Of a stretch of DNA of 64,000 nt, positions 1 through 64,000 are shown piece after piece. The stretch's first letter is position 1. Each line of letters begins with the position of its first letter. This stretch comes from Puccinia triticina (Eukaryota; Basidiomycota; Pucciniomycetes; Pucciniales; Pucciniaceae). Under the pieces are notes generated by a model. It ran no database searches, had not been told where the DNA came from, and was given only the letters and a program-made list of their open reading frames with translations. The translations under genes and the position numbers were made by a program. The DNA lies in assembly GCF_026914185.1 (NCBI RefSeq), contig NC_070575.1, positions 558,001-622,000 of the forward strand. Direction: 5' to 3'.

Positions 1-128
1 ATCCGACTCAGATGCGGACAACGTTGGTTCATCTCATGGAAAAGATGCAGGAAATGGCCTCAATGTCTCTACCTCTACCGAACTTCCTGTGATAACCAAT
101 TTTGATGACTACAACTTTCTCTCCGGTG

Positions 129-201
129 GTAAGTTGTCTTTTTTAATTGACTGTGTTTACATTTCAACTCAATGTTTTTGATGTTTTGATTTACTACGTA
201 G
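129..201 (+). other. Intron 1 of the MULE-OTU gene
   Basis: The 73-nt intron starts GTAAGT and ends TACGTAG. Splicing makes a GAA codon across the junction and links the acidic N-terminal exon to the zinc-fold exon in frame. Confidence 0.75.
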
Positions 202-1877
202 AACCTTTAGATCCTCCCCCACCTGCTAAATTCAAATCGATGGAGGATTTGCTTTCTTTCTGTCAAATCTGGGCTAAACACCATCAATACGCAGTCGCCA
301 CAGGGAGTTCTCATCAAAACAAAAACATATACATTATCTGTGATCGCTTGGGCCAGTTTTGTGGCTCAGTCGTGAATCAATCTGGACGTAAAACAAGCTC
401 TTCGAAGACCAGCTGCCCCTTCAAGCTGAAAGGTTCAGTACCCACAAGCAAGAAAATCATGGTAAAAAACTGGACCTTGGAGATGATGAACGGCGAACAC
501 AACCACAACCCTTCGGACAGACCTTCTTCCCATTCTGCACACAAAAAACTGGTCCCTGCCAAACTCAAGGAGATTCGAAAACTTTCAAATTCAAATCTCA
601 AGCCATCCCAGATACTGCTACAGCTGTGAACTTCCAATAACGAAACGTTTGCAACAAACAAGACGATTAGCAATGCTCTCCAGAAGATCCGTCGTGAAGA
701 TCTAGACGGTCGTGAGCCAACTGAGGCCCTCTTGCAAGTACTAAAGGAATCCAACTGGATGTGGGATGTTCAAGTTGACTCGAACGATAGTATCCTGAAT
801 CTGTTTTTTGCTCACCCGGGATCCATTCACCTTGCTCGGATCAACCATCACGTTGCCCTGTTGGACTCAACATACAAAACAAACAAATATGATATTCCAT
901 TGCTTCACATCATCGGTCAGGCGGCGTCGAATTGATTGTTTTCTATTGGATTCTGCTATATGACCTTCGAAGATACAGAAAACTATCTCTGGGCGGTCAA
1001 AAATCTCAAAAAACATATTTGGCGCCCTCAACGCACGCCAAAGGTCTTTGTAACCGATTGTGACACAACTTTACGGACCGCTTTGGATCAGTTTTTCCCC
1101 GACTTGCAAGCCAACCTGTGCACGTGGCACATCAACAAGAATATCACCACACATTGCAAAAAGCATTTCCCTTTGACAAAACCGGATAAATCAAGCGACT
1201 CAAGCAAAAAGAAAGTGGCTAATTTGTCGACAAAAGCAGCTCAATCAAGTGATTCAAAGAAAGCTCAGGAGAGCTGGGATACTTTCATGAATCTCTGGCA
1301 GCAAGTTACATTGTCAAAGTCAGCTGCAATTTACGAGGAGCGGATCACTACATTGAAGGAATTCCTGTTGACTCGTCCGGCTGTCATGGAATATCTCAAC
1401 AAAAACATACTTCCGGTGAAAGATCTGTTTGTTGTTGCATGGGCATGTCAGTACCCTCACCTCCGAAACCTAAACACATCAAGGGTTGAATCGGGCCACG
1501 CCTACCTCAAGACATTTGTGAAGAACTCTTGGGGTGACTTGTTATTGGTTTTCAAGTCATTGGCGCACGCGGTTGACTCGCAATTAAATCATGTTCACGA
1601 ATCCATTGGTTGAGATGTTGTCAAGACCCTGAAAAACGTCCCAAACTGCTTTATTCCTCTCCTAGGCCACATCTCGAACTTTGCGATCATTGAATGTCTC
1701 GCTCAATACAAACGGCTGGCCACACTTGACCCAACCGAACCATGTTCTAAAACTGTGACGATTGGGATTGGAATCCCTTGTGCACATCGAATCAGAGAGG
1801 TATTGGAAACCAGTGATTCTTTGACACCAGAAGATTTCCACCTACAGTGGCATTTGAGGTACAATCCTGAGATCACG

Positions 1878-1970
1878 GTATGTTGAGGATCTGAGCTTTT
1901 TCTTTAGTGTTTCTTCTGAAATTCAAGTCCTGAGCTGATCATTTTGATCGTTTGCGGGTGTCTTTTGCAG
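1878..1970 (+). other. Intron 2 of the MULE-OTU gene
   Basis: The 93-nt phase-0 intron runs from GTATGT to TCTTTTGCAG. Both flanking exons are in the same frame and the intron carries in-frame stops, so splicing is needed to read into the OTU half. Confidence 0.75.
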
Positions 1971-3182
1971 GAAGTTGAAGAGACCAAAATCGATCTGGAT
2001 CAGGAGATTAAGAACTTGGCGATAGCTCTCAAAAACGAATCAAGCAACAACCTCGGAAATACACTTGAGCATATCAAAAAAATCCTTGACGGGACGCATA
2101 CAACAATCGCTATTCAAGCCCCAAACGTCAAGAAACAAACTAAGGGGAGGCCGTCCCTGAAGAAACGAGGTGTTCGATCGACTAAACAAGACCCGTCAGC
2201 GTTTGAAATAGTTGAAGCCGAGTTGAATATGGGAAAAAAGAAAAGGACCCTGCGGGATCCAAAACAAAAGTCTAAGAGATTGAAAAAAAGTGCGGGCGAC
2301 ACTACTGAGTCACCAGAAGTATCTTTGGCCAACTCCGATTCCGAAAACAATTCAGACGAGGTAGATTCTGAGAACTCTCCAGACGTTTCTGCTTCTGAAG
2401 ATCCAAATGACATTCCCAACGTCAAAACATCCGACAAAGACAATTCAAAACCCAAGATCAAAAAGTCCGATATTTTGACCAATCAGCCGTACCAATCTCA
2501 GATACCCGACCTTTTCCTTCCGTTTATCAAGGAGATTTTTGATCCAGAATCTGATGGAAATTGCGGTTTTTGCTGTGTTGCCAAGGCTGTTGGATACAAC
2601 AACGACGGGTGGTTTCAAGTTAGAAAGCAAATGATTCAAGAGGTTGTTGGAAACAAAGAGCAGTACTTAAAGCTTCAGGGCGAAGAAAAATTAGTCAAGA
2701 AGATTATCGCTGGACTCGAAGTGAAGAGCCTCAAAACCAAGGCTGGTCGCACCAAATGGCTTGACAAGCTGGCTCACGGTCAGATCATTTCAAACACGTT
2801 TGTATGACCGGTTGTTTTCATTTCACTTTGATCTTGCGACACCTACCTGCCCCTACGACTTGGACCAGAAGACTCTCCAGATACCGAACCAATATACATC
2901 CTTCATGTGAACGAGAACCACTGGGTTCTGGTCAACATGAAGGATGGTGTACATCCAATTCCTCCTCCCATCGTGGCCACCCGACTCACCTCTGTGGCCG
3001 CTCAAAATTGGCTAACTAACATTCTGGATGGGCGCGAACTCTACAAAAAGCATTATATGTGATATGAGTTGTATTTCCTTTTTTATTCCTCTTGTTTCTT
3101 TTTTTTGTTTCATTCTTGTTTCACTTTTTCTGTTTTTTCCTTTTGAATCAATGACAAGCTCAAGAAAATGTGCAAGCCATTC

Positions 3183-3497
3183 ATGCACGCCAAAATCTAA
3201 GTGGTGTGGAGTTTCATTCACGCCAAAGGTGGTCTATGCACGCCAGGATTGATGTAGCCAATGTCTGATCGTGGCGTCCGGCGGGCATACACGTCCCTTT
3301 TTCTGGCGTGAAGACATTCAAACACCAACTTTACATGGCTTGCTGGCGTGTCACATTGGAGACGCCAACTTTAGGGTGTGAGTGTTCTGACACACCATGG
3401 AGGTTGGCGTGAATGAAAGGGCACGCCACGGATATTGGCTTGCTAGATTACTCACGCCATTTTGTTGGCGTGCGCAGGGTTTTTTTTTGGCGTGCAT
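3183..3497. repeat. Cluster of TGGCGT / ACGCCA motifs in both orientations
   Basis: About a dozen copies of TGGCGT or its complement lie within about 315 bp (near 3187, 3221, 3239, 3304, 3343, 3361, 3402, 3423, 3453, 3464 and 3488). Chance expectation is well under one. The cluster starts about 120 bp after the MULE-OTU reading frame ends, where subterminal transposase-binding repeats would lie. That role is inference. Confidence 0.6.
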
Positions 3498-5589
3498 AAA
3501 GGCTCACCCAAATTTTATTACCTGGGGAAAAATGGCACATCCAGAGAGGATTGAAAAACATTGTTTTTCTAATTCTCTTCTGCCACGGGGTCAACATAGC
3601 GCATAAGGCCCTCCTTTGGAGGGTCCCTGTGGGATGGTGTCCCCCCTCCAATAGAGGGACTTAGATAAGTTAGCTTGGAAACCCCCTATAGATGTGTGTA
3701 ATGTAAATGTATGAATTTTTGGCCAAAAACCCAAAATGATAGGACTAGGCATGAAAAATGGTATGAATGGCCTTTTTGGCTGCAAGCACCAAGCATACTA
3801 ATCTCAGATGTATAGAAATTTTACCGTGGAAGGGGGCTTAGTAACTAGATATGTATGAAAGTCTTGAGGATACCAACACAGATTTTTTTGGTACCCCCTC
3901 ACTCCTCAACACTTGGCCCCTGTTCATCTTGCAAGAACTCACCAGGGACCTGAAGGTTTATTTTTTGTTTCAGAAAATTTGCATTGGAAAAATTCTGGTG
4001 ATTGATGGGCAAGTCTCAGCAAAACATTGCTGGCTTGTGTTGAGATTTCACCTGGAGAAAAAAATGCAACAGAGAGGGGGAGCAGTCACAGAGCGGCTTG
4101 GATTGGACCAAGGAGCAGAAGATGTGGTTCAAGGGATAAAAGGCTCTGACTTGATGCTGTATTTCAAATCAGACAAGCAGGAACATGTACACCATGGACG
4201 CAAAAGATTGAAAGCCTTCCAAAGTTCAATCAAAAGATGTTTGAGCTCCCCGCCAGCAAGAGGGGATGTTGCCAACTTTGTCAAACTATTTGACCAATTG
4301 AGTTTGAACTGAGGTTTCAAAGTCCTTTCAAAGGCCCTTTGGATATAATTCAAAGTGCCCGTGACATGAAATATTGTTTGGGTGGAGACTTCAAATACAA
4401 CTTGAAGTATCTTCAAATAATAATTGAATAACCTTTGAATATAATTTGAACTCCGCTGAGTTTGACTTATAATCAAATGTTGACTTTGGGATACCAGGAA
4501 ATGGGAATTCTTATCATGAAACCCCTATCATCAACATTTCAAAATCTTCTGGGAAGCCCGGCCTGTGACTTGGGATTGCAGTGGCAAAGCCGCCTTAGCC
4601 TCTAGTTTCATTTGGAACATTGAGTATTCTCCAAGGTACATTTGAATTTCAATTGAATTTGCTTTGATTAAAATTTCTGGGGCACCAAATTTGGTTACTC
4701 GCAGGTGACATACTTGCTTAAATTTTGGCCTGAAATACAAGCCAAGAAGGAACCCAAGCAACCTCTTAGCAATACTTGCAACCACTCAGACTGTTTCATG
4801 GGTACCTTATTGTGAAACCCCCTAATTCAACTATAGTGAAATAAAGGGCAGTGTGTTGGCTGAGGTCCTAAGTAAGATGCTGCTGCTGCTTTATCTTTGG
4901 ATACCACAAGGGGCCTTCACTTATTTCCTCACAATCTTTCTTTTTTAATTCTGGAATGCCCTGCACCAGGCAAATCATATTCATTCTACCCACATATGGG
5001 GTGCCATCCCAAGGAGTTAATTTAATACCTGGTGTGAGTTGACAGGAAAAACAGTTGAAATTAAACATGGAGGTGAGCAGAGCAGACAAAAAACCAATAG
5101 CAGACAATGTCTGAAGAGGACCAATGTAAAATACTTGAAGGGGCTAATGCGGCTTCACAGATAAGAAAGTGGACGGGCTAATGTGTGCACACAGGAACAG
5201 TTGGTCTGAACTGATTATCATTTACTTGGGAGTCTCAGGGCTTAAGAGGACTAAGTACAAGGTGTTCAACATGTGTGCGCAAGTTTGAAGAAACACAATG
5301 AATAAGAAAAATCTACCTGCATGATCAAGAGAATGACATGGTTGTGACAAGGAAAAAGAAGAGATAGAGAGCAGAATCAAGTGAAATTCCAACACAAACA
5401 GGCAACCAGACAGCCTCCTGGGACAAAAGGAGGCTGGAAGAATAAGGGGGGGGGGGGATGTAGGGGAGGATCAATGGGAAGATTTCTTTGATTATGAGTT
5501 GAGTGGTCAATGGAGATGGGACAAGAGCAGATGATTGCTCAAGGCACCCGGTGCCTGCAAGGCTGGTGGGGGGACAACCGCAGCAGATG
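3498..5589. other. Gene-poor AT-rich spacer
   Basis: No recognisable gene was found. A 153-codon frame at 3851-4312 (+) resembles nothing I know and has no splice or promoter support. A short motif at about 3606-3622 (AAGGCCCTCCTTTGGAGG) recurs at about 43284, so it is probably part of a dispersed repeat. A run of ten or so G lies at about 5446. Confidence 0.4.
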
Positions 5590-6645
5590 GGCGCGGCAAA
5601 TTGGAGGAGGTCTTGATTTTGTGAATGCAGAAGAGGGAGAAGTTGAGTTTGACGGCAAGAAACTTCATGTCAGCTGTCCGAGCAAAACAAAAAAAAAGCA
5701 AGAGATGAGAATTGTGGACAGTGTGATGGAGGGAAGTACAGGGGTGGGGGGGGGGAGGTTTAAAGTCTTGTTGGGTGGAGAGCGCGGAGATGATGTTGAG
5801 TCCAAGCTCAGTGAACTGGCGCTAATGGTTGGCAATGGTGATCAGGATCGATCCCAGCTGCATAATGTTGCTTGCGTCGGCTGCTGAGCCGTCCAAGCCG
5901 GTGCCCTCCGCCTGGGCCCTGTACCCGGCGCCCTCGTCCTTTTCTGAGTCCTCCACCCTCCCATAATCACACACACAAACATACGCAGGGGGCAAGCAAG
6001 CAGGGCCCGTCAGATCACCTGTGGAGCCGGAAGCGGTCGTGCGCGGACTCACTTTGGTCCCCAAGGCCTTTGCACCTTGCTGCTGATTTCTCAATTGTTA
6101 GAGCAACACAGATTTTGTGAACCCGTCAGCATACAGGTTGTCCTGTGATTCAGTGAGAGTAGTGTTTAGTTGGATGAGGTAGTCAGTCAAGAAGGACAGT
6201 GGCGGGGTTTGAGGGAAAAGTTGACGCCAAGGATGGCCACTTTCCAGGCGGGGTCAAGCAATTATTTGAGCCGCTTCATCTACCAGAGCACCCTCAACAT
6301 GCGCATGTAATTCTCCATAGCGGCTGCGGAGAGGACGATACCAATGAGGCATTCGGTCTTGAACTTGAGCATGAAAAAGTCCCAGCGGGACACGTGGGGA
6401 CTGAAATTGAGCTTGCGCATAACAAGTCTGTTGGGCAACAATTGTTTGTTGCTGGTGGCGCGGATGGCTGACACGAGTGTGGAGGTGAGGTTGTGAAGAT
6501 ACAAGGTGTTGGCGGGCTCATTGAGACTGAGGCCGAGGGTCTCAATGAGTAGACTGATGAAGTCGCCCCGCCCAAGTAACAGGTAGTATTTGATGGCCTT
6601 GAAATGGTCGAGCCGCTTGAGATTGATGAAGAAGCTTGAAGAAAA
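5590..6645 (-). pseudogene. Gamma-tubulin complex component (GCP3/Spc98-type), C-terminal fragment, decayed
   Basis: Reading leftward from about 6645, the minus strand encodes HFKAIKYYLLLGRGDFI, then LHNLTSTLVSAIRAT and WDFFMLKFKTE with a tail like MRMLRVLW. This order and spacing matches the conserved C-terminal region of GCP3/Spc98 proteins, which nucleate microtubules at spindle pole bodies. The frame is broken just after LRVLW by TAG (6280-6282), then TAA a few codons later, and by further stops near 6220 and 6090. Farther left, FTELGLNIISALSTQQ and, after a possible intron, KFLAVKLNFS fit the extreme C-terminus of the family. No N-terminal two-thirds is present. It looks like a truncated gene copy carried into a repeat-rich region. 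The family call rests on remembered motif patterns; an alignment would settle it. Confidence 0.55.
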
Positions 6646-6907
6646 TTGTGAAGACCCAGAGGCTTCACATGAAGATCACGGACAGATTACATCAGCAACC
6701 TGGGAGTACTTAATGTTAGATTATGAATATTTACTCATCTCATTATGAATACGCAGCAAGTACTTTCAATTCTCACCAGCATCCGGAAAATACCAATTGA
6801 AACCCTAACCCCATTTTCAACCGTTCATCAAAAGCGAATCAAGCTCGCACACCTTACTGGTCTTTTCCTCACGCGTTTACATCATTATACTCGTGAGGAA
6901 GAGACTA

Positions 6908-7019
6908 GTAAGCACATCGACATCACCTCAATCCTCAAAAACCAAGAATATTCAAACTAACAAAACTTTCCTCATCCCTACTTCCCCTTTTCTCTTTTTC
7001 ACACCTTCCTATAAATCAG
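6908..7019 (+). other. Intron 1 of the non-coding transcript, proven by its spliced copy
   Basis: GTAAGC..AAATCAG, 112 nt. It is absent precisely from the downstream copy at junction 7362/7363. Confidence 0.8.
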
Positions 7020-7092
7020 ATATTCATCTCTCTTGTGCGCGTCCCTCAAACATCATCAAAACCAAATCAAAACAATCCCTGCGTCGCCGCAG

Positions 7093-7194
7093 GTATGCAC
7101 ATATAACTTTTCTATCATCTATGTATTTACTCATAACCTAATAACTTATTTCTTTAATCTTTCGTTCTCTCTTTATGTTGTTTTTCTCATTTAG
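7093..7194 (+). other. Intron 2 of the non-coding transcript, proven by its spliced copy
   Basis: GTATGC..CATTTAG, 102 nt. It is absent precisely from the downstream copy at junction 7435/7436. Confidence 0.8.
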
Positions 7195-7323
7195 GTGTGT
7201 TGCTGGAGCATTAAGCTGTGTTGTCGAGAGTCGTCACTTACTTAGGTTAAATCATCATCATCTCAGGTTCGCTATTTTATATTAAAATTGTTTTTCTTAT
7301 TTCTTATGTCTTCATAATAAAAA

Positions 7324-7507
7324 TCACGCGTTTACATCATTATACTCGTGAGGAAGAGACTAATATTCATCTCTCTTGTGCGCGTCCCTCAAACATCATC
7401 AAAACCAAATCAAAACAATCCCTGCGTCGCCGCAGGTGTGTTGCTGGAGCATTAAGCTGTGTTGTCGAGAGTCGTCACTTACTTAGGTTAAATCATCATC
7501 ATCTCAG
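7324..7507 (+). repeat. Tandem spliced (cDNA-like) copy: exon1-exon2-exon3 joined
   Basis: The segment repeats the last 39 nt of exon 1, all of exon 2 (73 nt) and all of exon 3 (72 nt) of the parent at 6869-7266, with both introns cleanly missing. Identity is essentially complete. There is no poly(A) tail, and the copy sits in the same orientation only 58 bp downstream of its parent. It is therefore a cDNA-derived segment recombined back into the locus rather than an ordinary dispersed pseudogene. Confidence 0.85.
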
Positions 7508-7579
7508 GTGTGTTGCTGGAGCATTAAGCTGTGTTGTCGAGAGTCGTCACTTACTTAGGTTAAATCATCATCATCTCAG
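7508..7579 (+). repeat. Second head-to-tail copy of exon 3
   Basis: The same 72-nt exon 3 is repeated again, joined exactly at the exon edge (CATCTCAG then GTGTGTTGC). The locus therefore holds exon 3 three times: in the parent, in the spliced copy, and here. It is followed at 7580 by GTCACTTCGCG, probably the next exon. Confidence 0.85.
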
Positions 7580-7633
7580 GTCACTTCGCGTTCTTCTAAA
7601 AATTACACTTAACTCGACCCTCCCTGCGTCCCA

Positions 7634-7854
7634 CCTAACTCAGCAGAGAGAAGCTGATCTTCTCTCCTGGGTTAGGTGAGCACCTTCTTCTATTCCTCAT
7701 TATCAGATTGTATGCAGTTAGGAGAGAGAAGCTGATCTTCTCTCCTGGGTTAGAAATACAAAACATAAGTGGTTCCTAGAAATTCTGAGCCACCTTGGCC
7801 TTGTGCCAGCTTCCATGTCTGCCCAGTGAAGAGTCCTTTTGGAGGACTATTACA
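7634..7854 (+). ncRNA. Hairpin-spacer-hairpin structured element, locus A
   Basis: Unit X1 (7634-7675) is an imperfect palindrome with a CCTAAC..GTTAGG stem. A 42-nt spacer starting GTGAGC and ending TATGCAG (7676-7717) follows, then a direct repeat of X (about 7718-7753). Downstream a short stem AGTCCT/AGGACT (7832-7837 with 7843-7848) is followed by ATTACA. The same order recurs at 17931, 34998 and 51778. The spacer has intron-like ends but is short for a spliceosomal intron. Function is unknown; a transcribed RNA is inferred from compensatory changes in the terminal stem between loci. Confidence 0.55.
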
Positions 7855-7857
7855 AAA

Positions 7858-9212
7858 ATGTTGAAGAGCCGTCAGGTGGTGGTCGCGTAGGTCCTCTGGA
7901 TTTTCTGCTTGCAGCAAGGCCTTTGACAAGGCTTGGTAGATGTTCAAGCGGGTCCAATACATATGTAAAATTTTTCATCCCCGCAGGAATGTCTGTGGCA
8001 GTTGCCAGGGTGGTGTGATTCAGTTGATATGGCCGTGGCCCTGTTGTTGGTTGTTGTCAAGATGATAATGCGAGAGCATGGTGAGGCTGGGAGTCTATAA
8101 ATAGGGAACCTTGAGGAAGCCTTGTTCCCTCAGGCGACTCCTTGGTGCTGGTTTCCAGCCGGGGAGTTGTCTCACCCCCGTCTGCTGTTACACTTGTGCA
8201 GTTTGACGGGGGAATACTCGTTGGCCCTCCTTGTGCTTAACCGCTGGGGGTCATCCTCTCATTTGTTTTTTGACCCTGCTAGAAAGGGATGTACAGTGGG
8301 CCACGGTACATCAGCTTTCTGATGTTGGGTGGCAGTTTGCAGGCTTTTGGATTTGTTTATTGTCTTTTCATTGTGCTTTTGTGGTTTTTTATTTTGTGGG
8401 GGGAACCCTTGACTTTTTTTTTCTGATTTTTTGTGTGGGGGAAACCCTTGACTTCTGATTTTTTGTGTGGGGGAAACCCTTGACTTTTTTCCTGTTTTTT
8501 TGGTAATTTTTAGGGGGAACCCTTGATTTTTTTTCCATGATTCACTGGCTTTAATATACTTGGATCAATATGCCTGGGAAGCAGACTGGGTCAATTGATC
8601 CCTCACACCTGACCCACCCCCCCTCAGCAATTTTGTCAGCCTTGGTGATGCCAAGAGCTAGAACTCTTCTAGCGACACCCTGGGTGATGATGACAAAAAA
8701 GATCTATTGTTTAGAGGTTTGGATTTAATCAACGCTGAAACAAGTACAATTAGGGGGTATCAAATATGAGAAATCCACCATTACAAACCAGTCAATTAGA
8801 AATTTCCAAATCCACAATTCCTAATTGACGGGTTTTTGAAACCCACCAACCCAACCAAGGTGGATTTTGAAATAGCTAAATCACACTTTTTTCACTCAAA
8901 TCAGTCAATTCAAATTATCATAGTTTTTTAACTCACCCCACTTGAGCAACCTGAGCCCCAATTCAGTTCACCAAGCATTCAATCCAACTGATGCCCAAAT
9001 CAAATTCACTTCCTCAAACGTTCAAGCCAACTGAAACCCTGATCAAATACACTTCCTGGAACCTTTGGCCCAACTGACACCCGATCCAAATCACTTCCTG
9101 GAGCCTTCTACCCAACTGAACCCCCAATCAATTTTACTTCCTGGAGCCTTCTAACGAACTGATACCTCGATCAAATTCACTTCCTGGAACCTTTGAGAGC
9201 TCAAAAGCAATC
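7858..9212. other. Spacer with TATA-like site and short tandem repeat; Harbinger-type left end at 8753
   Basis: No gene seen. A TATAAATA core lies at about 8096. A purine/T-rich unit (GGGGGAAACCCTTGACTT plus a T-run) is repeated about four times between 8398 and 8540. At 8753 a GGGGGTATCAAATATGA end preceded by TTA matches a second copy at 16145; both lie upstream of Harbinger-type ORFs. Several CTTCCTGGA(A/G)CCTT repeats occur between 9000 and 9195. Confidence 0.45.
8753..8790 (+). repeat. Putative Harbinger terminal sequence, copy 1
   Basis: GGGGGTATCAAATATGA preceded by TTA, then a CCACCATTAC block. The same start occurs at 16145. PIF/Harbinger elements create 3-bp TTA/TAA duplications, which agrees. 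No matching right end was found. Confidence 0.4.
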
Positions 9213-10467
9213 ATGCCAAAAGTATCTCGAAGAAAAAAGATAGTTGAAGGGGCCAATGTTGCTGCCCTTGGCTTGATGCTTGATTTTGATTATGATTATG
9301 ACTCAGACCTTGAAGATTTTTACGCTTTTTCGATGCATCAGCTTCAGAGACGATACCTAGAAGACCGCAATTCCACCACTCGCTTAAATCCTCGCTATGA
9401 CGTGTGTGAACTTCAAGACCTATCAGCCTCAAGCTTTTTAAAACTGTTTCATATGACATTTCCATGTTTCCTCAACCTCCTCCAGCTTATTGAACAAAAC
9501 CCCATCTTCTACAACAACTCTCAGAACCACCTATTCAAATTGCTGTTGCTCTGTGCCATCTTGGATCAAATGGCAACGGGTCAGCTGTCTTAAGGCTGAA
9601 AAATCTTTTCCAAGTTGGCTTTGGAACAATTGACCTGTATACTAGAAGATTCATCAATGCTATTTACAAATTACGAACTTCTCTAATCTCATGGCCAACC
9701 AAATCTGAATGAATCAAATCATCACAGGTCATGCAAGAGGAAGGATTTCCTGGCTGTGTCGGATTTGTTGATGGAACGTTAATTCCCTTGAGTCAGAAGC
9801 CCCCAGTAGATGGGAATCACTACTTCAATCAAAAGAAGAGGTCATATTTTTGATACTATCTTCTATAAAGCAATCTTCTAACATGTTGACTGATTTTTTA
9901 TTTGGCCTGCCCCTCAGATACTCAATCTCAGTTACTCTCATATGTGATGTCAACAAGAATTTCATATTGTACCTGGCGGGATTCCCTGGCTCCTGTCATG
10001 ATGCTTATGTTTTTTCACACATGAAGGTTGCCCAGGAACCAGAACAATATTTTGATCAAAACCAATTCCTACTCGCAGACTCAGCCTACACCAATGATGG
10101 ATATGTTGTCCCTGCATACAAAGGGCCCAGAGAATTATCTGACCAGCGAAACGTCAATTTCAACTACCGCCTTGCCCAATCTCAAGTCAGAATTGAACAT
10201 GCCATTGGGATTCTCAAAGGTCAATTTGCTAGCCTACGTGAGATTTGAAGTCAATTATGCAGGCAGGAAGAGATGAAGGAAGCCATCAAATGGATTGTTA
10301 CATGCATCATTCTAAATAATCTGCTGGCAGACCTCAAAGATCAATGGAACAAGCTCTATGAAGATGAAATTCCTGAACCACCCCCTGAAATAGCACCCCA
10401 CACTGACAAAGCTTTGTATGATCTGAGACATATCTTGCGTCCCATCACACTGGCCCACTTTGAATAA
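9213..10467 (+). pseudogene. PIF/Harbinger (DDE_Tnp_4-type) transposase, decayed
   Basis: It starts at ATG 9213. The N-terminal part is helical; after a 1-nt frameshift near 9528 the family motif PPIQIAVALCHLGSNGNGSAV appears in the shifted frame, which fixes the position of the lesion. The catalytic triad is visible: D in GFVDGTLIPL (codon 9770-9772), D in FLLADSAYTND (10078-10080) and E in VRIEHAIGILKG (10195-10197). A probable intron lies between about 9839 and 9916 (..AAGAG|GT and CCCTCAG|ATACTC), which restores QKKRYSISV. Two in-frame TGA codons (after WPTKSE near 9710, and after LREI at 10246-10248) again fit CGA arginine codons. The C-terminus runs to 10467. It encodes a mobile-element recombinase. 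The right end of the element was not located. Confidence 0.8.
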
Positions 10468-10850
10468 GGCAAGTGGATCATTTGGGGGGGATGATTTTTG
10501 TTTGAATGAAATTGATTTCTATTCACCTAGATCCGGTCTTCCAAACCGTTTGAAGTGGTCTGGAACCATGTTCATGCCACGGTGTTTTTGGTTGCCTTTC
10601 AATTAATACAGTGTCACCAATATCATATTCATGTTTCACCTTTGATTTTTTTTCCTCCGTTCCCAGTCAAACTCTTCCACTTGAGTGGGTGGATTCATGT
10701 TTGCCCTTTCATCCTCTTCCCTTCGACCAAGCCAAGCTTCAACTCTTCATCAAAAGACTTCCCAAGTGCATAAAACCCCTCAACTCTCAATCTCATAGTC
10801 ACTGCCACGGAAACCCAGCCAACAAATACCGGTGGGTGATATCAAGGCCA
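10468..10850. other. Spacer without recognisable gene
   Basis: Follows the Harbinger frame. Only short frames are present and no motif was recognised. Confidence 0.35.
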
Positions 10851-11645
10851 GGGTTTTTTTAATCTTTGAGGCCTGTCTGACTGTCAAGGCCTCTCTCTGT
10901 TCTATCAGTTGGCAGACAACCTCAGAAGGCCTCTGACCTTGTCCTTGCACCTCAACTTGCCCTGGACCCTGCCCTTGTGCCACAATCCCCCACCAACAAA
11001 CCCAGGTGAACATTTTGGCTGTTCAACTGTCCTGGGCCTTGATCAATGGATCAAGGCCATGTTTTTTTTATCTCTGAGGCCTGGATGACTGTCCAGGCCT
11101 TGCAGTGTTCTGTCAGCTCGCGGGACCTCAACCTCACACCTCAAGTTGCCCCAGACCTGCTGTGGTGACGCAATCCCCCCCCCCCCCCACCGAACCCAGG
11201 TGAGTCTGGTGTTCCCTTCAATGGTCCTGGGCCTTGATTGATCAATTGAGGCCTTGTTTTTTTGATATTTGAGGCCTGGCTCACTGTCCAGGCCTCCCAT
11301 TGTTCTGACAGCTCGCGGATGACCTCGGAAGGCCTCCAAAAACGACCTCACACCTCCCCTCTCCCCGGACCCGCCATGCGATCGTGATCCCCCCCCCCCC
11401 CCCCCCGCTCCCCCCCCCAACAAACTAAGGTGAGTTGGTTTTTCCTTCAACGGTCCTGGGCCTCAATTGATCAATTGAGGCCAAGTTTTTTATTGATATT
11501 TGAGGCCTGGCTGACTGTCCAGGCCTCCCTTTGTTCTGTCAGCTCGCGGACAACCTCACAAGGCCTCTGAGCCCCGCCCTTGCCTCCAGGTGAGTCGGTC
11601 ATGATAATAAATAAAAGGCCTCAATTGAATGATTGAGGCCATTTT
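10851..11645. repeat. Tandem repeat of about 190-230 bp, four diverged units
   Basis: GAGGCCTG followed by CTGACTGTCCAGGCCT-like sequence recurs at about 10868, 11077, 11270 and 11502. Each is followed by a CAGCTCGCGGA-type block and a C-run (up to about 17 C at 11390), then a TTGATCAATTGAGG palindrome. No coding potential is evident; frames across it are by-products of the repeat. Confidence 0.7.
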
Positions 11646-12479
11646 CTTTTTCCGTTTAGGATTTGTGTTCACCTGGACTGTTATCACACGCATTCACCAA
11701 TCATCATGAGCTCACAGGCAAGTCCTTTCACCATCCAAATTATGAAAGCCAGCCCAAGCCTTGAGATGTAAAACACCACCTCCCCTAATTACCATTGACA
11801 TGAATATCCTCAGGACACTCCTCTGGTGTACATCAGAACCAATCCGTTTGAGATGCCCTTTGTACTTCCAGAGGCAAAGCCTCCTATAAGGATATTCATG
11901 GCCACTGGTATATGGGAAGGTGGAATACTCATCTGCAGATCCCATCCTCAGGAGGCCTCCTCTGGAGTGTGTAAGAACCATCCGTTTGAGATGCCCTGCA
12001 TCACCCCAAGAGTCAGGGCCTCCCTCATGGATGGGATCTGCAGATGGGCTATGGTTCAGGTTAATGGGGGAATTCCTATGTTTCTGACTTATGCATTCTC
12101 TTTTTCATCAGTTGAACAAGCGGCTTTCTCCAAACCGGATTTCACATGCAGCTTTGCAAACCCCAAGGCGCTTAATCCGGCTCAGCAAAGCATCAACCAA
12201 GAAGTACTTCAATCCACCCCCAAACACCCTTGAAACCCCTGTTTGCAAACCTGTCCTGGAGAGTCCCACAATCCTCTTGAGTGTGTCAGAAACATCCAGA
12301 ATTGATGCCCTAGATTACCTGATGTATCAGGGCTGCCTTTTTGCATTGGGCCACCAACTTCAAACCGTCATGCTCCATGTGCTCCACCTGCCTTACAATT
12401 CCTTTCCAAAAAGCAGCTACGACATTGAGAGTTCAAAGCAGCAAAACAACTTCAAGACAGGCAGAAGGCCAACCTCAAA
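11646..12479. other. Spacer, possible decayed ORF with internal repeat
   Basis: A 135-codon frame (11826-12233, +) contains two related blocks reading N-x-PFEMP, encoded by a duplicated CCGTTTGAGATGCCC at about 11847 and 11979. I do not recognise it and give it no function. Confidence 0.25.
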
Positions 12480-13458
12480 TACTCTGGCAAAGAACAAATT
12501 ACGGCACATTTTTGCAGGAAGGACCACAATGCGGGAATTCGGATGTTTTGCAAGAGCTTCATCGCCTACGCCGACAGCAGCCGCAAACACATTGTTTGTG
12601 TAGTCAAATCCAACCCGTTTGCCACCAAGGACAGCTCATTGAAAGCCCGATTTCAAAATCTCAGCCGCCATCGAATCCAGCAATCCAAATTCCAGAATCC
12701 CAACACCTCAAATGTTCCAGCATAAAATGGCAATCTGTTTAGTTTAGTTTGGCGGAAAGCGTACAAAGCAAAGACTACGATTGGAATAACGGGTATTGCG
12801 GAGAGGGTAGCTCGTGATCGTGATGGGTGGGAAGAACTTCAAACTGGTCTGCCTGAAGTCAATCAATTTATTGGCAAACAATCCAAGGCCCTTTCTAAAC
12901 CTCTGTTTGATGAAGTCAAAGAAAATTTTCAGCCATTGAATGCTCCAGGCTTGTCTCCAGATTTTGTCACGGATCCTGAAGCTTTTACTTGTCACTTATC
13001 CTATACCCTCAACAATTTTGCAAACAACTGCCACACCAATCAAGACTCATCCCCCTACACATTTGTCACATAGTTCCCAATCGACAAATCCACTGGTGAC
13101 TTAATCAAAGGAAAGTTAGATGGGCACGGTGGCAAATTTGTCTTCCCTAAAAATGGATTTGGTCTTTATTTTTCAGGTTTTCAAGGTGTTGTTGAGTGTG
13201 CATGGAAAGCTACACACTATGCTCATCTGACTCTCCCTTCCACTAGTCCCATTTCATCTTCACATACTCGACTTGGTTACTCCGTCCAGCTGCCGGCCAA
13301 AACCCAAAGAGCTTTGCAACTGATCAAAGATGAGTACTACAAAAAAAGTACAGACAAAAAAGACTGGGTTCCTTGTGATAAAGCTAAACTACTTCATGAT
13401 TCACTTGCATATCCTAAAAATGGAAGAGAAAAAATGTTGAAGATTCACTTGTCAAGCC
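12480..13458 (+). pseudogene. TET/JBP-type 2OG-Fe(II) dioxygenase of the rust-fungal expansion, decayed
   Basis: One frame carries HIVCVVKSNPFATKDSSL, NGNLFSLVWRKAYKAKTT, ITGIAERVARDRDGWEEL, the metal-binding neighbourhood NNCHTNQDSSPYTFVT, then FPIDKSTGDLI, GGKFVFPKNGFGLYF and TRLGYSVQL. This is the block order of the TET/JBP-like family that is expanded in basidiomycetes and linked there to KDZ transposons; it oxidises 5-methylcytosine in characterised relatives. It is broken by TAA at 12723-12725 and TAG at 13071-13073; the TAG replaces an expected Trp (TGG). The Asp of the H-x-D iron site appears as Asn (H-T-N). There is no intron, and a run of about 26 A follows at 13459. The N-terminal limit is uncertain. 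Confidence 0.65.
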
Positions 13459-13484
13459 AAAAAAAAAAAAAAAAAAAAAAAAAA
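13459..13484 (+). repeat. Poly(A) run after the TET/JBP pseudogene
   Basis: About 26 consecutive A lie directly after the last open codons of the intronless TET/JBP relic and 16 bp before the inverted-repeat arm. It is compatible with a retrocopy tail, but no target-site duplication was found. Confidence 0.5.
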
Positions 13485-13499
13485 TTGTAATTTAGAGCT

Positions 13500-15569
13500 C
13501 ACTAGAGGCCAAAGTGGCCACGCCGCTGCAAGATCTAAGCAGGTTTAAGCTCCCTGGTCCCTGAATGCCCCTTTCTTGCTGAATGGCCTCACCTCCCCCA
13601 GATAACCAGTCCAACTCATCAAAATATTTTAAATCTATTGATTTCAGGCAGGTTCATCAATCTTGGAGTTTGCTGCTTACAAAGTTAGGACTCCATAATT
13701 GATTATTCTCTCCAGTTCTTTTGGAGAATCAAGCATCCCATCCCCACTTGTAGTGTTTTTATACCAAAAAAAAAAAAAAGGGAAGAAGAATGAAAAAGAT
13801 ATCAGCTCTGTGATCCGTCAGGCGCAGGGAAAGTATGATGAAATGAGGCCACCTCAAGAACAAATAATTTTAAACATCTTCATTGGATTCTGACCAGTTC
13901 AAGGTTGGAGATACTTTGATCATGCTCTTCAAATCTGGATCATTCATAATGGTTTGAGGCTACATGTCTAACCAACTAATTGTTTTAGTCCCAAAAATGT
14001 TTACATTTATTCAAAATTTTGGCTCCTGTTCAGCAATATTCTTTTTTCTAATGTGTGGAGAGGTAGATAGTCAAGACAGACCACCAATTGCTCATCGAAC
14101 ATTATAAACATTGTGATCACCCGCGGCCAGAGGCAAGAAGTCCACACTCCAAACAGCCTAACAAAGAATTTCGCGAAGAGCAAAGAGCTAGTTAAACTGG
14201 GCTCACAATGGTGTAGTTGATGGTAGGAAAGTAGGGCTTGGAGCGAGAGGGATGTAGAATCATTGGTTGGGAGGGCGAGCGGGGTTGGATGGATCATGGA
14301 GGTCTGGGAGGGGGGCTGCAGAGCCAGTCGGTGATCTATCTGAGCGTGATCGCAAGGGTCGTGGTCGCTGGAGTTGAGTTGAAGGTGTGAGGGGCAAGCC
14401 GGAGTGGGCACAGGTCAGCAAGCCGAGCGCGGTCTGGGTCCGGCACAAGCACAAGCCATTTGGTCTCCTTGTCTCCAGCCTGGCGTTCTTGTCGTTCCTG
14501 AGAGAGCGGCGTTTGTGGACGTGATAGGAGGATCAGCCGCCTATGACGATGAGGAGACAAGGATGGTGATCCTCTCCTGCCAACTGTTGTCTCCGGTTTT
14601 TGTTCTCCTCCGCCGACGATTCAAGCCGCCGGGATGGAGGTTGTTAGGCTATAGGAGGAAGGAAGAGCAGAGAAGAAAGTCAGACAGCCCGGGCCCAGGA
14701 TACTCCGGTGCCGCTCAATCTCATACAGCCAGACCAGCCAGTGAATCATGACTAGATCAAGCTTGCGCACAAGAACGCCCGCGTATAGTTGCGTCTCTCC
14801 CATCCCCCCTTCATCTTGCATGCTGTAATTGCTGACAGGCGGGGCTGCAGCATGGCCTCCCGCAGCCGCGCCAAAGTCAAAGAGGCCAACCTGAAGATCG
14901 AGGCTGAACTCGCCTCAGCAGCTGCTAGTGGGGCCACGCCGTTGTTCGTCGATTTCCTCGAGTTTGACCTCGCCAAGATGGCCGCGGGGAAGAGGCCCTG
15001 GCGAATTGTTGAGTAAGGCGGTGCGGGGCGTCGTCAGGCTCGCAAGTGGCAGGGTTCGCCGGGGCGCCTAGGGCGTGGATGTGGCAATGGGGTGCCTCGT
15101 CCTATTGAGGCGTGGAGATTGTAGTGAAGGACGGCTGGATGGCGGACAGCCATGGCTGCGGATTGGAAATAGTGGGACGGTGGCCGGTGGCGACGGCGTG
15201 GCATGGAGTGATGGCCAGAGGGGTGTTACGACTGGTGCGGTGTATCATTGAGGCTGGATACGGGTATAAATAGAGCGGAAAGAAGAGGGGAGAAACCCCA
15301 GGGGCATCGGTTTCGTCCTAACCCCTCCCTGGAGCGCCCTAATCACTTGATTAGGCCCTCCTTGCAAAACAAAACCAACCGGCCCCTATTTGCTTGTTGC
15401 TGCGGCACGGCTGGAGGGTCGTCCATAGGACTCCAGAAGTCTTTGGGGACATTTCAACAGACTGCGGGTGTATTTAGTGTATGTAGGGGCTGAAAACAAA
15501 TTGTAATAGAAATATGCCAAAACTTAGATCTAAGTTTCCACAATTGTGTGGATTTAGGAAACTTGGATA
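13500..15569 (+). repeat. Left arm of 17-kb inverted-repeat structure (about 2.07 kb, starts CACTAGAGG)
   Basis: The arm is repeated in reverse at 28453-30524 with very few differences. The outer end reads CACTAGAGG; the inner end reads ACTTGGATA. The terminal CACTA suggests a CMC (CACTA) superfamily transposon end. The usual 2-3-bp target duplication is not visible (flanks GCT and TTC); the right flank has been altered by a MITE. A TATAAATA core lies at 15265-15272. Open frames in the arm (e.g. 14007-14411 minus, 14789-15016 plus) are mirrored in the other arm and have no recognised homology; I do not call them genes. Confidence 0.85.
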
Positions 15570-16473
15570 AATGTGGGTAATGTAAAATCCAGAATTTTGG
15601 CTAAATTCATACATTTTTGAAGTCCATTCATACACATTTCATGCCTATGCTCAGAGAATTTCCAAATTTTTCATACATTTTTTATCCCTAACATTGTTTC
15701 CCTTGGAAGGCAGAAAGCCTAATTTTTTGTGAAGCTAGTCACTTTTGATGGATTCAGCGGCACTGGGGCATACCCAAAAGAAAAATAAAACCCACAAAAA
15801 TGAAGAACTATGAAATTATTGTGTGATAGACTTAAGTAAAACTGAAACTTTGCTTTCTTCAAAAGAGGTTTGATACACAAAAATACCTCTTGCCACTGAT
15901 GTAAGAATGGCGCTTGAGACATTAGGGGGGTTCACAATTGAATTTGAAAAAACATTTGAGTTAAATTGAAGGCCCTTATGAGCAGGATTATATCAAAATT
16001 TGTCCTAACGTTTTGTAAATTTCAACCATGAACCCCCCTGTTGCAATGAGGAGAGGCTGCAATTTTTTGGGGATTGATACACAATTTCCCCCAAATTCAG
16101 TAATATTTGAGAGATTTGGAAGAACTAGAAATTTTATTCCATTAGGGGGTATCAAATATGACCAAACCCACCATTACCTAATCAACGGGTCTCACACAAT
16201 CCTCAATTGCAAAAGCAAAAAAAGGTTCTTTTTTGGCCAGGGCCTGTCAAATATAAGACAAAAAAATACCTGTTCTCAACCAAATACATCTGACTTTGCA
16301 GTACAAATCAAATCATCCCAGCCAAAATATCAACCACACACCAAACTCAACCACCCCGACTTCATTCGAATCTGTTTTTTCAAGGTAAGTCTTACCTCCA
16401 CGTTGATTCAAAGTATACTTATACCTTTGATCCCATTGATCTCTTTCTCATCCTTCTTCATCATACCAACAGA
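15570..16473. other. Interior left spacer of the inverted-repeat structure, with 5-prime UTR of the Myb-like gene
   Basis: Contains a second GGGGGTATCAAATATGA end at 16145 preceded by TTA, and a likely 5-prime-UTR intron (about 16384-16472, GTAAGT..CCAACAG) ending just before the ATG at 16474. Confidence 0.5.
16145..16180 (+). repeat. Putative Harbinger terminal sequence, copy 2
   Basis: Same GGGGGTATCAAATATGA start and CCACCATTAC block as at 8753, again preceded by TTA. It lies upstream of a Myb-like ORF, as expected for the two-gene organisation of PIF/Harbinger elements. Confidence 0.4.
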
Positions 16474-17193
16474 ATGGCCCGAAACAAATTTTTGGCAGCG
16501 AAGAAACCAACACGGAAGGAATCAAGGTCCTTCCTTAAGAACCGATTCCCAAAGAAAAATTCAGGAGATGTGGACAAAATTGCTACTACCCAAGGTCATC
16601 TGAAGCGAGAAGATTACCTTATCATAATCAAATGGCTCAGAGACAGGAAAAACTACATTGCTTGTTTTGGAGACAACAAGGCCCCTAAAGTTGAACGACC
16701 AGTTAAAGGGAAGATCAATGGTTACGAGTTAATGGCTATCAACCTTTGCAATCAGTCTCCCTCAAAAATTGATCTCACACCTTGACAAATGAAAGATCAA
16801 TTCATGTCTTACCGGAAAAAATACAAGAAGGCTCATACACAATCACTTTCTACTGGATTTGGTCTAACCCCCAACAATCAACAAGCTGGAATCAGGACAA
16901 TTGCTGAGAAGCTTGACAGCATGTGTGCCCTTTATGCTGAAATGGACAACTTATTCTGTGATTGTCCAGATGTGAATCCTTGGTGTCAGAAAGATGCAGA
17001 GGATTCAAGTCATTCTTCTGAGGATCATTCAGATGACAAAAACCAAGACGGCTCCGACGGCTCCAATGAGGAGAAGCAATCAAAATCCTCCGCAATCCAT
17101 CCTTTGTTGAGAATTCCAAAGAAGCATCAAAAAAATGGACCCAAACCAACCTCTGATGATAATAGCTCAATTGAGTATGTTGAGGAGAATTGA
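16474..17193 (+). pseudogene. Myb/SANT-like DNA-binding protein of PIF/Harbinger type
   Basis: It starts at ATG 16474 directly after a CCAACAG acceptor. Residues 45-110 form a Myb/trihelix-like fold pattern (REDYLIIIKWLRDRKNY, later MKDQFMSYRKKYKKAH), followed by an acidic serine-rich tail. One TGA (16783-16785) interrupts the fold between DLTP and QMKDQF; a CGA arginine there would restore the family pattern. PIF/Harbinger elements often encode such a Myb-like partner that takes the transposase to the nucleus and the ends. No transposase remains next to this copy. Confidence 0.6.
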
Positions 17194-17551
17194 GTGAGTG
17201 TAAGCACACCTAAATCATTCATACAAATTGTTTTGTTTCATAACTAAACTGAAGACAAATTGAAATTCTTAGAGCAAACATTCAGATCATTGAAATGAAA
17301 ATCGAGGAGATCCAAAAGCTGTGGCAAGATTAGATGTACGTTTTTAATTGAAATCAAATTCATTGAAATAATGTTTACTGATACATGCTCCTGTCCAGCT
17401 TTCCAAGAAATCATTTGTTCAACAATGTGATAGCCTTTCATCAGGAAACAATGTTATCAACACCGGAAGAAATTCTAAAACAATCAATCTGGCCTCTCAA
17501 ATCAATCTCAACAACACTTCACAAGATATTGGACTGCAAGATAACAATGAT

Positions 17552-17878
17552 TTGAACGACTCTCCATCAAAGGAAATGGGATCAAAGAGGAAGCGCAAGG
17601 AACTTTATAAATCAACTTCAACAGCTTTCACCAAACCTTCTCAAAAGGACAATTCCGGTCAAAGTGAAGCAGAAAGCCCAACAAAGAAAACTGCAGCAAA
17701 GAAGAAGAAGTCCACATTGTTCTCAGCTGCCAAGGTTGCAGTACACGATACAACTGATGAAGACTCCAGTCAACCTAAGAAACCAGTTTCAAGAAAGAAG
17801 AAGCACAAATCTTCATCCACTGGTGTGAAGCGCGCCCTCAAGCCTCAAGTACGGGTTTCACATAACAATCCCCAATGA
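17552..17878 (+). CDS. Lysine/serine-rich segment, probably a later exon of the Myb-like gene
   Basis: An open frame of 108 codons with basic runs (KRKRK, KKKKS, RKKKHK). It ends about 50 bp before hairpin element B. It could be a separate exon of the 16474 gene or a remnant; there is no domain and no function is assigned. Confidence 0.3.
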   Translation: MNDSPSKEMGSKRKRKELYKSTSTAFTKPSQKDNSGQSEAESPTKKTAAKKKKSTLFSAAKVAVHDTTDEDSSQPKKPVSRKKKHKSSSTGVKRALKPQVRVSHNNPQ

Positions 17879-17930
17879 TCACCTCAGCAACCACCACCGC
17901 GACTATTTAGACTCGACTCTCCCGCGCCCT

Positions 17931-18197
17931 CCTAGCTCAGTAGAGAAAAGCTGACTTCTATCTACTGAGCTAGGTACGTTCCCTCCATCCCTTTCCTTTC
18001 TCTTCAAATCCTCAAACCATTGTATGTAGAGAGAAAAGCTGACTTCTATCTACTGAGCTAGATTTGCAATACATACTGTTGGGTTCTAGAAAATTCTCTC
18101 CAAGACTATAATTCTTGTCTAGCCCCAAATCCTCACTGGATGCTTTTAGGATCACCTTCACTGAACTGGAGTGAAGAGTCTAACAGAGACTCTTACA
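17931..18197 (+). ncRNA. Hairpin-spacer-hairpin structured element, locus B
   Basis: X1 (17931-17973) holds a 13-bp perfect stem CTAGCTCAGTAGA/TCTACTGAGCTAG. The spacer (17974-18029, 56 nt) starts GTACGT and ends TGTATGTAG. X2 (18030-18061) repeats the X1 core directly. The terminal stem AAGAGTC/GACTCTT (18174-18180 with 18188-18194) is followed by ACA. The chromovirus is inserted 21 bp downstream of that ACA. Confidence 0.6.
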
Positions 18198-18218
18198 ACT
18201 GGTTTGACAGCTGCTGAG

Positions 18219-19189
18219 TGTGAGCCTGAGTCTCTATAGTGACAGCAGGACACAAGAAATGGGGGACAACAGTTTGATTTCTTGGGATAAAGAAAATACA
18301 ACTGTAAGAGAAAAAAGAGAAAGAGAGAGAAAGAAACCAAGCAGGATAAGATAGAAGAGAAGTACTAGGTTATTCTAGTGGGAATGCACGTCCACTGGCA
18401 ATGCTACTCTTCAGAAGAGTGCTGCTAATCTGTGCTAGAAGTGCTACAGCTTCCTCTCAGGAGGGTATCTGGATTAGATAAGTTTAATCCAGCCACAGTT
18501 TTTTTAGACTTCTCTCTGGACAGTCAAGGTTCTTAATGGGAAACCTGAGGGACAGCCCTGCAACCTAGATTTTGAGGCAAAGGCCAAGTGATTATAAGGG
18601 ACAGCCCTGTGATCAAGATAGAGGCAAAGGCCTGTAGAATTGAAGGGACAGCCCTGTGATCAAGGAGGAGGCAAAGCAAGAAGAAAAGGCAGATCAAACA
18701 AGACACAGAGTTGTACCTCTGAGATAATCAAGGTTCAGTGAAAGAGGTTACTTACTGTCAATATCCTAGGCGCCTGTGACGGTAGGTATACTGGGAGTAG
18801 AGTAGGCTCTTTGGTGGTGATCCTGGGGTTATCTGGGTGGTGGTTCTGGTGTGCTGAAGTCTGTGGATCCGCCTCAGGCAAGGGGGATTCAGACTACGAA
18901 AATTTTCACAGTTTGCTTATGTAATTTACATATGTACATGTGGTTTGGCGCGCCAGGTAGTGCTGACACGTCACAACTGCGCAAGCGCGCCACAACTCAG
19001 TAACTCAGGGAAGGAGTATAGTTACAATGAATTGATAAGTTGTAACTAGGGTCAAAATTGGATGAGGAAACAGAATCTGAAGTCAAAACAAGGTTATCTC
19101 TTAAGATGAAAAAGATATAAAGTAATTTATATGTAACAAAGGTAGAACAGGCAGCTTTTAGGTCAGCTGTGATGACTCTAAGGCTGACA
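18219..19189 (-). repeat. 3-prime LTR (sense) of the chromovirus
   Basis: 971 bp, bounded by TG..CA. It contains three related blocks with GGGACAGCCCTG separated by about 50 bp (18550-18665). The CTGAG duplication lies just outside at 18214-18218. Confidence 0.95.
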
Positions 19190-19226
19190 TTCCCTACCAC
19201 CAAAAGGGTTGGATTTCTGTAAGAAA

Positions 19227-22200
19227 TTAAACCACAGGGTTAGACCTCTTCTCACTTCTGAATTTCCTGAGAAGGATAGCAGAGTCTGGGATGTCTTTCT
19301 CAAGGAGCCATTCATCATGATCAGCACTCATACCTTTGTATCTAGCTAAGTACATCATAACATCTCTGTTTTCCACTCTCAATCTCTTGTCTCTGAGAAT
19401 CTTTTGTATGACTTTACTCTGAGGGGTCTTATCCATGGGGGGGATGACAACTTTGACTTTCTGTCTCAAGGGGAACTTGTCTGGATTGGGGTCTTTGTAT
19501 GGTTTCACCAAGCTGACAGGAAATGTGGGATGTTTCCTGCTAAACTCTTCAGTCAGTATCACTTCTACAGCATTTTTCCCATGTAAAGCTTTCACAAGGA
19601 ATGGTCCTGTGAAGGAGTCTCTCATCTTCTTAGGGCCAGACAGGTTGTTGAAGTTTGCTGTGGATATTAGGACTTTATCACCAACTTTAAAAGATGGTTC
19701 TTTGTGACTCTTGTCCCATCTCTCTTTGTTGTAAGATGTAGCTTCTGTTATGCAGTGCTCAGCATGTTTTCTGGCTTTCTCAAAGATCTTTCCATAGGCA
19801 AGAGCAGTAGGATGAATGTCTACAGAGTCTTGCTTCAAGAAATTCCTGGGAAGGTTTGGGATCCAGCCTTTTTCTAGGATGGCAGGGGGTTTTCCAGTGG
19901 TTGAATGTATGCTGGTGCAATATGCTAGCTCAAGGATTGGTAGAAGTGAAACCCAATCATGAGTGTAACCATCATTGTCTTTGAATTCTAGACCATATGC
20001 ACAAAATCTTCTGATCATATCTTCAAGTGTTTGAATCATCCTTTCAGCTAATCCATCAGTCTGGGGGTGGTAAGCAGTGGAGAAGGAGAGTTTTGTTCCT
20101 AGCATACTATGCAAACCAGTCCAGAATTCAGATGTGAACTTAGGGTCTCTATCAGAGATGATGATTCTGGGGATTCCAGTCCTAGGCATTACTCTGTTCC
20201 AAAACAGTATGGCCGTGTCCATGGCAGAGTCATCCTTGAAGCAGGGTACAAATATAGGGGTCTTAGAGTATCTGTCCACTATTACCAGACAAGCATTGAA
20301 ACTAGCAGCTCCTCCAGGGGACAAGGAAGTTACCCAATCCATGTTAATAACATCCCATGGTTTTGAAGGTTCCTCAATTTTCATAAGCAGTCCAAATCTT
20401 TTGCCTGTGGCTTTATTTGCTTTCTGGCATCTATCACAGGAGGAGCAGTATTCACCAGTGTCTTGTTTCCAGTTAGCCCACCAAGCAGTATCAGCTACTT
20501 TTTCTAAAGTCCTATCTTCAGAAAGATGACCAGAGTAGACACTGTCATGGCATTCATGCAAGATGGTGTTGATACTTTCTTTGTCAGCTAGGACTAGGAC
20601 AGAGTTGTGTTTCTCTCTGAAGTAGATGAGGCCATCAAATATGGAGAATCTTCCTTCATCATATAGCTTTCTCCAAGGATCTTGTAAGGAATTTTTTAAC
20701 TGGGCATCTTTAGCATCTTTCAACAAAAGTTCAGACAATATGGTAGTGTTCTTGTCTTGCTTGTAGCCTTCTCTCACTGAGTCAAAGAACTCATTCTTGA
20801 AAGTAGAGACATGTATGCCCATGATGGGGAATCTATCATCATCCTTGTCTTCTGGGTCATAAGCAGGGTTACTGGGATCATTTGGCAAAGCCCATCTGCT
20901 CAGTCCATCAGCATTCTTGTGAATATTCCCATCTCTGTGGATTATGGTCATATTGCCTCTGTATTCTTGAATAGCAATCTGCCACCTGAGCATATGTCTG
21001 TTGGGAGTCTTCATGTTCAATAGTGATCTCAAAGCTGTGCAGTCTGTTACAACATGAAATACACTGCCATCCAAGTAGTAATGGAGTTTTTCCAGGGCCC
21101 AAACCAGACATAAGCATTCAAGTTGACTAGCACCATATCTTGTTTCACTGTCCTTCAGTTGTCTGGATATGAAAACAATGGGTCCTTCTTTTCTCACTCC
21201 ATCAATGACTTGGACTTGATGTAAAGCAGCACCTAGACCAGTCATACTAGCATCTACATATAGTGTGAAAGGATGGGCCCAGTCAGGAAACAATAGCAAT
21301 GGAGCTGTGGTCAGTTTCTCTTTTAACAAGTTGTAGGCTACTATTCTATGATGAGTCATCTCATATATGACATCAATCCTTGTCAGCTCAGTCAGAGGTT
21401 TGGCTATCTCTGCAAACTTCTCAATGTGTTGTCTGTAGTACCCAGCAAAACCAAGAAATGATTGCATTTCTTTCCTACTACTAGGCACAGGTTTTTGGAG
21501 GACAGCAGCTACTTTATTCTGGTCTATTCCTATGGCAATACCAGACACAAGATGGCCTAGAGCTTTGATCTGATCAAATCCAAAGTTACACTTCTTCAAG
21601 GAGATTTTCATGTTCATGTTAATGACAACTTTCAGGATTCTGTCTGTCCTATTGAGGTGTTCCTCCCAAGTGTTGGACATAATGATGATATCATCAATGT
21701 AGATAATGACCCACTTCTCATCAATTTCCTTTCTGAATTCAATGTCCATCATTCTCTGGAAATGAGAGGGGGCATTCTTGATCCCAAAGGGCATTCTAAG
21801 GTACTCATAGATTCCTTTGTGCATAATAATCCTGAGTAGATGTCTGGAATCTTCTGCAATGACATTCTGGTGAAAACCTTTGAGTACATCCATGCTAGTC
21901 AGATACTTAGCTTTGGCCAGGTTGTTCAGAGTCTCACTGATCTTGGGAATGGGATACCTGTCTGAAGCAGTGTATGAATTCAAAGCTCTGAAGTCTCCTA
22001 CCATTCTGGACTTTCCATTGTGCCAGGCAATGATTACAGGAGTAGTGATCTCAACTACTTCATTATGACCAACTTTCCTTAGAACATTCAGGTTTACTAG
22101 TTCCTCAATGTGTTGTTCAAGAGCTTCTCTGCTTTTGGGGCTGGCAGGATAAGGAGGTCTTCTGAGGAGAGGAGGATAGGGTCTCTCAGTTGTCAATTTG

Positions 22201-25200
22201 ATATGAACTTCATGACCTTTAATGGCACCAAGGGGCTGGTTGGTATTGGAGAAGGCAAGGTTGTTATTGTGGAGGACTTCAAACAGCTTCTCCTTTTGCT
22301 CAATAGTCAACTTATCACTGAACTTGGCTTCACAGAGTTCTTCTGTAATAAATTTCTGCAGTTGAGGATTGGACTTCTTTACAGCAGAAATTTCCTTGGA
22401 AGGGCTCATTTTCTCCAGATGATGAGACTTAAAACTGAATTTCTTCCTCTTGTTCTCATTTCCAATGGTAAAGAATCTCTCTTTGCTGTTTGTGATGTCA
22501 AAGCCATAAAGAGACATGTAATCATTTCCAAGGATAAGATAGTCAATTCTTGCATTTTTCATGACTACAAATTCTGCTAGAATTCTGATAGAGCCTTTAG
22601 TGTGAGGAAAAATCAAAGCTGTTTCTATTATGCCCATTGGTTGTAATTGGTCACTACAGCTGTGAAATTTTGCATGGTTAATTGGCATGAGCTTGTTTTC
22701 CCATTCTGGTAATATAGAGTCTAGCAATTTGTTGCTGATGATTGAGCAAGAAGCTCCACTATCAAGAAGACATGATTGTTCTCTGGATTCAATAAGGACA
22801 GTGGTAAGATTTGCTTTTCCAGTAAGATGAGCTTTTCCTTTATCAGGTTTACATTTCATCAGTCTAGCATCCTCTATGTGGGAAGAATGGCAGGATTTGT
22901 CCCATGTCTGGGGTTGATGAGTTTCAGCTTGAATTTCAGCAATGGAGAAGTCTTGGTTTATCTCACACTCTACAGCATGTGTTCCAAAATCAAAATCAAC
23001 CAAGGGGTCATAATTGGCACCATTCCCATTGTCCATGGCAAGAATCATATGATTGGTTCTATGATTCTCTTCTTCTTCATCTAGTTCTGATTCAGACTTG
23101 TGTGGTTCACCTTGATCTTCTCCATTGTCACTCTTGGGATCATCATCCTCATCCATTCCTACATTATTGATCCTGTTCTTCTTCTTAGGGCATTCCCTGG
23201 AGAAGTGACCAGTTTGTTTACAGAAATGGCATATAAGTTTTTCTTTCTCAGGGGCAGAGACAGGATTCTTTTTGGCAGAGGAGTCAGTTGGCTTATCAGT
23301 TTTCTCAGGGGCAGGATTGCTTCTCCAGTGGGATCTGTTTGGAGTGTTATAATTGTTTGTCACAGGCTTGTTCCTTTTCATGACTCTGTCTATGACCTCT
23401 TCAGCAATTATAACCATATCCTCAAAACTCATTTCAGTGGCATCTCTTTTGTATCTGCTTTTAATAGCATGCTCAAGGTTTGGAGGGCATTGCTTTAAGA
23501 TTTTCTCACAAATAAGATACTGACTGAGTTCAGGTTGATAAGCTTTCAGTCTTTCTCTCTGATTACCAAACCATTTATGGATTTTCCTCCCATCATAGGC
23601 AAAGTGATCATTCTCAAACTCTTGTTGCATTTTCCATTTCCAGTTCTCAGTGCCAAACTTGTTTCTGATGGCATTCTTCCACCAAGCCCAAGATTTGTTT
23701 CCATACTGGTCTCTGATGCCTAGGTACCAATTCCTTGCAGTGTCAGTTAACAAGATTGTTAATCTACTGATTATCATGTTATCCAGCATCAAGTAGTCTC
23801 TGACCAGGATATCAGTGTTTTTAATCCAAAGCTCATGATTGTAAGGTAATTCTCCAGAGAATTTCTCCCAGTCTCCATTTTTGGGGATACCTTTCCACAG
23901 TTCCTTCCTCATTTCAAAGTCTATTGCTCCATGATCAATGTAGGGGAATTCCTCTTGGGTCTTAGCCTCAGGAGTATTGATAGCAGGCTTAGGAAAGTTA
24001 TCTCTTGGTGGTCTCTGGGGTTCAGGAGTAGGAACAGGAGGAGGAGGTCTGTGTTCCTGTTGTTGCTCATGGTGGACATTCTGGAAGGGATTATTGTATA
24101 AGAGATGAGGGGGTTGGTCTCTGTCATCTGGTATTAACACGGAATCCAGCTTTGAGCTCACAGTGTTTACTACAGAAGATATGTCACTGAATCTTCTCTT
24201 AGATTGTTCAAACCTGTTGTGCTCATTGGCATGAAGGTCATTGATCTGATTACCAATGGAAGTAAGATTGTTGCTCACTTTCTCTTCAAAATCTTTCAGA
24301 TTTTGGCCAATTGTATCCATGTTAGAATGACATTGTGATTCATTTACCAGAATCAAATCTTGAACTGTCTCAAACTTATCATCTATGTGTTTCTTCAGTT
24401 GTTCTAACACATTGTTATTCACTGTGGACTTCTCTCTGGCACTTTCACCTATGTTATTCAGGATTTGATCAAGCAAAAAGGGAATGAATTCATCTTTAAA
24501 CAGATCAAGAATTGAATGATTCAGGACATCTTTAAAATTGCTGACACAAGATTCAAGAAGAGTACCAGGAATGGTTTCAACAGTACCAGATAATTCAGAG
24601 AGAAATTTAGAGAACAAGACTTGTAATTTTTCTTCTAGGAACAAGGGACCATTTCTAGACATTTCAGAGTTAAGGTTATTGAGAAAAAATTCTCTATTTG
24701 AAGGATCAGAGAGATTATCAATATCTAAACTGAGGCCTAGTGGTGAATCACTACTTAAGGAACTTTTGGGTAAAGATTCATCTAGTAAGGGCCTCTCCCT
24801 CTGGCTCTCCCGCGTCCATAGATTCTCCTCACTCCTCGTGTGGCTCTCATCAGGTATTCTCCTATCTCTAGTACTCTCTGAGTGTCGTCCTGGGGGCGTC
24901 TCCAGTTCCTCCCTGATCCTCTCCAATTGTCTTGAGGATGAGGGGGGTTGTGGTCTGCGTATCCTTGCTGCGTGTGAGGATAATGGGGTGGATTGACCCC
25001 GCCAGGTTGATAATGAGGGCTGGGGCGGAACAATTGAACCACCTCTCGCGGTATAGAAGCTGGTATTGGCCTCACTTGGAGCGCTTGCGGCGGCGGCGGC
25101 GGCGGTGGTTGCTGCGGTATTTGAGGGCCGTGGTAAATCTGACCTTCTGGACGCGGTTGTGGAAGTTCCTGACGGTTGGAAGGGGTAGGACCCTGGAACT

Positions 25201-25982
25201 CCTGCGTTGGTACTCGGTACTGTAAGCCCGTAGGCTCCGGAGTCGGCGTGGCTATCATTGGTTGATAGTTGGCGTGTGGCGCTACGGCTAGCTGCGAATG
25301 GTGGCGGATTGTTTGATCTGCCGGGTTCTGTTGCGCTAGAGATTGATTCAATTGATGGAGCTCCTCGTTGGGGATCCATTCTTGGCATAGACGGATAGCG
25401 TCTGCTCTCCCAACCAGCTCTATAATCATTTCTTGCGTCATCGAAGCTTGGGAGAGGAGTCTCTTCATCGAGGCCGTGTTCTGTGCCTCTCTCGCTCGGA
25501 CAAACATGTCGAATTGATCGTTGAAGAGGTTGATGAGGCCTGTCAGCTCCATTTCTTCTGGGATCAGATCCATCGGGCCGGAAGACTCTTCCCGTCGTGG
25601 GTTCTGAATGGGCGGAAGGAGGGCTAAACTGGGGGAGGCATTCGGCCTCATACCCTCGGGGTTGGTAGGCTGGGAGGGCGGTTGATCCTTCTGAGGATAA
25701 TTCGCCGTAGGGATCATTTGTTCCCTGTCTACTGGGCGCGGTACCGGCGTGGACCTGTTCGAGGCTAGAGCTATTGATGTCTCTCTCGCCTGGTATAGCG
25801 CCGGAGGGATCCCTGTGTCTGGGGGAAGCGGCTCCTCCTCCGGGAACTTGAGGAAATCCTCTTGGAGCGGCGGCAATGCTGACTCTAGCTCTTCGAAGCC
25901 TTTCCTCGGCGGCTGGACTGAGGCGGTAGCGGAGGCGCTGTTCTGCTGAGAGGTCTCTGCCATTTCTAAGGTGAGGAGGCAT
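19227..25982 (-). CDS. Gag-Pol polyprotein of the chromovirus, single intact frame
   Basis: ATG at 25982 (context CACCATGC) opens about 2251 codons with no break. An N-terminal disordered part of about 400 residues is followed by a gag capsid-like helical region ([24 protein letters not shown]) and a CCHC knuckle ([14 protein letters not shown], codon start 23231). Next come the protease DSG (codon 22763), RT YIDD (codon 21701), RNase H YVDAS (codon 21254), an integrase zinc region (H..H..CSSC..C) and the D-D-E triad at codons 20339, 20153 and 20045 with the canonical 35-residue gap. The C-terminal chromodomain ([15 protein letters not shown]) should direct integration to marked chromatin. 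Products act in the virus-like particle and nucleus. A GTG nine nucleotides upstream is in frame but the ATG is the likely start. All catalytic residues are present, so it may be active. Confidence 0.93.
24782..25963 (-). CDS. Second, overlapping ORF of the chromovirus: proline-rich protein with RG-rich tail
   Basis: An ATG-started frame of 393 codons lies wholly inside the 5-prime part of gag-pol in another frame. Its sequence looks protein-like: a charged helical block at about residues 130-210 ([30 protein letters not shown]), a proline-rich stretch with a run of prolines, and a terminal RGRARGRG tail typical of nucleic-acid binding. Its ATG (25963, context GAAATGG) lies 19 nt after the gag-pol ATG, so leaky scanning could reach it. 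A splice from the upstream ORF would also join it in frame. The helical block is reminiscent of structural proteins seen in fungal retroelements, but I cannot name a family. It may be the older coding frame here. Confidence 0.6.
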
Positions 25983-26744
25983 GGTGAGCACGTGTAGGAA
26001 AGTTGGTAGTCGAGTAGGAAAAGAAGAATAAGGATTTTTTAAAGGTTAAGTACCTGAGGATTTAGCTTTAGCAGAAATTCTCTTGCTTTTCCGCGTAGTA
26101 GAAGAGGTTTTTTTCTTATTTTCCTTTGCGCTTGACTTCGCTGAGGAATTAGAGTTCCACTCGGCTATATTGACGGGAGCAACAGTCTTCTTTCGACGAG
26201 TTTTTTGTGCTCTTGCAGTAGCAATAGGGGTCCACGACGAGCTACTGATAAGATTGCCGTTGCGCGGGTTTGTCACTATTCTATCGTCGTAGTTTTCGTC
26301 TTCTGCGCTAGTCTGCGCCGTTAAGAATTTTTTTACGGTCAACTGCGGTAATTGTAGATAAGAAGCAGGAGAATCTTTTGAGCGTACTCCGTTTTTCGCT
26401 ATCTCCTCTTGATTCGAAGATATGGAGGGTTCTGGGGAGGATAAGTCCGACGAAGGGATGAATAGCGGCGCGGAGGAGTCGCAATTCTGCACTTTCACGA
26501 GTACACAGGACGTAAAAAATTTTTTTCAAGGGTTCAGTTAGGAATTTTATCAATATAAGAGCAATTTGGGATAATTTTAGAAGATTTTCAGCGTTAGTAG
26601 GATATGTAGAAAAATTTTTTTAAGTGATTTTTTCGAATTTTTAAGAGTTTTTTTGTTTGATTTAGTCAGGAGGATCAGTCCTTTGGCTTTATAGCAGTCT
26701 AGAATTATGAAAAGGTGAGTAAATTTCCCGATGAGGCCCCCAAT
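25983..26744 (-). promoter_or_regulatory. ATG-free leader of the chromovirus
   Basis: In the sense direction no ATG occurs in any frame over 762 nt between the 5-prime LTR and the gag-pol start. About twelve would be expected by chance. This suggests selection for ribosome scanning to the gag-pol ATG (or to the ORF 19 nt later). Confidence 0.7.
26046..26498 (-). CDS. Leader open frame without ATG, K/S-rich, possible first exon of the overlapping ORF
   Basis: About 150 codons are open between an upstream TGA and the TAA at 26046-26048, and they contain no ATG. The C-terminal half is basic (TRRKKT, TRKSKR). Its last codons read TCA|GGT-ACT-TAA, i.e. a donor-like TCAG|GTACTT right before the stop. 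An acceptor CCTTAG at 25966 would join the frame to GAA-ATG of the 393-codon ORF after removing 88 nt (26053-25966). Translation would need a non-ATG start or an upstream exon from the LTR. Coding status is inferred only. Confidence 0.35.
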   Translation of the reverse strand: MKVQNCDSSAPLFIPSSDLSSPEPSISSNQEEIAKNGVRSKDSPASYLQLPQLTVKKFLTAQTSAEDENYDDRIVTNPRNGNLISSSSWTPIATARAQKTRRKKTVAPVNIAEWNSNSSAKSSAKENKKKTSSTTRKSKRISAKAKSSGT

Positions 26745-27715
26745 TGTGAGCCTGAGTCTCTATAGTGACAGCAGGACACAAGAAATGGGGGACAACAGTT
26801 TGATTTCTTGGGATAAAGAAAATACAACTGTAAGAGAAAAAAGAGAAAGAGAGAGAAAGAAACCAAGCAGGATAAGATAGAAGAGAAGTACTAGGTTATT
26901 CTAGTGGGAATGCACGTCCACTGGCAATGCTACTCTTCAGAAGAGTGCTGCTAATCTGTGCTAGAAGTGCTACAGCTTCCTCTCAGGAGGGTATCTGGAT
27001 TAGATAAGTTTAATCCAGCCACAGTTTTTTTAGACTTCTCTCTGGACAGTCAAGGTTCTTAATGGGAAACCTGAGGGACAGCCCTGCAACCTAGATTTTG
27101 AGGCAAAGGCCAAGTGATTATAAGGGACAGCCCTGTGATCAAGATAGAGGCAAAGGCCTGTAGAATTGAAGGGACAGCCCTGTGATCAAGGAGGAGGCAA
27201 AGCAAGAAGAAAAGGCAGATCAAACAAGACACAGAGTTGTACCTCTGAGATAATCAAGGTTCAGTGAAAGAGGTTACTTACTGTCAATATCCTAGGCGCC
27301 TGTGACGGTAGGTATACTGGGAGTAGAGTAGGCTCTTTGGTGGTGATCCTGGGGTTATCTGGGTGGTGGTTCTGGTGTGCTGAAGTCTGTGGATCCGCCT
27401 CAGGCAAGGGGGATTCAGACTACGAAAATTTTCACAGTTTGCTTATGTAATTTACATATGTACATGTGGTTTGGCGCGCCAGGTAGTGCTGACACGTCAC
27501 AACTGCGCAAGCGCGCCACAACTCAGTAACTCAGGGAAGGAGTATAGTTACAATGAATTGATAAGTTGTAACTAGGGTCAAAATTGCATGAGGAAACAGA
27601 ATCTGAAGTCAAAACAAGGTTATCTCTTAAGATGAAAAAGATATAAAGTAATTTATATGTAACAAAGGTAGAACAGGCAGCTTTTAGGTCAGCTGTGATG
27701 ACTCTAAGGCTGACA
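26745..27715 (-). repeat. 5-prime LTR (sense) of the chromovirus
   Basis: 971 bp and nearly identical to 18219-19189. It is followed outside by the CTGAG duplication (27716-27720). Confidence 0.95.
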
Positions 27716-27720
27716 CTGAG

Positions 27721-28306
27721 CTTGCCTTGGACAATTCAACAAATGACAACACATCTTCTGAAAATCCGAGGCCTAGTCCAAATAAAGGGAAACACCAAGC
27801 TTCAAACTCCAAAAACATCAACCCTAAAAGCCAGTCTTGCCGAAGCAGTGTTCCTAGTTCTTTTGTTGCCTATGAAGATTATGCATTGAAGAGGGAAGCT
27901 GGTCCATCCTCCTATTGAATTTTTGTTTGGAATTGTAATTGATGCAATTTTTTTGGATGTGTTTTTAGGGAAGTCTGAGGTTGCTCAAGAGAATCTAAAC
28001 TTTGAGAAGATGAAGTATCATCTATTGATTGAAAAGGATAGTAAAGGAATCAATTTGGAGAAAAAGAAATTCAATCATACAAAGGAAATCGAGGTAAAAA
28101 AGTGGGATCCCGAAATCAAGTTGGAGGAGAAGAAGTTGACCTTGGAGAAGGAGGAGAGGGACAAAGATCAAAAGTTTGAATTGGAAAATATTGATTGCCA
28201 AGGTTCTCAAGAGAATAAGTCAAAGAAGATGGAGTTGTTTGCCAAGTTTTTAGATGCTGGAAAGTCTATAGATGAGATTGAGAGAATCGCTAAGCTCTTG
28301 AACTAA
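27721..28306 (+). pseudogene. Coiled-coil C-terminal part of the Myb-like gene, separated by the chromovirus
   Basis: After the insertion, frame ELALDNSTNDNTSSEN continues a serine-rich linker to about 27910. After a TTTTTAG acceptor (27968) a charged coiled coil follows (KMKYHLLIEKDSKG, KLEEKKLTLEKEERD) ending KSIDEIERIAKLLN and TAA. Rust and other basidiomycete transposon-partner proteins often combine a Myb-like head with such a tail. That this is the 3-prime half of the 16474 gene is inference from position and style. Confidence 0.4.
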
Positions 28307-28452
28307 CTCGCAATTGTTGTTTTATGTGACTTGGATTTTGAATTAGTTGAATATTATCATCAACTTTGTCTTTATCATTTTAAAAAACAAAACACATCAA
28401 GATAAAAACTCAAAATGAACCTCATCAAAACAGGGTTATTTGCAGACAAATA

Positions 28453-30524
28453 TATCCAAGTTTCCTAAATCCACACAATTGTGGAAACTTAGATCTAAGT
28501 TTTGGTGTATTTCTATTACAATTTTTTTTCAGAGGCCCCTACATACACTAAATACACCCGCAGTCTGTTGAAATGTCCCCAAAGACTTCTGGAGTCCTAT
28601 GGACGACCCTCCAGCCGTGCCGCAGCAACAAGCAAATAGGGGCCGGTTGGTTTTGTTTTGCAAGGAGGGCCTAATCAAGTGATTAGGGCGCTCCAGGGAG
28701 GGGTTAGGACGAAACCGATGCCCCTGGGGTTTCTCCCCTCTTCTTTCCGCTCTATTTATACCCGTATCCAGCCTCAATGATACACCGCACCAGTCGTAAC
28801 ACCCCTCTGGCCATCACTCCATGCCACGCCGTCGCCACCGGCCACCGGCCCACTATTTCCAATCCGCAGCCATGGCTGTCCGCCATCCAGCCGTCCTTCA
28901 CTACAATCTCCACGCCTCAATAGGACGAGGCACCCCATTGCCACATCCACGCCCTAGGCGCCCCGGCGAACCCTGCCACTTGCGAGCCTGACGACGCCCC
29001 GCACCGCCTTACTCAACAATTCGCCAGGGCCTCTTCCCCGCGGCCATCTTGGCGAGGTCAAACTCGAGGAAATCGACGAACAACGGCGTGGCCCCACTAG
29101 CAGCTGCTGAGGCGAGTTCAGCCTCGATCTTCAGGTTGGCCTCTTTGACTTTGGCGCGGCTGCGGGAGGCCATGCTGCAGCCCCGCCTGTCAGCAATTAC
29201 AGCATGCAAGATGAAGGGGGGATGGGAGAGACGCAACTATACGCGGGCGTTCTTGTGCGCAAGCTTGATCTAGTCATGATTCACTGGCTGGTCTGGCTGT
29301 ATGAGATTGAGCGGCACCGGAGTATCCTGGGCCCGGGCTGTCTGACTTTCTTCTCTGCTCTTCCTTCCTCCTATAGCCTAACAACCTCCATCCCGGCGGC
29401 TTGAATCGTCGGCGGAGGAGAACAAAAACCGGAGACAACAGTTGGCAGGAGAGGATCACCATCCTTGTCTCCTCATCGTCATAGGCGGCTGATCCTCCTA
29501 TCACGTCCACAAACGCCGCTCTCTCAGGAACGACAAGAACGCCAGGCTGGAGACAAGGAGACCAAATGGCTTGTGCTTGTGCCGGACCCAGACCGCGCTC
29601 GGCTTGCTGACCTGTGCCCACTCCGGCTTGCCCCTCACACCTTCAACTCAACTCCAGCGACCACGACCCTTGCGATCACGCTCAGATAGATCACCGACTG
29701 GCTCTGCAGCCCCCCTCCCAGACCTCCATGATCCATCCAACCCCGCTCGCCCTCCCAACCAATGATTCTACATCCCTCTCGCTCCAAGCCCTACTTTCCT
29801 ACCATCAACTACACCATTGTGAGCCCAGTTTAACTAGCTCTTTGCTCTTCGCGAAATTCTTTGTTAGGCTGTTTGGAGTGTGGACTTCTTGCCTCTGGCC
29901 GCGGGTGATCACAATGTTTATAATGTTCAATGAGCAATTGGTGGTCTGTCTTGACTATCTACCTCTCCACACATTAGAAAAAAGAATATTGCTGAACAGG
30001 AGCCAAAATTTTGAATAAATGTAAACATTTTTGGGACTAAAACAATTAGTTGGTTAGACATGTAGCCTCAAACCATTATGAATGATCCAGATTTGAAGAG
30101 CATGATCAAAGTATCTCCAACCTTGAACTGGTCAGAATCCAATGAAGATGTTTAAAATTATTTGTTCTTGAGGTGGCCTCATTTCATCATACTTTCCCTG
30201 CGCCTGACGGATCACAGAGCTGATATCTTTTTCATTCTTCTTCCCTTTTTTTTTTTTTGGTATAAAAACACTACAAGTGGGGATGGGATGCTTGATTCTC
30301 CAAAAGAACTGGAGAGAATAATCAATTATGGAGTCCTAACTTTGTAAGCAGCAAACTCCAAGATTGATGAACCTGCCTGAAATCAATAGATTTAAAATAT
30401 TTTGATGAGTTGGACTGGTTATCTGGGGGAGGTGAGGCCATTCAGCAAGAAAGGGGCATTCAGGGACCAGGGAGCTTAAACCTGCTTAGACCTTGCAGCG
30501 GCGTAGCCGCTTTGTCCTCTAGTG
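28453..30524 (-). repeat. Right arm of 17-kb inverted-repeat structure (ends CCTCTAGTG)
   Basis: Reverse complement of 13500-15569 with only scattered substitutions (for example one C/T near 29930). The inner edge is TATCCAAGT and the outer edge CTAGTG. A MITE sits directly on the outer edge. Confidence 0.85.
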
Positions 30525-30700
30525 TTCTTCAAAGTTGAAGTTCATGCATGTATAAATGCATAAATCATAAATTCATAAAACTTTGTTTGCAGGGGATCTC
30601 ACCAATCTTCTTAAGTAATCGTTGGCTTTCCCAGCCAAAGAATTTTTATGAATTTATGATTTACACATTTATGCATGCATGAATTCCAACTTTGAAAACC
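30525..30700. mobile_element. MITE, family 1 copy 1 (TTCAAAGTTG ends)
   Basis: Arms TTCAAAGTTG..TTCATGCATG and CATGCATGAATTCCAACTTTGAA pair over about 60 bp. Related MITEs lie at 35581 and 59388. The left end runs into the TAGTG of the inverted-repeat arm. Confidence 0.6.
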
Positions 30701-32969
30701 ATAATTTATAGGGGGTTTCCAGGGTCCTGGTACTAGGGAAAAGCCGCAGCGGGGCCGCAGTTTGGAACTCAAGATCATGAACAGGAGTTCTGGAGCACAC
30801 ATCATGTAATGACCGCAAACAACGCTTACATAGAGATATGGCCAAGAGTAGAGAGTCAAAGGAAAAAGAGCTTATAGCTCTTTGCCATTGTTGATATCAT
30901 TGTATACAATTTAAAGAAGCAAAAAACAGTCTGTGGTTTCAATAAATTAACACCATTCCAGCTGGTGTGAGGTTTGCTGTGGCTGGCGGCTCTGTTCCAG
31001 TCCCTTTTTCAAACTAGTTAAATGCATATTTTGTATGCAATAGGGGGTTTGAAGGTCCAAATGCAACAATTTCTTCATCAGTTTGGAAAAGCTTGTATTA
31101 CCCAAGGTAAATTGTTAGAAGATGCGCCTTGGGGCAAGACTTGTGGTTTCCAGGGCAAAGAGGCTACTGCGCTTTAATCTTGCCCAGATTTGACCAATCC
31201 CCCTTTCTGCAGGAAGACACTGACTGGTCCAAGGTTAGGAGAGATTCAATAAAAATGCTAGCTTACTTTGTTTCTCCTCCTTCCCCTTGACAGTGATGAA
31301 TTGGCTTCCATCTAGGAGCATGGATTTCTTCAATCTTCTCCTAAGATTCATATGTATTCCTGATCAGATTGCCCCGTTGTCAGGGCGCGTCTCTTCGGTG
31401 ACTGCGCTCTGAATGAGAATCACGGCTAAAGCCGGTAGATACAACAGGATAGTCGGAGCGGAGCTCTAATCTACTCTGCTGATACAACTAGAGGATATAT
31501 ACCACGCCTCTATTCCAGAGGGGCAGGTTGTACACAGCAACCGAAGTCTATAGACTCCTACGAGGAAAGTTCTTGATGAAGAAAGGATGAGAGCCTGAAC
31601 TTAACCGGTATCGGCGAGGTCAAGCGAGGAGGTGAAGGTGATAGATAGAAAGAAAGGAATCCAGAAAATCCCCGGTCGTAGTATTTGATGAAGTTGAATG
31701 CTACAAGGTAGGCGGGCTTGGTAAAATCTGAACTGCGGAATTCCTCTGGGCCGGGGGAATTCCTGTACTTATACCATGTCGATCTGTGACTAGCTTACTT
31801 GAAACATGTCATTCGTCTGTCATATTCAGCTGCGGCTACGCTATTTCTCAGAGGCGCAGCCTCATAGCCCGCTCTCCTGTGCGGGCGTGTCAGTTGCGGC
31901 ACGGTCTGCACTAGCGGCCAGCTGACACCCGTGAACAAGCACAGTACAGCCCAAAAGTAGACACATTCCTTCATTCTTTATGTCAATGAGGCAGGGGGCC
32001 CAACCTTGCCCCTGGGGGTGTATTACTGCCCTTTGCACTCTCCTTGAGTTGAATGTGGTATACAATACTGCAGACCATCCAGCCTTCCTCTTTTGTTTTA
32101 CTTGTGTTCCCTGACTCACCCTCAACTCCTGTATCATTATTACATATTTAAATAGCCAAACACAACATGACTCTACATAATTCTATCAATATGGGGGAAA
32201 TCCTGTTCCCAACTTCTGTTTTACGTTTGAATGCTGAACATTCAGCTTCAAGTCAGTGGAGACAATTTTGTGCACCCCTAAATTCATCAGGAAAGAATTT
32301 GCTGGCAAAGTTGACAAAGCAGGAGGGGATGGTGGTGAGCAGGAAGAGGACGGAGGGGTTGGTATGTCTGACTGAGCAGATGGCGGGGAAGCTTGGGCTG
32401 AGCAAGGCAAGAATGTTTCCCGGTTTTAAGAGAGCAAGAAAAGGGAGAGTGTGAACTTGGCCGGAAGGAGGAACGCAAGGCTGAGCAAGGCTGGGCGGGG
32501 CAATGGACAAACGGGTCTGTCAGAGGAGTATGTACACCAGATAGCCAGAGCTTTTACCTATACAGGATGACCCAAGGCTATTGCCTTAACCGGAAGCCAA
32601 GGGCTTCACAGCTTACCGCTTTTTGGAGCATTAAGCAGGAACACATTTGAAGATTGCTAGACAGTCAGACTGTCCGCTGGGCAGAGTAATTTATGAAATG
32701 TACACACAAGCAACAAGGGCCACATTTTTGGCCAGGAAAAGTAATTATGAAAAGTAAACAGGAGCAAAGAAGGCAGAGGTTGGGTCACAAGTTACAGGCA
32801 TTTGCTCAGTGGTGGGTGCCCAAACACAAAAGCGGTGGTGGTTCCTGAGAACAAAAGACATGAAGAATATAAAAGGAGGAGCATTATGAGCCATTGTGAC
32901 AATATACCATGTGGGGAGGTGTTGATGGCTGGGCCTAATTATCATCCTACCTGTGTCAGCATCAAACTT
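30701..32969. other. Spacer without recognisable gene; contains a 40-nt hairpin repeat
   Basis: No coding region supported. Overlapping frames at 32167-32510 on both strands are low-complexity. A hairpin TGTCAG..CTGACA at 31888-31927 recurs at 42936-42975. Confidence 0.4.
31888..31927 (+). repeat. 40-nt hairpin repeat, copy 1
   Basis: TGTCAGTTGC..ACTAGCGGCC..CTGACA. The outer six bases form a perfect inverted pair. A diverged copy of the same length lies at 42936. Confidence 0.5.
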
Positions 32970-32976
32970 CTTAAAT

Positions 32977-33350
32977 CAACAAAGGGTAGTTACGCTACGT
33001 GTAACGCGTAGATAACGGTAATGTAACAGAATTTTTGTTGTTATCTACGCGTTACGTGTAACGGCGGTGCAATTAAATTATCACACCACATTAAGCCGTT
33101 TTATTATGCTCATTGCGTTATCCGGGCGCGCGGAGCCCCTGAGAACGGGCAAAAAATGAGGCTAAAAAAGCCTTAAATGGTCTGTTATCGCGTTATCCGG
33201 GGGATAACGCGATAATGGGCCTCAAAAATGAGGCCCGTTACGTTATGTGCGGGGCCTAAAATGACCCTGTTACTAGCTGTAAAGTAACAGGGGTAGTTAT
33301 GTTACCAAAATTGCGCGGATAACGCAACGTAATGTAACTACCCTTTGTTG
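32977..33350. mobile_element. Palindromic MITE with 17-bp TIR and CTTAAAT target duplication
   Basis: CAACAAAGGGTAGTTAC and GTAACTACCCTTTGTTG are perfect inverted ends. CTTAAAT flanks both sides (32970-32976, 33351-33357). The interior is packed with TAACG/CGTTA hairpins such as GTTATCCGGGGGATAAC. The 7-bp (possibly 8-bp) duplication hints at hAT-like mobilisation; no transposase is encoded. Confidence 0.85.
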
Positions 33351-33357
33351 CTTAAAT

Positions 33358-33901
33358 TCACCAGGCCTGCACTTGCTTCAATTTTGGGCTGTGCCAGTGA
33401 ACCCAATAGAGGTGGAACTGCTGCCCAAAAATTGCACCAAGTACAAGACTGGTGTATGTAAGGAGTTTGATTATATCTGGCTTCAATTCTCTCTTCCTTG
33501 GCTGCTCAAGGAATGCACAAACAAACATTCATTGGTTATTTTTTCTGGTTCAGCAATCAATCACCAACTGCCATTGCCTATCAAAGGTGACCGGGCTTTG
33601 AAAAAAAAATATGTTTGAAAACATTTTACAAGTTTTAGTTTCTCATCTCCATTGATTTAATCCAATTACAATTTTATGTACTTTTTTACATGTCTTTTTT
33701 CACAAAGTATTTTGGATCAGATGCCCCCAACGAGTAATTAGCCTGTGACTAATATTGTTTTTAGTACATGCAGCTGTAGCCCTTATATTCATGAGGGGCA
33801 TTGAATGAGAATGGACATGAGAAGTTGCCACAGAAATGTTGCTTCAGTAAATTGTTTCAAGCAAAAGTGAGTGGTATATGTTTGCAGTTGTGGTCAGCCA
33901 T

Positions 33902-33905
<4 letters not shown>
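33358..33905. other. Spacer before the tRNA gene
   Basis: A short open frame (about 33373-33618) has protein-like composition but no recognised motif and is cut on its left by the MITE. Coding is not supported. Confidence 0.3.
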
Positions 33906-33941
<36 letters not shown>

Positions 33942-33958
33942 GCACCTTCTGGCTCCGC

Positions 33959-33995
<37 letters not shown>
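33906..33995 (+). tRNA. tRNA-Arg (anticodon UCU) with 18-nt intron
   Basis: All arms are readable: acceptor GCTCCCC with GGGGAGT, anticodon stem TTGGA/TCCAA around loop CTTCTA-A, and T arm GCGGG-TTCGAGC-CCCGC. The anticodon TCT is at 33938-33940. The intron (33942-33959) lies in the canonical position one base 3-prime of the anticodon. The discriminator is G (33995). It decodes AGA. The intragenic B box is GGTTCGAGCC. Confidence 0.95.
33942..33959 (+). other. tRNA-Arg intron
   Basis: 18 nt between positions 37 and 38 of the tRNA; removed by the tRNA splicing endonuclease in known systems. Confidence 0.9.
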
Positions 33996-33996
<1 letters not shown>

Positions 33997-34011
33997 CTTT
34001 GAGCAATGCTA

Positions 34012-34016
34012 TTTTT
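34012..34016 (+). terminator. RNA polymerase III terminator (T5) of the tRNA gene
   Basis: First run of five T downstream of the tRNA, 17 nt after its end. Confidence 0.7.
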
Positions 34017-34069
34017 GTTGCACCCCGTGGACCATCTGGACTACCGACTGCGGCACCCAACGACCCAAC

Positions 34070-34842
34070 ATGACTGTTCTTCATACACACAACTCCAAGA
34101 ATCTACCAACAAACGAACCTATGCTCTTGGATTTGGAAACAACGATGGCCAACGATTCCTTCACCAATGATCTCGAGTCGTCTGCCACTCAAACCCAAGA
34201 CGGAGAAGCACTGGACCTGCAAGATTTTCAGGCGAGATTGGAAACATCTATCGGAAACATCCAGGCTATGGTCGACTCTTGGCTGCCCAAGGAACTGCAA
34301 ACTAAGAGTGCCCTGCCTTCGGAATCTGCTGCTCCTCTCGATCTCAATTTTTCGAGGCCTAGGAACTCCAAGTAAGCTCAACCCTATGTATATTTTTCAT
34401 TGCTAAAACCAGAAAAAAATAGTTGCCGATATGCTGTCTTGTAACTCATCATGGTCATTCCACTTAGCTTAGATTGGGTCTAGGATCCAGCGCACCGAAA
34501 CAACCCCCCTCACGATTAACGACTTCCAAACTCTATAGTCAGCTGACGAAGAAGGCGAAGAACGAGGGCGAGGCTGGTAAGCCGGTAGGACAGAGCTCCG
34601 CAATCAACCACAAGGAGGTTAGCGACGAAGAGGAAGACAGTCGGACGTCGACCTTGAGCAAGAAACGCCCCGCTCCTCCATCGAACAACCCTTCTTCGTC
34701 GTTCTCCCTTCTCCAACAGCCCCCCAAGAAAGCCTGCAAACTCGCCGCCTCCTTGAATCCTTCCTCCTCTCTCCACGAGGCTCAAAACCCACCATCAAAA
34801 CGCCGCAGAAACCGCAAAAAGAAAAAACCGAGCTCCGCCTGA
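34070..34842 (+). CDS. Small conserved fungal protein, DUF3245-like (two exons)
   Basis: Exon 1 is 34070-34371, the intron 34372-34472 (GTAAGC..GCTTAG, 101 nt) and exon 2 34473-34842, giving 223 residues. The first half has a helix ending VDSWLP. The splice joins RPRNSK to LGLGSSAPK, followed by a Leu/Lys stretch (SKLYSQLTKKAKNE), an acidic patch and a basic tail (KRRRNRKKKK). The WLP helix plus GLG motif plus basic tail resembles the fungal DUF3245 family of unknown function; this is from memory and needs a profile search. Two downstream in-frame ATGs in exon 1 (codons 18 and 26) could also be starts. The gene begins only 75 bp after the tRNA, so the two may influence each other. Confidence 0.65.
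34372..34472 (+). other. Intron of the DUF3245-like gene
   Basis: GTAAGC..TTAG, 101 nt. Removal creates AAA-TTG and keeps the frame. Confidence 0.75.
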
Positions 34843-34997
34843 GTCAACTTATACCGAAGATCAACCTTTGGAAGGCAGTCAATCTCAAGTACTACAATTG
34901 TCTGGAAGGAACAAGATGTAAAGCCCGCCCACACGCGCACTTCACAAACATGTCACAAGACTCAAATCCAGTCTACTTAGTTCCTCCATTCTTCTTT

Positions 34998-35246
34998 CCT
35001 AGCTCAGCAGAGACTTGACCCCGACCTCTCTCTCTCCTGAGCTAGGTATGTTCCTCCTTTCTCTTTCTCCCTCCTTTTCCTTATCTCCTCCTTTCCCCAG
35101 TTGTACGTAGCAGAGACTTGACCCTGACCTCTCTCTCTCCTGAGCTAGATGCAATAAAGACCCCATGTTGGCATCAGAAACCCTCAAAACTGTTGTCTCT
35201 CCTGAGTGCCAGCGCCTAGCCCAGTGAAGAGCTTCCAGCTCTTACA
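34998..35246 (+). ncRNA. Hairpin-spacer-hairpin structured element, locus C
   Basis: X1 (34998-35045) has a CTAGCTCAG..CTGAGCTAG stem. The spacer (35046-35110, 65 nt) starts GTATGT and ends TTGTACGTAG. X2 (35111-35148) repeats the core. The terminal stem AAGAGCT/AGCTCTT (35227-35233 with 35237-35243) is followed by ACA. It lies 155 bp downstream of the DUF3245-like stop and may be part of its 3-prime UTR. Confidence 0.6.
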
Positions 35247-35249
35247 CAA

Positions 35250-37383
35250 GAGCCAGTTTGAAGATGAATCAAATGCAAATCAAATTAACAATGCCAAGAG
35301 AATACAGGGTCTCCTGTAGCACTTGTAGATGTTGGTTACAAGAACCTATGAGCCAGATTTTTGGGGGGAATTGAGCCATATGTAGTCCCAGAGGCTGCAC
35401 TAGATCTGCTTCTGCACCATGAGAGATGAGAATCAAAGATGCAGAGATCACTGGGAAGCTCAAGGGTTGAATGTATGGGGGAGGTGGAATATGACAGTTG
35501 ATTGATTGAAGATCCAGATTTGAGGTTTGCTTGGCTTGGCTTGTGTAGTTTAAACCTTGAAGTTGGTGGTAAACAAATAGGGTGTTCAAAGTTGTCTTGC
35601 ATAAAATCATAACACCACAAAATCATAAAATTCTAAGCTGAAAAAAATATGTTCCACCCAAGCACTCAAAATAGAGCAATATTTCTAGAATGGTACATAT
35701 CAAATCATCACTTGAAAGTTTTATGATTTTATGATTTTATGTATTGAAAATTTTATGATTTCAACTTTGAACACCTCAAAAACATATCCACATCTGTCCA
35801 TCAGTCAACTTGCTTCATTGCATCTATCTGCCAATTCAAGACTGAAGCAAATACATGACATGAAATATATAGGGTATTTGTTTTTCATTGAAGATGCATA
35901 CCTACATGTCCAATTTTTTGTGGCTAGCCATTACCTGTATGATGTTAGCTAGAAACAAAAAAAATGGACATGTAGGTATGCATCTTCAATGAAATATGTT
36001 TCCCTTATGCTTCATGTATTGTATTTGTTGGAGTGTTGCAGTAACACTGGTAGAGAGAGATCAGCCTGAAAGCTCTCTTCTTGGCAGGTTTCATGTGTAT
36101 GTATTTACTTTGTCACATGCAGGTCACAGCCACCCCACTATAGAGTGAGAGGATATGAATACCCAACTCTGATCCATAACTTGTAATCTTAACTGTAAAG
36201 AATATACAGAAACCCAGAGCCAGGCACCCTTTTCTCACAGAACTGGCGATAAAACCACAAAATTATTCAGGTACAACTGCATGATGATAGAGCAAAAGAA
36301 AGAAAGAAAAAAATGAATATGGGAATGATCAATGGTGACAAAGGATTGTTGATAAGAGTGACAATCATGTAATCTGAAATGTATGTTTTTGTGAAAACAG
36401 CAAGATGTGGGGGACATCTATTGAAGCTTGGCCTCTGTCCACTTTCCTTTCTTGTCTTCTGCCTCATTACCTTGCTCACCTCAACCCAAGATTTCTTCAG
36501 ACCCAATCTGGTCTCACTTGGTTTCTCTACATCCTATCTGTATGTTATGAGTGGTCATTTATGCACCTTGTAGCCTTTGAGCACTGGTTAGTTTAGATAG
36601 TATGCCTTTGAATACCTCTTATCCTCTGATGGGTTTGCTTTCTGTCAATTTTACTGGTAGATTGAATGACTTTTGATTTATTTTCTATGAGCTTCTTTTA
36701 TTTTATATTCATTTTGATTCATATTCATATTGGTTCAAAAACCACAAGTTGATTCATTGTATCTAGTCTATATATTACATAGCCTAGACCTAAGCAATTA
36801 ACAAATTCTTCTCTTCCATCTTTTTTTGCACCCCAACTGAGCTGCAACTGGTGAGAGACTCATCCTCACTCCCCTCATCTCTCAAAGCCTCAAAGCTCAT
36901 CTCATCTCTGCCTCACTGCATGTCTCAGATTGAGTTGTAATTGTAACAACATCACAGCCTCTCAGTATGCAGCAAGAAAATGTGGAATGTTTCAATTGTC
37001 AAAGTACTCTCTGATGTGGTGTGTTACAAGGTAAGTAAGCTGTGCTCCTAATTATTTGTAATGTCTTATTTTTTCTGTGTGTTTCAGGCTAAATCAAGTG
37101 TGATTATGTGCAATTGGGCTTATTACAGAACCAATAGCTCAACAGTTTCATCATCTGTAGTTTGGACACACTCTCAATTATGTTCAGGAAGTTTCAACAA
37201 ATGAATGCAGGATTTGGTTTGAAAGAGTATATGTATTCCTGGCGGCAAAATCCACTATAAAGACATATCACACTTTCACAAAATTGGCCGCAGGGAATCT
37301 TATCAATCCACCTTTTTCAACTAGTTTACCACTCATGATGGGAGTTTTTCCAAAGTACTTCAATTTTCCAGCTTTTTTGGTGG
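35250..37383. other. Spacer with one MITE; no gene recognised
   Basis: Short frames only. A GGTAAGTAAG..TTTCAGG pair near 37030-37090 could be an intron of an untranslated transcript, but nothing else supports it. Confidence 0.3.
35581..35775. mobile_element. MITE, family 1 copy 2 (GGTGTTCAAAGTTG ends)
   Basis: Perfect 14-bp inverted ends GGTGTTCAAAGTTG/CAACTTTGAACACC, 195 bp, with ATAAAATCATAA blocks inside as in the copy at 59388. Confidence 0.7.
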
Positions 37384-37386
37384 CTG

Positions 37387-38787
37387 CACCAGGAAAAAAA
37401 ATAGTCACTTGATGGCAAGTGACATGATGCAGCTTTGGTTTCTGCTCCAGAGCTACTCCAGCGCTGCTCCAATTCTGCTCCACCAGCACTTGCAGAGCTT
37501 GCAGGACTGCACCAGAGCACTCAATGTGGCACAGTCAGCTGATCCTAATTTTTTCCCAGGAACAGCTGATGCTCATCATAAGCTAAGCAGTAGGCATTGA
37601 CTGAGCCTGGGCCAAAGCTGAGAATTGGCTGATCCTGGGCCACAGCTGAGCATTGGATATTCCAAGCTTGAAACAAATCCAAGTGTCAGCTGGACCAAGA
37701 ATATTCCAAATCTGAGCATCAGCTTAGCCAACAATGGTCCAAAGCTGAGCATCATCTTGGAAAAGGCTTGTGCAGAGCTTAGGATCAGCTGGGACAATAC
37801 TGTTCCAAAGATTTACACCAGCTGGCCCAAAAATATTGCAAAGCTGAGCATCAGCTGAGCCAATGCTGGTACAAAGCTGAGCATTGGCTGAGCCAAGGCT
37901 GCTCTAAAGCTGAGTATCAGATGTTTTGAGACAATTAAAAAGATTAATATCACCTGAGCCAAGGCTGTTCCACAGCTGAGCATCAGCTGAGCCAAGGCTG
38001 GTCCACAGCTGAGCATCAGCTGAGCCAAGGCTGGTCCACAGCTGAGCATCAGCTGAGCCAAGGCTGGTCCACAGCTGAGCATCAGCTGAGCCAAGGCTGG
38101 TCCACAGCTGAGCATCAGCTGAGCCAAGGCTGGTCCACAGCTGAGCATCAGCTGAGCCAAGGCTGGTCCACAGCTGAGCATTGGCTTAGCCAAGGTTGGT
38201 CCACAGCTCAGCATCAGCTGAGCCAAGGCTGGTCCACAGCTGAGCATCAGCTGAGCCAAGGCTGGTCCACAGCTGAGCATTGGCTTAGCCAAGGTTGGTC
38301 CACAGCTCAGCATCAGCTGAGCCAAGGCTGGTCCACAGATGAGCATAAGCTGTTACAGGAGTGGTCAGACTCAGAATCTGAGCATTGGCTGGGGCAAGAT
38401 TTATCCAAAGCTGAAAATCAGCTGAGCCAATACTGGTCCAAAGCTGAGCATTGGGTGGGCCAATGATAGTCCTAGTATGAGTCTAAGATGAGCCATGAGT
38501 GGAATAAAGCTGAAACGCAGCTGGGCCAGGACTGGTTCTGATCTGGGCAACAAAGCTGAGCATAAGCTTGAAGCTAAAGCTGAGTATCAGCTGACCAGAA
38601 ATGGGGATCAGTGGTGCCCAGTGAAAACTGAGGATCTCCTGTGGAAATTCTGAAAGTGGTTAGATGGTGGGTAGATGGTGGTTAGATGATGGGTAGATGG
38701 TGGGTAGATGGTGGGTAGATGGTGGGTAGCCTGCTGGAACTGGCATGATGTCACTTGTCATCAAGGGACTATTTTTTTTTCCTGGTG
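37387..38787. mobile_element. CACCAGG-ended minisatellite transposon, copy 1 (TSD CTG)
   Basis: Ends CACCAGGAAAAAAAATAG and CTATTTTTTTTTCCTGGTG with a second nested pair (CACTTGATGGCAAGTGACATGATG and CATGATGTCACTTG). CTG occurs on both sides. The interior is about eleven copies of a 33-bp unit (AGCTGAGCATCAGCTGAGCC) and diverged relatives. It is non-autonomous. The 3-bp duplication and CACCA start suggest the CMC/CACTA superfamily. Confidence 0.8.
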
Positions 38788-39393
38788 CTGTGTGCTGCTT
38801 AAAAGCAGCTTGAGGAAGATATGAAAAATCAATATTTGGGAGCATTGCAAGCAGATCAGAAGATTCAGCCCAGCCTGTAATCCAAAAAAGTATTCAGAAT
38901 TTCCCTTTTCTCATCATCTTGACAAGTATGCTTTTGCCTGAAGACTTATGCTCTATTACACATCCAAAATGATTGAATGAAAATCTAACAGATGTGATGA
39001 AAGCAGAAGATATCAATTCTTCAGCAAAACCCATATTTCTCACTGATTCAATAGAAGATGTGTCTAGCAAGTTGTAAGTATCCCACATACTTCAAAGCCA
39101 AGGGTACACTCTAAGCTCAAGCAAACAAGATATTGTCAAGCAACAAATTGATGGAATCCCACAGCTTAGGAATCAAATAGGTTAGTAAAGAAATAAGAAA
39201 GATTTTCTGATGATTTCATGAAACAGCTGAAGCAAATTAATTCATATTCATTTTCACCCTTCCTGATAGTTTTAGGTTCCAAAACCTCAGTACATTATTA
39301 TAGCAATCAAAGTATGTTTTCTGGTTTGTTTTACACAACATATTATATCACAAAAGCCTTGACTTATCAGTACATGTTTATTATTTATATCTG
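38788..39393. other. Spacer before the hypothetical gene
   Basis: AT-rich; possible upstream exon of the 39394 gene could not be defined. Confidence 0.3.
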
Positions 39394-40821
39394 ATGGAAG
39401 TACTTCAAGAGGAATTCAATTCACTGAAAAAATCTATTCATGAGATTGACAGCTTTTCTGCACGTATTAGAGACTTTCCAACTGAGAATACAATGGATAT
39501 ATATGAAATTCTGAATGATAATATGAATAATTTGGAAGGCATACATGAAACTATGAAGAGGTTGTTGTGCTTGGATGATTTCAAAAAGATGTATGTCACA
39601 GGTCTATTGTTAAAATGAGAGGCTTAAGTTTGAAATGTTTCAACTAACCAATTCTTGCCTAAAAATAACTTTGACACAGAATTTACGTGAGGATGTCTAG
39701 ATTGTCTCAGTTAGATGATAAAATCCTTGGTTATTTATTTTGAATGAGTTCTGGTTTTGAAACTAGATTTCATTGCTTGAGGTCCTTAAAGCTCCAAAGG
39801 ACTTTTTTTGAAACAATGTACTACTTCCATAAGCATAAGATCACCCAACCAGAGCTTTTTAGTAATCTATTTAACAAACACAATACCATATTGGATCTTT
39901 CAAAACATGTATTTGATTCTTGCAAATATGACCAAAGCCTTGCAGAGAACAGCTTCCCCCAAAGTAGCAAGAATGCTCTCAACAAATGGTATTACATCTC
40001 CCCTTTTTGGAACATGTTGGAAGGTGAGCTAGGTGCTATGCTCCGTGTGGAGAATTCAATCATTACTAAAATTCTCTTCAATTTCATGAAAAAACCTCAT
40101 AGACCTTGGAGGTGAATACAAGAACATCTTTTCACATGAATACACCAGACTTTCATTTGGAGACTATGAAAATTCTGAAGAAAGTAGATCTAATCCAATA
40201 TTAACAATCAAAATGTCAGAAATTGCAGAGTTAGCATTTGGGGATACTTCAAGCACAAAGAAAGCAAAACCACATTATCCAGAGCTTGGAAAAGTCTGGT
40301 GGAATCCAAAATTTGGAAATTATGAAAAATTGATGTCTGATTTCACCAACATTCACCATTTTGGTGGAGAGAAAAACTCTGCTTTGGCATTGGCCCTCTT
40401 ATTCCAGCTCTTAGAATATTGGAAAGAATACTACCCAATAGAAACTGAAGCAAATGAAAAAGGGAACAAAGGCTTTCAAGAATGCTATGATTTGATGTCC
40501 TTGAGCAGTCAGTTTCTTGCAAAGTTAGAAAAATTGCAAATTTATCTGGGAAAAGAATTCAAGACACTTGAATGGAAACCTTTAACTTTTGGAAATACAG
40601 ATAAGAATAAAGATATAGCAATTGAAATGATGAATTACCTGGAGATGTTAGCAAATTATCTCATGATCATTGTAGAAGAGCATTCTCATCAAACTCCAAA
40701 TTTTCTCTGCAAAAATACCCTTTACAAATACTGTCAAAATCAAATAATCAATGAGAGGATTAAACATTTGAAATCAAAATTGGTTGAATTGAGCAATTAC
40801 TATGAAAGATTTACTAGATAG
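39394..40821 (+). CDS. Lineage-specific hypothetical gene, helical, with one frameshift
   Basis: Exon 1 is 39394-39590; the intron 39591-39766 (GTATGT..AACTAG, 176 nt) leads to exon 2 in frame (FHCLRSLKLQRTFFETMYYF). The frame is lost in an A6 run at 40089-40094; one base fewer would give KNLIDLGGEYKNIF and continue open to the TAG at 40819-40821. The total is about 415 residues if restored. It has no signal peptide, membrane segment or known domain; it is helix-rich with many Lys/Glu. AT-rich codons match its surroundings. I do not recognise it. The lesion may be a real mutation or a homopolymer sequencing error. Confidence 0.5.
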
Positions 40822-41582
40822 GAATTAAAATTTGTTCTCATGGATTTATGTTTGGATGATTGAATTCAATATCCTGTCAGGTTTGATTTTATCAAATTTT
40901 GAAACACAGATATCATCTCATGTTTCTGGAATCTTGTTCATCTTGGGGTTGGGGGGATGTGGAGGTGGCCTTTTTTCCACCTACCTTACTTTCTCTGTCT
41001 GTTTCATATCCTTTATTCAATGTGGTCTATGTATTTATCTTGGTTCTATTCTCAATGTTTCTTTCAGAAATTATTATGAAAGGATTGAATTACTGGCATC
41101 AAGGGTGAAACTGCTTTGCTGCAGGTAGCGGCAGCGCAGCAAAAAATGCAGCGGAATTGAGCAAGCTTTGCTGCGCTTTTTCACAGCGGGTTTCCGCTGC
41201 CGCTGCCGCTTTTTGAAGGGAGGAATTTTTTTTAAACACAAAAAGCGCCTGCTAGTAGCGGCTGAGAAGCGTGTTTCCGCTTTTTTTAAGCAAAGTGAAG
41301 CGGGATCCCGCTGCAAAAGCGGGCAGCAAAGCAGAAAACTGGAATTTTCCCGCTTCTTGATCAAGGGTGGCCGCTGAAAAAGCGGAGAACAGCAGACATG
41401 AATTGCGGGCAGGGGGGGGAAATAAAATATAGATAAAAAACTAGTAAAAAATGATATTTGGGCATAGTTTAGGGGGTGGTGGGGGGTGATATGAAAGGAA
41501 ACATAAAAAAGGTGAAACAAGCATATATTGGGAGGGGGGAGGGTGGGTTAGACAAGGAAACAGAAAATTATGCAAGAATTTT
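40822..41582. other. Spacer with AGCGG/CCGCT motif cluster
   Basis: Between 41105 and 41400 the 5-mer CCGCT or AGCGG occurs many times in both orientations, often as short palindromes (e.g. AGCGGGATCCCGCT). No gene was seen. Confidence 0.5.
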
Positions 41583-42872
41583 ACCATGAAATTACTTCGA
41601 GGTGGTGGCTTTTGCTTTCTTTTGCTTATGTTTTTGCATGAACTTTGGATTCTCTCTGGCAAGGTCAATGACCGCTTGACAATCAGCAAACATTCCTCCC
41701 AACTTAACCCGGTTGTGTAGCCACATGTGGCTACTGATACACCATTCAATCATTTGGATGTCCCGGTTGCACAAAAATCAGCCGCAGCTGAGAAGATCCG
41801 TTCCACTGTGACTGAGCTTTCTGGACAAGCAAGAAGACAAAGAAGCCATGATAGGAAAGCCTTACAATGGACCTACATGGTGAAGGTTGTGTGGTCATTG
41901 CAAGCCAATTAGTAGTTCAAAGTTAGGAGAGCTGCTTACTTTCCACCAATCCAAAACTTTCCCCTTTCTGTTCATGGGGAAATTCCCCTGATTGTAGTGA
42001 TGGAGTTCTGTGATTTTCTCCTTGGCTTTGATTTGTTATGGATAGAAGTTGAATTCACGCTCATCAGAATTGCTTCTGTTGGGATTTCCAGAGGGTTCAG
42101 ATTGGCTGTCCTTGGGAGGATTAATTGGCTCAAGAATTTTGATTAAGGCTGCTTGGCTTTCAAATTTTGTCTCAATCAGCAGTTTGATGTGGGGCAAGTG
42201 GCTTTCAAATTGTTTCTTGAAAAGCATCATCCGCCAGGCTGGGTGGAGGAATGTTGCTAAGACAACGGTATCACATTTGATGTTGTGGTTGAGGTACTTT
42301 TGAGTGATCTTAATCATTGGATCAGACATTGGTCCAAGCCCATTTTAAACACTGGCCTCCTTCTTCTTCTCAAGAGACTCAATCAGCCGCACATACTCAT
42401 ACAATACCATTGGTAATACTGGCCAATCGCCTTCCATCCTCTTTGTCATTTCAAGAAAATCATGTTTTATGATCTGTCAGTTTGATCAATCCAGGTATCA
42501 TTTAGTGGTGAAGATATACTGACTTTTAAGATAATTTTCAAGCTATTAATGTCCTCCCATTTTTCTGCAACCAGCTCATGTTGCTTGAAGAAATGATCTT
42601 TAGCGCATGCTCCTGCATACTTATCAGAATTGTTACTGAGGAGTTGTGCAATCACCTGTGTGTTACAGACAGTACACCAATGAGAAGAAAAAATAAACAA
42701 TGCAGCAACTGAGCGAATGAAATTGAATCCACCTACTCTCCTGCCCTCATAGGCCTGTTGTTGACTTTCATAAACAATGTTCCATTGGATTCCACAACCC
42801 CTGATTACCCCACACCCAGTGTATCCCAGCCTCTTTGCCCAGAGTTTCCATTCATCCTGCTTTTGTGGCAAT
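41583..42872 (-). pseudogene. hAT-family transposase, C-terminal half, decayed
   Basis: Read leftward from 42872: LWAKRLGYTGCGVIRG then IQWNIVYESQQQAYE (the R/Q-W-N hAT core), KWEDINSLKIILK, DWPVLPMVLYEYVRLI, then VVLATFLHPAWRMML (hAT C-terminal conserved block) and a VERIFSAAADF dimerisation motif. One-base shift in an A5 run at about 41771 separates that motif from its continuation RDIQMIEWCISSHMWLHN. A TAA near 42345 breaks the middle. The N-terminal BED zinc finger and ends are missing. It is a mobile-element relic, not a host gene. Confidence 0.7.
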
Positions 42873-42935
42873 GAAGCAACTCGCCAGCGCGCTCCTTCGA
42901 GGAGAGTCTCAAGGAACCACTCTCTGGAGCGGGTT

Positions 42936-42975
42936 TGTCAGTTGCTGTGCCGTCTGGACTAGCAGCCCACTGACA
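42936..42975 (+). repeat. 40-nt hairpin repeat, copy 2
   Basis: TGTCAGTTGC..ACTAGCAGCC..CTGACA. Same length and order as 31888-31927. It lies just beyond the hAT relic, so it may mark that element's end. Confidence 0.5.
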
Positions 42976-43493
42976 TGGTTCCTGTGTAATTGAATTGAAA
43001 ACCCATACTGTTTTCCGTGGTCAGTTCAATACACACAGGTCATACAGCTCAAGGAACTACAAAAATCCATAAATTAAAAGGGTCATCAAGCAACAACAGT
43101 TTGAATTCCAGGAACGTGTGTAGTGGGAAAAGATAGGGAAGGATGAAACAATTCTCATGGTCTAAGGGGCATGTGCAGGGCCCTTTGGGAACCGGGTCAA
43201 AATTGGAAAGCCAAAAACCCACCGGCCAAACCTCATTGGAAGATGGCAATATCTCAGGCCAAAATGTGGCAATTATGTAGTCCCAAGGCCCTCCTTTGGA
43301 GGTAGCGCTTTGCGCCAGCCCAGGCTGTACCAGGGCCCTCTGAGGTGGGGGACTTGGGTTAAGTTAGAGCAAGCGCTCGCGAGGCTTTGTTCAAGCATGT
43401 AGTCTTGGGCTGCGGGCGCAGCCGTTCGATCCGGCTCGGGTGGGCGGGGTCGGGTTGGCGGTGTTTAAAAGTTAAACCAACCAACGAACGGAG
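42976..43493. other. Intergenic region upstream of TYW3
   Basis: Contains AAGGCCCTCCTTTGGAGG (about 43284), a repeat also at about 3606, and a T-arm-like AGCCGTTCGATCCGGCT near 43421 with no matching acceptor stem. The TYW3 promoter presumably lies here. Confidence 0.35.
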
Positions 43494-44468
43494 ATGGTGG
43501 AAGAGGAGACAGTCGCAGAATACAAGAACTTCGATGTGGAACGTGAACAGATTGCACAGAACTTGGCCGATTTGAAGGACAAGTCGACGAAAGGAACAAT
43601 CGACGAACCCATCCGGCCTTTTCTAGACCTGATCAACGCCCAGCCCGATTGGATCTCCACAAGCACCTGTAGCGGAAGATTGGCGAGCTACCTTCCCGGC
43701 GTGTCGGCCGAGGCGACTTCATCCGATCGATCCGATCCCTCTCAACCATCTTCCCAACCCGTTCGTTCGGCGGTCAATGGAAAAGGTGGCGGAGCTTGGC
43801 TCTTTGTGTCCCATTCAACTCTGGAGACAGATCAACTGGCGGATCCGATCGGGACCCTCTTCGGCGACATCTATCGAGTCGAATCCTCACCTAATCCCGA
43901 TAGCTGGGCTTGTGATAGCTCATCGGTGGTCGTTCATTTCGTCTATCAACCACCAGTATTCCATCTACTGGCCAGATCCGTTGCGGTTGCGGTCCCGATT
44001 TTAACAGCAGCCATTGGAGCTGGTTACCGAAACTCTGGAATTACTGTCGGACATCGTGGACGAGTCATCCTCGCGATCCGTGCAAGTACTGGTGGTTTGG
44101 ATGTTCCGATTGCCATCAAGAAGCCTGCACCTCATCCCACTGATCAAGCCCCAGAAGTCAAGAGCACACTGCAGTTATTGGTCTCGGTCGATTATCTATC
44201 CAAACTGCTCCTTGAAGGTCATCGCCTGATGAAACAGAATGAGGCAAAGTTACGGAGGCTATTGGAGGCCTTAACGACCTCATTTCATCCTCCATCCTTG
44301 AAATCAGTCAGCCAATGGGAGTCAGCCGAAGATAGACGTGAACGGATGAGATCGGAGGGGTTGGCCGCTCGGGAAGCATCTCTAGCTTCTCAATCTACTA
44401 ACCCAGCTCTCGCTAGTTCTCTCACTTCAGAGAATGAGGACATCCCTGAACTTTCCCTAATAGAATGA
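43494..44468 (+). CDS. TYW3: tRNA wybutosine-synthesising protein 3
   Basis: Single exon, 324 residues, ATG at 43494. The N-terminal signature KGTIDEPIRPFLDLIN followed by STSTCSGRL is diagnostic for TYW3. Later GGAWLFVSHSTLE and GITVGHRGRVILAIR match the rest of the domain. TYW3 methylates the yW-86 intermediate with S-adenosylmethionine in wybutosine formation at G37 of tRNA-Phe in the cytosol. The C-terminal 60 residues are a charged, serine-rich extension. Length is slightly above the usual 250-300. No partner genes of the pathway are adjacent. Confidence 0.88.
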   Translation: MVEEETVAEYKNFDVEREQIAQNLADLKDKSTKGTIDEPIRPFLDLINAQPDWISTSTCSGRLASYLPGVSAEATSSDRSDPSQPSSQPVRSAVNGKGGGAWLFVSHSTLETDQLADPIGTLFGDIYRVESSPNPDSWACDSSSVVVHFVYQPPVFHLLARSVAVAVPILTAAIGAGYRNSGITVGHRGRVILAIRASTGGLDVPIAIKKPAPHPTDQAPEVKSTLQLLVSVDYLSKLLLEGHRLMKQNEAKLRRLLEALTTSFHPPSLKSVSQWESAEDRRERMRSEGLAAREASLASQSTNPALASSLTSENEDIPELSLIE

Positions 44469-47400
44469 AATTTTCGTGGACAATATCATCTTAAACCGGA
44501 CCGAAGGGGTTCCCATTAGAATTCGTTATCGATCGCGTCATCAGCAACATCGGAAGATCAAGCACATTTCCAATGGTCAACACTTAATATTTTATTTTCT
44601 ATTTCATTCAGTGATGCAATTCTTTGGTTTTCCATGTTGTATCATGCTTTGATCAATTCCAAAGAATTGTTCACAATCTATTGGTATACTGATTCCCCAA
44701 CACGGACCTTCAAACTAATTGATTGACTGGGACCCATCAAAACTATCATTACCAATTCTACAATGTTAGGCTTTATCCTCCTGTCAAGGCTTCATATGCC
44801 AAAATGATTTCTATGCCTGGCCATCCATCTGAGGATACTTGCTTTGGAATATCTTCAAACAGAGATACAGTGGTACTTCCTTGTTTGCAATTGTATGGTC
44901 TTATTCACAAGTAAGGTGCCTGATTTGGTGCCCAGTCAATTTGAGTCTTGAGGATTTGGGTATCCCCACACACCTTCAAGGCTTGGTTGGGGTGAATGAA
45001 TGGTGGAGCTCATGAGCAGTGTTGTTGGGGATGTGTACCTGGCTGCAGAAGAGTGCCTAAGCCTTCTTTCTCTTCCATCATCAGGGCTTGCCACAATGCC
45101 AAGAACAGGTTTTGTTTATTGGGTATCAAGAACTTTGATGTGCTTGGGTTGATTGATGGGCATCTACTAGCCGGACAGCTTGGTTCTTCGGTGCATGTAT
45201 GGATCTTGACAGCTGGATTTATAAACAGCCTCTCAAAAAGGCCGGTAAATCTAAATACATCCACAGTTTTTTTTGTCTGCAAAAAAGAATATGTTGTGCA
45301 GGGTTTGGCCCACTCTGAAGTTTGTGCTTAGAGGCCGTTGCTGAAGTCAACGGACTTGTGACATGTCCTGGACTTCTTTATCATACATAGAGCGGTGTAT
45401 GGACTGCGATACCGACTCCGAATGCATGTCAATTGAAAGTTTGCCAAGAAGAAAGAAAGTTGAACGGAACCCGACCGAAAGAAAACAAACACTTGAAAAG
45501 TGCTCGCCCGCCGGTTCTTATACGACCGAACTCTTCATCCTATTTATTTTTTCAAATATAAACAGCCTTGTTGTAGTTTCTTTGTGTATCGATACTAGAT
45601 CGGGAGTACCTCGACACAATTTATTCAGCTTGATTAAAATCGTCATCAGCCCTGGACCACACACTCAACCTGCGTTGTCGTGGTTGTCGATTCATGTACC
45701 ATCGTCATCGACTTCCCATATAAGGTAATGAATTCGGGTGTCTCCTCCCTCTTTTTTTTTCTGGGGCTATCTACGATCGTTGCCAGGTCAAGTAAACTCA
45801 AGTGGCAGTGGACAATCCCCAAGGCTGATGAATCTGTTCTTGTTGTTGTTGTTGATGATGATGCTGATCTTTCTTTCCCCTGCTGCTCTAGTTCGTTTCT
45901 GGTTTTTTGGAAATAAAAAATAAACAGTTTTTGGTCAGATCAGCGGCCTGTGGCGACGGCGATAGATCCGATCTCATCGGATTCATCCAGCGGGCGATAG
46001 TGGGTGCCTTCAAAAACCATCGCAAGTCCTCCCCGAGCTACCTTCGACTGCTCCTCGCCCCAACTCTCCTTGACTCGGCTCGCCAATTCGACAGTCCACC
46101 CTCGATCGCCAATAGTAGCTCTGAACAGTAACGACTTGAAACTACCATTAGGAAAAGCAATCGGCCATACAACTCTAGCAGACCCTCTTCCCCTTTTTGT
46201 GTGAAAAAAAAACAGTATCAACCAAAAATCACGAAGGGCGTATGAGTCAAGTTCGAAGCTATCCTCCCTCAACGATGACCGATCACTCGGTCGCTGTCTA
46301 TAGGAAATCGATCCCCGATGGCCACCACTATCACCCAGTCAACCATCAAAATAATAAGGGTTAGTCGCTCTATGCATCCATCTCACTCTCTGTCACTGCC
46401 CCCTACCGATCGAGTTAGTCCCTGCGGTGGAAACCATGTCCCGACGGGGATTGGATCCTTAATTATCTGGTGCATACATCAACCAGAATGTGTATGTGGA
46501 GATGGAGGTCCAGTCGGCGCATATATCCTCCCTGATCAGATCACCATCCCCACAGCGAATCTGTGGACTTGATCGACTCCATACAGCCAACAGACTGGCG
46601 GGATCCTCCGCGGCTCATCCATCAAACCCTCTGCTCCCTACAGGGCGTATCCTTGCCAGCTGAGCACTCAGGGCCCCATCCTGGTGGAGTGCACTCGAGC
46701 CGTGGTGGCCACGTTGCTCTGCTTGAGCCTGTCCGTCGATCTCTGCTCCATCCATCTTCCACCGAGTCTCTCGCGAGCTGTTCGGGATCATCCCAGTTGG
46801 GTGCCCAGCCGCCATGGCCGTGGTGACTGCTGTCGTCCTTGATTGGCAGAGCTGGGATGGCCTGCCAGCCTGCTGGTTGGCTGTATGTATGATGAGTGGA
46901 AACTGTATCCAAGTCCGATACATCTCCAGTTTAATCCGACGAATCCGTCGAGGCCCAGTTCAAAGCACCTTCAATATGTCTTCCAAACCCTCGCTACAGC
47001 CTGGAGTGTGATACTGTTTATGTAAACAGTGTAGCCTTACATAGGGCTGGGCCCGAGACCGCACACCCTAATCCTGACAGTCTCCATCCTCCCACTCCTC
47101 CCGCCGTTGACTGAGGCTGCCTCCCAGTCGCGCATGCACTCAGCACATGACGTCACCCGCACCCTGACTCGCTCTTCTTCGCTGCCCGACACCGCCAACA
47201 GCAGAACCAGCTTAACACTACAATATCCCCCAGACCAGCACGGCTCGCTGAGAAGGCCAGCCTCGACCTCCGAGCACTTGATCTGCTTGGTTCTTCATTT
47301 GGAGTCTGCTGCTCAATCCGACCATCCTCTGACACCGCTAAGCTCACTTGAATCCTTGCATAGTTGGTCAACCATCCTCACCATCCTCCGATCCCCCTCC

Positions 47401-47503
47401 CTCCGTGTTTCTTCTCCTGCCTGCTTCTACCCATCCCCAACATCTTCGCCCAGTCATCCTGCCCAGTCCTTATCTACCTCTCGTCTGACATATCCTTCCG
47501 TGG
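44469..47503. other. Long intergenic region upstream of the bZIP gene
   Basis: Unresolved. Small frames at 44723-44914 and 45940-46272 (minus, WTVELASRVKESWGEE) have protein-like composition but no recognised domain. CT-rich sequence at 47160-47480 suggests the promoter/5-prime UTR of the bZIP gene. Confidence 0.35.
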
Positions 47504-50487
47504 ATGATTACTGACCAACTTCCTATCGGTCCTTTTGCCTTCGCTGCCATCCAATCAGAAACCCGCTCCATGATGTCCATCCGCGGTGGACCACCCTTGT
47601 CCAATACCCGGACCAGTCTGCCCCAGATCCAGTCCAAGTTCGACCTCGAGCCCAATCCGTTTGAACAGTCCTTCAAGGACAACCCTACTGACCCTGATCA
47701 AAACCCTCATCAGCCCAATACCAACTCACCTTCGCTAGACCATCTTCTCAACGGATCCCGATCCCGCAAATCACGCTCAACCTCCCCACCCCACTTTTCG
47801 TCCGAAAACAGGCTCAGCCCCCCCGTCATCCGCCACACTCCAGGTGGCAGTACCGTCAAAGTATCTCTTCCAGGTATCAACTCCATTGCCTCGCCCGCCA
47901 TCCTTGTCCATCATACCGGCACGAGCACTCCCAAGTCTCTCAGCCCACCAAGTCTCTCCGCCTCCCAACCCGCTCAATCCTCCCTAGCTTCGATGCCGCC
48001 CTACAGCTGGAACTTTGGCGGATTGGGCGACTCCTTGAGGACTGGTCCGCTTTCGCCTGCGCTGCTCAATGGCCCTGCTCATGTACGAGCTGATCACTCG
48101 GTCTCTCACACCGGCCTTGCCCCTTTGATGGATATCGATAATAATAATAATAATAATAATAACAACAGCAATGGTAATGGAACCATCACCCCTGGTACTC
48201 AGGCATTGATTGCCATACTATCCGGTAACGACCAAAACACAAATGATATCCGAAATGCGGTTGGTCAACCGTCCTTGTCCTCCATCGAAGTTGGCCCTAC
48301 CAATCCTACAGATCCTAGTTCTCTCACTCAGCTCAACCACCCCATTAACCTAGATCCATCCAATCGATCCACCTCAACCATCAAGTCTTCGTCTAATCGC
48401 CAGTCGCTTGGCTCCGCTAGCCACAGGTCGGCAGGTCCCACATTTAGTTCGGTCGATTCAACTTCTAAAGCATCATCATCGACCCTGCAAGATGATTGCC
48501 AATCATCGACGTCGATCAACCATTCGCCGTCTTCATCCTCCCCCAAAACGCAGGATCAAAACCAAATTGTCCAAGTACCAGCTTGTTCCAGATTGGCCCC
48601 CGTTTCAGTGGCTCCAGTCAATGACTCAAGCACCTCGCCTCCCTCAAGTTCTGCTCATCCCCAAAGAGAGGCACCTTCAAGTTCTTGCATTCAATCGTTC
48701 ATGGCTACATCCGTCGGCCGTGCGGGTGTGACAGGCCTCCATTCTGTATCTTCTCTCGGTTTGACGCAATCCTCGAATTCTTCCATCGGTTCATATCCCT
48801 GCCCTGTCGCAAATTCAAGGTCACCCTTCCCTCAGCCTCCGATGCCTCTCACTATACCCCCAGCTCCACCCCTTCAATCAGCAGAAATCGTCACACCCCT
48901 ATCCCCCAGCTCGACCTCCAGAAACCCAATGAATTCACTTCCGTCAGGATCGGTTGACCGCATCAATGACCAGTACAACACGAATCCGCTTTATCTACTG
49001 ACCGTTGCTCATGAAGCTTCCTCACGAATGTCGCAACTGTCCAATCCTCGAGACTCTCACCATCACGACTCTATGGATGACGCCACGGCTACCGCTGCCG
49101 CCGCACTCACAGGCCTCGGAAGCAGCGGTGGCAGTAGGTACTCCTCACCTGGTCCTGCTATCAATCAGAACGGAACCATCAATTCACATCTGATTAACAA
49201 CATTCATCATACTCAATCGGCAATCTTGAAGCATGCCGAGGTCGGATCATCCGCCACAAGTCCCAGGTTATCCTCCCAACGACTCAGCACATTGTCCGAC
49301 TCATCTTCGCTCCCTCCCGGTGTGATCCTTTGTCCAGATAATGCGGTCAATCTACTATCGGCTCATCATGACGGCCCTTTTGCAACCGAAGCAGCAGGCG
49401 TGCACAATCTTAATGGCTTACTACCCCAAGCAGGCTCCTCAGGAGCTGGTTCTGCCTCACACATGCAATTCCAACCAAGCTATTCAAACCACAGCCTAGG
49501 TCCGATTGTTACCATGAATATCCCTAACAGTAATCCCAACCAGCAATCCTTTTCGCCTCTCGGAATGTCAGCTAGCAAGAAGAAGGGCAAGAAGCGAAAA
49601 GAAGCTGCTTTCGAAGATTCTCAGAAGGGCGAGCTGCAATCATCGCCCTCAATAGGGGACTCGTCCGTCCCACGCGGTTCCAGTAAAGTTCCTCGAACCG
49701 GACGACCGAACCAGAAGGCCAAAAAATCCAAGAAGGCCAAGATGGATGACATGAGTGGGGATGATTCCGACTCCCGGGACGGCTACTGGGGAACGGAGGA
49801 AGATAAAACATACATGAAGCAGCAAGGCGCAGAGGATGGTGAATTCGGGGGCTACTCTGGTCATGCACAAATGCCCTCGAACTATGACCCCGACCATCCA
49901 CCTGCAGCAGGCCAATCCTCCGCAAGTGGAAAGCCCGAGACTGAGGAGGAGAAGCGGAAAAACTTTTTGGAACGGAACCGACAGGGTTAGTTGAACATCT
50001 TGCATGATTATACGTTATAGTCAATTGACGTGTTTTTATTTATTTATTTATAGCCGCTTTGAAATGTCGACAAAGGAAGAAAGCGTGGCTTGCCAACCTA
50101 CAGACCAAGGTAGAATACCTGAGCACGGAGAACGAGAGTCTCCAACTGACGATCAACCAGCTGCGAGAAGAGATCGACTCGTTCCGGAGCATCCTCGTTT
50201 CGCACAAGGATTGTCCGATCACCGTTGGCGGTGGCCGAGGGGCGTCGACGACGATTGGCGAGCTCGTCGGCCGTGAGCCTGGCCTGGTCGCTGCCAGTGC
50301 CGCTGCCATCCTTGCTCAGCAACAGCAACAGCAAAACGGCCCCCGTGCTGCCCTCCGTCTTCCCCAAGCCCAGAACTCTATTCTTCCCTCAACCCATGTC
50401 GCTGGCACTCTTGCTCCTTCTAATGCCCCTATGGCCCAAACCCACCACACCTCATGTGGAACTATCGCATCTTCCTATGGATACTAA
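47504..50487 (+). CDS. Atf1/ATF2-type bZIP transcription factor (two exons)
   Basis: Exon 1 is 47504-49985, the intron 49986-50053 (GTTAGT..TTTATAG, 68 nt) and exon 2 50054-50487, for 971 residues. FDLEPNPFEQSF at residues 46-57 is the fungal Atf1 N-terminal signature; a TPGTQALIAIL block lies near 228. A polyasparagine stretch (AAT repeats, 48136-48180) and long Ser/Pro-rich low-complexity regions fill the middle. An acidic/basic run precedes the bZIP, which is split by the intron: NFLERNRQ | AALKCRQRKKAWL, then a zipper with Leu heptads (VEYLSTENESLQL). Such factors bind CRE sites and act downstream of the Hog1/Sty1 stress kinase; many S/T-P sites fit. A polyglutamine run is near the C-terminus. 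The start could lie further upstream. Confidence 0.9.
49986..50053 (+). other. Intron inside the bZIP basic region
   Basis: 68 nt, GTTAGT..ATAG. It joins CAG-G to CC, restoring NRQAALKCRQ. Confidence 0.85.
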
Positions 50488-51253
50488 CCGTCTCCCCCTG
50501 CCTTCCCCCGACTATCATTCAACTTTTTTTTTTGGATTATTGTTTTCATTTCGTTCTTTCTTTCTTCTCTCAGCTGCATTCTGTGTGTTCCATTTTCTCC
50601 CTCCTTCCACCTCCCATCCCGTTTCTACTTTTAGACACCGAAAACCTTTGCTGTCCCGCATCACAAACGCTTTTGTCGTGTTAACTGAGCTTTACTGCTG
50701 CCTGTTTACTCTTGAAAGCAAACATTCATTTCTTATGCTTGTTCTTTCTTGGGGACGATTGGAAGACGAAGGGGGGGGGGGCAAGAGAGGGACGTGAGGG
50801 ATATTTCTTGTTCTCTTTCTATTCATTTTACTAGATTTTTTCCAATTTCTAGGTTCTTTTTGTCTTATTCATCATCTTTTTTTTCCTTGCCTTTTTTTCT
50901 CCCCTCTCATCATCATCATCATCATCATCATCCTTGTTCTTTTTGGTTGCATGACACGATATATGTATTCAAGTTATGTTCCTCATGATGTTTTTGCCTT
51001 CCTCGAGAGAAGATCTTACTTCGTACAGCCACATGAATTTTATATTTAATTGCGACATCCAATGCATCGATATGTGTATCGGGAATTGAATTCTTTCCTG
51101 CCTGCCTGAAGAGGCCCCATCTTGTACCAGACTAGAATCTATACATGTATAAATATATGTACACCCCAAGGGAAAACAAAATCTCACCTCTAATGCAGCA
51201 GTTTTTTGTCGTGCTTCCTTGTCGTGCTTACCGGTTGGACTCTGATGATCAAC
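50488..51253. other. 3-prime flank of the bZIP gene
   Basis: T-rich sequence, a CAT microsatellite (about 50907-50930) and a G-run at about 50770. No gene. Confidence 0.5.
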
Positions 51254-51401
51254 TGGAGGACTTCCCGCCGATCTGGAAACCCAGATTTTCCCAGATTTCG
51301 CAGGGAAATCTAGGCAGATCTAGGATTTGGGATGATCGAGCCCAGATTTCCCCGCAAAATCTAGAAAAATCTGAGTTCCCAGATTGACGGGAAGTCCTCC
51401 A
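51254..51401. mobile_element. MITE, family 2 (TGGAGGACTTCCCG ends)
   Basis: TGGAGGACTTCCCG/CGGGAAGTCCTCCA ends; the arms pair over about 60 bp (CAGATTT blocks). A shorter relative lies at 58480. Confidence 0.75.
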
Positions 51402-51777
51402 CTGTCTGCTGTAAGTTTAGGCTGCGTGGCGCGCGGGGACTTCTCTGGCGGTGCCGTCTTGTCCCGCTCGCGCACTTCATCGCGCGCTTGCGCAGCTAGC
51501 CGTCAACACTGCTCCTTTGCACTAAGCCCACTTCCCGCTACGTTTCAGGAGCAATCAGTATAGCCTCTACAGAGGGACAAGTGGAGAAGGAAAAAAACAG
51601 AGTTCTGCTGCCTACTGCTTCGCAAGGTTGGGCGTAACTCCCTCCTTCGGATTTCATCGAGGGACTTCGCTAAGTGTTGAGTTGTAGTGTTGTTGTTTCA
51701 TGTTTCTCTCATGTTTTCCTGCTTCAAACCTTTCTCTCACCTTTCACAGTCGTGACATCCTGTATGTAGTTATCTGA

Positions 51778-52038
51778 GGCAGCAGAGACGTGGAAGCCCT
51801 TTTCCTCATCCTTCCACGAACTCACTCATCTCTGTGTTCTGCTGCCCCAGGTTAGTGTTTCTTTCTTTTTGTCTTTTTCTTCTTTTCCTTGTTCTTTCAT
51901 TTCTATGATGCAATGAATCATCCTTCCACGAACTCACTCATCTCTGTGTTCTGCTGCCCCAGGATGATTCATCTCATCACTAAGTTAGAGAGAGGACGAT
52001 GCTGAAAGAGCCATAGAGCAAGTTCTCCAAGAACTACA
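51778..52038 (+). ncRNA. Hairpin-spacer-hairpin structured element, locus D
   Basis: X1 (51778-51851) folds as GGCAGCAGA..TCTGCTGCC with an inner CGTGGAAG/CTTCCACG. The spacer starts GTTAGTG (51852-51919, 68 nt) but has no AG at its end. X2 (51920-51962) exactly repeats the 43-nt 3-prime half of X1. The terminal stem AGTTCT/AGAACT (52021-52026 with 52030-52035) is followed by ACA. It is the most diverged copy; TGTATGTAG precedes X1 here rather than X2. Confidence 0.5.
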
Positions 52039-52039
52039 G

Positions 52040-52851
52040 GGGGGGGGGGTTTATTGCATGGAAAACTGGCTCAATGGGCGACCCCATTCACGTAGGGCCG
52101 CCTGCAAGCATGCAAACACCAGGGTGCCGGACGGCCCTTGGGCAGGGCACGGCAGCCTGTAGGCCTTCCGAGCCGGACACAAGCTCGGGTCAAAAGCACT
52201 CCGATTAGAGCCACACGGTCATCGCTGATTGATAGGTGAAGATGGTTGGAAGGCAGAGAACTTGCTGTGCGGTTTAGAGGCCTGGTTTCTATAGCTTTCG
52301 AGGCTTTTTTTTCAGAGATGGGGTTCGTGGGCAACCTCCAATAAATTTCTCCCCTCGGCTTCTTACCACTCCAATGAAACCTAGTATCTGGTCGTCGGCA
52401 AGGGACAGATTGAGCAGGAATAAGCGCACTCGGAAGAATGAAACAAGTCTACCGACCCCCCCTGAAGTACTTCCTTTATGCTGAAAACGGCCATGGCCGA
52501 TTGGAAACCATGCTTTCCTGATTACCGAAGGTGATCAAGTAGTAGAACTCACAGGGGGTAAGCGTCTTTCAGACATGAGACGCTAAAACTAAAATCCAGC
52601 TTTATACTCGACTCGCTTTGTCTCGTACAATACCCTCTCCGTGTTCCCAGAGCTATAGCATACCATATGGAAATAAGCCTCATCTGAAGCTGTGAAGTTG
52701 TAAACTCGTATAGAGGGAACAATTTTTCACAAACGAAGGAAAATTTACGAAGGCAACTGCGAATTTTACACCAAATAACCAAGAAATTCGACATTTTAAA
52801 GCCGAAGGAACTCATCAGCTGGCACAACAGAAACCAGAAAGAATTTGGTCG
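52040..52851. other. Intergenic region upstream of the secreted-protein gene
   Basis: Begins with a G-run at about 52040. No gene recognised. The promoter of the 52852 gene is expected here. Confidence 0.35.
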
Positions 52852-53745
52852 ATGTCTATCTCATCCTTTCTGCTTCGTTGGCGAAGCACGTTACTTTTGC
52901 CCTTCCTAGTTTACCACGTTATGGCTGGTGTTGTTCCGACAGATGCCGATCAGTCAGACATGGTAAGTGGATTTCCTCCTAGCTTGATCCCTTACTTTCC
53001 GCGTATATATACTTAACAGGAAATAAACAGAGCTTCGATAAACTGAAGAATAATTTTACGACAAATTCTAGATGATCTGTAGTGGGGAAAAACCAGTAGG
53101 ATATCTAGTCATGTCTGGCAAGAGTAAACATAAGATGTATACCTCGAATGGGGGAAGTTATTCGGCCTTGACGGGGAGTTGTAGCTGCTCGTCCTTATTC
53201 ACCAGAACGTCCAGCGATTTCAGCGATATATTGACTTGCAATACCAAGCCAAATATCAATCTACTTGCGGGAGGGGTTTTACCCTTCTGCTGGCGTGGGT
53301 ACTCCGACGACGCAGCCAGCGGTACGGCTATTGACTCTGCAAGCTGCCCTAAGCTACGCAAGCCGATGCCTGCTAGCGCGGTTAGTCTCCTATTCCCACA
53401 TCTTTTCAGTTCGCTCAATGTTTGGTTGTAGTGATCAAGCTGGAATTAATATATTTTTCTTTTTGGATTCCAAAACATGTCTTTCGATAGGACTCCGTCC
53501 AAGCCCAACTCTGTTATGGAGGAAATCAGGTGGGTATACTATACGACAATCAAGACATGCTGCCTGCTTCAGGCAAGTCAGAAGATACCATTCAAGGGTG
53601 TGAATGTACTTCGCGCACAACTTCACCCCACAAGGACGGCATCAGTTATTTGAAGTGCCAAAATACTACTCCTCGCTTACCGGGTGTCAAAGATCCAAAT
53701 AAGATTGTCTGCGTGAACCCTCTTGTCTCCTGCTCCGTCGCGTGA
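52852..53745 (+). CDS. Predicted secreted cysteine-rich protein (three exons)
   Basis: Exons 52852-52962, 53072-53380 and 53491-53745 are joined by phase-0 introns (GTAAGT..TTCTAG, 109 nt; GTTAGT..CGATAG, 110 nt), giving 224 residues. Residues 1-25 look like a signal peptide: a basic start followed by a hydrophobic core (STLLLPFLVYHV) and an AGVV cleavage-like site. The mature part has twelve cysteines, six per long exon, in pairs such as CSC and CEC, and no known domain. Small secreted Cys-rich proteins of this kind are typical effector candidates in rust fungi; that role is inference from composition only. Exon 2 could use other acceptors upstream, but those run into stops. Confidence 0.7.
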
Positions 53746-54477
53746 ATATTGACATCAAACGGAGCTTGTACTGAACATAAGTTGCATGTAAACATCACAA
53801 AATTTAACACCTGTAATACATATTGTGATTCTAGGAATGCTTGGACAGATTTTTGAGCTGTGAAATCATAATCATGGAATCCTGACATTTGAGTTCAGGT
53901 TTTCAGCCTTCCTCCTGGGCAACAATAGGGGGCTGACATGCCAAGTTTGAAGCTGTGTTGGTCAGAAAGCCAAAATTTTACCGGTGCTGTGGCTCAAAGG
54001 CCACAACTTTAGTCCACTTAAAATCTTGAATTGTTCAAGCTTAAGCGGAATCACAATACATGAAATTTAATCATCTTAGGCTTCTACATCCATAGCCGAA
54101 AATCCCCATTTTGGATTCCACTGTCAATTTGATTTTCTTCAATACATGAAATTCACACGTGAAGAAACAAGTTGTGATGATTGTCATAATGAGTGACATG
54201 TGGTACACCATTTCAATCTTTGATTGGGAAATTCAAATCCCATACAAGGGTGTAGCTGTTATGTTCAGATCTATGGAGAGAAAGATGATGTCTGGGGTTC
54301 TGGGGGTTTGTTATGAGCTGCCGCGCCAGCGCGCCGTAGCCTACTCCAGGGTAGGGCTGGGCCCCGGGTGATATCCGAGGCCTAGAGGGCATCCCGCACT
54401 GGTCCCCTGCGGGTATACCCGAGCTCGGGTATCAAATTCGCTAATCCCGGGCACTATCCGACGTATATTGGGTAGTC
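53746..54477. other. Spacer between the secreted-protein gene and the gypsy relic
   Basis: No gene recognised. Confidence 0.4.
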
Positions 54478-54797
54478 CTAGAATGTGTACCCGCTTGCCA
54501 GTTGTTCCTACTTGGCTAAGTGAGGTGAAAGAAAGTTGGGACTCACATCGCGGGGTTGTTGTTTGGCATAAAGCACACACCCCCTTGTCAATTCTCCTTG
54601 CTTGCCTTGCCACGGGCTCCTCCCCGTCCTGCGAGGTTTTTGTCGGAGTTGACGACACTGTCTCGGCAGTGGCAATCCTCATTGGACTAGGCTCCAATTG
54701 CCGGTTGCGCCAGTCAATCCTGTGGCCGTGATTTTTGATCCAGGGCATCCCTAGGATCCCATCATAGGTGTCCTTGAGGGTGGTGATAATGAATGGA
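54478..54797 (-). repeat. Inverted copy of gypsy protease-region sequence
   Basis: Reverse complement of about 55046-55365. Both encode HGHRIDWRNRQLEPSPMRI and DKGVCALCQTT. With the 250-bp spacer this forms a fold-back at the 5-prime edge of the gypsy relic. Confidence 0.8.
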
Positions 54798-57700
54798 TCC
54801 TTGGCTGTTCATCAGCCTGACTTTCTACCCACTACACAATCCCCAAGCCACAACCCTCATTTCAGCTATCCTCCTATTAGACTCTGGCGCCACCCACAAT
54901 GTCATAAGCAAGGTGTTTGCCGCCAGAGCGGGCCTGAGATTTGTCAGTTCAGGCTCTGTGCAGACCATATCCGGCTTTGACGGCTCTTGGAGCCGGTCCT
55001 CCCAGGAGGTGGAACTCTTGCTTGATCACAACCCAAACCCCTCTACCTTCATTGTCACCACCCTCAAGGACACCTATGACGGGATCCTAGGGATTCCCTG
55101 GATCAGAAATCACGGCCACAGGATTGACTGGCGCAACCGGCAATTGGAGCCTAGTCCAATGAGGATTGCCACTGCCGAGACAGTGTTGTCAACTCCGACA
55201 AAAACCTCGCAGGACAGGGAGGAGCCCATGGCAAGGCAAGCAAGGAGAATTGACAAGGGGGTGTGTGCTTTATGCCAAACAACACCCCCGCAATGTGAGT
55301 CCCAACTTTCTTTCACCTCACTTAGCCAAGTAGGAACAACTGGCAAGTGGGTACACATTCCGGAACTTCCTACACAGATACCGACAGCACTGCTACTCCC
55401 GGAGCCGGCCAGCGGCAAAAATCACCCTCAACTGACTGCGGAATACACACCACATGGGACCATGGCGGCTGCTTTGGCAGCTTTGTCTAAACCAATAAAA
55501 ACCTCCACCAACGGGGAGGAGCCCATAGGGAGGTACGCAAGGTTCAATGACAAGGGGGTGCGCGCTATATGCGGAACAAAGACCCTGCGATGTGAGTCCA
55601 CTATCACCCCCCCCCCCCTCACAGACAGAGTTAGGAGCATCTGGCAAGTGGGCACCTTTTCCAAATTTGACAGGACAGGTCCCGAGCTCAATATGCGCAG
55701 CAAAGACATCTTGGTCCACGTCAGCAAAGCTGGCAGCGGATGCTCGGAGCGCGGAGCCACCAAAGACACCAGAGGAGATGGTGCCTCAAAGGTACCACAC
55801 TTACCTTGGCATGTTCCGCAAATCTGAAGCACAACAATTACCCCCCCGGCGCAAGTACAGCTTCTGGGTGGATCTTATCCTGGGAGCAGTGCCACAGGCT
55901 AGCCAAATAATTCCTCTATCCCCGGCAGAGACTGACACCCTGGATAAGCTTATCAGGGAGGGTCTCAACAACGGGATGATCAGACGGACAATGTCCCCGT
56001 GGGCAGCGCCAATACTGTTCACTGGAAAAAAGGATGGTAAACTTCAACCATGCTTTGACTATTGGAAATTGAATGCGCTCACGGTGAAGAACAAGTACCC
56101 TCTCCCTCTGATGATGGACTTGGTGGATAGCTTGCTCAACACCGACAAATTCACCAAACTCAACCTGCAAAATGCTTACGGAAACCTCCGGGTTGCGGAG
56201 GGCAATGAAGAGAAGTTAGCATTTGTGTGCCACACCGGCCAGTTTGCACCACTGACAATGCCGTTTGGGAAGACCGGCGCACCTGGCTTCTTCAAATTCT
56301 TTATGCAGGACATCCTGCTCAGCAGGATTGGGAGGGATATGGCAGCATACCTTGACGATATAATGGTTTACACCCAGTGCGGGACCGACCACGAGGAAGC
56401 AGTACGTGGCGTATTGGAGACACTAAGCAAACACCAGCTCTGGCTCAAACCCAAAAAGTGTGAGTTCTCAAAGGACGAGGTCAATTACCTGGGCCTGCTC
56501 ATATTGTGTAACTGCGTGAGGATGGACCCAGCCAAAGTCAAGGCGGTGACGGATTGGCCAGCCCCCAGCAATGTCACCGAGTTGCAACGGTTTGTTGGCT
56601 TTGCTAACTTCTACCAACGGTTTATTGGCCAATTCTCCAAGACCACAAGACCGCTACACGACCTCACAAAGGCGGAATACGCGGTTCATCTGGGACAAGC
56701 GGTGCAACCTAGCGTTTGAGTCATTGAAAACCGCATTCAAAATGGCCCCTATCCTAAAGATTGCAGACCCCTACCAACCATTCCTCCTAGAGTGTGATTG
56801 TTCACATTTCACATTGGGAGCGGTGCTGTCACACGTATTCAAGAGAGACAACGAGTTGCATCCCGTGGCATATCTGTCCAGATCTCTCATCCAGGCAGAG
56901 CGGAATTACAAAATCTTTGACAAGAGCTGTTAGCTATTGTCGCATCCTTCAAGGAATGGCGCCACTACCTCGAAGGCAACCCCAACCTTCTGAAGGCCAT
57001 AGTTTACACAGATCATCAAAACCTCAAGAGCTTCACAACCAGCAAAAGTCTCACCCAACGTCAGGCACGTTGGGCCAAGACGTTAGGAAATTTTGATTTT
57101 GAGAATGTATTGCGCCCCAGGAGGCAGGCAACCAAGCCGGATGCCCTGTCAAGACGCACAGACCTTGCACCCAGCAAGGAGGATAAGCTATCATTTGGCC
57201 AGCTACGCCAACCAGAGAAAATCCCACCCAAAACTTTTGCCGCCGTCTCTGAGCTCAAGTGGGCTGAAGCGCATGAGTGGTTTGTGGATGAAACAATTGA
57301 TCTGGACGACGCCTAGGGGTACTTTGAGGCGGATGTACTCGGCACAGGGGGGGGGGTGATCCCCCAGACGCCGCAGAGGCGAACCTGACACCTGCAGATA
57401 CCGAGCTGATAAGTCCAATTTACACCGCCACAGCACATGATCAGAGATTGACGGTATTAGCAGAGAACATACGGGCAGACGGGACCAGTGCAGACCAGTA
57501 CGCCTGGGCGGATGGAGTGTTGTACCGGAACGGAAGGATCGAAGTGCCGGCAGATGAATCAATCAAAAGCGCAATCACACAAAGCCGCCACGACTGTCGG
57601 CCAGCGGGTCATCCAGGACGAGCAAAGACTTTGGTGCTGATCCGACGCTGTTTCACATGGCCATTGATGAAGCGGTTTGTGAAAAGGTACGTAGACAGGT

Positions 57701-58143
57701 GCAACTTGTGTCAGCGAGTCAAGGCGTCAATGCAAAAGCCACAAGGGACTCTTGAACCGCTCCCCATCCCGGCAGGACCATGGACCAATATCTCATACAA
57801 CCTTATCACTGACCTGCCAGCATCAAATGGGGCAGACAGCATTCTGACTGTAGTAGACCGCCTGACCAAAATGGCCCACTTCATCCCATGCCAGAAGACG
57901 ACAACGGCCGGGGAGCTAGCGGACTTGATGCTACGCCACGTGTGGAAGCTCCACGGCACGCCCAAGACAATCATTTCTGATTGGGGGAGTATTTTCATCT
58001 CACAAATTACCAGAGAGCTCAGTAAATCTCTAGGCATTCGATTATGCCCCTCCACCACATACCACCCAAGGACCGACGGCCAGTCGGAGATTGTCAAGAA
58101 AGCCGTCAAACAATACTTATGGATTGCAGCTATTTCTAACTAA
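54793..58143 (+). pseudogene. Ty3/gypsy pol relic (protease to integrase), multiply frameshifted and truncated
   Basis: Domains in order: retropepsin (LLDSGATHNVIS, 54880), a repeated linker (KTS..EEP..R.AR..DKGV at about 55190 and 55495), RT (MSPWAAPILFTGKKDG; AAYLDDIMVY at about 56350), RNase H (LLECDCSHFTLGAVL), and integrase (zinc region ending CNLCQRV, then ITDLP, ISDWG and DGQSEIV as D-D-E). Frames shift near 55790, 56670, 56925 and in a G-run at 57349; TAG at 57314. No gag or LTR is seen; the 3-prime end stops 30 codons after the integrase Glu, next to an AGCT-rich cluster. It belongs to a different gypsy lineage from the intact chromovirus. Confidence 0.88.
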
Positions 58144-58149
58144 AGTAGC

Positions 58150-58365
58150 AAAGACTCATGATTTGACCGTATTGGTGTGTCAGCTGAGTGATATGCGCGG
58201 GTAGATAGCTAGCTTGTGAGCTAACCATTGTTAAATGTAGCAACAGTTAGCTGGACTCTTCTGGACTCAGAGCTTCCAGCTAATTTAGCTTGGGCTCAGC
58301 TCAGCCCGGTGTGGTTGAATTTGGTAGCTAAACTAGTTAAGCTGCGAGCCAAACTAGCCACCGGT
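58150..58365. repeat. AGCT motif cluster
   Basis: About ten AGCT tetramers and TAGCTA-like variants in about 200 bp, directly after the truncated integrase. Similar in style to the clusters at 3183, 41105 and 63750. Confidence 0.5.
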
Positions 58366-58479
58366 AAAGATGCTCTCAGCGGGTCACTGCGGCGCAATCT
58401 TAAGCTCCCAGTGGCGGCCGTGTGGCTTTTACTGGCTGGAGCTCGGATGTGGAGCACCACCATCCGCCCCGCTGTGTAG

Positions 58480-58536
58480 TGGAGGACTTCCTCTATCTGG
58501 AAAAATCTGAATTTTCAGATTGACTTCCTTCACAGT
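58480..58536. mobile_element. MITE family 2, short deletion derivative
   Basis: TGGAGGACTTCC..ATCTGG then CAGATTGACTTCC; matches both ends of the 51254 MITE with the centre missing. Confidence 0.55.
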
Positions 58537-59865
58537 GTATTGAAAAAATATTGTGTTTTCCAAATAGCTTGGAACGAGATGGTTTTTTATTTTTTATTTT
58601 ATGCATTTATTCCAAGTGGCCAGATTAACTTCTGGCTGAAGTATCCCACCACCCTCATATCCCTTACAGCTTGTGTAACGGGTCCGGTTCTTGGTCGGCC
58701 CCTTCGTTGGGGCGGAGGGCAGTGTCCGTTTGCATTGGTAATGGGTGTGCTAGGTCAACAATGAGCTCCGGTTCAGAATCTGAACTCGGTTTTTACTGAA
58801 CCCTGCTTCAAGATCATCTTCCAGAGGATGATGGCTTTGAGTTCTGGGCTGCGTCTGACACCTGTCAACTCAAAACTTGGACTGGATATGAAAAATATGC
58901 AATCTTCATGGATCCACCAAAAAAAAAAAAAAGAAAGGTTCCAAGCTTTACGGAAAAGACAATATGCTTGCTTCGTTTGGATGATATTCCTTTAATGGTC
59001 TTTTAGATGAACTCAATTAAAAATGGCCTATGAGATCAAAGAAATAATCCCTTGGTGGCATTTTTTTTACCTTCGAGACTGCATTAATTATATAAGATGG
59101 GGTGGAGAACACAGGGAGCTATGCCTGTGTATTTATGTGCTTGGTGACTTGCGGCCTTGAAGGGGCATCTGCGATGAGAGGCTTGTTGGAGAGCGGCTAG
59201 CGGGGACGTCTTCTGAGAAGCTCCCCCCCCACCTTTAAAGGATTTGGCAAGCTATGAAGCTCCGTAACTTTGCAGCGTGCCGCTTCGACTCTTGAGTAAG
59301 AAAACATGTGATCCTGAATGTTCAATAGCCCATTTGTTGAAGCAATCACCAGCCCGGTACCGGTTTGAGCAAAGTAAATACATATATGGTATTCAAAATT
59401 GCATAAGATTTTTTTACATAAAATCATAAACTGCAATTTTGGCTGGGAGATGTCACTTTAAGTTTTATGCACGCTGACATCTCCCAGCCAAAATGGGCTT
59501 TATGATTTTATGTAAACAGTGGCATATGCAATTTTGAATACCATAATAGCACAGCCGGGGCCCATGCACCCTGTTTTTGAGTTAACCGACTCTAGATCTA
59601 GAGAAAATTACATACCATGGCATATAATATGTACACAGGCAAATATCATCTTCAAGAAGAGGCTTCTTGTCGATCGGTGACACAGCCGACCCGGTAATCA
59701 GATATTGATTTAAAGCTCTTTAGCGACCCCTTCCCCTGGTCAGTTTTGCCATTGGAAAGAAAGAACCAACCCATCCATACGCCTTCGAAACTGATCACCC
59801 GAGTCTCTTGCTCATTCCATACTTCGAATTCATCAAAGCTGTGGTACTCGTGCTTCTCAGATAAC
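58537..59865. other. Spacer with one MITE; promoter side of the quinone reductase gene
   Basis: No other gene recognised. Confidence 0.35.
59388..59542. mobile_element. MITE, family 1 copy 3 with internal palindrome
   Basis: Ends pair perfectly over 21 bp (TATGGTATTCAAAATTGCATA) when the flanking TAT/ATA is included. A second inverted pair TGGCTGGGAGATGTCA / TGACATCTCCCAGCCA lies inside. Confidence 0.75.
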
Positions 59866-60983
59866 ATGCCGGCAAAAGTTGCTTTGCTCAGTGCGTACAG
59901 ATTCAAAAACTTTCCTTTCATCGACAAAATATTGTAGATTAGGGAACAAAGGGCATTGCTTTTGCTTATATATCTCGTTCGTCTTTACAGCTTATTCGAT
60001 GTATGGTCACATTGACAAACTAGCCGATTCGGTTGAAGAAGGCCTCAAGGTCTCCGGGGCCACCGTCGCACGTTTCCAATTCCCAGAAACTTTAGCACCC
60101 GAGGTTCTACAGAAAATGCATGCGCCAGCCAAGAAATCGATCCCCGTCCTGACTGACCCGACTATATTAAAAGTAATTCAACTTTCTTGAACTTCCCTTT
60201 AATCATCATGTGTGTAAGTACGCATGAACAGTAGTAACAGGTTGGGATAAATGGATTGTGCATTCTGAACTATAGGAGTACGATGGTCTATTACTTGGGT
60301 TTCCGACTCGATATGGAAGAACTCCTGCACAAGTTTCTACATTCTTTGATATGACAGGCGGACTTTGGCAAACGGCAGGTCTATATGGCAAAGTAAGTAT
60401 ATACGGCTGTGAGGTGGTGTTTCCTGTGGTGATTGTGCTTCCTCAAGGTAGACGAAGCTCACAAATACTTCTTTTCGCATTCACATTGATCCTAGTTTGC
60501 CGGAATCTTTACGAGTACCGCTTCACAGCATGGCGGGCATGAAACCACTGCCTTGACGGTGAGCTCTCTGTTCCTCTCCGCTTTTCAGCAGACACTCGGG
60601 TCTGATGGCGGTGCTTTTTTCCGGAGTGCCAGACTATCCCTTTCTTTGCCCATCATGGGATCATTTTTGTCCCTCTTGGATATACGAATCCCAACTTGAC
60701 CGATAACAGCGAGATAACGGGTGGATCAGCATGGGGTGCCAGTACTGTAAGTGCATCGACTTTCTCGTTGATGCAAAGAAGACATTTGCTTCGATTGTAT
60801 CCGCATTGAGAAAGTCAATGAGATTCATCACTTACACTGAGATCGACTTCTCTGGAATTCCCCCAGATTGCTGGTGGAGATGGAAGTCGTGCACCTACCA
60901 CTAAAGAGCTCAACATTGCCGTCGGTCAAGGGAAGTCATTCGGGGCGATCGTCAACCAATACGTTGCTGGTGCCGGCAAGTAA
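59866..60983 (+). CDS. NAD(P)H:quinone oxidoreductase, WrbA/Pst2 flavodoxin-like family (six exons)
   Basis: Exons 59866-59890, 59991-60172, 60276-60392, 60496-60558, 60633-60746 and 60867-60983 give 205 residues. The first exon is only 25 nt; it joins as LLT|YSMYGHI, restoring the FMN phosphate-binding loop. Then FQFPETLAPEVLQKMHAP, GFPTRYGRTPAQ, FFDMTGGLW, FTSTASQHGGHETTALT, HHGIIFVPLGYTNP and WGASTIAGGDGSR follow in family order. These proteins bind FMN and reduce quinones by two electrons, protecting against oxidative stress; yeast relatives are Pst2, Rfs1 and Ycp4, at the membrane/eisosome side. All splice sites are GT-AG (GTGCGT, GTAATT, GTAAGT, GTGAGC, GTAAGT donors). Confidence 0.93.
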
Positions 60984-61284
60984 TCCGAAATGCAAAAAAC
61001 CGGCCAATGATGGTTATGTACCTTGTAGTGTAAATTCTATCTGGTCTTCTTCTCTCAATTTTTTTTGCTTGTTTTACTTTCCTTTACAAGCATCTTTACT
61101 GAAAGCCATTATCTTGTGATACACGCACCTAATCAAAGTAAGCATGCATTGCTAGCCTAGCCCGGTTCAAGTTGGGATTCAAGATTTTGACTTCACCCGC
61201 TCATGTGAGACCATCTAATTACATTGGCAACCAAAATACGAAAAGCTTGGTTGGGTAGGCCCAAATTTTGGACTGCTATTTTCA

Positions 61285-63655
61285 GAGCATCTCCAGCGGG
61301 GGCTGTAAACTGCGGCTGTAACAGCACTTTACAGCCCCGCGCCCAAAACTCGTACCCCATCCGGGAGGGTAAATCGGGCGCTAGATACGGTTGGGAGGTA
61401 AAAATCTTCATCGGGACTGTAGATCTAGCTCCCCTCTACAGCCCGCTTTGGTACATATACTCAGTTCCAACCCCCAGTACGGTCATGGAGCAAAAACACT
61501 CTTGATGACCAATCTGACCAGGTCATCGAGCAAAAACACTCTCGATGACCGATCTGACCGGGTCATCCAGTAAAAAAACTCTCAATGACTGGTCTGACCG
61601 GGTCATCGAGAGAAAACACTCTCAATGACCAATCTGACCGGTTCATCAAGAGAAAACACTCTCAATGACCAATCTGACCAGGTCATCAAGAAAAAACACT
61701 CTCCATGACCTGGGTCATCGAGGGAAAACACTCTTGATGACTGGTCTGACTGGTTTGTCAAGAGAAAACACTCTTGATGACCGGTCTTACTGGGTCATCA
61801 AGAGAAAACACTATCAATGATCGGTTTGGAAAACACTCTTGATGTTTGGTTTGACTGGGTCATCAAGAGAAAACACACACAATGACCAATCTGGTCAGTC
61901 ATTGAAAGAATACACTCTTGATGACCAGTCTTTCACCAGGAAAAAAAATAGTCACTTGATGGCAAGTGACATGATGCAGCTTTGGTTTCTGCTCCAGAGC
62001 TACTCCAGCGCTGCTCCAAGTCTGCTCCACCAGCACTTGTAGAGCTTGCAGGACTGCACCAGAGCACTCAATGTGGCACAGTCAGCTGATCCTAATTTTT
62101 TCCCAGGAACAGCTGATGCTCATCATAAGCTGAGCAGTAGGCATTGACTGAGCCTGGGCCAAAGGTGAGCATTGGCTGAGCCTGGGCCACAGCTGAGCAT
62201 TGGATATTCCAAGCCTGAAACAAATCCAAGTGTCAGCTGGACCAAGAATATTCCAAATCTGAGCATCAGCTTAGCCAACAATGGTCCAGAGCTGAGCATC
62301 ATCTTGGAAAAGGCTTGTGCAGAGCTTAGGATCAGCTGGGACAATACTGTTCCAAAGATTAACACCAGCTGGGCCAAAAATTTTCAAAAGCTGAGCATTG
62401 GCTGAGCCCATGCTGGTACAAAGCTTAGCATTGGCTGAGCCAAGGCTGTTCCAAAGCTGAGTATCAGATTTTTTGAGACTATTCAAAAGATTAATATCAC
62501 CTGAGCCAAGGCTGTTCCACAGCTGAGCATCAGCTGAGCCAAGGCTGGTCCACAGCTGAGCATCAGCTGAGCCAAGGCTGGTCCACAGCTGAGCATCAGC
62601 TGAGCCAAGGCTGGTCCACAGCTGAGGATCAGCTGAGCCAAGGCTGGTCCACAGCTGAGCATCAGCTGAGCCAAGGCTGGTCCACAGCTGAGCATCAGCT
62701 GAGCCAAGGCTGGTCCACAGCTGAGCATTGTCTTAGCCAAGGTTGGTCCACAGCTGAGCATCAGCTGAGCCAAGGCTGGTCCACAGATGAGCAGAAGCTG
62801 TTACAGGAGTGGTCAGACTCAGAATCTGAGCATTGGCGTGGCCGAGATTTATACAAAGCTAAAAATCAGCTGAGCCAATACTGGTCCAAAGCTGAGCATC
62901 GGCTGGGCCAATGATAGTCCTAATCTGAGTCTAAGCTGAGCCATCACTGGAATAAAGCTGAAAATAAGCTGGGCCAGGACTGGTTCTGATCTGGGAAACA
63001 AAGCTGAGCATGAGATGGGCACCAAAGCTGAGCATAAGCTGGGAGCTAAAGCTGAGTATCAGCTGACCAGAAATGGGGATCAGCGGTGCCCAGCAAAAAC
63101 TGAGGATCTCCTGTGGAACTTCTTAAACTGGTTAGATGGTGGGTAGATGGTGGGTAGATGATGGGTAGATGGTGGGTAGATGGTGGGTAGCCCGCTGGAG
63201 CTGGCATGATGTCACTTGTCATCAAGTGACCATTTTTTTTTCCTGGTGTTTCTGAGTCATCAAGAGTATATTTCCTCTTGATGACCCAGTTGGACTGATC
63301 ATCAAGAGTTCATTTCCTCTTGATGATCCAGTTGATCAGACCGGTCTGACCGGGTCATCAGGTGTGTAATCTTTTGATGACCAGTCGGACCGGCTCATGA
63401 AGAGTTTATTCTCTCGATGGCCAGCCAGACTGGTCTTTGAGAGCGTATTACTTAGATGACGGGGTCTGTCCAGGACATCAAGAGTGAATTTCCTCTCAAT
63501 GAAGCTCATTGAGAGGAAATCCTACATGTAGTGTACAGCCCCGGCTAGCTCCTCTCGGGTGGGTGACTAGCGGGCTGTTACATAAAATTTACACAGTTCG
63601 GGCTGCATCCGCTGCCTTTACAGCCCCAAAACTACCGCCTCCGCTGGAGATGCTC
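61285..63655. mobile_element. GAGCATCTCCAGCGG-ended TIR transposon with 39-bp-type minisatellite, TSD TCA
   Basis: GAGCATCTCCAGCGG at 61285 pairs with CCGCTGGAGATGCTC ending 63655. TCA flanks both (61282-61284, 63656-63658). Subterminal GGCTGTAA/TTACAGCC blocks repeat inside. The interior (61480-61930 and 63252-63510) is a diverged tandem array built on GATGACC..CTGACC..GGTCATC. It is non-autonomous and is split by a second transposon. Confidence 0.8.
61934..63248. mobile_element. CACCAGG-ended minisatellite transposon, copy 2 (TSD TTT), nested
   Basis: Same ends and internal 33-bp array as 37387-38787 but 86 bp shorter. TTT on both sides (61931-61933, 63249-63251). It lies inside the minisatellite of the 61285 element. 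Confidence 0.85.
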
Positions 63656-63749
63656 TCAGCCTCAAAGCCTGCATAGCCCCTGTATGACAGGCTGCATACA
63701 GTAATGTGATTGTTAGAAAATCACTACTTTCTTTGTTTTTAACTTTGGG

Positions 63750-64000
63750 GCAACGCTGCAACCAATGCAATGCAATGCATGTATTGGCCGATACAGTGCA
63801 TCGCATTGCCTTGCCAATACATGAAATCTGCAAAATCGTGCATCAAATTGGCAGTCCCAATGCATGCTTTTCAAAAAGCTTGCATTGCATTGGCAGGTCA
63901 ATGCACTACCAATGCACTGTATCATCAATGCAATAAAGCCTGTATCAAGGCCGATACCACCAAAAATGCATTGCATCGGCGGACCGATGCATGCAATGTG
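63750..64000. repeat. TGCATTG / CAATGCA motif cluster
   Basis: More than a dozen CAATGC or GCATTG motifs in both orientations up to the window edge. No coding. Confidence 0.55.

What the first reader, a model, noticed from the sequence alone, without database searches (positions are those of the whole stretch)
7634..52038. Four-copy family of hairpin / GT-started spacer / same-hairpin elements with a covarying 3-prime stem followed by ACA
Loci A (7634-7854), B (17931-18197), C (34998-35246) and D (51778-52038) share one plan but little sequence: a palindromic unit X, a 42-68-nt spacer that starts like a 5-prime splice site (GTGAGC, GTACGT, GTATGT, GTTAGT) and in A-C ends with T(G/A)YGYAG-like acceptors, then a direct copy of X. 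About 80-120 nt later a short stem (AGTCCT/AGGACT, AAGAGTC/GACTCTT, AAGAGCT/AGCTCTT, AGTTCT/AGAACT) is followed by ACA. Stem bases differ between loci but always pair, so RNA structure seems to be conserved rather than sequence. Loci B and C follow K-rich coding ends. I know no described rust RNA family of this form. Function (3-prime UTR structure, small RNA precursor, ACA-box-like RNA) is open.
Basis: partly seen in the sequence, partly recalled or inferred. Interest (0 to 1): 0.9.

Follow-up and report, generated by a model that had tools for sequence, protein, structure and literature searches.

The report
Transposon repeats that regrow their introns
The four odd hairpin pairs are end-repeats of jumping genes in a rust-like fungus; each carries an intron that appears to be spliced out of the transposon's RNA and put back when the transposon copies itself, although copying through spliced RNA should delete it.

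Summary
Loci A-D are solo LTRs of LTR retrotransposons (TG..CA ends, 5-bp target duplications), not a small-RNA family. A-C are related LTRs (Ty3/gypsy pol shown for A and B); D is an unrelated Ty1/copia LTR. X-spacer-X is real in all four. The A-C '3-prime stem + ACA' is the LTR's terminal hairpin; D's lies outside its LTR (chance). In 25 lineages the repeat ends at AG|GT (copy 1) and AG|U5 (copy 2), so the intron reads as spacer plus second X. In 17 LTR pairs no X1/X2 difference is inherited, although lineages diverge widely: X2 looks re-made from X1 each cycle. Family E, nested inside A, is the strongest evidence: its first X holds two GT-AG introns, and its second X is the same three exons joined (0 mismatches in the window copy; both introns missing in 13 of 13 copies examined). 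Best model: the 5' leader is spliced to X|U5, its strong-stop cDNA lands on X2 at the RNA's 3' end, and the unspliced 3' LTR restores the intron. No RNA data were available. Ten literature searches showed no description. Start site, poly(A) site, splicing order and the upstream arm's role are inferred.

The parts
6647..6713 (+). LTR A, first part (solo LTR, gypsy-type; target duplication AAAAT at 6642-6646 and 7855-7859)
   Evidence: blastn to A-type LTR positions 1-67
7608..7854 (+). LTR A, second part, ending ..TTACA (5 bp CTTAA are the duplication made by insertion of E)
7632..7643 (+). A: upstream arm CACCTAACTCAG, pairs with end of X1 across the donor
7642..7675 (+). A: X1 (inferred cap A of TCA to donor)
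7676..7753 (+). A: inferred intron (78 nt, GTGAGC..TTAG) = spacer + X2 (X2 7720-7753)
6714..7607 (+). LTR E (solo, Ty1/copia family) inserted into LTR A; target duplication CTTAA
6869..6907 (+). E: exon 0 of X1
6908..7019 (+). E: intron 0 (112 nt, GTAAGC..AATCAG), absent from X2
7020..7092 (+). E: exon a of X1
7093..7194 (+). E: intron 1 (102 nt, GTATGC..CATTTAG), absent from X2
7195..7266 (+). E: exon b of X1, followed by GTTCGC
7267..7323 (+). E: spacer, ending AATAAAAA directly before X2
7324..7507 (+). E: X2 = exon 0, a and b joined without introns
7508..7579 (+). E: extra copy of exon b after X2
17824..18197 (+). LTR B (solo, gypsy-type; target duplication ACTGG)
17939..17973 (+). B: X1 (arm 17931-17940 just upstream)
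17974..18061 (+). B: inferred intron (88 nt, GTACGT..CTAG) = spacer + X2 (X2 18027-18061)
34917..35246 (+). LTR C (solo; target duplication CAAGA)
35006..35045 (+). C: X1 (arm 34998-35007)
35046..35148 (+). C: inferred intron (103 nt, GTATGT..CTAG) = spacer + X2 (X2 35109-35148); AATAAA follows in U5
51675..51979 (+). LTR D (solo, Ty1/copia family; target duplication CTAAG)
51773..51796 (+). D: upstream arm pairing with end of X1
51808..51850 (+). D: X1
51851..51962 (+). D: inferred intron (112 nt, GTTAGT..CCCCAG) = spacer + X2 (X2 51920-51962)

Best explanation
A-E are LTRs of several LTR-retrotransposon families whose R region carries introns that are regenerated at transposition. Transcription starts at a TCA at the start of X1. 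In the 5' leader the intron (spacer + X2; in family E also two introns inside X1) is spliced, so the RNA begins X|U5, and minus-strand strong-stop cDNA carries X|U5. It is transferred to the 3' end of the RNA, where the poly(A) site lies inside or just after X2, so that X2 is the natural landing site. Extension copies the unspliced spacer, X1 and U3 from the 3' LTR. The new LTR is U3-X1-spacer-X2-U5: the intron is back and X2 is a fresh spliced copy of X1. Shown by sequence: LTR identity, repeat boundaries at splice signals, no inherited X1/X2 difference in 17 pairs, and a second copy without the two introns in family E. Inferred: start site, poly(A) site, splicing order, strand transfer to X2, and a role of the upstream arm in hiding X1 and its donor in the 3' LTR.
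For: LTR pairs with target duplications and polypurine tracts; pol domains. X1/X2 identity 92-100% at each of positions -30 to -1 in 25 lineages, 24% and 48% at the next two; +5 G in 24 of 25 donors, CTRAY branch-like motif in X2 in 14 of 25 against 3.1 in shuffles. X1-X2 differences 7 of 1,020 (last 30 nt of X), none inherited, in 17 pairs, against 60 of 5,373 between the LTRs. Family E: both introns missing from X2 in 13 of 13 copies, GT-AG resolved for both in 10 of 13, 0 mismatches in 186 aligned positions in the window copy; exons agree at 93-100% within a copy, mostly 64-86% between lineages. TATA-like motif 30-36 nt before the TCA in 15 of 20 gypsy-type lineages, 1.5 in shuffles. Triple arrays and X|U5 LTRs.
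Against: No RNA data. Three inherited X1/X2 differences in two of three E pairs, allowed by the model but not predicted in number. Predicted donor accessibility differs little between 5' and 3' context (0.36 against 0.31, 16 of 25), so donor masking is weakly supported. GT at +1/+2 was used to place the junction. In gypsy-type LTRs the first 3 nt of X after the TCA agree in only 7-13 of 20. L092, L093 and L094 have one intron each whose edges the script did not resolve to GT-AG. Intronless LTRs are rare: 2 seen among the fetched loci, 0 by pattern.
Confidence: 0.85

Rival explanations
1. X1 and X2 are an old tandem duplication inside R, kept alike by DNA-level slippage, unequal crossing-over or gene conversion; splicing plays no part.
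For: Triple arrays and intron-less LTRs exist and can arise by recombination between repeats.
Against: Family E: X2 lacks both introns of X1, 13 of 13 copies, which DNA recombination does not produce. No inherited difference in 17 pairs needs renewal at about every insertion. The repeat stops at AG|GT in two unrelated LTR groups.
Confidence: 0.08
2. The second copy was made once from spliced RNA in an ancestor and has since been held by selection on both copies; the packaged RNA is normally unspliced.
For: Packaging of unspliced RNA is the rule in retroviruses (recalled).
Against: X differs widely between lineages while X1 and X2 change together within each copy, and no X1/X2 difference is inherited in 17 pairs.
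Confidence: 0.06
3. The loci are structured small RNAs or H/ACA-like RNAs.
For: Hairpins, and a stem followed by ACA in A-C.
Against: ACA is the LTR end with target duplications directly behind it; no Rfam match at the loci; the D stem lies outside its LTR.
Confidence: 0.01

Closest known systems
Ty3/gypsy and Ty1/copia LTR retrotransposons
   Same: LTR pairs, 5-bp target duplications, polypurine tract, pol domains.
   Different: R holds a duplicated first exon around an intron; gypsy-type families have a T-tract instead of a TGG primer site.
LTR retrotransposons with internal introns (Ogre, EVADE; PMC12786077, passages read)
   Same: A functional intron in an LTR element.
   Different: As described there, the introns serve to make subgenomic RNAs; here the intron lies in the LTR and seems to be restored after splicing. 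That their introns are internal is recalled.
Retroviruses with a splice donor in R (HTLV/BLV, foamy viruses; recalled, no call)
   Same: Splice donor within R.
   Different: Acceptor lies far downstream and the genomic RNA is unspliced; no second copy of the first exon in the LTR.
Intron-marked Ty reporter elements (PMC12786077, passages read)
   Same: RNA is spliced, then reverse transcribed.
   Different: There the intron is lost, which proves the RNA intermediate; here a second X lets it come back.
Rust Copia and Helenus elements (PMC10886601, passages read)
   Same: Rust LTR elements with anticodon-loop tRNA primer sites, which the D-type primer site resembles.
   Different: The passages read do not mention introns or duplicated exons in LTRs.

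Membership tests
LTR retrotransposon (LTR) | Two direct repeats flanking an internal region | tested here: met
   19 pairs among A-D types and E pairs; the window loci themselves are solo LTRs
LTR retrotransposon (LTR) | 5-bp target duplications and TG..CA ends | tested here: met
   A-C type: 11 of 13 pairs exact, 1 with one mismatch, 1 none; D: 6 of 6; E: 3 of 3 pairs whose ends were both shown; read by eye
LTR retrotransposon (LTR) | pol domains | tested here: met
   A and B: RVT_1, Integrase_H2C2; D: rve, SH3_retrovirus; E: rve, RVT_2. The one C-type frame tested had no Pfam match
LTR retrotransposon (LTR) | tRNA primer site next to the 5' LTR | tested here: inconclusive
   E: TGG.. in 3 of 3; D resembles anticodon half of tRNA-iMet (tRNA recalled); A-C: T-tract in 13 of 13
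Spliceosomal intron in R | Donor, branch and acceptor signals | tested here: met
   +5 G 24 of 25; CTRAY 14 of 25 against 3.1 in shuffles; AG at end of X2
Spliceosomal intron in R | Observed removal from RNA | not testable with these tools
   No RNA data. For E introns 0 and 1 the spliced copy in the DNA stands in.
H/ACA RNA | Two hairpins with box H and ACA at the RNA 3' end; family match | tested here: not met
   No Rfam match except a tRNA in the window; ACA is the LTR end; a box H was looked for by eye only

The most novel reading that the evidence does not exclude
In these rust-type elements splicing is a required step of replication: essentially every successful transposition uses a spliced 5' leader as strong-stop template and an unspliced 3' LTR as acceptor, so introns are stably inherited through spliced RNA. 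The arrangement occurs in at least three LTR groups (A-C, D, E) in both superfamilies.
Probability: 0.6. Interest if true: 0.92.

Novelty: new variant of a known kind. Interest (0 to 1): 0.86.

Why it matters
Loss of introns on passage through RNA is the textbook signature of retrotransposition. These LTRs suggest how an element can be spliced, reverse transcribed and still keep its introns, by holding a second copy of its first exon as the landing site for first-strand transfer. That would give a genomic record of first-strand transfer, mark the likely start and poly(A) sites of each family from DNA alone, and make it testable whether splicing is tied to replication competence. It also warns that structure or repeat screens can misread such LTRs as RNA genes.

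Tried and rejected
Rejected: small structured RNA or H/ACA family; acceptor at the end of the spacer (it would give X1-X2-U5 leaders and spacer-less arrays, which I did not see in the sequences listed; the motif there is TAYRTA); tandem duplication without splicing as the whole story (family E).

Weak or nowhere: the donor-masking idea (0.36 against 0.31 unpaired, 16 of 25); self-priming of A-C types by pairing of the T-tract with the start of the RNA (looked at by eye, fits A and B in part, not C). Pattern searches for LTRs lacking the intron (types A, D, C, up to 3 mismatches) gave 0 hits, while the same search on the natural junction gave 37 (A) and 14 (D); no such control was run for C. 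That zero is not absolute: two LTRs with X joined to U5 were already among the fetched loci (L029, L062), too diverged or of another subtype for the patterns.

Rows dropped before counts. Of 83 LTR sequences, 12 failed: L013, L052, L077 and L037 had a damaged or shifted junction; L035, L061 and L066 are arrays (L061 and L066 overlap); L006, L029, L032, L062 and L064 gave no usable repeat. One of the 71 kept (L042) lacks the AG at the X2 end. L001, L009 and L039 duplicate window loci and were left out. In one search two of 19 pairs (L033/L037, L077/L078) were skipped. Of 14 E loci (13 fetched plus the window) L089 has no X2 and was left out; one search used 10 of them. The window A row was cut at 7545-7854, before I found that its first 63 nt belong to E.

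Literature searches. Only passages were seen of PMC10886601, PMC5542766, PMC12786077, PMC3601003, PMC12810828 and PMC1266399; none of those passages describes an intron inside an LTR or its regeneration (the phrase hit in PMC5542766 is an intron in the leader of a vector called LTR1). PMC4256276 was seen as a listing only. Subscription papers and Repbase were not searched.
Full report
What was checked. All four intervals were read directly. Each holds a unit X, a spacer that begins GT and a near-identical direct copy of X. Rfam finds only a tRNA in the window at gathering threshold. The window is G000:C18:558001-622000 of a 122.8-Mb assembly in 18 contigs.

The loci are LTRs. Whole-genome searches list 46, 41, 41 and 41 rows for B, C, A and D (40 candidates scored each, so lower bounds). 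Many come as same-strand pairs at fixed spacing, for instance 3,781 bp at three A-type sites and 3,782 bp at a fourth. Comparing the members of a pair gives repeats of about 305-375 bp that start TGT and end ..CA. Of 13 A/B/C-type pairs, 11 have exact 5-bp target duplications, one has one mismatch and one has none; 6 of 6 D-type pairs have exact ones; all read by eye. A purine-rich tract precedes the 3' LTRs shown. Reading frames match RVT_1 and Integrase_H2C2 (A, B: Ty3/gypsy) and rve with SH3_retrovirus (D: Ty1/copia). The one C-type frame tested gave no Pfam match, so C is linked to the gypsy-type only through LTR similarity (0.34-0.47 between types) and the shared T-tract after the 5' LTR. 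In the window A, B, C and D are solo LTRs with target duplications AAAAT, ACTGG, CAAGA and CTAAG. The D stem lies some 40-60 bases beyond the D LTR. In gypsy-type LTRs the terminal stem is real: mean 7.5 bp against 3.6 in shuffles over 13 cluster representatives.

The repeat is bounded by splice signals. In 25 lineages (20 gypsy-type, 5 copia-type; 17 clusters at 85% identity plus 8 partial loci), X1 and X2 agree at 92-100% at each position from -30 to -1 and fall to 24% and 48% at the next two. The first copy is followed by GT, the second by U5. GT was used to place the junction; the fall and the +5 G (24 of 25) were not. X2 holds a branch-like CTRAY in 14 of 25 (3.1 in shuffles). The left edge of the repeat lies at a TCA in the copia-type and within 3 nt of one in the gypsy-type, with a TATA-like motif 30-36 nt upstream in 15 of 20 gypsy-type lineages (1.5 in shuffles). 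So X reads as 'cap to donor' and the intron as 'spacer + X2', 75-126 nt.

X2 is re-made. In 17 LTR pairs (two more were skipped) X1 and X2 differ at 7 of 1,020 positions (last 30 nt of X, both LTRs), while 5' and 3' LTRs differ at 60 of 5,373. None of the seven is shared by both LTRs of an element, so over that stretch X1 and X2 were identical at insertion in all 17, although X differs widely between lineages. Copying X1 into X2 in about every cycle follows if the strong-stop cDNA is made from a leader in which X1 is already joined to U5.

Family E is the strongest evidence. Locus A is interrupted by a second solo LTR at 6714-7607 (target duplication CTTAA), of a Ty1/copia family (RVT_2 at 1.4e-39) with a TGG primer site in 3 of 3. 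Its first X contains exon 0, a 112-nt GT-AG intron, exon a, a 102-nt GT-AG intron and exon b. Its second X is exon 0, a and b joined, with no mismatch in 186 aligned positions (184 exonic plus the following GT). All 13 E copies examined lack both introns in the second X; the script resolved GT-AG for both introns in 10 of 13 and for one of two in L092, L093 and L094. Within a copy the exons agree at 93-100%; between lineages mostly at 64-86% (10 copies). Here the DNA itself carries an unspliced and a spliced form of the same leader. Three inherited differences were found in two of three E pairs; the model allows these, since X1 would come from the parent's 3' LTR and X2 from its 5' LTR.

Mechanism (inferred as a whole). 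Start at the TCA; splice X1 to U5; make strong-stop cDNA X|U5; transfer it to the 3' end of the RNA; copy spacer, X1 and U3 from the unspliced 3' LTR. Poly(A)-type signals sit where this needs them. In E, AATAAA precedes X2 closely in 7 of 10 (my reading). In D-type, AATGAA precedes X2 in 4 of 5 (my reading). In gypsy-type LTRs TAYRTA precedes X2 in 13 of 20 (1.3 in shuffles) and an AATAAA-like hexamer follows X2 in 16 of 20 (my count; no shuffle control). If the RNA ends inside X2, as suggested for D and E, the acceptor is missing from the 3' copy and that intron cannot be spliced there. In A-D an upstream arm pairs with the end of X1 across the donor: cognate -18.2, non-cognate -16.4, shuffled -9.7 kcal/mol for 20 gypsy-type (0 of 5,000 permutations as low); -31.5, -27.5 and -14.5 for 5 copia-type (permutation 0.049). 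Relatedness of lineages inflates the first figure. The arm lies before the inferred start, so it would be present only in the 3' copy of the RNA. Masking of X1 or its donor there is attractive but weakly supported: predicted donor accessibility is 0.36 in the 5' and 0.31 in the 3' context, lower in the 3' context in 16 of 25.

By-products fit. LTRs with X-spacer-X-spacer-X (L035, L061; a D-type site with two junctions 123 bp apart) are expected when an unspliced strong-stop lands on X2. LTRs with X joined to U5 (L029, L062) are expected when a spliced one lands on X1, and one lacking spacer and X2 (L089) may be similar. DNA recombination would also give these, so they are not proof. By pattern such X|U5 LTRs were not found (0 hits; natural-junction controls 37 and 14).

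Known and new. LTR retrotransposons with functional introns are known (Ogre, EVADE; PMC12786077, passages), rust LTR elements with anticodon-loop primer sites are known (PMC10886601, passages), and splice donors in R occur in some retroviruses (recalled). In ten literature searches (listed under Tried and rejected) and the passages read I found no LTR that keeps an intron by carrying a second copy of its first exon. I therefore call this a new variant of a known kind, with RNA confirmation outstanding.

Noticed in passing
A/B/C-type elements, e.g. L046, L002, L019, just after the 5' LTR: CTTTTTTTTTCT follows the 5' LTR directly in 13 of 13 elements looked at where a TGG tRNA primer site is expected; priming by an oligo(A) end, perhaps the RNA's own tail, is an untested idea.
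   Followed up: partly
D-type elements, L069-L080: The primer site GGTTATGAG.. resembles the anticodon half of tRNA-iMet (tRNA recalled), as reported for rust elements in PMC10886601 (passages).
   Followed up: partly
window 7436-7579 and E-type LTRs: Exon b occurs twice in a row at the end of X2 in most E copies but once in L094; may reflect use of different acceptors.
   Followed up: partly
D-type LTRs, window 51909-51975: X2 is flanked by short inverted arms (GAATCATC / GATGATTC) that differ but still pair in L078 (listing, by eye).
   Followed up: no
window 13482-15575 and 28447-30542: About 2.1-kb inverted arms, 100% complementary over 1,724 nt, with LTR B and a large gypsy-like element between them.
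   Followed up: no
window 37572-38498 and 62119 onwards: 33-bp tandem arrays with shared flanks about 24.5 kb apart.
   Followed up: no
window 33905-33997: tRNA-Glu (ttc) gene 1 kb upstream of LTR C; not checked for being part of a tRNA-bearing LTR element.
   Followed up: no
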